Source of the DNA: Owenia fusiformis
Lineage: Eukaryota > Annelida > Polychaeta > Sabellida > Oweniidae
NCBI GenBank assembly: GCA_903813345.2
Contig: CAIIXF020000007.1
Coordinates: 38,610,671-38,674,670 of the forward strand
Length of the DNA stretch: 64,000 nt
Direction: 5' to 3'
Shown: positions 1-64,000 of the stretch, one piece after another
How positions within the stretch are numbered: position 1 is the stretch's first letter
Layout: each line of letters begins with the position of its first letter
The notes under the pieces: generated by a model
Told to the model about the DNA's origin: nothing
Databases searched by the model: none
The model's input: the letters and a program-made list of their open reading frames with translations, nothing else
Translations under genes and position numbers: made by a program

Positions 1-473
1 AGAGTATTCAATTAGAGAGTATTCAACCCAAGAGTATTCAATTAGAGAGTATTCAACCCAAGAGCATTCAATTAGAGAGTATTCAACCCAAGAGTATTCA
101 ATTAGAGAGTATTCAACCCAAGAATATTCAATTATAGAGTATTCAATCCAAGAATATTCAATTATAGAGTATTCAATCCAAGAGTATTCAATTAGAGAGT
201 ATTCAACCCAAGAATATTCAATTAGAGAGTATTCAACCCAAGAATATTCAATTAGAGAGTATTCAACCCAAGAGTATTCAATTAGAGAGTATTCAACCCA
301 AGAGCATTCAATTAGAGAGTATTCAACCCAAGAGTATTCAATTAGAGAGTATTAAACCTAAGAATGTTCAATTAGAGAGTATTCAACCCAAGAGTATTCA
401 ATTAGAGAGTATTCAACCCAAGAGTATTCAATTAGAGAGTATTCAACCCAAGAAAATTCAATTAGAGAGTAAT
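1..473. repeat. 30-bp minisatellite downstream of the partial EFHB copy
   Basis: About 16 tandem copies of a 30-bp unit are seen. The unit is itself a dimer of two related 15-mers, GAGTATTCAATTAGA and GAGTATTCAACCCAA. The array is cut by the left edge of the window, so its true length is unknown. The same array with the same right flank recurs at 54853-55838, in the same position relative to the EFHB stop codon. Because the unit is a multiple of 3 it can stay open in a reading frame, but nothing suggests it is translated. Confidence 0.97.
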
Positions 474-876
474 TGATTCAGCAGTTACATTATGTAATTG
501 AGTTATAATGCTAGTTACCAAATGGCTGAAACACAGATAAACATTAGTACTTTAGAAACATACTAAGATCAGTGTTTTCCAAAAATTGCTAACAGGCTAA
601 TGTTGTTCTTATATAGATCTCTCCAGAAAAATAATCCAGATTTAAATGTCAGTTTTGAAGTATTTTAAGTTTTGACGTATTCCAATTTATCATCAACTGT
701 TAATGAGTATTACATGTATGTTTTCTACCCCAAAAGTTTTGGAAATATATATGTATTCCAGTTTTTATCCATTCTTCACCTTAAGGCTGTGGTGTTTTTA
801 GACATGTTTGTTTACTTGACATAGTTACATGTATTCTTATCTAACGCCAATATAAATTTCCCAGGGTTCACTATGC

Positions 877-2786
877 TTATTCGACAATAATCCGTCCTGC
901 CTCGTTCTGATCAAGAACACTGCGGAAAAGTTCAATGCTAACTTGCCCCCGAGGGTCAAATGATGCGGCTTGGTCATATATTTTATCAAAGTCACCGAGA
1001 GTCATGTGGACACCAATGTTAGTGAATACTTGTCGGATCTGAAATTAAAAATTAAAGTAAGTTTAAGACACCAAGAGCAATTACATATTTTGGCAATGGG
1101 CACATTACAATCAATAATGTTTTATCACAATCAGCTCATAAATATGGCAACAAATAATTTGACAAAATGTCTGACGCATATTTTTTTACAATCGAAAGTT
1201 TGACATAATAGTTTGACATTCTTTGTGACAGAGAGAATAAACAAAACTCTTGTGACTTTGTATATGAAGTTTAAAGAATAAATACAGGATTAAAAAACAA
1301 TGATTAATTTCTCGCCTCCATATATGAGTGTTTTAGACAATGTGGAATAAAATAAAAAATAAATTCATGAGTACATACCTCTTCTTTTGGTCTAGCTCTA
1401 AGGAAGTCTTTCTCTGAAAGACCCCTAGTACTAAAGATGGATGGGTTAACCAGACCAAAGGCATCAGATTCATCACCATAATTTGTTCTATCACAAACAC
1501 GTCGGATTCTTGGCGCTGCCTTATCTGTGCGAATTGTGGGTACTCCATATGTTCTATAGTCTTTTGTTGAAATACCGCCCACTGTAGCATTAATCAAAGA
1601 TGCACTTGTTCTATGGTCCACCATTGCAGCGTCAATTTGCTTTTGAATCCTTCTTGGGGTTGATTCACGACTGGTCGGTGATTTAGCAACTAGATCTTTT
1701 TCTTTTACTAATTTTGGAGTTCCTGGATGTGACTGAATAACTTCAGGCTGACCAGTTGGCATTTTGTCCTTCCAGTTTAGGAAATTAGAGAATTCTATGT
1801 AGTTGATGTAACCGTCGCGATCGACGTCACAATAGTCCATAAGTTGCTCAAGTAGAACTGCATCAACTGGTAGATTGAACTGCACACATACTTCACGCAA
1901 TTCATTGATGTCCACTTTACCAGAACCATTCTGGAAATGAATTTGTAAAATTAACATCATATAATAATAATAAAGTAATCCATCAACAGATGAAACAGAA
2001 TTATATTGTGCCTGTGTGGTCCATTGATATCAATAATAATTGGTCACTTCAAGTTGTTAAGCTGGTAGGATGTGAAACAATTAGTTAATAATCGGGGATT
2101 ACTATGATCATTTAAGAGCAAATTATTCAATTTTAGTAATCGCAATCACTGTCTAAACTGATACAAAAGCCACTGATAAAATATTCTAAATTCTGATTTT
2201 TGAAGAGTATACATGTATTTTCAAAATCAATCAATCGAGTTCAGTAAATACATTTCAAGGTGGTCTCAAATGTTTACACAGGTATGATTGAAACTATGAA
2301 ATATCAACTGGGGCTCTTAATGATCAATTACTTCAATGTAAAATTCTTCTCCCAGTGAATTTATCATAGGCTGAGGTCGATAGAATTAATTTTTAAATTA
2401 AGATGGCATTGGTAATCGATCTGTGTTTATTTATAAATATTCTCTGAGAAAAAGATAATACTGGATTCTATTGGTGCTGCCATCTTTATATCGGCCCAGA
2501 ACCTATGGAATTTATCAAGCATGTTCTTACCAGTTTAATGTAACACATTTATTTAGTTCTTACCTTATCGTAGTGTTGGAATGCATGCAGTAAATCATGA
2601 AAATTGTGGTAGTTGGCCTTCTTGAGATGTTGTCTAATTGCAGCTAAAACCCCCCTGGTTCTTTCCTTCCCCCTCGGGTAATTGGTCGGGGACCTAGCAT
2701 GCATCAGATCTCCTGCCCCATACTCATCAGGCTTCACCATGATGCCAAATGTGTGGTCAGGTCCTACTTTAAGAGTATCTTTTATC
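877..2786 (-). pseudogene. EFHB: Partial duplicate of EFHB (last three exons only)
   Basis: Three exons match the last three exons of the complete gene at 56239-60731: 2786-2564, 1930-1379 and 1038-877 (stop codon 879-877). Splice sites and phases are intact. Compared with the complete copy I see two amino-acid changes: Pro for Leu in the N-Y-x-R-G motif of the first of these exons, and Gly for Asp in the M-T-L-x-D-F motif of the last exon. The middle exon is identical in protein sequence and has at least one silent change. Both canonical EF-hand loops are preserved. The first three exons, including the start, are absent and homology stops at about 2875, so this copy probably cannot make a normal protein. 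It could be transcribed as part of a fusion, or be an uncollapsed second haplotype. Confidence 0.9.
2367..2507. mobile_element. 141-bp MITE inserted in the left EFHB copy only
   Basis: This block is absent from the matching intron of the right EFHB copy, which reads straight through the site. It is flanked by a direct repeat GAATTTATCA (2357-2366 and 2508-2517), and its ends are an imperfect inverted repeat (TAGGCTGAGGTCGATA against TATCGGCCCAGAACCTA). The 9-10 bp target duplication is typical of Mutator-like elements; that family call is inference. Confidence 0.88.
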
Positions 2787-2869
2787 CTGGAAGAAATAGT
2801 ATAATACATATAAATAAATAATGAAATTACATGTATAATTTGACAATGAAATACATGCATAATTTCAGA

Positions 2870-2880
2870 TTAAAAAGACT
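2870..2880. other. Duplication breakpoint in EFHB intron 3
   Basis: The left and right EFHB copies align closely through the intron to about 2875 (58257 in the right copy) and then become unrelated. To the right of this point the left copy runs into the truncated cysteine-rich gene, while the right copy continues into EFHB exon 3. This is the point where a tandem duplication, or an assembly join, occurred. Confidence 0.8.
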
Positions 2881-3029
2881 TTTGGATCACCCCTCGTATA
2901 TATCTTCGTCGTGAGTAACTAGGGACACCATATTGACCATGCTTACTAGGTTACGTCTTTGAAAACATTTAACAATCGATGTTTGTTGAGATGGACATCA
3001 GTGATATCGTTTAGAGTATGCTATTTTAG

Positions 3030-4735
3030 ACTGCGCAGATTTAGACAAGGTGACTTGTGATGAGGATCCATGCTCCGATGTGGACACTTCAGATGGTGTC
3101 ATTTGCCTGTAAGTTTCATTTTCAATATATTTTCACATTTCATAACGAAACATTCGATTGCCTGATATTACTTTGATAAAAGTAAAACACCATAATGTTG
3201 AACTCGCCTCTATAACTTTCGCTACCAGAAGCCTTCACAGGATGACTTTGGGTTCATTTCCTTATAAAGGGACCCAACACCTTACAAAACTTCTTAACGG
3301 AGAGGAATAAGGGGAAATGCTTGCCGGATTCTGAATCTGTGTATTTTTTAATGATTTTTCACCGTCTTAGAATTTCAATTTTTATCCTTTGAAAAATGAG
3401 ATTTGCATTGTTTTCCAATTAGAAAAATGAGTAAACATGAATAGCTCGAAATCTAACGGTGAGATTTTGTTTTAAAAAATCATGGATATCAAGGCTAAAT
3501 ATAGCTATACAGTAAACATAAAAAAGCAATGCTTGGTCTCTTCATATTCACACAAAAAATTAATTAGTAAATGAGGTTTGATATTTGTGAGAATACGTTG
3601 TACGAGATGCAATGCTCTACAAACACCAGACTACAGGGTGGATTAGGATCAATGACACACATGAAAATTTATTTAAAAATATTTCATGATAATTATCTCA
3701 AACAAAAGCAGTTAGCGAAGGATACGTTTCATTACACTCAATAAATAGTTATCACTTTTGACTATATATACAAATCTCATGGGAATGTATTCCCATCTGC
3801 TCAAGATATCATATTTTAGCTTCGAAAATCACAATCGTTGGATAATACATTTGTCTCAGAATGATAGGCCACCCTGTAGCAATGTAGCTATCACTTGAAG
3901 TGGACCCTTGAGAATAATGAACTTACTTTCAAATTGGTCTTGCTTCTGTGGTGTATGTGGCTTTTTAGCAAATCTGCCACGCTCATTTCTTTCCAGAACC
4001 ATCTTGTTCACATGTATCACTAGGCTATACGCGCATGTATAGACATATGACATAGAAATACATATAAATTATATATTGCACCTGTATTTACTTACATGGG
4101 AATATTCCCTTTGGAAAAATGCAAATGCATGAACATATGTTTTCATCTTATATATGACTTCAAGCTAACATATTATTTCATATTTATATTTTCATAGTTA
4201 GTCTAACATAAATAATAGATCCATGAGAACAATATTCTTTGTTTTCTTAAAAATTGATGGGTTTACTGTGAATTCAATAAATTACAATTTGCAAGGGGTA
4301 AGTATACTGTATGACCTTAGTTGCAAAGTACTGTTTATATATGCAGCTTAATAGCATAAAATATGTTGAATGAAGCATATGGTGCGGATTAGTCGTGTGA
4401 CACACAAACTGACCAATACATGAGGGTATTAGCTACTTTTCACATAAACCAAATGAGGACAGTGCTTTTATTTCAACTGGGAGCTTACCTCCACACGACT
4501 GACCATGTGACCATGGTGGTGGGTCCCTTTAAGGAGAGGGGTATATATTTTATATGAAGTTTAATGGTAGCCTTTATTATAATAAGCGTCCAAACGTTAC
4601 ACCTGTTACTGTTCCACGTTTAACATTTTGTTTTAATGTTCTTGTAGTTCCAACAACTGTGGTGGATGTAATAAAGTTTGTTACCAGAACTGCAGAAGAT
4701 TATACAGTTGCCCGATGCTAAATAATATTGAATGA
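3030..4735 (+). pseudogene. 3' two exons of a secreted cysteine-rich protein paralogue
   Basis: Two exons, 3030-3108 and 4648-4735 (stop TGA 4733-4735), correspond in length, phase and sequence to exons 4 and 5 of the complete gene at 6157-16687. The first has the C-x4-D-P-C motif and ends V-I-C-L across the splice. The second has S-N-N-C-G-G-C-N-K-V-C-Y and ends with C-P-M-L-N before a short tail. Donor GTAAGT and acceptors TTTTAG and TTGTAG are intact. No signal-peptide exon or exon 2/3 equivalent lies upstream in this window, because the EFHB duplicate abuts only 155 bp away. It is probably a remnant created by the duplication breakpoint. A complete copy may lie left of the window. Confidence 0.75.
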
Positions 4736-5083
4736 ATATTTAATGAATAGAATAAACACATCATGAATGAAAGATGTAAAAACAATGGCTGGCTATTCTG
4801 TTGCATATATGAAGAGCTTTCCGAAGTTTTTATGATAACTTTAAAACTTTAAGTACTGATGATAGGACAGGTGTCCGACTAGCAAACAATACACCTATCC
4901 CAAAATGTTCAGAGCTGAGGAATGCAATAGTTGACACGCTTATCAAATATTCCACTTTGTTTATATTTTTCATTGTACTGGAGGAATCCTGGCCATTTCA
5001 TTTGTTGAACATTATTCGTACAGTTCAACCATGCCACCATAACTTGTGCGGAACGCACTAAACGAAGTGCAGCTTGTGTGTTA
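4736..5083. other. Non-coding spacer
   Basis: AT-rich sequence between the truncated cysteine-rich paralogue and the next transposon-like element. I see no exon, RNA gene or clear repeat here. Confidence 0.5.
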
Positions 5084-5716
5084 CACCCCAGTCACATTTT
5101 CAACGGCGAGCGTGTGGTCTATCATTTCTGCGGTCAGTAACATTTCTACGCTCGCCGTGGAATTTCTGCGGTCTGATACTCTTGCAGTCACATTTTCTAC
5201 GGAAGCCGCGTGGCAAGTTTCTGAATTTCTTTTGATTAACATTAATTCTTCTTTTTATTTTATCTACATCAGTACAATTTGTAAATGTTATTTGCAGTGT
5301 TGGGATATACAAGTGCAAGTGAAATATAAGTTACTGTGGTATCAGTGACCTTACATCAAACAGTATACGTATTGTGTTGTGTTTACAGCAAACATATGAC
5401 CGAAAACTGACATAAAATCTGTTTTCAAGCGTACATTACCCATCAAACCCTACAGCAGACGCAAGTCGACGACAAACCCGACGTGCGGTCACCGTTGGAC
5501 CTTTTTGCGGTCTGGCAACGGCCTGTTGATTTCTTCGGGGACCGCAGGAAATGAACAAATATTATAACTCCGAGTTATAATTTTATAATTTCTACGGCTA
5601 CCCTGCGGCCTGTAAAAACTGGATGCCGAACGGAGACCGCAAGGGCCGCAGAAATTCACTGATTTTATGATCTGCGGTCGATGCACGGCCGCTGTACGAC
5701 AAATGTGACTGGGGTG
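5084..5716. mobile_element. 633-bp MITE with TTA target duplication
   Basis: The element starts CACCCCAGTCACATTT and ends AAATGTGACTGGGGTG, a perfect 16-bp terminal inverted repeat, and TTA flanks both ends (5081-5083 and 5717-5719). The interior is rich in TTCTGCGGTC-like motifs and has no long meaningful reading frame. A 3-bp TTA duplication fits PIF/Harbinger-type transposition; this is inference from the duplication only. Confidence 0.85.
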
Positions 5717-6156
5717 TTAATTATGTGTTTTCAAATGTAATTCTGCATTACAGAGGTCGCGTCATGATTAATAATGGAATATATGTATTCATGGAATATA
5801 AATTGTAAACTATTGAATCAAGTATACTCGTAGATGTCTCGACGTTCTTTCTATAAAAGTCATATTAATAGAACCAAGGAACATATACTAATAATATTTA
5901 GTCCACTGGACTTAAATTACTGCACCGGGTCAATCAATTAGAATAATGATGCCCTTTACTTGATTGAAATTCGACACTAATGACAAATTGAGTTAAATTG
6001 GCTTTAATTCATGATCAAAACGCAAGATGGAGAAGATTGGTGATAATGATTTTGAAAACAATATCATTTTACATCCATTGTTTCGAATTTTAATGATAGA
6101 CTGTGCTCTGTTACTACATACGGTAATTGTTTTAAATAATCGCAAGCAGACAAGCC

Positions 6157-6256
6157 ATGATGGGAACGATGACTGCGCTTATTACGCTAGGATGTGCATC
6201 TCTCGTAAACACTGCAGCATATCATTGTCAATACCCCTGTCCCCCGCGACGTTTTG
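6157..6256 (+). CDS. Signal-peptide exon of the cysteine-rich gene
   Basis: ATG ATG at 6157 opens 33 codons plus one base and ends G|GTAAGT. It encodes a hydrophobic leader followed by Y-H-C-Q-Y-P-C-P-P-R-R-F. A longer frame over the same bases (6027-6260) is out of phase with the splice and lacks these features, so I chose this start. A third in-frame ATG lies at codon 5. Confidence 0.8.
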
Positions 6257-9200
6257 GTAAGTACAACGGTTTTTGATTCATCGAATTTGCGCTGCTCGTT
6301 GTCAATTCTGCTGATTTTGAAATATAAAAAAAACAGAATGACGACTGTTTTTTCTGTAAACATTAAAGCTTTTGAAAATAGTCAGATAGTTATTAATAAA
6401 TTACATTTTTACATTTACAAGTTTCCCAAGTCTTGCTCTTTATTTTTTGGATTTTATGAACCCCGCTTCATTATTCATATCAACAAAGAATGTTTTGTGT
6501 AAATGGTGCCGTGTAAATTACAGACTGATCTGAACATTGTATAAAAACGTTGGAGACACCGTAAAATAAAGAGATATGTCTCCCATTGACGACAGATACA
6601 TCTCACTCTATCTCTTTGTTTTGAGGGGGTTCAATAGGCATATTTCTGAAAGTTTCTGCTGAGATCACACAATTTCATTTTAACCAAAGGAATGAACTAG
6701 AAACTAAAACAAACAGAGGGGATAAATAATGATAAATATATTTATTCATCTAGGTACATTGGTGAATTGTTTCGCTGATCCATGTGAAGGATCCAAACCA
6801 AAATGTCCGGCATGTCAAGCTGCAACTTGTCAGTAAGGCATTAGTATTATAAATGGACAATTTGTTTAATATATTAATAGCTAGGAGGCAGCACTTGTGT
6901 TGGTAGGGCCAGAATGCAAGTCATGACATGGACATAACATGAGATAAGACCTCTATAATTTTGTTGACATTCGAATTGTGCTTAAAGGGTGACGCATAGC
7001 CTTGCCCAAGTCGGTATTTTTTTTACTTATCTGATCTTGAATTATTACCGCCTTGTACAATCCAATACATCTCTGCTGTTATTATGCTCAAATATTCAAC
7101 GGTTTCGAGATTTCCATAATATCTACGCTATCAGGGGTATCGCGAAACCTTATTGATTGACAGATGTCGCGTGGACACGACGCGTGACTTCAGGCTGAAT
7201 GTCCAATCAAAACGTTATTAGGTTGAGCTGCATAAACAAAACAAACTTCCCATCTACGACTTGAAATTCAATGATATGATCGAGTGTTTCTTTAGAGTTA
7301 CAATATATTCATCCTCCGATCACAGGGCTTCAAAATCCAGATTATTCTTTCTTTTTACCCCCTGCGATAGGCAGTTAGCATTTCCCCGATTAAGAACTCG
7401 CAATCTGATTGGCTGTCGCAATACTGCGACAGAAATCATGTACAAGTCATTGCACATAATAAGATCACGTGATTCATTTTAATCGAGCGCTTCCAAATTG
7501 GTTATTGCAGGGGGAAGAAGGAGGTATGGATTGTGGACACCTGCTTAGGAGGATGCAATATATTATGTTATTAAATGTATATTGGAAGGTAAGAGTCATT
7601 AATATAAATTAAAACATGCGATTCAATGTTGATTTAAAACTGATTTCGCGATGAAAATGCACGAAGACCTCGTCCTATGTAGCGGGTCATGTTGTCGTCG
7701 ATCGGTGATTTAATCTCAGCCTACATGTTCACTGGGGGGTATCGTGATGCAACAACACCGTGTTGTTGCATCAAGATGGCCAGACATCCGGTGTTAGATT
7801 TTCGTACGATATTTTGTTTCCCAATTTAAACCCATTTCTAGGACGAGTTTCTCAATCAACCATACACGTGCAGTTAGCGCACGATCTATATTTAAAGAAA
7901 TTGTCATTAGTATACATGTAGCATCATCAAGAAGCAATAAGTTCACGGTTTTAGTTCCTCACTATTGATGCAACAACACCAAACCGAAGATGCAACAACA
8001 CTCCTCTAGATTTGAGCAATGATGCAGCAACACCAATTAATAGTATAATTTCAGAAGACCATAAATCTCGAGAGGAACAGATTTTTAAATGCTACGATTG
8101 CGACACCGTTACCCATTACCCATTTGCGTTCTTCTCAAGGCATTCAAAATACACGTCCTGCGGGCGAAGATTCTTTACATATATTTTCAAAAATTTATAC
8201 TTTTAAATATCATAATGTACTGGACGTTGTTCTATAACATAGTTCAATCGCCTTTAACATGGCAAGCTACAGTAACCCAATCTATTTTCATAAACCACTG
8301 TTCCATAGCTTGATGACCCTGACTCCATTTAGTATCATTCAAAATGGTGGACAAACATCTTTCGTTCTCGGTAAACATGACGAGCTATTGGAAATTATCT
8401 GTCATCCATCTGTAGAACAGTGATAAACTAGATATAGTAGATGTACGTTACCACTGTTTATAAAAATATAGCTAAAACAGTTTCACTGTAACATTCGTGA
8501 GCTTATCGGAGAACATTTCAAAAAGCATGTTAATGAGATGATTGCTTCATCTATGATATGATATGATTCTTTATTTCCTCCAATTTGGAGAGCCAACGAG
8601 TAAAAACGTCTAATTGACTTTATTAGAAAGGCCGTTTAGTTACACGTTTAATGGAAATCTTGCACAGTGCACATGTAGAAGTATTGTTCTCTGTGGATTC
8701 GTTCTCTCCGACTAAGTAAAAAGGTAAACAAAAGTGATAGGATTTAGGGCCCAAAAAGGTAAACTGATAGGGGTACAGTAATCCCAGATTCCCCCCGGGC
8801 CCTCGGGACATATCATATTGTCTCTCGGAATAAAACCAATATTGAATCCCTCTTAGTAAATAACCTCTATATAATAGCATTGTATAACTGCAATATCATT
8901 AAACCAACACTCATCCTATACAACTCTTGAGAACGATGTACAACTCCTGGATAGCGTACACGACTCCTGAGCAGCGTATACAACTCTTCAACTTGATAAA
9001 TGACGTCATACTTAGGGTGGGATAACAAAGGATATACAATATATAGGGGTTATGCACTGGGAGGTTTTGGATACAGGGAATATCCTGAGGGATATACAAT
9101 ATATCTTCCCGAGGGACCGAAGGGACCGAGGGAAGATGTATTGTATATCCCAAGGGATATTCCATGTATCCAAACCCACCGTGCATAACTGGTGTATCTC

Positions 9201-12200
9201 ATACTTGAGTGGGTTTAGGGTAGATATAACCTTTTCCACCTTTTTCAAATGACAAGATATTTATATTTAACATTTTCGTAATATTCTTTCGTTCAATACA
9301 ATGAAATTGTAACATTTAAACTTAAAAAATTTAAATTTTAAAATTAAAAAATTAAAACTTTTGATATTTAAACTTTTTTAAACTTTTGAAAAATTCCCGG
9401 GAGCGGGATGGATATATTATATCTGCCCGCATTTGGCCTGGAGCGGGACATATACAATATATCCTGCCCGCTCCTCAGATATGATATATATTCCCGAGTG
9501 ATATCTACCCCAAACCCACTTAAGTATGAGATACACAATTGGAGACCTCTCTTGAGGTCAACTGTCAAAATTGTATACCGATACTGTAAACCTTGAAAGT
9601 TCTGTTGACCGAGACCGGAGATCTAGGTCAACAGTACTCTCAGTGTTTACTGTTGAGGTATACACTTTGGTCAGTTGACCAAATAGAGAGGTGAACAATT
9701 GTTTGTTAGTCCGAAGAATATAATAATTGGACGAATATATAATCGAATATCAAGTGAACATATTTGATAAGTAAAAGTATCATATTTTAGCAAAAAATCT
9801 CAAAACCGTCGAATACTTGTAATTTTTTACACAACTTATTTTTTCAAAATTAAAAAAATCAACATTCAAAAAACATTTTTTCAAAAGTAGCGGTCAACAG
9901 TACCTAGTAGCGGTCAGCAGTACATATTGTTGACCGCTCATCAACCAATCAGAAATGAGTATTTCAATTGAGGTACAAACAACACAAAATGACTGATATC
10001 TGTTGTCTTTCCATGATTATATTAGTTATTTGTATACAATTTCCATACGGTAAATCAAGGGCATTTAATTTAGAAAATGTTCGTATAATAATCTTTATTT
10101 TTCAGATACAAATACATTAAGAAACCAAACAAAATACGTTTCATTCATGGACCACGGACTCAAGCGTTTTATTCATGTCCCGACCAACACCTGCAAACGG
10201 GACATAAAACAGTTTCTCTTGTTGTTCAATGATACATTATATTGGCGTTTTTGCATCAGCACATTGGAGTTATTGTATCATCGATAATAAACAGAGTGGT
10301 GTTGTTGCATCAATAGTGAGGAATTAAAACCGCGAATTTATAGCTTCTTGATGATGCTTACTCCCGTCGAGAGCTACTTAGATTTTGAAAGTATAGCTCT
10401 CTATCGCTAGAATCAACAGCTTAAGAATCCTGACTTCAAAGAAAATTTCAGGGAATTCAGCTGACTCATGTTGCACATTATATACCTGAAAATGTATCCT
10501 ACATCGCCATCTTTCATTCAGCTCAACTATAGAACGTCTCACTGCCCTATGTATCGATCAGGACTTCATTTTATTGGTCGTGTCAAAAGTTTTGGCCAGG
10601 TATATTCAATATGGCGGCTTGACGTTTCCCAAGTTGCGCATGCGTCGATAGTATTTCCGTTTAACCGCCATATTGGAAATGGGTATCGAACAATAAACGA
10701 TTAGAACTCCTGATCGCCATAGAAGCACATCCGCGATCCTACATGCACGGGGAAAGTAGACACATATGAGCCCATAATGTAGGCTACAGTTTGAGACAAA
10801 CAGCAAGCCGTTGACTGGCGCTGATCAAAATTAGATGTCACAATTCTTCAGCTGGGAGATCCTCACGATGGAGAGCTATACTTTCAAAATCTAACATGGT
10901 AGCTCTCGACGTGAGTAAGATGATGCTACATGTATACTAACGACAGTTTTTCAAAATATAGATCATGCGCTAGCTGCATGTGTATGATTATTGAGCAACT
11001 CGTCCTAGAAATGGGTTTAAATTGGGAAAACAAAATATCGTTCGAAAATCGATCACCGGAAGTCTGGCCATCTTGATGCAACAACACGGTGTTGTTGCAT
11101 CACGATACCCCCAGTGATGTTCAGCGATCGTTTCAACGTTTATTGTTGAAATCTTCTCACCTTTGGTTATCCGATCGATGCCCCGGCATCCACTAAACTC
11201 TCATTAATATTTATCTGATAAAATATTTGTATTTTCATGATGAATTCGCGCTCAGATTCGTGCAAGACTTGTTCCTGAAAAGTCCCGATGAAAAGTGTAC
11301 TTGTGTTTTTGACCGTGCATAATAATGAGCTAACGCTACAGGGCCGTCGTTGATTGGTCAAATTTTACCGACATCAACAAACTGTCGGTAAAGCACGTGG
11401 CTTTCTCTTTGGTACAAGGCGGTCATAATAGAAATCAAGATAAGTAAAAGAGACCGACTTGGGCAAGGCTAGGTGACGCATAACGTTTAGCAAATCGAAC
11501 GCTCGTTTCTGGTGTTGCTCACCGTTTAGTATAAAAGGCCCGATCCCAGAATATATTTGTGTATAATAAGGAAAAATTGGCATCTAAATTTCCCCATAAC
11601 GTAATAGCACACAGCTTGGCATATGAAATATCCTACAAATGAAACAAAGCAAGACAAACCGGTTTCTAATACAAGGATTTATATTGGCTGTTGTACATGT
11701 ATTCTTTGATCGCAATCACTCTTTGGATAACGTTTTCAAAATCATTATAAACGGATTACTTTATCTCAAAGACAATTTCAATAAACTGGATTTTACAGAA
11801 CTCCCTTTATTTCTTAAAAATGGACTGATCCAGTTGATTCGCCTGGAGCCGCCATATTGTTTTTATACGGGATGCTAATCGGAACCCTTTAAACATTTAA
11901 ATGGTAGTCTTTCGAAACACTGTGGCTAGTCGATCTATGTGGATGCAGTCATTTATATGTAATGTATCGTGGGTACTCGCGTACATTATGGGGAATGGGA
12001 TCATTGCAAAAATATGACAGCAAATCGAGGTAAGTGATCTCAGAGTTTCTACTTAACATTGTGACTTGAAATCTTGCACACATATTCAATATACATAGTA
12101 TGACAATGTGTGAAAGTTTCAGCTACCATATTCCTGTTATAGGGAAGATATTTGAAAAACATTTCGTAAACGTCAACATATATGTATAAAATGGATGCAC

Positions 12201-15200
12201 CTATGTATCATTTGGATTCAGAACGGTAACAAATGGATGCTTTAATAAATTATACTTTTATCATGATGATTTATTTACTGATGGACAACTGGCCAGATTT
12301 TCTTTGTATCCATTGTTTGGATAAACATTCCTCATTCAGTAAAGTAATTAGCCACCCCATAACAAGTAGTCTAAAGGCACCCTCATGGAAAATTGAAAAT
12401 ACTAAATATAAACCCATCAACTGGAAAATGCCATTACAGATGAAATAAAGGACCCACGGTCCTGTGCTCACACAGTGTAGAACCTACAGAGGAATATATA
12501 TCCTAATTTATAAACAAAAGTATTGGTAAATATGAGATCAATTAAAGACGAGTCCTTTGTTGTTGGTCCAGATATGATTTGTTGTAGTCAAAAGAAAAAC
12601 TATGAATTTGACCTAGATTTTGACCTAGGCCTTTTAGTGTTCAAATTTTGAAGGAAAGTAGATTTTGAGGACGGCTTCTATTGTAGATTCTTATTAAGTT
12701 GGCTGCATCCAAGCTGTATCTAGTGTTGTGTTGTTACAATTGATAATTTTCTCAAGCCCCATTGACTTAACAGGGATACCAAAATAGCGATTCGGATTCC
12801 TTGGACAATTTTACACATATTTCATAACTTATACATTGAATTCCAAGAACTTTTTATTGTGACCTACTTTTCGGATGCCATATCTCAAAAACGATAAGAG
12901 TGATCAAAAACAACTTGCCTGTAGAGCTTAGCTTTTTTCCAAGGAACATGATTAAAAAACGGAGCAAAAATATTCAAGGACGACTGACAAAATTGAAAAA
13001 AGGACAAAGTACTGGATTTGACCTAGTTCTTGACCTTTGACCTGGTTTTAACCTGATTACACCCAGATCTGGACTTAAACCTTGACTTGGACCTGGACCT
13101 GGACTTGGACCTGGAAATGGACTGGACTGGTATTTTTTCAATCTTTTCTTCACTTCTCTTGACTTTCTATAAGGCTATCATCAGATCGATTTTTCTCGAA
13201 ATCTAAAAATCAGCAATTTCTCGGAAACTGGGCGAACTTGGGAAATGGCGATGATAGGTCAAATAGACATTATGGATATGCATAAAATGAATGTGGAAAT
13301 GACTCAATCCGAATAGCAGTTTTAATTTGTGCAGCCAATGTTGACAGACGGACGGACCAACGGACCGACGGACGGACGGACCAACGGACGGACGCCTGGT
13401 CGATCCCATAGTCTCACTGTGTGAGCCAAAAACTATGGTTTTATCGCTGATACTGTTAATTTGAAAAACGGGTCCATAACATGTAATGATGACAATGAAA
13501 ATGTTGAAATTAGGTACGCTAATGAAGTGAATTCAGAGCAAAAGACCCATCGACCCACTGGAATACCCACAAATCAAGTTTCATAGCCTTGCCAAAGTCG
13601 GTCTATTTTACTTATCTTGATTTCTATTATGACCGCCTTGTACCCAAGAGAAAGCCATGTGCTTTACAGACCCAATGTTTTTGTTGGTAAAATTTGACAA
13701 ATCAACGACGGCCCTACATTGCCGGACTAGGTCTTCGTGCATTTCCATCGCGAATTCAGTTTTGATTTTGAATCAACATTGAATTGCATGATTTCATTTA
13801 GACGAGTATTAATGACTGCTTACATTCCAATGTACATTTAATAACATAATATATTGTAACTCTCAAGAAACACTCGATCAGATCATTGAATTTCAAGTCC
13901 TAGACGGGTAGTTTGCTTTTTTAATGCAGGTCAACCTGATAACGTTTTGATTGGTCAATCAGCCTGAAGTCACACGTTGTGTCCATGTCCATATTGTCAA
14001 TCAATATGGTTTTGCGATACCCTTAGGTAGCCTAGGTATTATGGGAATCTCGGAACTGCTGAATAACTTAGCATAATATCAGCGATGATACATTGGATTG
14101 TACAAGGTGGTAATAATTCGAGATCAGATAAGTAAATAAATACCGACTTGGGCAAGGCTACCAGTTTCAGAGCCATTAACATTCCTTGAAGGTGACAATG
14201 AGCAGCCAACAGATGGACCATCCGTAAATCTTGATGATTTTTTCAGCTCAGCTGAACGAGCCTCCAGATTCCTTGAAACAAATGACCATCATTCAAGAAT
14301 AGTATTATCTATTTACAATTTTTTGAAATCGTGGTAAGTTGAATTTTTCCAATTACCAATATAGCATTATTATTGTTTTCGGAGACTGTGGATTAAAATA
14401 TTAAAAATACACACATTCAAAATGATTCAATTGAAACCTAGCCAGTCTGTTCAATGAATCCAATCAGAACGTCTACTAATCCACACGATGCATCATAATT
14501 AAATTGCTTTTTTAAAGCTGATATTTCATACCATAACTCCAAAAATATTATAGAACGCATTGTATTTGTATTTTACTTCACACAGACATATTTGTGTATG
14601 TGAAATAATTATAGTACTTGAATTTTTTATTCCCCATTACAAAGTAAACCTATGGCAAATTATACATACCTTCTCACAGTTATGAGTGAGATGATAAAAC
14701 TGAACGAGTGAACTCGTTTGAGTTATCTATTCTCCGTAAAAAGATCAGAGAATGTGTGTTTATAGCGTAGCTTTGGTTTTGTAAATCAATGAAGTATGAT
14801 ATACACGGATGAGTAAATATAGATTATTTAAACAGAAGTGCAAAATTCTTCCATTGAAAAGTACAGAGGCGGGTACTCACGAAACATTACATGTGCCTGA
14901 CTGCATCCACATAGATCGACTAGCCACAGTGTCGAAATGTAACTTTTAAAGATTATTAACATTTTGCCAATTTGGGATCCAACCCGACCTTTCTTCCACC
15001 ATTGGGTGCTATATTGTAATCAGTTTGTTGGGCTGTGGTGGTCGGTTGGTCTGTCGGGAAGACGGGTAGCTATAGGCAGGTGTCTAGATTGATCTGGTCT
15101 ACTCTTTTCACTAATCTGAACAAAGCCCGTATGACAAAGCCCGGAAGTTTTATAAATTATTGCAAACTTTAGAGAAATTAGTAACAAATTGACTAGTTTT

Positions 15201-16687
15201 ATTTTCGTCCGGGGTATTATAATGACCTCTAAACCATTTTTAGCTCTTCTCCCCTTTCATTATGTAAAAATTCGAGGGTCTTTAATCTTTATACTTGTTT
15301 GAGTTTCTACTTTTTTCGATTTTTTCAAAAAATTGATTCATTTGTTTAAGAAACAATGCTGTCATTCCCCATACCTCTAATTTTCTTTACGTTTCAGATT
15401 CTTATTTTGTTTTCAGATCGAATTATTGTGGAGGATGTAATTACTTTTTCAAGCTTGGCAGAAAGAAAATTTGCGACTGTGGAGTAGTCAGTAAGTTATA
15501 TACTGTCAACTACTAAGTGGACTGTTATAGGACACACCCCGCTTGAGACCTTTTCTCCCTTTACGATTCTTAGGCATTTCTGCAGTTACAATCTTTAACA
15601 CTTGTATAATGGATCAGATGTCCGTTATTTTGTCAGATAAGGATTGTAAATCAAATTGTACGTATTTTTGATTTTTTACGCTCTCTATTCCTTGATATCA
15701 CTTTTTACTGCAACAATCTTTCAGAGTGTGCTGACAAAGAACTGGTGACTTGTTCCGTTGACCCGTGCTTAAATGTGGATACTTCCAATGGAGTCATTTG
15801 CCTGTAGGTTTTATTTCCGTTATATCTTCCTAATCGAATACGTTTATAAGATATCACAGCTGAACAAAATACCACGTATAGTATGGCAAGTGATTTTAGA
15901 CGGTCATATATTTCAACATGAGTACTTTCTTGGCATAAATACAGTGGTTTTTATTAAAACAATATATGTTTTCTTTCAAGTAAGGTACCCATGATGATAA
16001 AATATAAATCGAACAATTCAAAACATTACGAATAGGGACCCTATGTCAAAATTTTTTTCAAAATATTGAACCTATTTACTCAAAAGAGGATCTTCTTTTT
16101 CTGATCTTTATTGCATGAAAACATTATTCAGCAAGAGGTCAAAGACAAGTTCAAAAATAGAATGGTTTTGAAAGTCTAGTTTTGAAGATATCAGTTTTCG
16201 ATGACAAAAATTATGCTGAAAACAATGGATAGCACGAGTTTTCCCTATGGGAAAAAAACATGGGATATGAGGTTTTTAACTTTAACTCATTTCAATACCA
16301 ACCCCCTTTTCAGAATTTTTTAATATAGTGTAGAGGAGACCTTCGATATGTTTAAATTGAGAAAAACAAGATCATCTTTTTCAAAAATAAGGCTTACATT
16401 TTCAAAAGTGCCAAGGTGGGGCCCTAATCCATAATTCTTCAGAGAGTTGGATTGATATTTTACTATCATTGGGACTTCACTCGAAAGAAAACATATTGTT
16501 TTAATAAAAGCCATTGTATTTGTGGCCAAGGAGTACTCATGATGAAGGATATGAATGTCTAAAATCACTTGCCATACTGCACGTGGTCTTTGAAACATTT
16601 TACAGGTCCAACTACTGCGGTGGATGCAACAAAGTTTGTTACAAGAAATGCAGGGAATTACCCAGGTGTCCAATGCTAAATGAATAA
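6157..16687 (+). CDS. Small secreted cysteine-rich protein, five exons
   Basis: Exons: 6157-6256, 6754-6832, 15417-15490, 15725-15803, 16606-16687 (stop TAA 16685-16687). All phases match and give about 137 residues. The N-terminus is a signal peptide (about residues 1-21, hydrophobic M-T-A-L-I-T-L-G-C core). The mature part holds two related cysteine modules. Each has C-x2-D-P-C or C-x-V-D-P-C followed by S-N-Y-C-G-G-C-N; these motifs fall at equivalent positions in exons 2/3 and 4/5, so the gene grew by doubling an exon pair. It has no transmembrane segment. The C-terminus is short and ends M-L-N-E. I do not recognise a named family; such modules resemble predicted secreted proteins of molluscs and cnidarians with no assigned role. 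Intron 2 is 8.6 kb and filled with transposons. A truncated paralogue lies at 3030-4735. Confidence 0.82.
7310..7555. mobile_element. 246-bp nested MITE, 9-bp target duplication
   Basis: This element interrupts the host MITE. It begins CATCCTCC, ends GGAGGATG, and is bounded by direct repeats CAATATATT (7301-7309 and 7556-7564). The uninterrupted relative at 13584-14160 carries one continuous copy of this site, which confirms the insertion. Confidence 0.88.
7746..7772. repeat. Perfect 27-bp palindrome near the left element tip
   Basis: Arms GATGCAACAACAC and GTGTTGTTGCATC are separated by a single C. The mirror copy is near 11079-11105. Half-site repeats of GATGCAACAACAC-type sequence also occur at about 7968-8035 and 10287-10305. 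A related palindrome with different arm bases is at about 45870. Confidence 0.85.
9047..9189. repeat. Near-perfect 143-bp hairpin
   Basis: The arm starting GTTATGCACTGGGAGG is mirrored by the arm ending GTGCATAAC. The centre is GAGGGACCGAAGGGACCGAG. Short reading frames on both strands here are reflections of the inverted repeat, not genes. Confidence 0.85.
9190..9537. repeat. 348-bp foldback element
   Basis: The end GTGTATCTCATACTTGAG at about 9192 is mirrored by TAAGTATGAGATACAC ending at 9536. A second hairpin of GAGCGGGA...TCCCGCTC type lies inside at about 9395-9475. Confidence 0.75.
9535..9703. mobile_element. Hairpin MITE of the GGTCAAC family (copy 1)
   Basis: A palindromic element of about 168 bp bounded by ACAATTG-type ends and rich in GGTCAAC/GTTGACC. 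A clear second copy of the same length lies at 28191-28358. Confidence 0.7.
9885..10000. repeat. Dispersed AGCGGTCAACAGT-type repeat
   Basis: AGCGGTCAACAGTAC is repeated and followed by an inverted CCAAT motif (AACCAATCAG). In reverse complement the block matches 27750-27830, the promoter-like stretch ahead of the Crypton-like exon. Confidence 0.5.
12463..13431. repeat. Unclassified repeat with simple-sequence tracts
   Basis: The ends contain GCTCACACAGTG (about 12468) and its inverse CACTGTGTGAGC (about 13414). The interior has a CTGGACCTGGAC-type run (about 13080-13130) and a GGACGGAC-type microsatellite (about 13346-13393). Classification is uncertain. Confidence 0.5.
13423..14334 (+). 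pseudogene. Unrecognised reading frame split by a MITE
   Basis: One frame is open from just after a TGA at 13421 to the MITE at 13584. It resumes in the same frame after the element at 14161 and ends at TGG-TAA (14330-14335), which also reads as a donor TG|GTAAGT. Leaving out the MITE and one target copy gives about 112 uninterrupted codons, which is long for this AT-rich DNA. The second half is acidic and polar (L-D-D-F-F-S-S-A-E-R-A-S-R-F-L-E). I do not recognise the family. It lies inside intron 2 of the cysteine-rich gene but its phase would give a stop if joined to exon 3, so it is a separate gene or transposon fragment. Confidence 0.45.
13584..14160. mobile_element. 577-bp intact MULE-like MITE
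   Basis: Its ends are TAGCCTTGCC(A)AAGTCGGT and ACCGACTTGGGCAAGGCTA. The flanks CAAGTTTCA (13575-13583) and CCAGTTTCA (14161-14169) are a 9-bp target duplication with one mismatch. It is the uninterrupted relative of the composite at 6997-11471. Confidence 0.88.
15872..16586. mobile_element. MITE with long TIRs in intron 4 of the cysteine-rich gene
   Basis: The ends read CCACGTATAGTATGGCAAG and its inverse CTTGCCATACTGCACGTGG, and the inverted arms run on for about 130 bp through the AATACAGTGGTTTTTATTAAA stretch. Other copies or fragments are at 26567-27745 and 63734-64000. Confidence 0.8.
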
Positions 16688-18219
16688 AAAACATACAAAC
16701 TTTAATTATGATACGTCCTATGTTTTATGTTGTGTCATGATATTGGAGGCTGACAAGACATTCCATCCTTTGAAAGTTTGGAGACGTGACTTTGACGTAA
16801 TGTGCTAATTTCTTTAATATCGACACATCTACAATTTATTACAAATTAATGCCATATTCTAGATTGGCTCTTGTTAAAGGTTATAGGGGTTTTCCAGTGT
16901 TTGGTCTATAAGTATTTTGCAACCTCATATGAGACGAGAATCCATACATTAGAATGTTGGCCAGACGCCTTGAGTTTCTTGAGATAATTAAACAAAAAAA
17001 TTAATTTATTCACGATATTTTATTATATTTAGATATTTCAACATGTTCATAAATTGCCGACACTTAACATCTGTTTGCCGTTACAAATCAAATGAAATAT
17101 TACAAAATATCAAGAACATCTTTAAGCATTCCTATAATACAAATTGAACCCTCTTTCACCAAGATATGAAATCATGAAGAAAGGTTGCTTGAAAATGAAT
17201 GCATTTATAAAGAACGTAAGAATGCAGAAAAGCTATTGAGACAATTTCACTCACTTATTTTGGGTTTTTGTGGATAAAACCTATATAACTCTTTATTATG
17301 TAAAGCTGCTGAGCAAGCTTGCCTGCCATTTTTAGGACAATTCCTGAACCAGTGGCCCAAGATAAATATCTAACCTTTCTATAGGGGTAGCCTATGATCC
17401 TGAATATAACAGAACAACAGAGAATTCTAAATTGAACTGGACACTTTTCAATTTTCAAAAATTTGCGGCGAATGTTATGTGTTCTTGGGTGCTCAACATT
17501 TGGTGACGTCATTAATCTATGCACAGCAAACACATTTTCATGGGAAATATTCATTTAGGGTTAGTATTGAAGAGCCTACAGTTCAGGATGCTTAAATGAA
17601 CCAAAAAGCTTATAAAACTTGTTTACCGAACGTTTAAAAATCCCCAAAGGAGCCCCCTTGCTAAATTTCTCACTGAAGAGAATTTCTCCGATTATTTTCA
17701 TTATTTCCATAATAAATTGTTTCAAAATGGTCTAAACTTATACATCATGTTTTTAATTTAATTATTTAACATATTTTTTTTACGTAAAAGTCGTGTAAAA
17801 GATAAAAATAAGAAAGAAGCTACCATGGTCGCGACCTGACCTTGAAACTTACTTCCTAGTTGAAAATCGAAATATAACATTGAATTTGAGCATTTCTTTA
17901 GCTCATTCTGTCCATTTTGTGGGAATATCAGTTAAGTACGTTGTGTAGGATAAAGTATGATGTGCAGGATAGAGTAGGAGTCGCCAAGGAAAGAGATGAT
18001 ATCGACCTCAGTTGTACATGAAATGTACATTATATTTCTCTGTAAGTATAAATCAGGTACTTGAATTAATAGAGAAATTGGCAAAATTGGCCTTGCTCAG
18101 CAGCTTAAGTTCCTGGTATGACCACTGCGTCATTTATTCAGTGATGTTCATCAAGTTGTGCATGAATATCCAGGGAAACGATGTATCTACCTTCATAATC
18201 ATATCTTGGTTGTGAATAG
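16688..18219. other. Intergenic, no supported gene
   Basis: The cysteine-rich gene (plus) and the ITIH-like gene (minus) converge here. There is a 99-codon minus frame at 17255-17554, but it has no recognisable domain, splice context or repeat support, so I do not call it a gene. Confidence 0.5.
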
Positions 18220-18830
18220 AATACCAAGCCAGAAACAAACCCAAGTCCCATGTACATGATTCCCATATTTACATTTATATCATACCAATTTTCAAGCATC
18301 GTTAATACAAATACCGAATTTGCAATGCGTATAGAATATCTCTACGAGCACCTTTACATAATACCCATTTTCAAGCATCTTTAATACTAATATTGAAATT
18401 CGACCGAATTTACAATGCAGATTGGATACCTCCAGAAACAAACACGAGTCTTATGAATATGTTACCCATATTTACATTTATATTATACCAATTTTCAAGC
18501 ATCGTTAATACAAATACCGAATTTGCAATGCGTATAGAATATCTCTACGAGCACCTTTACATAATACCCATTTTCAAGCATCTTTAATACTAATATTGAA
18601 ATTCGACCAAATTTACCATGCAGATAGGATACCTCCAGAAACAAACACAAGTCTTATAATATGTTACCCATATTTACATTTATATTATACCCATTTTCAA
18701 ACATCGTTAATACTAATATCAAATTCGAGGGAATTTGCAATGCGTGTAGAATACCTTCAGAGTTCAGAAACAAAACACGAGCCTCGTGTATTTTTCACCT
18801 AATATCTATATCCATATTATACCAAGGGTT
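18220..18830. repeat. About 202-bp tandem repeat, nearly three copies
   Basis: CCCATATTTACATTTATAT recurs at about 18263, 18465 and 18667, a period near 202 bp. Each unit also contains an internal half-repeat around TTTTCAAGCATC. Small frames inside recur with the period and are not genes. Confidence 0.85.
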
Positions 18831-19026
18831 TTAAAAAGGGTTCCAAATCTGGTTCCGTAGGGTTGACTTATCTCTCTTTGATTGCCCTTCGCATAATATA
18901 GCTTCGGTGCATATGGATGGTTCTTTTGACATTGTATAAACTATGCATTTCCTAACAAACTTTTTGTTTCCGACTTATATCCCACAAAAGTTTAAGTCAA
19001 GCTAATGTGCCTATCTTATATCCTCA

Positions 19027-22000
19027 TTATTTCATTTCGAACATCTGGAGGATAGAGGTGAACTTATTCAAATATGCATCATCGATTTTCAAGCATCCAT
19101 CTCTGCTATCGTACGCGGGAATCGTGACGTTGCCCAACGTTATGTAACCAGAATGGGGCCCTTCATCATGGAAAACAGCTTCGTTACCAATCCATCCTAG
19201 AAAATACAGATGGCAATATTGAAAATCATGCAGACTTATAAAATATTGACATCTATCGCGAACAGTTTTTTTTGTATTAAGTTAAAACAGGATTGACGAT
19301 TGGTTGTTTCATTTTCAACATACCCATAATTCCACCGGCAGTTTTGGATAGACCTGTCTTTTCTGTGACACCAACGTTGAGAAATGGCGCACCTTTTGCT
19401 CGTCCTCTTCGTGTGATTACAAGTTCAATTGTATCATTTTTAAACAACAATTTTATTTGCTTTCTGTTGATGGTCATAAATCCGCTATCGAGTTTTACGG
19501 TCTTTTCTCTCCAGTTGAGTATCCTTTCCCCTTTAGATGTCACAAGTGTCGCTTCATCTGGGGAAATAGCAACATGATCACTTTCCCCTTTCACAACAAT
19601 TTGATCAATGAAATCAACGACGGATCCGAGGTCAATATCCTCATCTTCTACGAAGGTTGTTCTAATATCTAAAAGTATATAGAGGATATCCTATGATTTA
19701 TGAGTGATATGATTTTTATCCACGAATGGATAAAAAGCGAGCGTAGCGAGAGAGTGCAGATATCAATATCCATGAATGGATTAAAATCATATCACGAGTA
19801 AATCATAGGATGTTCTTTTTATTCCATAGTTAGATTCATCATCAGAATCGTCGGAAATTAAGTTATTTAATTCGAATTTCCAAACGATCCAGCGATGTTG
19901 ACACTTAGCCTCGTTTTGAGTCTGAAGTAGCAAAAATCCATAAACCATCGCATACGACGTCGTATGTCATGGCTAAAAAAACGTATGTTATGGTTAAGTG
20001 AAAATTTGTCAAAAATATCATATTTTACCACTGATTACAAAAATACTGTTTTTATTTTCACATGTTATCCTATGAATATCATGCTAACTATGGAATAAAT
20101 AGAGGATATCCTATGATTTATGAGTGATATGATTTTTATCCACGAATGGATATGATATCTGCACGAGCGAGCGTAGCGAGAGAGTGCAGATATCAATATC
20201 CATGAATGGATTAAAATCATATCACGAGTAAATCATAGGATGTTCTTTTTATTCCATAGTTAAAGTCATCGTCAGAATCGTCGGAAATTAAGTGATTTAA
20301 TTCGAATTTTCCAAACGATCCGGCGATGTTGACACTTAGCCTCGTTTTGAGTCTGAAGTAGCAAAAATCCATAAACCATCGCATACGACGTCGTATGTCA
20401 TGGCTAAAAAACCGTATGCTATGGTTAAGTGAAAATTTGTCAAAAATATCATATTTCACCACTGATTACAAAAATACCGTTTTTATTTTCACATGTTATC
20501 CTATGAATATCATGCTAACTATGGAATAAACATTGTTATTACAGTTTGAGTAGCATCCTTTCTATTAAACAGTTCATTCAACATTACATCAACTTACGTT
20601 TCAAGAATGATAGTGCTTGGTACCCACTTCATCTGGAACCCAAAATTAGTTTTTCTTTTTCTTTTTCTCGTTTTTCTTTTTAGCCCAAAATTAAAGTTGG
20701 TTGATTGAAGTACCATAGATAGATGCACTAACAAATTTTTTATTATTCCATAGTTAGCATGATATTCATTGGATAACATGTGAAAATAAAAACGGTATTT
20801 TTGTAATCAGTGGTAAAATATGATATTTTTGACAAATTTTCACTAAACCATAGCATACGGTTTTTTAGCCATGACATACGACGTCGTATGCGATGGTTAA
20901 TGGATTTTTGCTACTTCAGACTCAAAACGAGGCTAAGTGTCAACATCGCCGGATCGTTTGGAAAATTCGAATTAAATGACTTAATTTCCGACAATTCTGA
21001 TGATGACTTTAACTATTGAATAAAAAGAACATCCTATGATTTACTCGTGATATGATTTGAATCCACTCATGGATATTGATATCAGCACTCTCTCGCTACG
21101 CTCGCTCGTGCAGATATCATATCCATTCGTGGATAAAAATCATATCACTCATAAATCATAGGATATCCTCTATTTCTTACCAATCTCAAAATCAATGAAA
21201 ATGGTATTTTTTCGTGATCTTAGCCAGAAATGTAGTTTTACCAAGCTGGTGATATCGTCCAAAATGCATTTCTTACGCCATATAGTAAGTAAGCACGTAG
21301 GTAATCGCAGATAATTTTCTGATCCTGAAGACATGTGTATCTTATAGATATTTTAGATATTTTCCAATAACCTATGTGACCTTATATAATTCTTACCAAT
21401 CTCTTGGTCTCTAAAAAGGATGTACACAGATCCAGGTTGTCCAGCGAAGTCATAGCAAAGTCGTCTGTGGTGTGCACCCTGGATGGTCTGAGAAATATGA
21501 GGGTCCCCACATATCATTATGCCAGCTCCATTCCTTCTGCAGTTTGGCCTACTGGGGTCAGTGCAGTCGTTATTAGTTGTACAGCTTGGCTCTCTTGAGT
21601 TTTCTTATAGCAAATTATCAAATAAAATTAAAGAAACAGATACTTAAAAAGTTTATACACTTCACATTTGGAGTCCGAATCTACAATTACGTCATCAACA
21701 TCCACTGCACGACGAATGTCATGATTAATGATAAGCTCAACTGGACCACTCATCAGTAAACGTTCAGGGAAAATATCACGCCTATTAGGATAACTCTACA
21801 TACAACATACAACATACAACTCGTATACCTAACGTTTCTAACATTTAAGATTGCAACCAATATTACGGAGGCCCCTGTGTAGGCGTTTTGAATGGGCAAG
21901 TCATACGTCAAAGGTCAGATATAAACTCAGAAAGAGCCAACAGAAGAACACTGTCATAAAAAATATTTAAATAGAAAAAACGATTGATTCATTTACCTGG

Positions 22001-25000
22001 AATCCTTTCGAAGTAAAGCAAACCTTCGATACATATTGAAAATCTGCTCGTTGTCCCTGAATATAAAGACGCTGTAAAACAGACCTCGTCTTGCACACTA
22101 TGCATGATAGACCAGCATACAAAAGTGATTTCATTCACACAGCGCTGTTTGCATTCTTCAAGGGTGGAAATACCACCGTCAAGTCCCTCAATACCGATAC
22201 CAATACACATATTTGTGCCAAGGTCCATAAAATCGTTAGATGGAACTGCAAAAGTAATACAGTTTCAATATATAGAATACAGGTAAATCTACTATTACGT
22301 CATTAAACCTTAACAACGTCAAATAATAAATTAATTGCTATGGCAATATAACTTCATCCCACAAGCGATCTAGATTGAAGTTGCACATGTCTCTATTGAA
22401 GTTTTTATGTTTTCTAATGTGAATGGCTTCTCTTATCAACCTTTTGTTTCTGTTCCTTTCTGTGCTAACTATTTTATAATTGTTCCTATCAATTTCGTGG
22501 TCTTCTTGGAGAATATAATCTGTAATCGCTGATTTATTAAAGCTGTTAAAAGAATCTTTTTTATTGTTTCCAGTGTACAGACTCTTTTTCTTATCTGCTT
22601 CTGTTTTGTGATCCTTGATGCGAGTACCAAGAGGTCTACTTGTTTCTCCTATGTAACTTTTATTACAATTGTTGCATGGAACTTGATATACTACGTTCGC
22701 GTTGCACACAATTTGAGAAAATAACAGCTATATTATACGATTTGTCCGTAAAATATTGTTTTAATTACTGGATTCCCCTAAAATGTGCATTGTGATTTTG
22801 CGCAACAATGTCAGCTCATAAAAGTAGTCCCACATAGAAAATTTGAGACGGTGGAACAACATAAAATTATGAACTTTTATATTTTATCTAGTTGTTACGT
22901 TATTTGCAAATAGTCCGATATACAGTCGTTGTTCAGACATAGTTCAGTAAGTACTCTTTCTATAAATATCCTTTTTGAATGCATTTACTGTTGAGAAACA
23001 ACTGAACTGCGTCCAAAAAGTTGATATTTTTATAAAAAATGGCTGCCAAGAAAGATTAGAAAATATTTCAAACATATGGATAAAATGACTTATGACTTTG
23101 ATGATCGTAACAGGGATAATAAGTACATAACCTTAGAACCATAACTTATTTTGATCATTTAGACACCTGATATAGCCAGAAATGTTGATTATATATCTTC
23201 ATATTTCTCTACTTTTGGCATGTGTCATTCATGCAAAAATAAAAACAATGCAATTCCTGCATATTTCCTCAGCCAAAACAGCTGATTTTTAGCAGAGTTT
23301 GGCCCCGAGGACATATACAGTGCGTATCAAAAAACGCAACAGATTGTTATCTTAGAAAAGCACAAAACCAGTGATAACAGCATTGATTTCATCCAATGCA
23401 CCATAAACCCATGTGTCTCCTCTTTACAATGATATATCATTCATTGATATTTGGTCATGGTTGGGCGAGTAATCGTTCCATTTGCAAAGTTGGCCAAAAT
23501 TAGCTTTGGGCCAAGTTATAAAAGGCATCTACACTCCCCTCCATAAGTTTGGCAACCTTTTTCCCCCATTGAACTACGTGTTAAAGCCTCTTTACCTTTG
23601 AATTTTTATTTACTTAACCTGCGATGAAAATACTTATACCATTGATGGAAACATAATTTGACTTTAATTCCAATACCTCCAAATTTTCTTAATTTTTTTC
23701 CTCAATTACACTAGGTCGAAAATTGATGATAAATTTGATGAATTTTTGAAAATCGACATTCCCATGTTAACCAATGGGAAATGGTAGGTTTGCCGCAAGT
23801 CATATGACAGAATATCCATCCATCCGAGTCCTTGCAAAAAATACGAGTTAGGCAGGCAATTGAATTTGCTAACTTTATTTAACAAAAAATTGATATGTTT
23901 CTTCAGATTCAACAAAGTTATAGGGCTTTAAAGTCAAAATTGTTTTTCAAAAAACCTCTCCCATTGAAATAACACAGGAGGCGAAAAATTATTTTCAAAA
24001 ATGACTTTGAAGCGCTGTAACTTTAATATTCATCAAATAAACTAAACACTTAGTGTTCAAAGAAGTTAGACAATTCAATTTTCTATATAAAAATATTTTT
24101 TGCTGAATCTTTTACTGAAAAGATATCCTGATTTTTGATTTGCCCCGAACCCTCCATTTCCCATTGGATTACATGAGAATGACGATTTTCAAAAATTCAT
24201 CAAATTTATCATCAATTTTCGACCTATTGTAATTGAGAAAAAAAATTGAGAAAATTTGGAGGTATTGGAAATAAAGTCAAGTTACGTTTCCATTAATATC
24301 ATAAGTTATTTCATCGCCGGTTAAGTATTAACATTTAATACATGTAATACAACTGTGTGTATTTCATTTCTTTGATATACTTTTATCTTAGTCAGCACAG
24401 CTACACACTTCTATACTTACATATCAATATCATTTTTACAGACTAAATGGAACAAAGTAATGATAAACACATTCTGGAAGACCATGGGATGGATATGCCA
24501 GAATACCTTTCCGAGGAAAAAATACTAGATGAAGCCGAGCCTAGTATTTTTTTCGAGGATGATGTTTTTTAATACTTTAAAACGAAGCCATGCCAACTTC
24601 AATGGTGTGTATAGTAGGTTTAAGTGTATGTATTGTGGCCATTTGAGATATGTATGTAAAATTGAGACCAAGTACTTTCTAAATGTGCCATTTTAAGACA
24701 AAATCGCAAGAACATAGTCCCGCAAACTGGAACTTCTTTATTCGTTAATTTTCATCGGTGAAGCAAGGATTTTACCCTAAAAATGAGTCCCTATGTTGGC
24801 GTAGTGATATTTAAAAAAATCGAGACGCAAACCGTATAATGAATATAGTGTCAAGATGCAGGTTTTGTAAAGGGGAAGGCAGAAATATAGTCATTGTATG
24901 GGCTAATTCGTTCGAAAATGGCGATATGTACCCCAGAACTTGAATTTTGTGATTTTTCTCAATATTTTTCAATGATTTACCGTAGTGACACCTTATATGA

Positions 25001-26032
25001 AAATCTCGAACTGTTTAGTTTTGGGGAATTCTGGGTAAATGTTAATGATTTTCCGTTCGAAAATCTAGTCTGTTAAGTCTTGTTTACACATTACTAGATG
25101 AACCATTTGACGCATCGATTTCTTAGCGCTTTTCCTAAACATGGAAAAATCTTCAAAATAACAGATTAATAAACAAATGTACAAATAAAACAATTGTTAC
25201 CACTCAATTGACATGTAAAACAATATATATCAAAATCCTTGAAAAGAAGTAGAAAAACCTACATCTTAGAGAAAGTGGATACAAGAAAATAATGTAAAGG
25301 AAACAGATCGTGAAATACGAGTATTAAGCTGCTAGATCAAAGGGAATTAGGTGAAAATGCATTATTTTTAACTTCTATTACAATTGGGTTGCTGTATGCT
25401 TCACTCATTTCACTTTTCCCAGTGAAATATCTGCTTCGCACATTGTTTGGCAATTATTCATTTCAATTCATTCTTCCCCAACTGCAATTTATTACATTTT
25501 AGTGCAGATGCTTCAAGATAAACCAGTTCATAGCATTCAATTATGATAATATACATCGCATTCTATGTTCATAATTGTCTCCAATTTCAAACAACCATGC
25601 TCGCAGCACGACTTACCTTTAGTCCTGCAATATTTCAACTTATGCTGATGGAAATTTTCGATGTTTACTATATTTGAAACTTTTCTGTATATTTAGGGTG
25701 TCCTGAATTCAAATCTACGTTGACGCAACATACGCGTTATATCTTGTGTCTACTCTCACTGCACATTGGCCTGTTTTGACAAAATGAATTGAAATTCAAT
25801 TGAATTCTGTCTTGTCTAGAATGTCAAAAGGAAATATCTTGATTCTCATATGTAAACCATATTATCTGTAAATTCAGATATTGCATAGTTTCTAATCTTC
25901 AACAATTGGTAAGTTTTATAATAAAATGCCATCTCGGGCGATTGTATTGCAGAACACATACTCACTTGTTTGACAGGACACCTCAGATAGTGTTATAAAT
26001 ACGAATACAAGAATCATGCTCGAAACCTCCAT
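19027..26032 (-). CDS. Secreted PAN-like / ITIH C-terminal-domain protein
   Basis: Five exons join in phase: 26032-25966 (signal peptide, M-E-V-S-S-M-I-L-V-F-V-F), 22245-21997, 21603-21397, 19668-19324, 19196-19027 (stop 19029-19027), about 345 residues. Residues 23-105 have six or so cysteines in a PAN/apple-like pattern (E-E-C-K-Q-R-C). Residues 113-137 are a short Cys linker, C-x5-C-x7-C-x9-C. From residue 137, C-G-D-P-H-I then L-C-Y-D-F-A-G-Q-P-G-S-V begins a region like the inter-alpha-trypsin-inhibitor heavy-chain C-terminal domain, running through L-N-W-R-E-K, L-D-S-G-F-M-T-I-N-R-K and L-S-K-T-A-G-G-I-M-G. The VIT and VWA domains of real ITIH proteins are absent. It is probably extracellular; function is unknown. 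Introns 1 and 3 are full of transposon fragments. Confidence 0.82.
19677..20098. mobile_element. Hairpin-bearing repeat element, copy 1
   Basis: It begins with GAGGATATCCTATGATTTATG and ends at CTAACTATGGAATAA. The leading part is a foldback with loop GAGCGAGCGTAGCGAG. In this copy about 14 bases are missing from one stem (the TATGATATCTGCAC stretch), and a one-base deletion breaks the small reading frame seen in copies 2 and 3. Confidence 0.85.
20099..20528. mobile_element. Hairpin-bearing repeat element, copy 2 (direct)
   Basis: It lies head-to-tail with copy 1. The foldback has arms of about 60 bp on each side of the GAGCGAGCGTAGCGAG loop. It carries a minus-strand frame of 81 codons (20462-20217) starting M-V-K-Y-D-I-F-D-K-F and containing D-D-S-D-D-D-F. 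Confidence 0.88.
20743..21173. mobile_element. Hairpin-bearing repeat element, copy 3 (inverted)
   Basis: This is an inverted copy in the same intron as copies 1 and 2. Its frame (20810-21019, plus) matches copy 2 except for a few residues and an earlier stop. All three lie in intron 3 of the ITIH-like gene. Confidence 0.88.
22338..22709 (-). mobile_element. Penelope-like element 3' fragment (GIY-YIG endonuclease)
   Basis: The 123-codon frame has the signature of the Penelope C-terminal endonuclease. V-V-Y-Q-V-P-C-N-N-C comes first, with the paired cysteines typical of this family, then Y-I-G-E-T-S-R-P-L-G-T-R-I-K-D-H (YIG plus R-x3-H-like core). An S/A-I-T-D-Y-I and E-D-H-E-I-D segment follows, and it ends N-L-D-R-L-W-D-E. 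It stops at a normal terminator. The reverse transcriptase that should precede it is missing, and the frame abuts a dispersed repeat at 22704. This is a 5'-truncated copy in intron 1 of the ITIH-like gene. Confidence 0.88.
22704..23313. repeat. About 610-bp dispersed repeat, copy A
   Basis: It matches 61236-61848 nearly end to end in the same orientation, starting TTGCACACAATTTGAG and ending near GAGGACATATA. No coding potential is apparent. The Penelope fragment joins exactly at its left end. Confidence 0.85.
23600..24325. repeat. Inverted repeat with about 190-bp arms
   Basis: The stretch around 23640-23790 (CCAATACCTCCAAATTTTC, then ATTGATGATAAATTTGATG) is mirrored at about 24150-24300. 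The sequence between is AT-rich and non-coding. Confidence 0.75.
24326..25965. other. Intron 1 remainder of the ITIH-like gene
   Basis: No gene is supported. A 41-codon plus frame at 24447-24572 follows an acceptor-like TTTTTACAG but lies over a short hairpin (AAAAATACTAG...CTAGTATTTTT), so I treat it as chance. Confidence 0.45.
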
Positions 26033-26465
26033 CCGTACCAGTGGAAGCTTTTTAAACTCCTCTTGTGCTTTTTATTTGCTTGTGTCTGTCTACACCCTCA
26101 CTAAAAGCACCCTTCTCCGTGTGACTGTATCCTGAAATTGTAAAACAGAGCGCAAATTTTTGAAATAATAACGATTTAATGATCAGCCGTTCATGATTTT
26201 CAAAACTGATTGATTGAATGACAACATAATGTGTTAGTTTTAACAAATTATTCTAAAATTAATTTGCATGATTGGATATATCCCTTTAATAACTTCAAAG
26301 GTAAGTACATGTAATCATTGAAAAACTACATATTACAGTGATGGAATATTTTAGGAAATGTAGAAAGGTGAAAACTGAAAAAAAAAACATTACAAATAAA
26401 AGGAAATATTATGGAAAATTACAAATATGATGGTAAAAGACATATATTACACATGAAACATGGAA

Positions 26466-26565
26466 TCGATTTGTGAGAATTGACACTTTAATTTGCCATA
26501 CATTGGCTATTCAAACGCGTAATCATGATCAGCTGAGTGAGCATCGACAATGGTTCCGTTAAAGC
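26466..26565. repeat. Leader of a dispersed element, 5' part
   Basis: It matches 51976-52085 closely. The match stops after TGGTTCCGTTAA and appears to resume at about 28374, so this copy has been split by later insertions. Confidence 0.7.
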
Positions 26566-26566
26566 T

Positions 26567-27745
26567 CCATGTGCAGTATGGCAAGGGATTTTAGACAGTC
26601 ATATCTTTCACCATGAGTATGAATACAGTGGTTTTTATTAAAACAATATCACCCTATGCAGACAGAGCCTGTGGGAAATATTGGGTGCGGAGCAAATGAG
26701 CGGAGGGTGCGGAGCTAACGGTTATTTTTGAATTTAAATTTGGGATATTTCTGAAACTAAGCCGTTTTGGGACTTCAAATATACCAAGATATGTGTATTT
26801 GACACCAAATATCAATACAATTGTGAAAATAGTAGCGCAATTCATTCTATAGCGACGCAGTGTGCCTTAAACCTTTCCCAGACCTATATATTTTGAAATT
26901 ATCCTTTTAATACTGAGTCCCCAGGTCTCATAAAAAATGGTGTTCAAGGTGCACTATCTATACAAATTATTTTTGCATCTTGGAAGCCAGGCAGTATCTG
27001 TGTGATTTTATAAAAAGTCGGAAATTTTTTCAGATATGAGCCCCCTCTAAATATTGGGTGCGGAGCAGCTCCATAAACGTAGCTCCGCACCCAATATTTA
27101 GAGGGGCTCATATCTGAAGAACATTTCCGAATTTTTATAAATCACACAGATACTGCCTGGCTTCCAAGATGCAAAAATAATTTGCATGGGTAGTGTATCT
27201 TGAACACCATTTTTTATGAATGCTGGGGACGCAGTATTAAAAGGATAGTCTCAAAATATCCCGTCTGGGAAATGTTTAAGGCATACTGCGTCGCTATAAA
27301 ATGAATTGCACTACTATTTTCACAATTTTATTGATATTTGGTGTCAAATACACATATCTTGGTATATTTGAAGTCCCAAAACGGCTTAGTTTCAGAAATA
27401 TCCCAATTTCAAATTCAAAAATGACCGTTCGCTCCGCACCCTCCGCTCATTTGCGCCGCACCCAATATTTCCCACAGGCTCTGTCTGCATAGGGTGAATA
27501 TGTTTTCTTCAAAGTGAAGTCCCCATGATAGTAAAATATCAATCCAACTAGCTGAAAAAGAGGATCTTGTTTTTCTCAATTTAAATCCCTATTTATATTT
27601 TTTCGAATTTTCGATTTATATTTTTATGATCATGGAGACTTCGCTTGAAAGAAAACATATTGTTTTAATAAAAACCACTGTATTTATGCCTAGAAAGTAT
27701 TCATGGTGAAAGATATGACCGTCTTAATTCACTTGCCGTATTGTT
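26567..27745. mobile_element. MITE of the AGTATGGCAAGTG family, interrupted
   Basis: Its left end CCATGTGCAGTATGGCAAG and right end CACTTGCCGTATT match the ends of the element at 15872-16586. A hairpin element sits inside it at 26650-27496. Confidence 0.75.
26650..27496. mobile_element. 847-bp foldback element nested in a MITE
   Basis: The ends CACCCTATGCAGACAGAG and CTCTGTCTGCATAGGGTG are perfect inverse copies and the two arms pair along almost their whole length. The flanks AATAT (26645-26649 and 27497-27501) form a 5-bp target duplication. Intact relatives of the host MITE carry one AATAT at this site. Mirror-image 63-codon frames in the two arms reflect the inverted repeat. Confidence 0.9.
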
Positions 27746-27749
27746 AGTA

Positions 27750-27914
27750 CCTCAGTGTAAATACTCGCATCTGATTGGTCAATTAGCGGTCAACATTTTT
27801 GCCTGTACCTCACCTGTGCATCATGGGATATCATATTATTGACCGCTTATTTATGTTACTGTACTACACTTGTGAATCATGGGAAATATGACGTCATAAT
27901 GTTTACAGAAAAAC
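27750..27914 (+). promoter_or_regulatory. Promoter-like region ahead of the Crypton-like exon
   Basis: An inverted CCAAT box (GATTGGTC, 27773-27780), AGCGGTCAAC repeats and a perfect cAMP-response-type palindrome TGACGTCA (27889-27896) lie just upstream of the ATG at 27915. Regulatory function is inferred from motif content alone. Confidence 0.4.
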
Positions 27915-28024
27915 ATGGTAGACGGACATTTCGTAAACGTTGATGAAAGTGATATTTTGACTTTGCTAGACGACAAGTATAGCAAAAATACAAAAAGAAA
28001 CGAAAAATTAACATTAATTTACAA
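27915..28024 (+). CDS. First exon resembling Crypton/tyrosine-recombinase-type proteins
   Basis: ATG at 27915 opens 36 codons plus two bases and ends at a good donor, AA|GTGAGT. The peptide has F-V-N-V-D-E-S-D-I-L and then D-K-Y-S-K-N-T-K-R. This order (acidic F-x-V-x-E start, then S-x-N-T-K-R/K) is a familiar N-terminus of multi-copy invertebrate proteins related to Crypton tyrosine recombinases (KIAA1958-like). Only this exon is visible; no recombinase domain follows before the next repeat at 28191. It is likely a fragment. A chance short exon cannot be excluded. Confidence 0.4.
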
Positions 28025-28190
28025 GTGAGTATGCAGCTATGTGCCAAAAACAAAGAGTTTAGCTACCACTGTCTTAAGATTTTCTTATAAAAATTATTGC
28101 TGGCGTGGTTCGGAGAAAAGATTGTGAAATGAAGCCATGATTGGTGACTGTCGTCTATATGTGTATTATTAATTTCTTCTGACTAACAAA

Positions 28191-28358
28191 ACAATTGTAG
28201 ACCTCTCCATTCGGTCAACCGTCAAAACCATATACCTCGACTGTAAACCTTGAAACTACTGTTGACCTCGACCTTCGGTCTCTGTCAACAGTAGTTTCTC
28301 GGTTTACAGTCTCGGTATACAATTTTGCCGGTTGACCTCTGGAGAGGTCAACAATTGT
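28191..28358. mobile_element. Hairpin MITE of the GGTCAAC family (copy 2)
   Basis: Ends ACAATTGTAGACCTCTCC and GGTCAACAATTGT; the body folds back through GACTGTAAACC and GGTTTACAGTC. It matches the element at 9535-9703. Confidence 0.8.
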
Positions 28359-28373
28359 ATACTGTACATGGAC

Positions 28374-28430
28374 CTTTGCCAAAATATGCAGACAATGAGG
28401 AAACAACAGCGCGCGAGGTTAAAGAAAATA
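28374..28430. repeat. Dispersed element, 3' part of the split copy
   Basis: It matches 52089-52140 (TTTGCCAAA, then GAGAAAACAACAGCG-like sequence). Together with 26466-26565 it reconstitutes one copy of the 52 kb element, separated by about 1.8 kb of insertions. Confidence 0.6.
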
Positions 28431-29513
28431 TTAAATATAAGAATCTGCATGGAGAAAAGGCACAAAATCATAAACTAGTCTGCGTAGTTTTGTATGCTCA
28501 GTGAAGGATTGAGCCCAAAAGGCCATTTTAAGTCAAAAAATGTAACGTTCTCAATGTAAATGATCATAAATGAATGGTGGAAAAATAATGTCATATTCGG
28601 TTCTACAGCCTTACATTTTCTTTATTTGTGTCAGGCCTATCACCCATTTGTCTTGACGACGTTATAATTATGGTGTTTTGACCTTTTGTATTGTAGAATC
28701 ATATGTACTATATTTAAACAAAGGATTGGTATCGATATGTAGAACTGAATTCAACAATGTTTTTCTCTTAAACCATTCATTGAAAACATTCTGTAACAGA
28801 ACATGGTATTTTATGTAATGTCCACTGATTGACAACAATTTTATGCGAAAATTATTTAGAAATATTTTGTATAACTGTTTTTGTTAACAATTTTTGTTTT
28901 TTAGTGCAATTGTTTTTGCTCCTTTCTACAAATGCTTATATCTACGGGGGCGGTTCTGATAAAATCTAGAGGGGCAAACCGCTGAAAAAAATTATTGGCT
29001 TCTGTACTAGATCCGATCATCTGATTAGCAGAACAGACAATTACAAATGGATTGATGGACACTTTTTCTCTAAGTTATATTCTTAGATAACATTTGTTTT
29101 AAAATGGGTACATTATTTATCAATATCATACATCCCTCTATAGGTTTGACAGACTTAACTCCCAACAGGTTTCTTTATTTTTTGCGCCTCCGAATTGTCC
29201 CAATATTTTCGAAGAAGGAGCTTTAAGATATCAATTTTGTGTTCATAAAGTTTAATTCAATTTTTTTTATTTACTTATGTGTTTGCAAGAACTTCGGATT
29301 GATGGATATTCGTTACATGAATCGTGGCAATTTCCCAACTATTGTAAATGATGAAAATTCAGAAAAGGGAGGGAACTCTGCAGCCCTACAAATAGGGGCT
29401 AAATGTTGCTACACTTGCGGTGACGAGTGTACTTTTGAATTTAAATGCTCGTGTTATTTGTTTCACGACTATTTTACTTAATGTTATAGACAAGGTGCAT
29501 TTTCATCTAGAGG
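28431..29513. other. Intergenic, no supported gene
   Basis: AT-rich. An 80-codon plus frame (29239-29481) has a C-C-Y-T-C-x3-C run near its end but no recognisable domain or splice context. I do not call it. Confidence 0.4.
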
Positions 29514-31139
29514 AAATGTGGTAGGCGTTTAGTGTTAAAAGTGTTCTGACAATTGTTTCTTATGTAACTTTTTATGCTGAATCCAAAAAACCATGTTGGC
29601 AAGCTGAAATATGATTATTTAACCCTTAAAATACCATGTTAGTCCCTCTACCCCCAAAATTCACCCCTATCAGGGAGAAAAAATTTGTCAACCTAAAATA
29701 ACTTTGATTTTATGGTTTTTGTAAGTGAAATACATGGACATTGTATAAAATAAACATTTAAAGTATGAATGATACGGATTACACTTAAGAAATTTGAATA
29801 AAAGCAAAAAGTATGTACCCAGGGGGCAAATTTATGACCCATTTTTTACTTTTCGTGTCATAACTTTTTTATTAGACAATGATGGATGCTAAAAAAATCC
29901 ATGTAAAAGGCTTAATACCTGGTCTACTAATCCTGCAAGAATCAAAGTAATTCCTCTGATAATTGCCTTGAAAAAAATTAGTGAATTTAAGAAAAAAATG
30001 ACATTTTAGCTGGGACTGATTTTATGTGTGACTATAACTGACCCCTATTGCTTTAACATTTATCCCTCTGTGTTCATATATTTGGCATTTTAGAATAAAT
30101 CTAAAATATAAAACTTATTTTAGCTAAGTTTTAGGAAGATTTAAGCTTTCTAGCATGTTCAAATATTAAAAATTCATGAAATATGATGTCTAAAATTGAT
30201 AAGTTATACGTATACCCTTGGAAGACCCTTATAATTTCTTATTTATGAACATATTTGTACCAATATTAGTTTTCTAGCTTAGACAAATAATGTATGATAT
30301 ATCCTGGCTTGGCTTTCTGGTGGTTTGAACAATCTTAGGTGTTATCATTGAAAATTCATTCTTAAATCACAGGTCTGCAATCGATTAAATTCAAGTAACA
30401 GGATCTTAAGAGGTTCTGGACAAATCATTTGATTCTGGACTTGACATATTTTTTTTCCAACGAAATCACATCCAAGGGTTGAATTTTTATTGGATATTTA
30501 GAGAGCGAGTCCTGTATTGATTTCAATAAAAAGGTTAAAATAGAACGCTATTTGAGAGTTAATCTAATACTTTCATTACATTGATAAATTAAGGCAAATT
30601 CTGAAAAATTTTAAAGTGCATTTTTTATGAAATATTATCCAAGTATTTAGATGAAACGGTCTTATTTAAATACAAATCATAACATGATGATATTTTTTCA
30701 TAAAATATTTCTTCAAGAAATTCAATTGAAGGCTCAAGATAAAACGAGCTAATTTAGGTGAAAACCCTTACATGATGATGTGTTTTCATGACATCTTTCA
30801 TAAAATTCCATCAAGGGGTGAAAATAAAATGATCGAATTTAAGTGATTTAAGGATCACGAGGATAGGTTTTCTTGGATATTTTCTATGAAATCCCATCCA
30901 GTGGTCAAGGTAAAATTTTTATTTGGTATATTTGGTCACGTGTTCGAACCCATAGAACCATATAGGAACGTCATTTTGAATGTTACGTGATAAATCCATA
31001 TAAGGCTTTTAGAACAATGTGGGGAAAGATGAGGGGAAACCCCTGACACCTGTTCACGATTTTATCCGAACGTTCATCGGATCATTTCGGTTTTTATGCA
31101 CTTCATTATTTTACCGAAGTTTGCCGATTTGATTCGTCG

Positions 31140-31490
31140 TATTTCGGAATATTGGGGACAATTTTATACTCCATAGGGAGTTTTTTTAATCTACTTCTTA
31201 TTACGAAGATTCCCGAACCTTGTTCGGATTAATCCGGATTTTCTGACCTACTTCATCTACCGAGATTTAACGAGTTTACATTCGGCTCATTTCGGAATCC
31301 TGGTGACAATTTTATACTCCATTGGAGTATTTTTGATCTACTTCTTATGACGAAGATTTCCGAACCTTGTTCGGATTAATCCGGATTTTCTGACCTACTT
31401 CATCTACCGAGATTTAACGAGTTTACATTCGTCTCATTTCGGAATCCTGGTGACAATTTTATACTCCATTGGAGTATTTTTGATCTACTT
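31140..31490. repeat. About 154-bp tandem repeat in the left arm
   Basis: TTTTATACTCCAT recurs at about 31163, 31308 and 31458 along with TTCGGATTAATCCGGATTTT. The mirrored version in the right arm is at about 40440-40830. Confidence 0.8.
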
Positions 31491-31549
31491 TTTCTGGATT
31501 TTGCCCTACTTATTATATCTTTACAAGAAGCAAATCAAAAAATTCGCCA

Positions 31550-31790
31550 TGAACGGGTCTCGATCGACTAACCTAGAGCATGGAAGCTAGGCACGTTAGC
31601 TATGAGGCTAACGTGCAACCGATACGAAAGGATAAAAGTATTATATATTTATACCGAGCGTCAATTCAAAATGATCTTCACTTTTGACTGCACGTAAATA
31701 CAACTCGTCAGTTGTATCCAGAATAGATGAACGCCTATGGTACTAGTGAATAACCAAGTCCCAGGCGAGTGGTTCGCACCCCACCGTGAT
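31550..31790. other. tRNA-derived segments in the inverted-repeat arm
   Basis: GGTTCGCACCCCACC (about 31773) resembles a pol III B box; in the right arm the same place reads GGTTCGTATCCCACC on the minus strand, a perfect B-box match. A second tRNA-like stretch (GTTAGCCTCATAGCTAACG, minus) lies near 31605. Neither folds into a convincing full tRNA, so these are probably SINE-type or relic sequences. Confidence 0.3.
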
Positions 31791-31833
31791 ATGTTATTTT
31801 TGCTTTTTTAATACGACAGAAAGGAGCAAGGTC

Positions 31834-33633
31834 ACTGGCATGTAGCGGTCCTGATATCGATACATTCTACACGCAATAAAACCAGATACCTGCGTGTGAT
31901 TAAAACTACATGTTAGAGCGTCGATATCCTACAAATCCTATTTTTTCATAAAAATATTTTTTCATGAAATCCAATCGAAGGGTGAAGATAAAACGATCTT
32001 TTAGGTAAAACAGCTTTACATGATCTGGTGATGTGTTTTCATAACTTTTTTCATAAAAGACCTCGGTTTGGAGAACAAAGTTCGTCACTCTAATTGAGCG
32101 TTATCCCTGCTTCGGACAAATTTGATTTTTTTACATAATATAGATTTGAATGTCTTCTTTTGAATAGTCATAGTTTAATTTGGGTAATATTTCTAGATTT
32201 TTCATATAAAAATTACTAGTGAAACACCCAACGTCGCTTTTATGATTCGTACCACTTTTTTAACTTGGTGTATTGCATATTTCCGTGGGTTGATTTGAAA
32301 AAAAGACAAACAACGTATACATGAATATGTCATAAGCATATAGTGAGATAATTGTTAGATTAGGTTTGCTATAAGTGACTTTAAAACAAAAAAATAAAAA
32401 ACATTAGTTCACGTGTTAAAGTCCCATTGACCACGACATCAAGGAAAATTGAGCTTTTTGTCATCAGACATCTGAACATCTAAGATGTTATTTTTATTGA
32501 TGAAAAGATTCTTACATACTAAAGTTACATTAAAATATCAATTGCAATAGCCACCTGTTTTTAACATCCCTTTGTCACTCATCCCTTAATTATCTCTGTG
32601 TATCTTAAACGTGTGTGTGTTCGATGTTGATAGCACCCGAGTGCAACCTAAGGAGCACATACAATACATTTTGTGTATGCCCAGTCTGGCCGCCTTATAT
32701 CTGCCTGCACCGAGAAATGGGCGCAGCTTTGACAATTAACGAATGATATAACGATATCACGGATTTCACCGAATGTTATTCATCCCTAAATAGCTTTTTT
32801 ATTTAGTCTTATGATCCGACTGATGTTTCAATTTTTTGCAGTGACTCTGAAATTGCTGCGCCAGATATGACATCACAGCGACTCATTTTCCTACATTTAA
32901 ATCACTAAACTAAATCAATTGAAACATAATCATTAAAGAATGAGGACCTTGTATTTTACTTTGGACGAGGGTAGTGGCCATGTCTTGGCATGGCTAGTTG
33001 TGCATTAACGTTTGATACTGTTGTGCGGATAAAAATAATGAATATATGTTAAAGTAGCACTAAACAGATACTTTTAAAGTTAAAAGAATATAGTTACATT
33101 TAAAGAATGGGCCCAACGAATAGATATTGAATATAGGACTCGTTTGATGAAACGTTCGTTCTTTTAATTCTAATAAACCTAGAAATCAATCAACGATTAA
33201 GTAAATTGACAAGACTTCATGTTCAAGTTGGCTGAATTTCGTGTAACTTAACTCTGTTATGTTTCTAGATTTTACATATGGAGAACAGAATTCGAAATCA
33301 TAATCACAATCGTATTTTAAGGCAAATAGGCCATGAATATGCTTTTAGTTACACGGTGGATGATCAAATTAACACATTTTGGATGTTGAATTTCATTTCA
33401 AGTTCATTCGAATTTACGCATTATCGTGGGAAAGCCCATGGCATTATCCAATAAAATTGATATATATACTGTCTAGGCTGAGACTAACATATATAATGTT
33501 ATTTAATGTATTTAATATACAGGATATATCTGAGAAAGTTATGCAATATATCTACACGAGAAATAGTAGGGACCGAGGGTTGATATATTACCTTTACCTG
33601 TCGAAAATCGAGTATAAACTATGAGGATTAGAT
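31834..33633. other. Spacer between the inverted-repeat arms, left part
   Basis: AT-rich. A stretch at about 31930-32080 is a diverged relative of arm sequence near 30700-30820. No gene is supported. Confidence 0.5.
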
Positions 33634-35496
33634 CAGGCCCGTCAGATGGGGGGGTGCGATGGGTGCGACCGCACCCCCCCCTTTGACACCCCCCAAAAAA
33701 AAATTTAAAAAAAATTAAAAATTTTTTTTTTGGAATTTTTTTTCATCATCTCATACACTTTTAAAGTGCCCAGAAAGCATCAAATAGCATCTTAAAATTG
33801 TAAAATTTTCTAGAGGGAGTGGGCCACCCCTCAAACCCCCCTCAATACAATGGAAAAGTTCTGAATTTATTTTATTTATTGTCTCAGACACTTTTAAAGT
33901 GCCGAAGTGCCCAGACATCATCACATAGCTCCTAGTCAATGTTTCTGGGGGATAAACACTTGCTCCCCACCCTACCTCTCCCCCTCTGGCACCCTCCCCC
34001 CCCCCCCCTTGACACCCCTCCAAAAAATTGAAAAAATTGTGATTTTCTCAATTTTTTAATTGACTCATACACTTTGAAAGTGCCCAGAGAGCACTAAATA
34101 GCGTTTTAAAATTGTAAAATTATCTAGGGGGAGTGGGCCACCCCTCACACCCAAAACTAAACAATTGAAAAGAATTTATTTTATGTATCATCTCAGACAC
34201 ATGCAAAGTGCCTAGACATCATCAAATAGCTCCTTGATATAGTCAATGATTCTGGGAGACTAACACTTACTCGCCCTCTTGCATCCCCACCCCACCTCCC
34301 CCTCTGGCACCCCCTTCCCCTTTGACATCCCCCAATATATTGTGATTTTTCAAATTTTTTATTGAGTCATACACTTCGAAAGTACCCAGAGAGCACCAAA
34401 TAGCATCTTAAAATTGTAAAATTTTCCAGGGAAGTAGGCCACCCCTCACATCCCCCACAAAACAATTGACAAAAATTCTGAATTTATTTCATGCATTGTC
34501 TCAGACACTTTTAAAGTGCCCAGACTTCATCAAATAGCACCTTGAAATGGTCAATGTTTCTGGGGGCAGATATGGGGGACAAACACTTGCTCCCCCTCTA
34601 GCACCCTAATCCCGCCTCCCCTCTGGCATCCCCCTTTGACACCCCCAAAAATTTTCATACACTTTAAAAGTGCCCAGAAGCACCAAATATCATCTTGAAA
34701 TTGTAAATTTTTGTAGAAGAGTTGGCCACCCCTCACATCCCACAAAGTCTCAGACATTTTTATAGTGCCGAGACATCATCAAATGGCACCTTGATATGGT
34801 CATTGTTTCTTGGGGACAACCCATTCACCCTCTCATTCTCTTTGACATCCCTAAAAAGAATTTGAAAAAAATTCACATTTTTTTATCGACTCATTCACTT
34901 TAAAAGTGCCCAGAAAGCACCAAATGGCATCTCAAAAGTGTAAAATTTTCTAGGGGAGTGGGTCACTCCTCACAAGTTTGGAAGTTGCATTTGTCAATTG
35001 TAAACACTTTAAAAGTGCCTAGAAGTCACCAAGTGACATAATGAAATCATAAAAACATAAAAATTTCTGGCAGCCCACCCCAAAAACTAAAGCATTTATT
35101 TACTCAAACACATTAAAAGTGCTCAGAATTAACCAGACATCACTGTGAGACATGAAAAAATCTGAAACTCTTATAAATAGATTCTATTTCAATTAAAACA
35201 CCTTGAAAGGGTCCAGAAATCATTGAATGTGATCTTGAACCGTTAAAAGTTCTCGGACATTTATGCCCTTCTAGTACACCCTCCCCCTATTCCAGTGTTT
35301 CTCCAAATTGCTCATATAATATTTAGTCTAAAAACAATACGAAAACAATAAAATACTACAAAATATAGGGAGTAACCGACCCCCCCCCCCCCCCTTTGAC
35401 TTACGCAATTTGATTTACGCGGCAAAAAATTGACAATTTTATTTTCTCATTAGTTAAAACCGCACCCCCCTTGGAGAAAAGTGTCTTACGGGCCTG
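33634..35496. mobile_element. 1.86-kb C-rich element with 5-bp target duplication
   Basis: The ends CAGGCCCGTCAGA and TCTTACGGGCCTG are inverse with one mismatch. TAGAT flanks both sides (33629-33633 and 35497-35501). The inside is a degenerate tandem repeat with a period of about 315 bp, marked by TTTGACACCCC at about 33684, 34007, 34321 and 34636, and by AAAGTGCCCAGA. It has no transposase. Frames on the minus strand here are low-complexity and not genes. Confidence 0.88.
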
Positions 35497-37715
35497 TAGA
35501 TACGCATTGAATGTAATGGAACCGTCATGTAATAATTAGAAATGATAATCACAATCAAATCATGGATATTTTATCTAGATTTAAAGTGCTTAAGATTTAT
35601 TTTTAAAACTCAACCGAACTATTAACATTTAAAAGCACCGAACGAATTTTCTGGGGATTGCTGATGAGCGGGTGGGATGGGATGGGAGGGATAAAATGAA
35701 ATACTAGATAAAATATTGATACCTTTACGCATGTCAATCTCAAATTAGAATGCATATATCATTATCTCTTTTATTCTTCTGTATTGTAATACGATAGTCT
35801 GATTATTGTCAATATCCTATACATGAAATAATGTACAACGTGTATTCTACATTGAATAACAAACGAAATAAAACTCATCTTTGTACGAATTTATTTTTCA
35901 TATGACACAAAGTAACATAACATTGTTATATGTTGCATTTACGACTACTACAGCAAATCAGAAAATTCGTACAATATCAAACGTAAGAGTTGTTCACAAA
36001 TTTTGATATGAGTATCATGTAGTATTAAAATATTAAAATCATATGATCAGCAAGTTTATAAGCTTAATATTGTATTGTTTTTTATTTAAGTGTCGCATGC
36101 TTAATTTCATACATATACATCTGTACAATCATCCAAAAAGCCTCGAGCCACCAATGGCTTATGAGACACTGCTAATCAAAATAAATCATATAATATTATA
36201 TAATAAGATGCATAATATGAGTCAGTTGCAGAAATAGGATTATGAATAAAGCAAAGTTCATGACCTCTATTACGAACATTGTTTGATGAACTCGATCACT
36301 CAGTCAGTTGTTGAACATATGCAAATGTGGTCAGATTATAAATATAAGTACAATTTAAGTCCATGATATTTTCACATATTGAACATAACACTCAGTTCAC
36401 AAAGAGATGTATACAAATCTAATCCACAAGTAGAAATGATTGTTTCATGCTGTTTATGCATTGTGTATAAACTGTAATCCAAAACATGAATAAAGTGGGC
36501 AAGAGGTGGTTGTATGATGGCCCATAAAATCACATTATGTAACACCGGCACCCTGGTTCAATATAGTGCAGTGGCCCATGTTTGATATACGTACATCAAA
36601 ACTCATGTTTTTTCAAGGAAAGAAGCTAGATTAGTGATATATTGAAAAATCAAACTACTATACCCCAATACTGTAGCCCGTATTTCTTTAAAAGGAATAC
36701 AGGCTACAGTGAAGTTGCAAATGGAGGACCTTTGTTTATTTCCATAGTTCTGGAGGAATACTAGATTTTACATTGTATAGATTCATCGAGCAGTTTGCAA
36801 CGCACTATCACCAGAAAAGTCCTATGGAAAAGGACAAAGAATACCCGCTCTATTTGCAACTTAACTGTACCCTGTATTCTTTTTAAATGTGTTCACGTGG
36901 TAGGGTAGTGTGATACTCCCTCTGCCTATGCCTACATCGTTCAATCTTTTTTTCATAGTATGACGCCTTATTAATACAACAGTTATTGAGCTGTTAAGAA
37001 AACATACTAACAAACAAACCACCGAGTTTAGAGTAAGACATATACATGTATTGTTCTATTATCAAATCATATATTGTGTCCCAATTCTAAAACGTTAACA
37101 GTTTATGGTGTACAATAAAACTATTACTATTAACCACTTTAATATATTTAGAAATAAAATATCAAGTTACTCATCAGCCAACAAATCTCAAAATATCGAA
37201 AAATGAAAAATACGAGGTACTTGTTCACTCAAATCTAGGAGTCAATTGGTAATGTGTACCTATAGATAGTTCTCAAAGTAAATGAGCAAAAGCGTAACAT
37301 TTGTATGTAGCATGCTTCATAAAACACTAAACTTAGCCCAAAAAGTAAGCGTGCATTTTGTTCCTGGCACTGATTGGTTAATAAGTGAATACAATTCGTT
37401 GAATGCACGATGCACTCAAAAGATTAGCAGCTGGGAAGGGCTATTGAACAAAAAGTACGCTTTCGTACTCAAAAAAGGATTACCCTTTTACAACTTTGAC
37501 AACTTTGAAGCATGAACTTCGGAAGATCTAACGAAATGTACTTACTGTTACCCTGTGGATCCCAGGGTTTTGATATGTTCTACAAAGTCATGCAAAGACA
37601 GAGCATATATGCACTAAAAATATCTGTGACACTTGTATGATATGTATTCCACTTTGAACCACCATCTATTTCAATATTGTGAAAATATATATTTCCCAAA
37701 TTATGAAATAAAGGA
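35497..37715. other. Spacer, no supported gene
   Basis: AT-rich sequence between the C-rich element and the next hairpin cluster. Short frames at 36043-36237 and 37282-37515 have no recognisable features. Confidence 0.45.
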
Positions 37716-38135
37716 GCTTGTATTCGCGAATGCCGCTAACGCCTGTCGGCTACCGGATAAACCTACTTTACTATTTTATGGGCAATTCATTAAAATATTA
37801 ATGGAATATTGTCAGGTTCTTTTCATATTTAAATGAGTCGCCCATAGAATGGTAGGTTAATCCGGAAGCTGAAATCTTCCATTCCCAAATCATAGTCTTA
37901 GCTTGTATTCGCAAATGCAACTAACGCCTGTCGGCTACCGGATTAACCTATTATTTTACTGGAAACTCATGTCAATACGAATAGTACCTGCCACTATTCC
38001 ATTCATATTTAAATGACTTTGTCATATTATACTGGGTTAATCAGGTAGCCGGAAGGCGTTAGTTGCATTCGCGAATATAAGGTTAGCTTGTATTCAATAA
38101 TGCAAGAAACGCCTGTCGGCTACCGGATTAAACTA
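37716..38135. mobile_element. Cluster of three related short hairpin MITEs
   Basis: GCCTGTCGGCTACCGGAT occurs at about 37741, 37926 and 38113, each next to TTGTATTCGC-type sequence. Inverse copies (GGTTAATCCGG, GGTTAATCAGGTAGCCGG) close the first two elements at about 37855 and 38036. The third is a partial end. Confidence 0.75.
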
Positions 38136-40099
38136 CCTCTGGAGACATCGGGATTTTAAAGCGGCGTGCAAAGCGTAATCGGGTACACCCCAGTTCTCCG
38201 AAACCCAGTTGTCCGAAACCCATTACTCCGAAAAATAAAGTCATAATTTACCAGAGAAAGCGGGGGGCGTAGCTTACTTAAACTTACGTCAGTTTCATGC
38301 CATGTATTTGGCCAAATTAATGGCATGGACGCATTCTGTTATTCATAGATCTCTCTCTCACTTTGAATTGCATCCATTGCATGGCGTTACCAGAATGGCA
38401 GGAACGGGAGATTTATTTTACATTGTGATTCTAAAAAAAGGTTATTAAAACACAATATATATTACGGAACAGTTTATCTTATCTTCTTCAATCTCTTTTA
38501 TATAGGCAAAATAAAATGAAACATTTTGAAACAGATAAAATAATTTATCGCATAGAACTTTAAGAATAAAACAGTATACAAATTACGTTGTCAAAATATT
38601 TCGTCGCATTTAATTTCTTAGTCTCGGTCTCTTATCAAATCGTAAAAGAATAAAACATTCTATACTTAATCACTTGGGATTTATGTTTCGGCATTCGTTT
38701 CAGGCATTTGTTTTTTATGTTCTTCTCCTGAAATGTATTTGTTTGACAATAATCAGAGAAAGTGCGTATACGTATAAATATGCCACGCAAACAAACGGGT
38801 GTGACTTCAATTTCTTGTCTGTCTGAGGACGTATTGGGAACGAGGTAGAATTAAAGAATTCTTATGAACGAGTCATGCAAGATACTAGAACTAGTAAAGT
38901 AATGTAAATGGATAAGTTAATTTCTGATGGATCTGGATATAATATATTTCAAAACTTTGTAAACACTAGATAACTTCATTTAGGCAGATATAGTATCTTG
39001 ATATATTTGGCTATCATGCGTTTAAAATACGTTCCTAAAACTATGAAGACGTTAGGTGAGAAATATTGCTATTGTACGTTCGAAAAGTATTTGGTTGTAT
39101 TTTGTAGTTCTCAAGTTACCCATGAACTTTCGTGGGCTAATTAACGTCTTGACTTAGCATATTTAGCCTAATTTTGCAATGATGTCAACGTGATTCAAAT
39201 GTTATGCTGTCGTGATTCGCAGAGGTTGCGACAAGATTCGTTTTACAACAGATGTAACTATGAGAACATGAAAGCTCATAATCCTGATTATGCAACCTTA
39301 TACAATCGTTATCTTTGGGACAAGAGCCCAAAAACAAGGTACTCGTGAACGAGAGTTGAATTTGCTCCGTGAACGATAGGATACGCTGTTCCCCACCAAC
39401 AAAATACAGACATATGCTTCAGTGTCCTCAACGCAGATTGTAGAGAACAAGAGAAAAAATGAAATATACTTTGCCATAACAGAATACTGTTAAAGTATTG
39501 TTTATTAAGTTTATTAAGTTTCACAAATAACTTTTAAATGCCTTCTTTACCGTCAACGGACACTCAAATAAATACACAATACAATGCAATGCAATGTAAT
39601 ACAACGCATTACAATACAAACTAAATTAGAGTATTTGTGCATAGCATTTTCCCCTTTTGTTTGAAGGATATTTTAAGAATAATTCCAGCGTTCGTACACA
39701 CCTGGAAATGTCAGGGTTTTGATTTAATTTTCCAAGTGCCTGAAATGTCAGAGAATTTTAAAATAAGGTCAAAAAGGGCCAAAGAGTCCGGGAATTTTGA
39801 AACTGTAGACATGTCATGGAAATGTCAGGGAAATTTGTATCAGTGTTGAAAAAATGATGTTCCAGAAAAATAAATTTTAGGACTATGACAGGATCTCAAT
39901 GAAATCCAAAATGTAACATTTAGTTGATTCCACACGGGGCGTGTACATTGTCTAACATATATCTAAAAGGTTTACACTGTCTTGATTAATGAACTTCTTA
40001 GATCTAGTCGCGCTTCAGAAGTGGAAATCCTTCAATTATCAGAGGTTAATGTTTCTAAAACTGTATTGAAATAAACGTACGTCTTGTTTTCAAACCTGC
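38136..40099. other. Spacer, no supported gene
   Basis: It contains a triplet of TCCGAAACCCA-type motifs (about 38195-38230) and a short CAATA/CAATG-type microsatellite (about 39570-39625). No gene is visible. Confidence 0.45.
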
Positions 40100-41555
40100 A
40101 CCTTGCTCCTTTCTGTCGTATTAATAAAGCAAAAATAACATATCACGGTGGGATACGAACCACTCGCCTGGGATTTGGTTATTCACTAACACCATAGGCG
40201 TTCACCTATTCTGGATACAACTGACGAGTTGTATCTGAGTGGAGTCAAAAGCGAAGATCATTCTAAATTGACGCTCGGTATAAATATATGATACTTTTAT
40301 CATCTCACACAGGTGAACGTTAGCCTCATGGCTAGCGTGTTTAGCTTCCACTCCTTAGGTTAGTCGATCGAAACCCGTTCATGGCGAACTTTTTGATTTG
40401 CTTGCTGTCAACTTATAATAAGTAGGGCAAAATCCAGAAAAAGTAGATCAAAAATACTCCAATGGAGTATAAAATTGTCACCAGGATTCCGAAATGAGAC
40501 GAATGTTAACTCGTTAAATCTCGGTAGATAAAGTAGGTCAGAAAATCCGGATTAATCCGAACTGATTCGGGAATCTTCGTCATAAGAAGTAGATCAAAAA
40601 TCCAGAGAAGTAGATCAAAAATACTCCAATGGAGTATAAAATTGTCACCAGGATTCCGAAATGAGCCGAATGTAAACTCGTTAAATCTCGGTAGATGAAG
40701 TAGGTCAGAAAATCCGGATTAATCCGAACAAGGTTCGGGAATCTTCGTAATAAGAAGTAGATTAAAAAAACTCCCTATGGAGTATAAAATTGTCCCCAAT
40801 ATTCCGAAATACGACGAATCGAATCGGCAAACTTCGGTAAAATAATGAAGTGCATAAAAACCGAAATGATCCGATGAACGTTCGGATAAAATCGTGAACA
40901 GGTGTCAGGGGTTTCCCCTCATCTTTCCCCACATTGTTCTAAAAGCCTTATATGGATTTATCACGTAACATTCAAAATGACGTTCCTATATGGTTCTATG
41001 GGTTCGAACACGTGACCAAATATACCAAATAAAAATTTTACCTTGACCACTGGATGGGATTTCATAGAAAATATCCAAGAAAACCTATCCTCGTGATCCT
41101 TAAATCACTTAAATTCGATCATTTTATTTTCACCCCTTGATGGAATTTTATGAAAGAAGTCATGAAAACACATCATCATGTAAGGGTTTTCACCTAAATT
41201 AGCTCGTTTTATCTTGAGCCTTCAATTGAATTTCTTGAAGAAATATTTTATGAAAAAATATCATCATGTTATGATTTGTATTTAAATAAGACCGTTTCAT
41301 CTAAATACTTGGATAATATTTCATAAAAAATGCACTTTAAAATTTTTCAGAATTTGCCTTAATTTATCAATGTAATGAAAGTATTAGATTAACTCTCAAA
41401 TAGCGTTCTATTTTAACCTTTTTATTGAAATCAATACAGGACTCGCTCTCTAAATATCCAATAAAAATTCAACCCTTGGATGTGATTTCGTTGGAAAAAA
41501 AATATGTCAAGTCCAGAATCAAATGATTTGTCCAGAACCTCTTAAGATCCTGTTA

Positions 41556-44500
41556 AGTATATTATTAGCCTAGTATCATTCTACTGGTATGGTACAGGGT
41601 GTCCAAAAAACAGGACCGAAGAAAAGTTAATTAACTTTGTCAATCCTGCATATTCTGCCTCAAAACTTCAGAATTGTTCAGTTCATTCAATATGAATTTT
41701 GTTGTGAAAGTTTCATGATAATCTGCATGTGGAGTCAAAAACTACAGCACTTTACAACATATGTCCATTGTGGCCACTTCTCCTCTACATGCACAATCAA
41801 ATCTGGCAAAGGAAGTTGTTCAATTGTCCATGGCTTCATCAGAAGCTTTGCAATCCATGTTGGTATGTGTAGGAGAGTCATCAACAGCTTCGTTGGCTGG
41901 AGTGGTGGCCACATGGGGCATGTGTTGTAAAATGCTGTAGTTTTTTACTTTATAAGCAGATTGTCATTAAATGTTCACAACAAAATTCACATTAAACGTA
42001 GTAAATAATTCTGAAATATTAAAGCAAAATATGCAAGGTTGACCAAAATAAACCATCTAAGAGGCTTAATCATTGAAAATCATTACAAATAAAGGTCTAA
42101 ACAGACAGTATAAAGGTACACTATTAGAATACCCTTATTATTTCCAGGCTTAGAGTTTATTGGTACCTACTACTGTTTCATAGCTCGGAGGTTTAATATA
42201 TGATATATCCTGACTAGTTTTTCTGCAGATTTGAACCAATGACAGGTCTAATCATTGATTATACTTCATATACTAGGTCTAAAATTGAAGTATTCAATAG
42301 AACCCTCTATGAAAATTCAAAAAAAGATTCAAAATGACATTAACCTCAACATTAGATCTGAATAAGGATTAAAATCCTTCATAGAGCAGAACAGGGAAGA
42401 CAAGACTAACTTCATACTGGTGTTGATACATGGACCTGGTCCAAATCTTGCTATACTTCATCCAAGCCCAAAGAAAGGGAAATTAGGAGCTTCATCTCAA
42501 TGCATTTCAATGCATGATCCCTTATTTCATGACCACCATAATTATGGAAGGTGTGGCACAGTAAACTTAGAGGAAATGCAGTAACTATTAGAATATAGTA
42601 CCTGCTGCAGTTGAGCGAGGATTCTTGCATTGAACTATGTGGTAAAAGGCTCTACAAATTCAATCAACCAAGTTGATTGACCCCTATGCCAGTATGCTAT
42701 TGGTTAGAAGGGTGGCAGAATTGTAGGCATAACACAAATACAATATCTGCAGATGGGCACCGGGGTTTAATCTTAGGTCACACATGGGGAGTCCAAACAA
42801 GAATGATGTTTGGACTTGCGTTTTGAGATTCCATAGAGGGGGGGGGGGTGGTAATTTGCAAATCAAAACAAGAATCTATGGATATATAAGCACAAATGCC
42901 AAAGAGAAGGTTGACTAAAAACATTAAAGAAACCCAACAAGAAAAGCAAACCGCAAGTGCAAATCTGTCATAAGAAAAGTAGACTCTATATATCCCAAAA
43001 CCATAATCTAACGTGAAAAGAAACAATGTCTAACATTCCCCTCCCCCTCCAATCGAGAACCAATATCACAATCCAGGACCAGAACACCAAGGGACATTTC
43101 ATTCATACTGAAGTCATTACAATACATGTTGAAGAAAAATTGAAAAAATTGATAGCCAATACTCATAACATCAAAAATAGTTGTAGATACTAGTACTCAT
43201 AAAAGATAGAGTATTCAGTCTCTGGAAGAAGATAAAATATGTGACATGCTGCTGAAGTTTGGCATGTTTTCAGAAGATTCATTACTTAATCTCCAAAGTA
43301 TATGTACAAAAGATGTACTCACAGAAACAATCAACAGGCTCGACAGTTTGGCCAACAACAACTGGATGTCTTTGTGTCTTAGAGGTTGATACCAACAGGG
43401 TCAAATGAAAGACACAACATTTCTTGATCTACTGAGCAAGCACCAACATTTTTTAAACTATATGCCTAATCCCAATATAAACGAGCAGAAAGTTGTTAAG
43501 GCAGACAGGAATGTTTTGCAGAATCTTATCACTGCATATGAAGCTAACCACAGACCTGTGGGCATCAATGAAATCATGAAACATGAGCTGATGTCTTTTC
43601 CAATAGCCCTCTCATTGACGAATGAAACATTCAAGCCAACTCAAATGTACTCTACTCCTTAACTGTTTAACAAATGGTATTGAAATGCCAACCGTAATAT
43701 TTCCAATATATGATCCTTCTTACAAATTAGCATCAATTGCATCTACATCTGAGGATTTGGCTACAGTCTTCAAGGAAGCAAAACTTCAGCAGTGAAGTGT
43801 ACTGTGCCCCATCTTGCATACTTTTGGTGGTCATGAAAAAGGGGATCATGCATTGAAATACATTGAGATGAAGCTCCCAATTTCCCTTTCTTTGGGCTAT
43901 GGTGAAGCGTATCAAGATTTGGACCATGTCCATGTATTACTACCAGAATGAAAAGTAATCCTTGTCTTCCTTGTTCAGCTCTATGAAGGATTGTCATTCT
44001 GATTTACAAGAGTCATCCGAGATCACATCAATCAGTTGCTTTATTTGATTTCCAGATCCAATGTTGTGGTTAATGTCATTCTGAATCTTTTTTGAATTTC
44101 CCATATATGGTCCTATTGGATTTAAATTTCAAAAATTGCTACTCTGCAAAAACTCTCATTAACTGAAACATCCCACTAATTCAAAATGTTGTCAAAGTGA
44201 GTATACGCCATTTGTCAAGAATTTCTGACTTAACTCCAAGAGTAACACAGAAAGGTTAATGGGAACAGTGGGGGGGGGATTTTTTAATATGACTTAACAT
44301 TGTTCGGGGAAGAAAACTCCATAAAATGAAGATTTGTATGAATCATTGGTACTTTTGCTCTCACGTCATGCAATTGTCAGGCTGCTTAGAATGAAATAAG
44401 CCTTGTCTTCCTAGTTCAGCTCTTTGAAGAATTGTAATTCTGATTCAGATCCAGTGTTGAGGTTAATGTCATTCTGAATCTTTTTTGAATTTATCATAGA

Positions 44501-44870
44501 GGGTTCTATTGAATACTTCAATTTTAGACCTAGTATATTAAGTATATTCAATGATTAGACCTGTTAGGTGGTTCAAATCTGCAGAAAAACTAGTCAGAAT
44601 ATGTCATATATCAAACCTCCGAGCTATGAGACAGTAGTAGGTACCAATATACTCTAAGCCTGGAATTAATAAGGGTGTTCTAATAGTCTACCTTAATACT
44701 GTCCGTTTAGGCCTTTATTTGTAATGGTTTTCAATGATTAGGCCTCTTAGATGGTTAAAATCACCAGAAAGTCAGCTTGGAATATGTCATACATCAAAAA
44801 ACTAATCTATGAAATCATAGCTAGTTCAATTATGCTCATACCAGTAGAATGATACTAATGGTATACATAA
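41556..44870. mobile_element. 3.3-kb inverted-repeat element inserted in the right arm
   Basis: TAGTATCATTCTACTGGTAT (from 41571) is mirrored at 44837-44857. The left arm lacks this block, which proves insertion. Longer inner arms pair at about 42168-42358 against 44456-44660, and about 42424-42565 pairs with 43790-43945. It carries decayed coding sequence (see 43246-43660). Exact target duplication is unclear. Confidence 0.8.
43246..43662 (+). pseudogene. Decayed fragment of a multi-copy invertebrate protein
   Basis: One frame (about 43246-43390) reads L-L-K-F-G-M-F-S-E-D-S-L-L-N-L. After a shift, 43405-43662 reads K-V-V-K-A-D-R-N-V-L, then E-I-M-K-H-E-L-M-S-F-P-I-A-L-S. The ADRN and HxL-x-PxAL landmarks in this order recall a large family of uncharacterised, transposon-like proteins common in cnidarian and mollusc genomes. 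It is frameshifted and stopped. The match is from memory of the pattern, not a search. Confidence 0.45.
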
Positions 44871-45854
44871 ATTTAATAGATTGCAGACCTATGATTTAAG
44901 AATGAATTTTCAATGATAACACTTAAAAGATTGTTCAAACCACCAGAAAGCCAAGCCAGGATATATCATACATCATTTCTCTAAGCTAGAAAATTAATAT
45001 TGGTACAAATATGTTCATAAATAAGAAATTATAAGGGTCTTCCAAGGGTATACGTATAACTTATCAATTTTAGACATCATATTTCATGAATTTTTAATAG
45101 TTGAACATGATAAAAAGCTTAAATCTTCCTAAAACTTTGCTAAAATAAGTTTTATATTTTAGATTTATTCTAAAATGCTAAATACATGAACACAGAGGGA
45201 TAAATGTTAAAGCAATAGGGGTCAGTTATAGTCACACATAAAATCAGTCCCAGCTAAAATGTCATTTTTTCTTAAATTCACTAATTTTTTTCAAGGCAAT
45301 TATCAAAGGAATTACTTTGATTCTTGCAGGATTAGTAGACCAGGTATTATGCCTTTTACATGGATTTTTTTAGCATCCATCATTGTCTAATAAAAAAGTT
45401 ATGACACGAAAAGTAAAAAATGGGTCATAAATTTGCCCCCTGGAGTACATACTTTTTGCTTTTATTCAAATTTCTTAAGGGTAATCCGTATCATTCATAC
45501 TTCAAATGTTTATATTATACAATGTCCATGTATTTCACTTACAAAAACCATAAAATCAAAGTTACTTTAGGTTGAAGAATTTTTTCCCCCTGATAGGGGT
45601 CAATTTTGGGGGTAGGGGGACTAACATGGTATTTTAAGGGTTAAATAATCATATTTCAGCTTGCCAACATGGTTTTTTGGATTCAGCATAAAAAGTTACA
45701 TAGGAAACACTTGTCAGAACACTTTTAACACTAAACGCCTACCACATTTTACAGAGAGACCTTTTGCAGAAAAGCACCCGGTCTATTATGAAATAGAGGA
45801 GGTTGGCTGTTCTCGTCCTGTAAGATGTTTCCTGATTTAAACACACGTCCTGAA

Positions 45855-46080
45855 TGTCACGGGGAAAGTGATGCCAAAACACCGTGTTTTGGCATCAAGA
45901 TGGCCAAGCTTCCGATGATGGATTTTCGAAAGATATTTTGTTTTCCCATTCAAGATTACTAATATAAGTATATTTTGATTGATTTGTGAGGTATGTATCA
46001 CTTCCTGTGAAAATGTGAATTTTTTTTATCTGTCTTAGAAAATGTCTCCAGAATGTATAAACCCAACTTGGCAGATGTCC
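45855..46080. mobile_element. Solo end related to the 7730-11116 element
   Basis: It starts GTCACGGGGAAAGTGATG and carries a 27-bp palindrome followed by AAGATGGCC and GATATTTTGTTTTCCCA, in the same order as the tip at 7730-7840. The palindrome arms here are GATGCCAAAACAC and GTGTTTTGGCATC. No opposite end was found. Confidence 0.7.
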
Positions 46081-46247
46081 CATTGTTTGATTGTGTCACT
46101 CTATACACTCATTGGATTAATATTTTGTACACATAAATAGTCACATTTCAATAATCATTGAGAAGGGATTAGTTATGATAGCAATTGTGTTGACCTACTT
46201 ATTTTTAGAGAGAAGAAGGTCATGATTAACTCTTGCTTTTTTCATAT

Positions 46248-46348
46248 AACGCCTGGTTCTTACCTAGAAAGTTATATGTAGTAAGGGAATGGTGTACTTC
46301 TAGGGGAAATCTTGAGATATATAAAATTCTAGGTAAGGACCAGGCGTT
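46248..46348. repeat. 101-bp hairpin
   Basis: AACGCCTGGTTCTTACCTAG is mirrored by CTAGGTAAGGACCAGGCGTT. It is a small MITE or foldback. Confidence 0.75.
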
Positions 46349-48606
46349 GAGCAAAAATTTAACTTTTATACAATTTTCAGCATGAAAAAAAATTATGTCA
46401 GCCATTTTGAAAATCCTTAGAATGATTGTGACAATTGTGTTTTATATATTCAAGTATATTTTCTTATTTAATATTATCATTTCATGAACTAATATTTATG
46501 CTTGCACTGAAACATGACCTTTAGAGAAGCATATATTTTAGCATGGCTCTAAACAACACAATAACATGTAATTCCTTTCTATACATTCGTATAAATGTAC
46601 ATGCAAAATTGAGTAATTGTTGTACAATCATTTAATCTCTATATGACAGGCGTCATTTTTGTCTATGAATATTTTTTTATATTATCACAGTTCACTGGCT
46701 GATCATACCAATGTTCATATTTAGAAATCCAGCTCAACTTTATTGTGTAGAAGAAATAAGTAAGTCACAATCAGTAGGCGGGAAAACGACATTTGCTAAT
46801 AAAATGTCCAAAGCAAAGGGGACTGTATGAATGAACTGCAAACACTCAGAACCCCCTATATGGACAGAGGGGTTACATCTAAATCATAGTGAACTCTTTT
46901 GAGGACTTCCCCATTTTGACTGGAAACGATGTACAGTGAAATCTGTATATCCAAACACCTCTCTAATCCAAACACCTATAATTGGCACCTTTTGAGGTGG
47001 ATCCCGGCTATGGCATTAATGGTTGAGAAATAGGGATCGAAACCAGCCATAGTTTTCTCCTGATGACCATTGTGAATTGTTGTGTTTTACGGATTATGAT
47101 GACGGCTTTGCGAACGGATTTCATCTATCCCGCATCATTTGAGATCTTTTATGAGTACTATTATCTACAACTATTTTTGATGTTATGAGTATTGGCTATC
47201 AATTTTTTCAATTTTTCTTCAACATATATTGTAATGACTTCAGTATGAATGAAATGTCCCTTGGTGTTCTGGTCCTGGATTGTGATATTGGTTCTCGATT
47301 GGAGGGGGAGGGAGATGTTAGACATTGTTTCTTTTCACGTTAGATTATGGTTTTGGGATATATAGGGTCTACTTTTCTTATGACAGATTTACACTTACAG
47401 TTTGCTTTTCTTGTTGGGTTTCTTTAAAGTTTTTAGTCACCCTTCCCTTTGGCAATTGTGCTTATATATTCTGAATAGAACACTTTTTCATGGTCCCAAA
47501 TTTGTTATCCCCCATTGACTTACATGTTTATAAAACCTTAAAATGTGAACACCTGCTAATTTGAACACTTTTATCAAGTCGACCATCTTCAAGTAGATGG
47601 GAAATATACCATCAATGTAAAAAAAGAAACATATGGCCTAATTTGTGTAAAAGCCTAGTAATAGGTACAACCCAGATCCAGATGTATATAATAGTATTGA
47701 TGCAATCAATGGATGGTGTTGTTCATGCCCAGTTAGGAGTAGGGATGTAGGCACAAGGGGTATAAAAGAAAAAAGAACTGCACAAAGTTTGACATTTTAA
47801 AATCCAAAGATATGTCTGAAATGTTGTCATCTGATGAAGAGAACAAACACATGAATGCGCTCAACTACAGAAGAACAACAGTTATGTAAACTCCAGAGTA
47901 ACCTTTTAGAAATTGTTATATTTTATGTGAAATGATGAATTCAGTATTTCACTTCCACTTTAATGCAAACTGTATCTGAGCAATTACTCTCAAGAAAGCA
48001 GATCAATAATATAATTGATTGGCATTTTTGACTTGTTAATTACTTCATGTGTTTTTTAATGTTGCCCCTTGTTCTTTCTCATTGTGATGTAAATCAAAAA
48101 ACTCAATATTATTTTCTAACTCATTTTTTCAAACTTTTTTTGTAGACAATTGATCTCAATAAAGTATAGAGAAGATCACATTTTCAGTATTTTTTGTATT
48201 TTTGACTTGTTACATTATATGTGTTTTCGAATGTTGCCCATTATGCTTTGTCATTATACGTAAGATAATACCAAGAGAATCAATTAAAAAAGTCTTAAAT
48301 GACTGTAAATAATTATTATTTTCATAGTAAATAGAAACAGATACACGTTAATAGAATGACCTATATTTTGAAATATGAAGGTCAGGATGACCTAATTTTT
48401 GAACCTGGTTATCAAACAAAGTCCATTCTTTGATATTCTGTACAATTTCTTCTAAATATCTCGGGGGTTAATATAGGGTCTTAAAGACACTCGTCCTTTT
48501 GTCGAGGCAATAATCCATTGATATAGTCCATTTCATTTGGGAGAAAATCAGACCGATCAATCTTCTCACTCTATAGATTTTTTCATTGATATTCATGTTT
48601 AAACGT
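46349..48606. other. Repeat-derived spacer with pogo-like end
   Basis: CAGTGAAATCTGTATATCC at about 46934, preceded by TA, resembles Tigger/pogo-type terminal repeats. The block at about 47150-47465 is an inverted copy of 42886-43200. No gene is supported. Confidence 0.45.
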
Positions 48607-48892
48607 AAACCATGATACCATGGTATACCATAGTTTACCATGGTCTATCACGATCGGCAATGGAATTATCACCTGACCAACTCTGACCATGGTGGCAATG
48701 ATGTTTTGGTCAATTTTTGACCATGGTATATCATGTTATACCATGTTTCATGGTATTTCATGTTCAAAGTTAACCACCAAATACCATGGTATTATCATGG
48801 TATTTCATTGCCGTGTTCGTAACCATCATTTATTATGATATTACCATGGTATATCATGGTCGATGGCATTTCATTGTACTATGTGACAATCA
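48607..48892. repeat. CATGG-rich satellite, left part
   Basis: Dense ACCATGGT palindromes with GTGACAATCA near the end. It is continuous in type with 49802-50615, and the two parts are separated by an inserted hairpin element. Confidence 0.75.
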
Positions 48893-49801
48893 AGGGTGTT
48901 CAAAAAAAAACGCAACCCAAAGAAATTGCTATATCTTGGAAAATACTCATCCAATTATGTTCATATTTTCAGGAAAGAAAGAAGAGACTGTGTAGCCCCT
49001 GTTGTTAGTTAGTTGTAAAACATGATGTCTTGGACACTTGCTCAAAACACAGTTGTACTAGCAAAATACGAAAAACGCGAATGGAAAATCACTATATCTT
49101 GGAAAATACTAATTCAATTATGTTCATTTTTTCAGGAAAAGAAAGAAGAGACTATGTATGTATAGCTCCTGTTGTCACTAAGTGGTAAAACACGATGCCC
49201 TGGACACCTGTTCAAATGACAGTTGTACTACGAAAATATGAAAACGCAGTCAGAGGTGACTGCCACAGCAATAAAACCAAATAACTTTCTAACCATGGTG
49301 TTTTGGCACTTCAGATTTGGCACAAATTATCCTCATTCAATGAGTGGTGAATTTGTGGAGTTTCATCAAAATCACTCCAGGGAATTTACAGTCATGGTCA
49401 AAATGCCTTCTTAAGTCTCCCTGAACCAGGCCGTTTGACTGCGATTTGAAAGCATTTCAACCATGACAGTGAAGTCCCTGAAGTGATTTTGATTTCACTC
49501 TACAGATTTACCATACAGTGAATGAAGATGGTTTGTGCCAAAATTGAAGAGCCAAAACACTATGGTAAGGAAGTTATTTAATTTTTTTGCGGGTACAGTC
49601 ATCCCTGACTGCGTTTTTCGTATTTTCCTAGTACAACTGTCTTTTGAGCAGGTGTCCAAGGCATCATGTTTTACAACTAACTATTTATAGGAGCTATACA
49701 TACACAGTCTCCTCTTTATTTCCTGAAAATATTAACATAATTGAACCAGTATTTTTCAAGATATAGCAATTTCTTTGGGTTGCGTTTTTTTTTAACACCC
49801 T
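48893..49801. mobile_element. About 909-bp foldback element inside the satellite
   Basis: AGGGTGTTC followed by an A run and CGCAACCCAAAGAAATTGC is mirrored at the right end, AACACCCT. Both arms carry GTACAACTGT and TTTCAGGAAA-type blocks in opposite order. Frames inside are not supported. Confidence 0.8.
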
Positions 49802-50615
49802 GTACCATGGTATTTCAATGCCATGTTTCTGACTATCATTTATCATGGTATTACCATGGTATATCGTGGTTGATGGCATTTCATTATAGGATGTGACATT
49901 CAAAGATCATGGTATTATCTTAGTATTTCATTGCAATGTTCGTGACCATCATTTACTATAGTATTATCATATGGTGTATCATGGTTGATGGCATTTCATT
50001 GTTAGATGTGATAATCAAATACCATGGTATTTCAATGCCATGTTCCTGACCATCATTTACCATGGTATAACCATTGTATATCATGGTTGATGGCATTTCA
50101 TTATAGGATGTGACATTCAAAGATCATGGTATTATCTTAGTATTTCATTGCAATGTTCGTGACCATCATTTACTATAGTACTATCATATGGTGTATCATG
50201 GTTGATGGCATTTCATTGTTAGATGTGACAATCAAATACCATGGTATTTCAATGCCATGTTCCTGACCATCATTTACCATGGTATAACCATGGTATATCA
50301 TGGTTGATTGCATTTCATGGCATTTCTTTGTAAGGTGTGACAATCAAATGCCATGGTATTTCAATGCCATGTTCCTGACCATAATTTACCATGTTATATC
50401 ATGGTTGATGGCATTCCATTATAAGATGTGACAATCAAATACCATGGTATTTCATTGCCATGTTCGTGACCATCATTTACCATGGTATAACCATTGTATA
50501 TCATGGTTGATGGTATTTTATTGTACGATGTGACAATCAAATGCCATGGTCATACCATGATATTGCATTGCAATGTACCTGACCATCATTTACCATGGTA
50601 TTACCATGGTATAGA
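49802..50615. repeat. CATGG-rich satellite, right part (about 107-110 bp unit)
   Basis: GATGTGACA-type anchors recur at about 49892, 50002, 50107, 50224, 50334, 50425 and 50532. Alternate units are more alike (49892 and 50107 both read TTCAAAGATCATGG), suggesting a roughly 215-bp higher-order unit. Confidence 0.8.
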
Positions 50616-50619
50616 TTTT

Positions 50620-51240
50620 CTTTTTTGAGTTGTTAACCAGATCTCCAGTTTCAAAGTTAGTCGTGATAAGGTTACCTACATAGCTTGTGCTTTGAGTTTC
50701 AGGCACTATGTCAGTCCGAGTCCCTGGTAGCCACTGACGACTACCTCTGCTTCGATAAAACTGATGCTTTGTTTCATTAAATGTCAAAATTGCGCTTTTA
50801 GCTAGTGTTATCACCAGCATGGGTAAACCATGCGCCATTTTGAACTGTAACGAAATACAATGTCTAACAGAACTTGCAAATTGTGCGCAGAGGAAGCTAG
50901 AAGGGTAGTATCGTCTGCCACCAAAATACCTGGAATATGATACGAACCTATCTTAAGACCTGAATGTGCTTCATTTAGCTCAGTTATGAGTGCGTCAATA
51001 TAGATCAAAAAATAAATCGAACTGGTCACTCTTCCTTGTCCAACTCCCTGATAAATACTAAATTCCCGGGAAAATGAACCATTGTATAATACACATGCAG
51101 TGGTATTAGTATAACGTTCTACAATCAGTCTCCATGTTACTCCATTAATACCGAGGGAGAATATTTTCTGAAATAACCCTTTCCTCCACATTAAATTAAA
51201 ACATTTGCGATTATCAAGAAATGCCGAAAAACATAGTCAC
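50620..51240 (-). mobile_element. LINE reverse-transcriptase fragment, frameshifted
   Basis: A 126-codon frame (51191-50811) has the fingers/palm pattern of non-LTR reverse transcriptases: G-I-N-G-V-T-W-R-L-I-V-E-R-Y, then Q-G-V-G-Q-G-R-V-T-S-S-I-Y-F-L-I-Y-I-D-A-L, then L-V-A-D-D-T-T-L-L-A as the catalytic YADD-type box. The frame then shifts to 50838-50590 with a K-S-A-I-L-T-F motif. It is truncated at both ends and certainly inactive. Confidence 0.85.
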
Positions 51241-51699
51241 GTTCCTTGTAGTGAAGTCTGATTAAAAATATACTTTTTTAAATCAATCAAACTTTCCTTT
51301 GTACAATTACAATATTGAGAGACCTTAACACATTGTGTTTGTGTCATTTTGTTCCAGTGAGGTTTGGATAGATGTTTCATTTTATTCCTAACATATGCGG
51401 CCAATATATTTTTTCTAAAACAATATAGAGAAAATATGTATATTTTTTCAAATTATATTGTTAGCATTCAAAAGATGACCATTAAATTGACGAATTTTTG
51501 ATTGCTGGCTTGTGAGAAACCTGTGTTCAAAAAGTTCACAATATCGATGTCAATCCTCTGATCATGGAAATTACAAATAGCATGGCAGGTACCCTGCGTG
51601 CAGAGTCTAGTTAAACTACACTCTGCCTAGTAGAGACCATATTACAGTTTAGTAGCCCCGCCCCCACGACGGGTACCAGTGACAGTTTGGGTAAATCAC

Positions 51700-51870
51700 T
51701 TTTGACCTACGCGCTGACCTTCCACCAATCAGCGAGCTTGAAGAAACATGCGCCAAATGCGTTCTAATTAAATATGCGCATGTCATTGGTCAATTCCGGG
51801 CTCAACGATGACGTCAGAAGGAATGACCATATAAAGAACGTCGGTCAAATTTGATTGGCGCGGTGAGTTC
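51700..51870 (+). promoter_or_regulatory. TATA/CCAAT/CRE promoter-like cluster
   Basis: CCAAT (ACCAATCAG at about 51724), inverted CCAAT (CATTGGTC at about 51784), a perfect TGACGTCA (51809-51816) and ATATAAAG (about 51829-51836) occur in the order and spacing of a compact polymerase II promoter. The sequence downstream (51976-52140) is a dispersed repeat, so this is probably a transposon promoter. Confidence 0.45.
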
Positions 51871-51975
51871 ACAGGTTTATTTTAGTTTGAAAGAGTGAAG
51901 ACGAAGCTCTCTTTTAAGAAGTGAAGTCAAACGAATGCAAAGGGTACATGGCAGGTGTCACATATTACGCATCCA

Positions 51976-52166
51976 CCATGGATTCGATTTGTGAGAATTG
52001 ACACTATAATTTGCAATACATTGTTTATTCAAACGAGTAATCATGGACAGCTGAGTGAGCATCTACAATGGTTCCGTTAAATTTGCCAAACTATACGGAA
52101 AATGAGAAAACAACAGCGCTCGAGATTAAAGAAAATATCAAAGATTATAATTTTATTGTAGAAAAG
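51976..52166 (+). other. Dispersed repeat with short first-exon-like frame
   Basis: It matches the split copy at 26466-26565 and 28374-28430. An ATG at about 52068 opens M-V-P-L-N-L-P-N-Y-T-E-N-E-K-T-T and ends at a donor-like G|GTAAAA near 52166. A second frame (M-R-K-Q-Q-R) also runs through it, and the two copies do not clearly favour either. I cannot name the element. Confidence 0.35.
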
Positions 52167-53509
52167 GTAAAATATTCAAATTTCATGAGAAAATATCAAA
52201 AATCATTTAACTGAGAGCATTTTTTTCGTGAACTTATTGCACGAAATGGCACATGTCGGAGAAAAATTGAAAAGATTAATAGCCAATAGCTGTAGATAAT
52301 ATTCTAGTACTCATAAAATAACATTCAGTCTCAAATGATGTGGGATTGCCTAGTTCCAAAAATATTGGCCTTTGAATTTTGGAAAATCTTTATTTGTAGC
52401 CATTATAAATTGAACCGCTATAATTATGGCTTCACTAAAGTGTTATTTTCTTTAAAGATCCACTAATGATATTTTCTTTTATTGTAGTTAATATACATGT
52501 ATTCTAGGAATATCAGCTTTATTATTCTAGAACTGTTCTGCAGGGGGTCTTTTGAAGATTGATAAATTAACATGGAGCTCAATTAAAAGAGGAAAATTTT
52601 CGAGGCCTGCTATCATCAACTGGGAGGACTTTTCAACACAACTTCGTTAGATATCAAAAATATATGTACTAATGATACTTCGGTCAAAAATGGCGCTTTA
52701 TATATAAGATCTGCAATTGGACAGCTAATAACTGACTCTACTATATTAAATTTCCACTAACTGATTAATTCGTAACATACACGTTGTCCAAAATATTTTC
52801 CAGACATAGTACAGTAATGTCTTCTGAAATGACCTGCCTTCTTTATTGAACATTTATAATCCAAAACTTTCAAAATAATAAATATTGAAGGATTCACAGG
52901 ATTTGTTGGTGATAGGTGAAAAGCTTAGATTGAGAAACCGTTTCAACATTCTGCATGTTATGTTCATTTAATATACGTAACTCATAGAATGGCATTCTGA
53001 TTTTTCAGAGTCCCTCTTTACCTAACGCTTTTGAGAGACAAAAGGATAGTAAAGGCTGTGGATCCCACAATGATAGAATGGTGTTAGGCAGATATACTAA
53101 CGAATACTTATTTTGAGTGATCTTTCTGTATTTGTGTACAACTTACCGCACGAACACAATATGAGTGACCCGCTCTGAAACTATTACAATACATCTGAGC
53201 ATGCGTTCAATGACTTTTGGCTGAACACACCTATGGGCAGTATTATTAATTCCACGTGTATTACAAATTAAATGATTCTATATCAATGTATATCATTCTT
53301 TATTCGAAAGCCTTTGAAGGCATTCCTGACTGTAAGGCCTCGTGCAAAGTTTGAACAAAAAGTCATTCAAAAACCACTTTTTCAAATTATTAAATTGAAA
53401 GGTTTTACATTTTATATGCTCTTAGTGCAAGACTACAATATAAGCCATGGTGGTTAAAACGTAATATGGGGCCTTAAAACAGGGACTTCTTAATCCTGTG
53501 GCCGAGCCG
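52167..53509. other. Spacer, no supported gene
   Basis: AT-rich. About 52250-52340 matches 43135-43230 in the 3.3 kb insertion. No exon or RNA gene is visible. Confidence 0.45.
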
Positions 53510-54118
53510 AAAAAATTATACTATCACGCCGCGGTATCCAAACTGCGCGCATACTGGCATACTATGAGCTGCGCGCATATCAACATTGCATCATACAAGT
53601 GTTTTCAAACGTCATTTTAAGACATTTATTCTACATTGTTTTATAGTTACATACGTCCATTTGGTGGCGATTACATGATTCTACCATGTGATAGCGAAAG
53701 TTATGTCTAGATGAACGTACATGTAGGTTTTAAAATATAAGCAGGTTAATAAAATATTGTCATCGGTTTTTCGATAATTACCGACACATATTGAGGCCCG
53801 GGTATAGTCACAATAAAAAAATTCTTCTTCAATGCAATGTATACATGTATACACCATGCATTACCAACTCAGTACACTGGGGGACTTTTCAAACATTTTT
53901 TAACGTATTCCTAGGCCTCAGGACACATAAGTTAAGATGTCGCACTTTTCACAGAAATAGAAAATACTATATTACTTAAACTACTAGTATATGCAGCAAT
54001 CCTGAATCTTTCAATATATGCAAACACAAGGGCTGACTAAACAGTTTGTCAGGGTTTCAAATTGCGTGCATAGTATGTACGCAGTTTGGATACCGCACCG
54101 TGACTATGCTATTAGCCT
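53510..54118. mobile_element. About 600-bp inverted-repeat element
   Basis: GCGGTATCCAAACTGCG near 53530 is mirrored by CGCAGTTTGGATACCGC near 54080. The match extends unevenly outward to CACGCC- and GACTATG-type sequence. No coding is apparent. Confidence 0.65.
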
Positions 54119-54852
54119 ATAGATACTAATCTGGCTAATAACTTTTGGTTAGGTAGTTAGGTCTGATAAGATATAAAAAAATCAGGACAATATTCCTTGC
54201 AGAGTGGGGACAATTTTCTCTTTCACTGTGAGGCTCCCAATCTGAACTCTCAACACAATATTGATATATATATTATTATAAACATTTGTTTATTTGCTCT
54301 TGAATGTACAGTATTTACATTATATACAATTATATACAAAATTGGCATTGTAAAAAGCTAGAGTCAGCTGTGAAACTGATAAGGCTTGAAAAATTGACAT
54401 ATTTATTGCATAATGATTTTAATGACAACTAGAAACACAGTCACAAAAACACTGACATTGTAAAAGTGAAATACATGTGGTAAGTGCATAAATATAATAT
54501 TTTTAATGCAGTAGTCTCAGCAGTGTTTGAAATTATAATGCTTTTTATGTTTAAAATTGAACATTAGGAACATTTTTACATTTTTTTACACAAGTGTAAT
54601 TAATACTGAAGATAAATAATGACATTCACTATTTTTTAATTCAAATGTAAATGTAAAATAGTTACAACAAATATTACAATATCAATGGAAATTATTCCTA
54701 GTAAATTCATATAAAAATGTATTCTATATACAAACAACTGACACAACATAATTGGCATGGGAATAGAATTTATGAAATAATCCAAATATTTAAGGCAATA
54801 AAAGTGTAATACTTTATAATTATTTGCATATTGCATCTTGTTGAAGTGCAAA
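54119..54852. other. Spacer left of the minisatellite
   Basis: Very AT-rich. An 85-codon minus frame (54893-54636) overlaps the minisatellite and is not supported. Confidence 0.45.
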
Positions 54853-55838
54853 TGAGTATTCAATTGGAGAGTATTCAACCCAAGAATATTCAATTAGAGA
54901 GTATTCAACCCAAGAATATTCAATTAGAGAGTATTCAACCCCAGAATATTCAATTAGAGAGTATTCAACCCAAGAATATTCAATTAGAGAGTATTCAACC
55001 CAAGAGTATTCAATTAGAGAGTATTCAACCCAAGAATATTCAATAAGAGAGTATTCAACCCCAGAATATTCAATTAGAGAGTATTCAACCCAAGAATATT
55101 CAATTAGAGAGTATTCAACCCAAGAATATTCAATTAGAGAGTATTCAACCCCAGAATATTCAATTAGAGAGTATTCAACCCAAGAATATTCAATTAGAGA
55201 GTATTCAACCCAAGAATATTCAATTAGAGAGTATTCAACCCCAGAATATTCAATTAGAGAGTATTCAACCCAAGAATATTCAATTAGAGAGTATTCAACC
55301 CAAGAATATTCAATTAGAGAGTATTCAACCCAAGAATATTCAATTAGAGAGTATTCAACCCAAGAATATTCAATGAGAGAGTATTCAACCCAAGAATATT
55401 CAATTAGAGAGTATTCAACCCAAGAAAATTCAATTAGAGAGTATTCAACCCAAGAATATTCAATTAGAGAGTATTCAACCCAAGAATATTCAATTAGAGA
55501 GTATTCAACCTAAGAGTATTCAATTAGAGAGTATTCAACCCAAGAATAATCAATTAGAGAGTATTCAACCCAAGAGTATTCAATTAGAGAGTATTCAACC
55601 CAAGAGTATTCAATTAGAGAGTATTCAACCCAAGAGTATTCAGTTAGAGAGTGTTCAACCCAAGAATATTCAATTAGAGAGTATTCAACCCAAGAAAATT
55701 CAATTAGAGAGTATTCAACCCAAGAGCATTCAATTAGAGAGTATTCAACCCAAGAGTATTCAATTAGAGAGTATTCAACCCAAGAGTATTCAATTATAGA
55801 GTATTCAACCCAAGAAAATTCAATTAGAGAGTATTTGA
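54853..55838. repeat. 30-bp minisatellite downstream of EFHB
   Basis: About 33 copies of the same 15+15 dimer found at 1-473, with A/G variation at GAATATT/GAGTATT and occasional CCCCAG variants. It lies about 400 bp downstream of the EFHB stop codon. The right edge and flank match the left copy. Confidence 0.97.
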
Positions 55839-56238
55839 TTCAGCAGTTACATTATGTAGTTGAGTTATAACGCTAGTTACCAAATGGCTGAAACACAGAT
55901 AAACATTAGTGTTTTAGAAACATACTAAGATCAGTGTTTTCCAAAAATTGCTAACAGGCTAATGTTGTTCTTATATAGATCTCTCCAGAAAAATAATCAA
56001 GATTTAAATGTCAGTTTTGAAGTATTTTAAGTTTTGACGTATTCCAATTTATCATCAACTGTTAATGAGTATTACATGTATGTTTTCTACCCCAAAAGTT
56101 TTGGAAATATATATGTATTCCAGTTTTTATCCATTCTTCACCTTAAGGCTGTAGTGTTTTTAGACATGTTTGTTTACTTGACATAGTTACATGTATCCTT
56201 ATCTAACGCCAATATAAATTTCCCAGGGTTCACTATGC

Positions 56239-59200
56239 TTATTCGACAATAATCCGTCCTGCCTCGTTCTGATCAAGAACACTGCGGAAAAGTTCAATGC
56301 TAACTTGTCCCCGAGGGTCAAATGATGCGGCTTGGTCATATATTTTATCAAAGTCATCAAGAGTCATGTGGACACCAATGTTAGTGAATACTTGTCGGAT
56401 CTGAAATTAAAAAATTAAAGTAAGTTAAGACACCAAGAGCAATTACATATTTTGGCACATTACAATCAATAATGTTTTATTACAATCAGCTCATAAATAT
56501 GGCAACAAATAATTTGACATAATAGTTTGACATTCTTTGTGACAGAGAGAATAGACAAAACTCTTGTGACTTTGTATATGAAGTTTAAGAATAAATACAG
56601 GATTAAAAAACAATGATTAATTTCTCGCCTCCATATATGAGTGTTTTAGACAATGTGGAATAAAATAAAAAATAAATTCATGAGTACACACCTCTTCTTT
56701 TGGTCTAGCTCTAAGGAAGTCTTTCTCTGAAAGACCCCTAGTACTAAAGATGGATGGGTTAACCAGACCAAAGGCATCAGATTCATCACCATAATTTGTT
56801 CTATCACAAACACGTCGGATTCTTGGCGCTGCCTTATCTGTGCGAATTGTGGGTACTCCATATGTTCTATAGTCTTTTGTTGAAATACCGCCCACTGTAG
56901 CATTAATCAAAGATGCACTTGTTCTATGGTCAACCATTGCAGCGTCAATTTGCTTTTGAATCCTTCTTGGGGTTGATTCACGACTGGTCGGTGATTTAGC
57001 AACTAGATCTTTTTCTTTTACTAATTTTGGAGTTCCTGGATGTGACTGAATAACTTCAGGCTGACCAGTTGGCATTTTGTCCTTCCAGTTTAGGAAATTA
57101 GAGAATTCTATGTAGTTGATGTAACCGTCGCGATCGACGTCACAATAGTCCATAAGTTGCTCAAGTAGAACTGCATCAACTGGTAGATTGAACTGCACAC
57201 ATACTTCACGCAATTCATTGATGTCCACTTTACCAGAACCATTCTGGAAATGAATTTGTAAAATTAACATCATATAATAATAATAAAGTAATCCATCAAC
57301 AGATGAAACAGAATTATTTTGTGCCGGTGTGGTCCATTGATATCAATAATAATTGGTCACTTCAAGTTGTTAAGCTGGTAGGATGTGAAACAATTAGTTA
57401 ATAATCGGGGAGTACTATGATCATTTAAGAGCAAATTATTCAATTTTAGTAATCGCAATCACTGTCTAAACTGATACAAAAGCCACTGATAAAATATTCT
57501 AAATTCTGATTTTTGAAGAGTATACATGTATTTTCAAAATCAATCAATCGAGTTCAGTAAATACATTTCAAGGTGGTCTCAAATGATTACACAGGTGGCT
57601 ATGATTGAAACTATGAAATATCAACTGGGGCTCTTAATGATCAATTATTTCCAGTGATCTCCCCAGCATTAAAGCAAGTGGGCGCAGCACCCACCTGAGA
57701 TTTTGAAAATAGACTTGCACCCACCTGAAAATCTAATTGCACCCACTTGAAAATGAGAAAAATTATGGAAAAAGGACATATTTTGACCAATTTTGGTCTG
57801 AATTGTGAAAATAAGAATTTTGCACCCACCTGAGAAAAAATCCTGGGGAGATCACTGATTTCAATGTAAAATTATGTCTTCTCCCAGTGAATTTATCAAG
57901 CATGTTCTTACCAGTTTAATGTAACACATTTATTTAGTTCTTACCTTATCGTAGTGTTGGAATGCATGCAGTAAATCATGAAAATTGTGGTAGTTGGCCT
58001 TCTTGAGATGTTGTCTAATTGCAGCTAAAACCCCCCTGGTTCTTTCCTTCCCCCTCAGGTAATTGGTCGGGGACCTAGCATGCATCAGATCTCCTGCCCC
58101 ATACTCATCAGGCTTCACCATGATGCCAAATGTGTGGTCAGGTCCTACTTTAAGAGTATCTTTTATCCTGGAAGAAATAGTATAATACATATAAAATATA
58201 TAATGAAATTACATGTATAATTTGACAATGAAATACATGCATAATTTTAGATTAAAATGCATGTATAACTTAACTACTAGTAACTTAGAAATGTATGTAT
58301 AATTTAAAACTGAAATAGATGCATAGTTGAATTGCATGTATATTAACAAAATTGTAATAAAATCGTAACATTAGAAATATTAGTTCATTTTGGGTTCATT
58401 TTCAGATTTATGAAAAATTTGCATAAATCAAGTAATTTTAGATCACGTAGGGAATGTAAATGCACTTACGGGTCGTGTACTTTTCCAAGTTGAGGTTGTG
58501 TCCTTTCCCGGAAATCATCAACTCTCTTGTTGACAACCTGTGCAGCTTTCTCTGTGTTGGTGTCATGCAACCACTTCAGCGTATCTCTGACATGTCTTCC
58601 ATCATTATCGTGAGGAGTTGGGACTCCAAATTTATCAGTGCTACAGTAATCCGGGGAGACATAATTTCTATTAAGTGCCTCAGAGACTTTAAATGCGTGG
58701 TGAGTTTTTCTATAGAGGTCTCGTCCTTCTTCTCCTTCTGCTTGGACTACATTGTATGACTTGTTTGGACTCACAAGTTCCCCAGCTGTGATATCTGGAA
58801 AAATAAAAACTTTTAATTATTCTCTTATTCTAGGCTGACTACATTTATAGTGATTGGCAGCCAACGTCAGGTTATTCAAAGTATCGGCTTAAACACTAAT
58901 CTGTCATCACACAGTTTATTAAAGGTGCAATAATTAGTGCAGAGGGGTCATTCAACGACCATGGGCATGGACCAGTGTCAAAATATGTTTAAGTTTGGAT
59001 ATTTCATCAAGACTAACATCTATTTTTATTATCTACAAAGAAACCCCCTAGATAAACATTATTTTAGCTGATATTCCTCTTGAAACATGGTGGATCTTAA
59101 AAATATAAAAGTGGAAGTCTCCTTTTTGAAGCTTTGAACTGAATTTACACTTCTTAATGCTGAAATTGATAATTTATCCATACATTTTAAGAAAATAGGT

Positions 59201-60731
59201 ATGTCAAAGAAGATGTTAAACCAAATGTTGCCTTGATAGCTCAGAAAAAATGAAAAAACTTTTCTATTTTCTCTACAGTCATTATTGCCCCTTTAAGCTA
59301 ACATGTTATATTGTATTGTAATTTCCTACACTGTTTTTGATTGTTTACCTTTTTCTGTTTGTATTCCAAATGTGAATGACTGGGGATCCAGATCTGTTGG
59401 GAGTCTTTCTCGTTGATTGTGAGACGAGCCCAGTGGTCCTCTAGCATGGCTTGCATATAAAGATTCTTTCTTCTCGTTAACCTTTTGTTTGAATCTTGTT
59501 TTGGGGTCAGGATTTACTAACTCTCCAGCAAACATAGATGGTTTTGTATTAACACCATGGCGCATTTCTTTTGCCCATTGGAGATGTGGGTCATGAGCTT
59601 TACCATAAAATACTGTAATTTTGCCTGCCTCTGGACGTAAGGTATCACGGAATCTTCTGATAGCCTCGGGTGAGGTTGGCCTTTTGTCTGGAGGTTTCAA
59701 ACAGTTTTGTGCAGATTCTCCCGTAGCTGTGAGTTTACCAGCCTGAAAGAACAAACCAGCAATTCAATCTCAAAGCCAAATGAATAATTGAAAGTAAATA
59801 TTTAATGGTGAGGTTGACAAAGCATGAGTAGCTAGGCCTAATTATACAATATCATATTATTCACTGTACAACTATAGACTAACATTGCAAAATATTGATT
59901 TCTCAGTGTTCATGTAATCTACAACAAAGTCAAATTAACACAGATTCTTTTTTATTACATTTGCTATAATCTTAGTTTAATCAATAAGTCTATGTTTGAC
60001 ATTTTGTTTGACATCAATTTATACCTTTTACCCTCAATTGATTAGTTGGTGAGAAAGTGTACTGTTTCATAAAAACAAATTGTCAACTAGCTCTATCCTA
60101 GCCTCCGTCATAAAGAAAAGTTTCCATATTCATTGTCAATGTTTAGCTTTTGTAGATACATATTTGAAATCTGTCCAGCTGCCTTTCTGAGGCAAAACAT
60201 GATTCTGCTATGCAGTAGCATGGGGTTTCAACTCATTGAAGGCCCATGGCAGTAGGCCAAGGAAAGAGTACTGTTGAGCTTATAGCCTACAGTTTGGAAC
60301 ATAAATAAATGACAGGTGGATTTTATATCACCATTTCCTAACCATGGTCGTCTGAAAGCCCATAGTTTCCAATATTGTCTAGATACATACATGTATCCCC
60401 TAAAATTTGTATATTTTACATTTTATACAATCTCATCCACTGATGTATGGCCTCTTGAAAATTCTCTTATTTTAACATGAAAAATCCTCACTTCAGCCAT
60501 GGGCTTTCAACTAGTTGAAAGCCCATGCTTCAGCAAATCCACCTGTCATTTATTTATGTTCCAAACTGTGGAACATCAATATTGAGCTCAAAAGTAGTTT
60601 TCCCTAGGTCTGTGAGGAGTACTTACAGCTTTCAATTCTGGTCTCCTGTCTTTGTATTTTCCATCATAAATTGTCCCAACATTTATTTCTGGCAACCTCA
60701 CAGCACTGCTCCTGGCAGTTTCAGCACTCAT
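56239..60731 (-). CDS. EFHB: EF-hand domain-containing protein EFHB (CFAP21)
   Basis: Six exons join in phase: 60731-60627, 59742-59349, 58794-58470, 58167-57945, 57243-56692, 56400-56239 (stop 56241-56239), about 586 residues. EFHB/CFAP21 is a microtubule inner protein of ciliary doublets. The N-terminal two thirds contain P-L-G-S-S-H-x-Q-R and F-x-F-G-I repeats typical of the family. EF-hand 1 (D348-E359, D-K-N-G-S-G-K-V-D-I-N-E) is split by the intron after K349. EF-hand 2 (D384-E395, D-V-D-R-D-G-Y-I-N-Y-I-E) is canonical. A third, degenerate hand lies near the C-terminus (F-D-P-R-G-Q-V-S-I). It is shorter than vertebrate orthologues. The start M-S-A-E-T-A-R has no in-frame ATG just upstream. 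A half X-box lies about 180 bp upstream. Confidence 0.93.
57652..57857. mobile_element. 206-bp MITE in EFHB intron 4, right copy only
   Basis: Ends CAGTGATCTCCCCAG and CTGGGGAGATCACTG are perfect inverse copies. ATTTC flanks both sides (57647-57651 and 57858-57862). The left EFHB copy has the empty site with one ACTTC. The body is rich in TGCACCCACCTGA-type repeats. Confidence 0.92.
60255..60612. repeat. Inverted repeat in EFHB intron 1
   Basis: CAGTTTGGAACATAAATAAA (from about 60291) is mirrored at about 60544-60572, together with flanking GGTGGATT. Short GAAAGCCCATG palindromes lie between and beside the arms. The right arm ends just before exon 1. Confidence 0.75.
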
Positions 60732-60902
60732 TTTGTTGCTTTCTAAACTTTTGGTGTATAAAACTTTTTAAAAAGTTTCCAAAGTGTCACTTGGATATCA
60801 AATTAAATTATAATTTAACAGGAGAACTTATTCCTTGCCACTTGCCTCTCTATTTACGATTATTGTACATCTCCAAAAGTAATCACACTGCCGAATTTGT
60901 TT

Positions 60903-60920
60903 GACTGCTCATGGCAACCG
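60903..60920 (-). promoter_or_regulatory. Half X-box (RFX-type) upstream of EFHB
   Basis: On the EFHB strand the sequence GGTTGCCATGAG lies about 180 bp upstream of the start codon. GTTGCCAT is the conserved half of the RFX X-box used by ciliary genes; the second half is poor. Confidence 0.4.
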
Positions 60921-61235
60921 GGTCAAAGGTCAAGTACAGAAATAAATAGGAAATGTAAATGTATATTTGGGACAACACTCTGAGTCGAAAATTGTTGTGT
61001 CTCATTTTATTCAATAAAAGTTTATTATTTATTTGACAAAAATGTAAAATATCCGTAAAAGAATTATAATTGTGGACAAACTGATATTTATTAGAATATA
61101 TGAGACTAGCAGTGTACTTCCGGGTGACGTCATTTTTCTTCGGGGGTCACAATTTTGGATTCACGGAAAAGCCGTATCACATAGTAGTAAATAGTACACA
61201 TTTTTTTAGAAATCATGAAAAAGACGATATTTGCA

Positions 61236-61848
61236 CACAATTTGAGGAGTTAACAGCTACATTATACGATTTCTCTATAAAATATTGTTTTTAATTACTG
61301 GATTCCCCTAAAATGTGCATTGTGATTTTGCGCAACAATGTCAGCTCATAAAAGTAGTCCCACATAGAAAATTTGAGAGGGTGGAACGACATAAAATTAC
61401 GAACTTTTATATTTCATCTAATTGTTACGTTATTTGCAAATAGTCCGATATACAGTTGTTGTTCAGACATAGTTCAGTAAGTACTCTTAGTAAAAATATC
61501 ATTTTTGCATGCATTTACTGTTTAGAAACAACTGAACTGCGTCCAAAAAGTTAATATTTTTATAAAAAATGGCTGCCAAGAAAGATTATAAAATATTTCA
61601 AACATATGGATAAAATGGATGTATTATGAATTTTATGGTCGAAGCAGGGAAAATAAGGACGTAACCTTAGAACCATAACTTATTTTGATCATTTAGACAC
61701 CTGATATAGCCAGGAATGTTGATTATATATCTTCAAATATCTCTACTTTTGGCATGTGTCATTCTTGCAAAAATAAAAACAATGCACTTCCTGCATATTT
61801 CCTCAGCCAAAACAGCTGATTTTTAGCAGAGTTTGCCCCTGAGGACAT
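61236..61848. repeat. About 610-bp dispersed repeat, copy B
   Basis: Matches 22704-23313 along its whole length in the same orientation. Here no Penelope fragment is attached, which shows that the junction at 22704 is secondary. Confidence 0.85.
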
Positions 61849-62157
61849 ATATAGTGTGAAGCATATCAGTGCTTTGAGATTCATGATAATGACTGGAACA
61901 TATTCATGTACACAAAATCAGAGTATTTGGTTAGAAAGCTAAGTCCATTGACAGTAGTCATATAAATCTGACCCTCGTATGATGTTATTTGTTGTTATTT
62001 TTTCTGATTTGGATATTTATTTTTTCTTATTTTCTTGCATACTAGGGTCATACACACTCCGCGCATCTAAATTGCGGGAAATGCTTTCCTGGCCTGTCTA
62101 CCAAACCAAATTCACACAAATGATAAATAAATTTCTTTGCTTCAACTATAAAGTATT

Positions 62158-62592
62158 TAATCTTACCTTAGACACGTAAAACGCTTGGTAATTGAAGAAA
62201 TATAAGCATGCCGCTTGGATTTTAAAATTTTTTCATTTTGCCATGCCAAGGTCACTTCCGGGTTAATCTGAGTCTATATGTAAAACTATGTTAAACGAAA
62301 TCATAAGTACTTGTTACACGAAAAAATCAGTTGAAAGGGAAGCAGTGTCGTTAAGAAGGGAAGTTATTTGGAAAAGTTATTGTTTCAAAATGAGAAAAGT
62401 AATAAGTATGAGAGAACGGCTTTGGAATCGATCTCTGTGTAATAAATAATTATGATTCCGTTTTGATACATGTTTTACATTTAGACTACCGGAAACAACA
62501 TTCAGCAACATGGTGGGCGATAATGAAAATATAATTCAATTGATTATATTTCGTCAATTATCAAGCGTTTTACATGTCTAAGGTAAGATTTA
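62158..62592. mobile_element. 435-bp MITE with about 45-bp terminal inverted repeats
   Basis: The left arm TCTTACCTTAGACACGTAAA is mirrored on the right by TTTACATGTCTAAGGTAAGA, with the match extending inward to AAATATAA. No target duplication is clear. Confidence 0.8.
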
Positions 62593-63326
62593 ACACTTTG
62601 ATGTTGGAACTAAATAATTACTCGATAATTTGTGTGACTTTGGTTAGCATGGTAACTACGGTTACCAAGACAAGCCAGAAAAGCGTTTACCGCAATTTGT
62701 CAGCAATAATATCTACGACGGTATATGCTAAGAAAATGATAAAAAATAAATATCCAAATAGGAACAAGGAATATCGAAGAACAGCATATAACCGTCGGAT
62801 TTATATGACTAATTGACAGAAGGAATCCCCGCTGTTCTCATCAGGTTGAGACATCCTGCTTCATCCTTGGTATCGCAGTGATAACTTATTAAAGAGCAAT
62901 ATTCTCCAATCACTAGCGTAGGGTCATATACGCTTATATATGTGTCAGAATTCTGTATTTAAAATACCCCAGAATGCTTCAAATCCAATCTCATTTTCAA
63001 ATTTTCTTGGGGCAGAGTGTTGTATGTTGGGGAAATACTTCATTCTGCGTGTATCAGTTTTTTAAATCACATTGTTAGTTTTTATCATGGTGATCAACCC
63101 AATATATATTTGACCTGGTATGAATCCAAGATCTGACCTTATAAAACATTTTGTAAGTAACTAGAGCTTTTATATCCTAAAGTCCAATATGCCATCCTTT
63201 TCACATGCACAATACAAGTCCTAATATAAGTCACAAAAATGAGGTTGTTGCTCATTGGTAGCTGAACTATATGCTGATATATATTTATAAGGGATTCAAT
63301 ACATTCTGTTGTATTTCTACTTGCAG

Positions 63327-63561
63327 GAATAAACTGAAGATAAACAAAAACAAACATTCCATCATAGACTTGTAATTTAACCAATTGGTTTAGAGAGAAT
63401 GGCAGGACGTGGAGGCGCACAGTGGCCAAATGGTGCTGCTCAGGGGAAAATATGCCAGTTCAAATTAGTCCTCCTTGGAGAATCTGCAGTGGGGAAGTCA
63501 AGTTTAGTGTTACGATTTGTTAAAGGACAATTCCATGAATATCAAGAAAGTACTATAGGAG
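63327..63561 (+). CDS. RAB5: Rab5 GTPase, first coding exon (partial)
   Basis: ATG at 63399 opens 54 codons plus one base and ends at the donor GGAG|GTTTGT (63561). The exon begins at an acceptor TTGCAG|GAATA (63327), so at least one 5'UTR exon lies upstream and has not been found. The peptide contains [11 protein letters not shown], the P-loop G27-E-S-A-V-G-K33-S34, [14 protein letters not shown] and Q-E-S-T-I-G, the start of switch I. This is diagnostic of Rab5, the early-endosome small GTPase that controls endocytic vesicle fusion. The next residue after the splice should be Ala. The remaining exons lie beyond the window. Confidence 0.95.
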
Positions 63562-63733
63562 GTTTGTACAAACATTTGATTGCATTATTTTATAAGATAG
63601 CATCGATTAAACAGGAGAAGTGAAGTAACATGAGTTAACAAGAGGGCGCTTCGGGGAGTGTGCGTGATTGTAACCGAGTGGGTGTGGGGCTGGTAAAATA
63701 AGCTGATAGGTGGACTGGGTATGCAGTAGTGGT

Positions 63734-64000
63734 AGACTACTGCAAGTGATTTTAGACTTTCTGGCCATAGTACAGTGGTTTTTTTTATTTATTTTTTTAT
63801 TAAAACTATGTTTTCTTTCAAGTGAAGTACCTATGATGATAAAAATATCAATCCAACAACTCTAAGGAAAATTATGGATAAGGACCTCACCTTTAGCATT
63901 TAGGCTTAGCTTATTTTCTAAAAGAGAATCTTGTTTTTTTTCAACCTTAACATGTCTAATTTTGGTCACCGGAAATTGATATTTTCAAAACATTCTCAAT
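63734..64000. mobile_element. MITE fragment in Rab5 intron 1
   Basis: GCAAGTGATTTTAGAC, then CAGTGGTTTTT, then GTTTTCTTTCAAGTGAAG and GATGATAAAAATATCAATCC follow the same order as the elements at 15872 and 26567. The right end lies beyond the window. Confidence 0.75.

Follow-up and report, generated by a model that had tools for sequence, protein, structure and literature searches.

Closest described systems

The CACTA/EnSpm transposons, among them maize Spm/En with TNPA and soybean Tgm1 and Tgmt*, have CAC.. termini and carry near both ends a short motif that is repeated in direct and inverted orientation and is capable of forming palindromes (excerpts of PMC2613891). Within one species, soybean, two CACTA subfamilies are distinguished by 6 bases in the subterminal motif, which has diverged in its entirety, as the same excerpts describe (PMC2613891). 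CACTA/EnSpm elements have 13-bp repeats at their tips and a 3-bp target-site duplication. The CACTA-Mirage-Chapaev-Transib group is characterised by CA..TG ends and duplications of 2-5 bp in the portion of its description cited here (PMC12730594), with a 5-bp duplication being typical of Transib and inverted repeats of 13 bp being given for TransibSU in passages of PMC4411706. Palindromic sites close to the ends are also found in piggyBac, which carries identical 19-bp palindromes at both ends in asymmetric placing, and the piggyBat dimer binds an imperfect palindrome through two cysteine-rich domains (passages of PMC11707139).

The locus described here lies in a window of 64 kb, the whole stretch of Owenia fusiformis DNA that was analysed, and comprises a DNA transposon copy, E1, and a single end of a related element, E2. 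E1 is like the CACTA-Mirage-Chapaev-Transib group in its CACTG..CAGTG ends and 5-bp duplication, the latter also being shared with Transib, and like CACTA/EnSpm in its CAC.. termini and in a short, palindrome-capable motif that occurs in direct and inverted orientation near both ends. In the placing of palindromes near the ends both E1 and E2 resemble piggyBac and piggyBat, where such sites are bound by a dimer. E1 differs from TransibSU in having inverted repeats of 252 bp, starting with CACTGGG, instead of 13 bp; from CACTA/EnSpm in both the length of its repeats (252 bp against 13 bp) and its duplication (5 bp against 3 bp); and from piggyBac in that the palindromes of the latter are 19 bp long and asymmetrically placed.

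Transib-type elements have a 7-bp terminus resembling CACWRTG; the first three bases of CACTGGG in E1 and CACGGGG in E2 fit this pattern and the remainder does not clearly do so. Three assignments were rejected. With the end set at CACTG, the flanks of E1 share 5 bp and the 3-bp readings, GTT and ATG, differ, which speaks against a plain CACTA/EnSpm element. The piggyBac duplication is TTAA, whereas that of E1 is ATGTT. Helitrons have no inverted repeats and no duplication and carry a hairpin before CTRR, whereas E1 has long inverted repeats as well as a duplication. E1 was not filed in any superfamily because no transposase was recognised in it. Matched changes in two arms, as seen here, are also the outcome of quasipalindrome correction, or template switching, which is a mutation process rather than an element and does not predict matching unpaired units.

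Structure of the two elements

E1 has terminal inverted repeats and a target-site duplication, the features of a class II DNA transposon (Table 1). Its inverted repeats stop at CACTGGGG and CCCAGTG respectively, and ATGTT, which is common to both flanks, directly adjoins them; by way of background, 5 bp were shared in 30 of 20000 random point pairs. If the end of E1 is moved by 1 bp only a 3-bp match, TGT, is left, and the duplication is taken to be 5 bp because this match is longer than the 3-bp alternative. The right repeat is interrupted at 10358-10918 by a 561-bp insert with an 8-bp duplication of its own, GATGATGC, both of which are excluded from the repeat length of 251 bp. In the 211 columns that lie outside the motif described below, 18 substitutions and 3 gap columns separate the left repeat from the right one. 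E1 itself sits inside a repeat, the other copy of which (13584-14160) is shorter in the middle, so that no exact empty site for E1 was found.

No stop-free frame in E1 extends beyond 95 aa, and the ten longest of its 53 pieces of at least 35 aa matched no Pfam family at the curated cut-off, the best scores (E 0.066 and 0.21) falling well short of the cut-offs. A missing transposase is expected in a non-autonomous transposon copy, and because it has neither a long frame nor a Pfam match E1 looks like a non-autonomous or decayed copy. The window also contains an EFHB-like EF-hand reading frame, which is of animal type.

The likeness of E2 to the ends of E1 spans about 96 bp from the CACGGGG terminus, and beyond 45953 no homology to the inner repeat of E1 was detected (local scores of 25 and 24 against shuffle maxima of 31 and 35). 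The terminus of E2 has no second match in the window at up to 3 mismatches, nor does the window contain GTG followed by the 5-bp left flank of E2. Within 3 kb downstream of E2 there is no unpaired unit of E2's own class; E2 has either lost these units or never had them. In a sensitive profile search nothing passed the inclusion threshold apart from the three ends and the reverse readings of these same ends.

Table 1. Coordinates of the two elements, their motif copies and the control palindromes in the window
Feature	Position	Strand	Remarks
E1, DNA transposon copy, 3387 bp	7730..11116	.	CACTG..CAGTG ends
Left target-site duplication, ATGTT	7725..7729	+	5-bp match abutting E1
Right target-site duplication, ATGTT	11117..11121	+	5-bp match abutting E1
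Left terminal inverted repeat of E1	7730..7981	+	252 bp
Right terminal inverted repeat of E1	10297..11116	-	251 bp without insert
Left palindrome of E1	7745..7773	.	class 1 arms
Right palindrome of E1	11074..11102	.	class 1 arms
Unpaired unit A, left end	7967..7979	+	exact, 237 bp in
Unpaired unit B, left end	7989..8001	+	exact, 259 bp in
Unpaired unit C, left end	8021..8033	+	1 mismatch, 291 bp in
Unpaired unit A, right end	10299..10311	-	exact, 236 bp in (insert excluded)
Unpaired unit C, right end	10245..10257	-	2 mismatches, 290 bp in
E2, one end of related element, 96 bp	45858..45953	+	CACGGGG terminus
E2 palindrome	45869..45897	.	class 2 arms (GATGCCAAAACAC)
Control	9535-9702 / 28191-28358		18 columns, 3 symmetric
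Control, two comparisons with one copy in common	19683-21164		3 and 6 columns, 0 symmetric
Control	60498-60527 / 60219-60248		4 columns, 0 symmetric

A palindrome with matched arm changes

A preliminary description of this DNA had reported a perfect palindrome at 7746 and another at about 45870, occupying the same position relative to AAGATGGCC. Both are indeed perfect and measure 29 bp once the outer T/A is counted, with 14-bp arms and a 1-bp centre, and in both copies AAGATGGCC follows directly after the palindrome. A third copy, absent from the preliminary description, is located, inverted, at the opposite end of E1, and each of the three perfect occurrences of AAGATGGCC in the window adjoins one of the three palindromes. 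The window thus holds three palindromes in two elements but only two sequence classes, since the two palindromes of E1 are identical to each other. Read from the terminus inward, the centre base is C in all three ends, two of which come from one element. When the window was resampled 20 times under a first-order Markov model, no palindrome with arms of at least 12 and a spacer of 0-1 appeared; the real window has four, namely the three tabulated ones and an unrelated one at 60498-60527, a count that leaves out excluded minisatellite stretches.

Two arm positions, 6 (A/C) and 8 (C/A), distinguish the palindromes of E1 from that of E2. Eleven of the 13 arm columns are the same, two are compensated and none is one-sided; each of the two changes per arm is complemented in the other arm, just as had been claimed, making all four compensated. 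By counting, four changes in 26 arm positions fall into two matched pairs with a probability of 0.00058, and simulations with exactly four changes gave such pairing in 41 of 83652, 47 of 70684 and 51 of 84875 cases (0.0005-0.0007), although these values overstate the surprise because the palindrome was picked post hoc from the whole 64-kb window. The test amounts to one independent comparison with two changed pairs, given that the E1 palindromes are identical.

Other palindromic repeats of the window served as controls in four comparisons. Among the 31 columns that are changed and are paired in at least one copy only three are symmetric, against two of two in the palindrome under study (Fisher p 0.019), with the reservation that the controls are few, that two of them have a copy in common and that their stems are longer or looser than this palindrome. 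Columns unpaired in both copies, which make up most of the remaining ones (11 in the first comparison, 12 in the second and 9 in the third), were left out of this count, as were gap columns (2, 4 and 18); other control sets yielded Fisher values of 0.023 (3/28 variable columns) and 0.018 (3/32). The earlier argument that random decay would break the symmetry is borne out by the counting and the controls alike. Between the two elements, 4 of the 29 positions of the palindrome changed, compared with 8 of 56 in the inner flank of the right end or 11 of 55 in that of the left end. The palindrome is therefore no more conserved than its flanks: its symmetry was kept while its sequence was not.

The 13-mer occurs paired and unpaired

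The palindrome arm is a 13-mer, GATGCAACAACAC, that recurs singly and unpaired deeper in both ends of E1. Eleven matches to GATGCAACAACAC at up to 2 mismatches are present in the window, nine of them in the E1 ends and two in the E2 palindrome. The units of the left end lie 16, 30, 237, 259 and 291 bp from the terminus and those of the right end 15, 29, 236 and 290 bp; two unpaired units are mirrored between the ends (237/291 and 236/290). Unit B is without a clear mirror, as the 259-bp position on the left is faced by a doubtful right-hand unit at 268 bp with 4 mismatches. The unpaired units of E1 belong to the same class as its paired units, and at position 8 the right-hand unit C carries the base of class 2 (GATGCAAAAACGC).

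The palindrome and unit A together show no difference between the two ends of E1 (0/42 positions), compared with 21/211 in the rest of the repeat; the chance of finding none is 0.012. Inward of the repeat border, unit C is matched at 10 of 13 positions against 12 of 41 in the stretch between A and C (p 0.0005 relative to the spacer rate). Mainly because unit A is unchanged and unit C is kept past the repeat border, what has been kept looks to be the 13-mer itself, in paired and single form alike, and not solely the hairpin.

Origin of the arm symmetry

It is proposed that the palindrome is, on balance, probably a subterminal transposase-binding site, the 13-bp motif of which diverged as a unit between subfamilies. 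Visible in the DNA itself are E1 with its termini and target-site duplication, the copies of the motif in mirrored positions and the symmetric difference between the arms. The family would consist of cut-and-paste DNA transposons, with E1 lacking a recognised transposase and E2 being the single surviving end of a relative. Two 13-bp motifs in head-to-head orientation, at a distance of 16 bp from the terminus, would be bound by a transposase dimer, and the further single 13-mers some 240-290 bp in would be additional putative binding sites; several transposon superfamilies are known to have sites arranged in this manner. As all motif copies would have to fit the same protein, the motif would change as a unit between subfamilies and the arms would come to match. 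We infer that a protein binds here, that this protein would be the transposase, and that selection rather than templated correction keeps the arms matched. Speaking against such a site is the similar extent of change in the palindrome and in its flank, as a site for one protein should change less.

This last point fits arm-to-arm templating, in which a template switch copies a mutated arm onto the other and a perfect palindrome is kept without selection. Template switching accounts for the symmetry about as well as a binding motif does: compensatory stem changes of several bases in a single event are known (excerpt of PMC8794818), inverted-repeat arms are homogenised in this way (excerpt of PMC8604942), and arms separated by 1 bp are ideal substrates. 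It leaves unexplained, however, why the unpaired units match the arms and persist in both ends of E1. Templating also often inverts the spacer, of which there is no sign in the constant centre base, a weak argument given that two of the three ends come from one element; and the control palindromes of the window have not been homogenised, though they are longer or wider. Templating is possible but rather unlikely, and selection is placed slightly ahead of it as the keeper of the arm match.

The preliminary description had suggested a hairpin, a dimeric protein site or repair templated by one arm, and the latter two are both live explanations. The functional hairpin, a DNA or RNA structure selected as a cruciform, an extruded end or a processed RNA, gained no special support and appears improbable: a perfect stem of 13-14 bp with a 1-bp centre is present in all three ends, but the 13-mer is also kept singly, where local pairing is impossible, and for an RNA hairpin no Rfam family reached its gathering score across the whole window. 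About as improbable are two old classes matched by chance, an outcome that the preliminary description had named as refuting its reading, be it that each lineage acquired the palindrome independently or that the coincidence was picked up in reading 64 kb. The existence of only two classes, the post hoc choice and the single sequence comparison would all allow this, but paired changes have a probability of about 0.0005 given four changes, and the shared position, flank and AAGATGGCC mark the palindrome as one homologous feature.

Relation to known families and significance

A literature search by arm and terminus strings did not find the family described, and four pattern scans of viral contigs returned no matches. 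The 39 stretches obtained from one scan of genome contigs, all prokaryotic by their titles, were rejected as chance or coding matches, with 0-5 of 13 arm positions complementary in every one when the geometry of the palindrome was applied. Transposons with palindromes in subterminal sites, with motifs particular to a subfamily and with homogenised arms are all known individually, and the present sample, neat but small, amounts to a transposon end of an ordinary kind.

A more far-reaching and doubtful proposal is that the two classes reflect a change in the sequence which the transposase recognises, with every unit, whether or not it is paired, altered in step at positions 6 and 8. A change of protein specificity, like template switching, leaves the symmetry intact while the sequence alters. 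In that case neither subfamily would be able to use the ends of the other, and unit C at the right end of E1 would be an intermediate that has survived. Should many copies agree, the family would provide a natural series in which motif and palindrome change together, and the occurrence of the same 13-mer paired and unpaired in one element would allow selection on a dimer site to be told from arm copying.

Nested elements and a control palindrome

The right inverted repeat of E1, a DNA transposon copy with CACTG..CAGTG ends and a palindrome near each end, is interrupted by an insert (see table) whose ends are inverted and TTACTCCCGTCGAGAGCTAC-like, and which is flanked by an 8-bp duplication, GATGATGC, at 10350-10357 and 10919-10926. 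The insert is a small hAT-like element, separate from E1 and younger. A different inverted-repeat element, present at 6997-11471 as an interrupted copy, encloses E1; its shorter copy lies in reverse orientation at 13584-14160.

A perfect palindrome elsewhere in the window has a relative about 280 bp off, at 60219-60248, with four changes, all of them one-sided, and this pair served as a control for symmetric versus one-sided change.

Features and their positions in the window
Feature	Position	Location
561-bp insert	10358-10918	within E1 right inverted repeat
Perfect 30-bp palindrome	60498-60527	

Other repeats and reading frames

An array of diverged repeats at 48600-50630 contains many ACCATGGTA half-palindromes and an inserted inverted-repeat element of about 0.9 kb (48900-49800). 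Minus-strand reading frames at 22338-22727 and 50811-51236 match GIY-YIG (E 8e-05) and reverse transcriptase (E 5.8e-13), respectively.

Large inverted repeats of 95-97% identity pair 29514-31832 with 40100-45749, the right side being fragmented, and 22702-23322 recurs at 61231-61856 (93% identity). One further stretch is present at both 1-2875 and 54854-58257 and carries a minisatellite of the 30-bp type together with a reading frame for EFHB-like EF-hands. Its two copies, about 55.3 kb apart and with 95.6-98.9% identity, may reflect either a recent duplication or an assembly joining two haplotypes.
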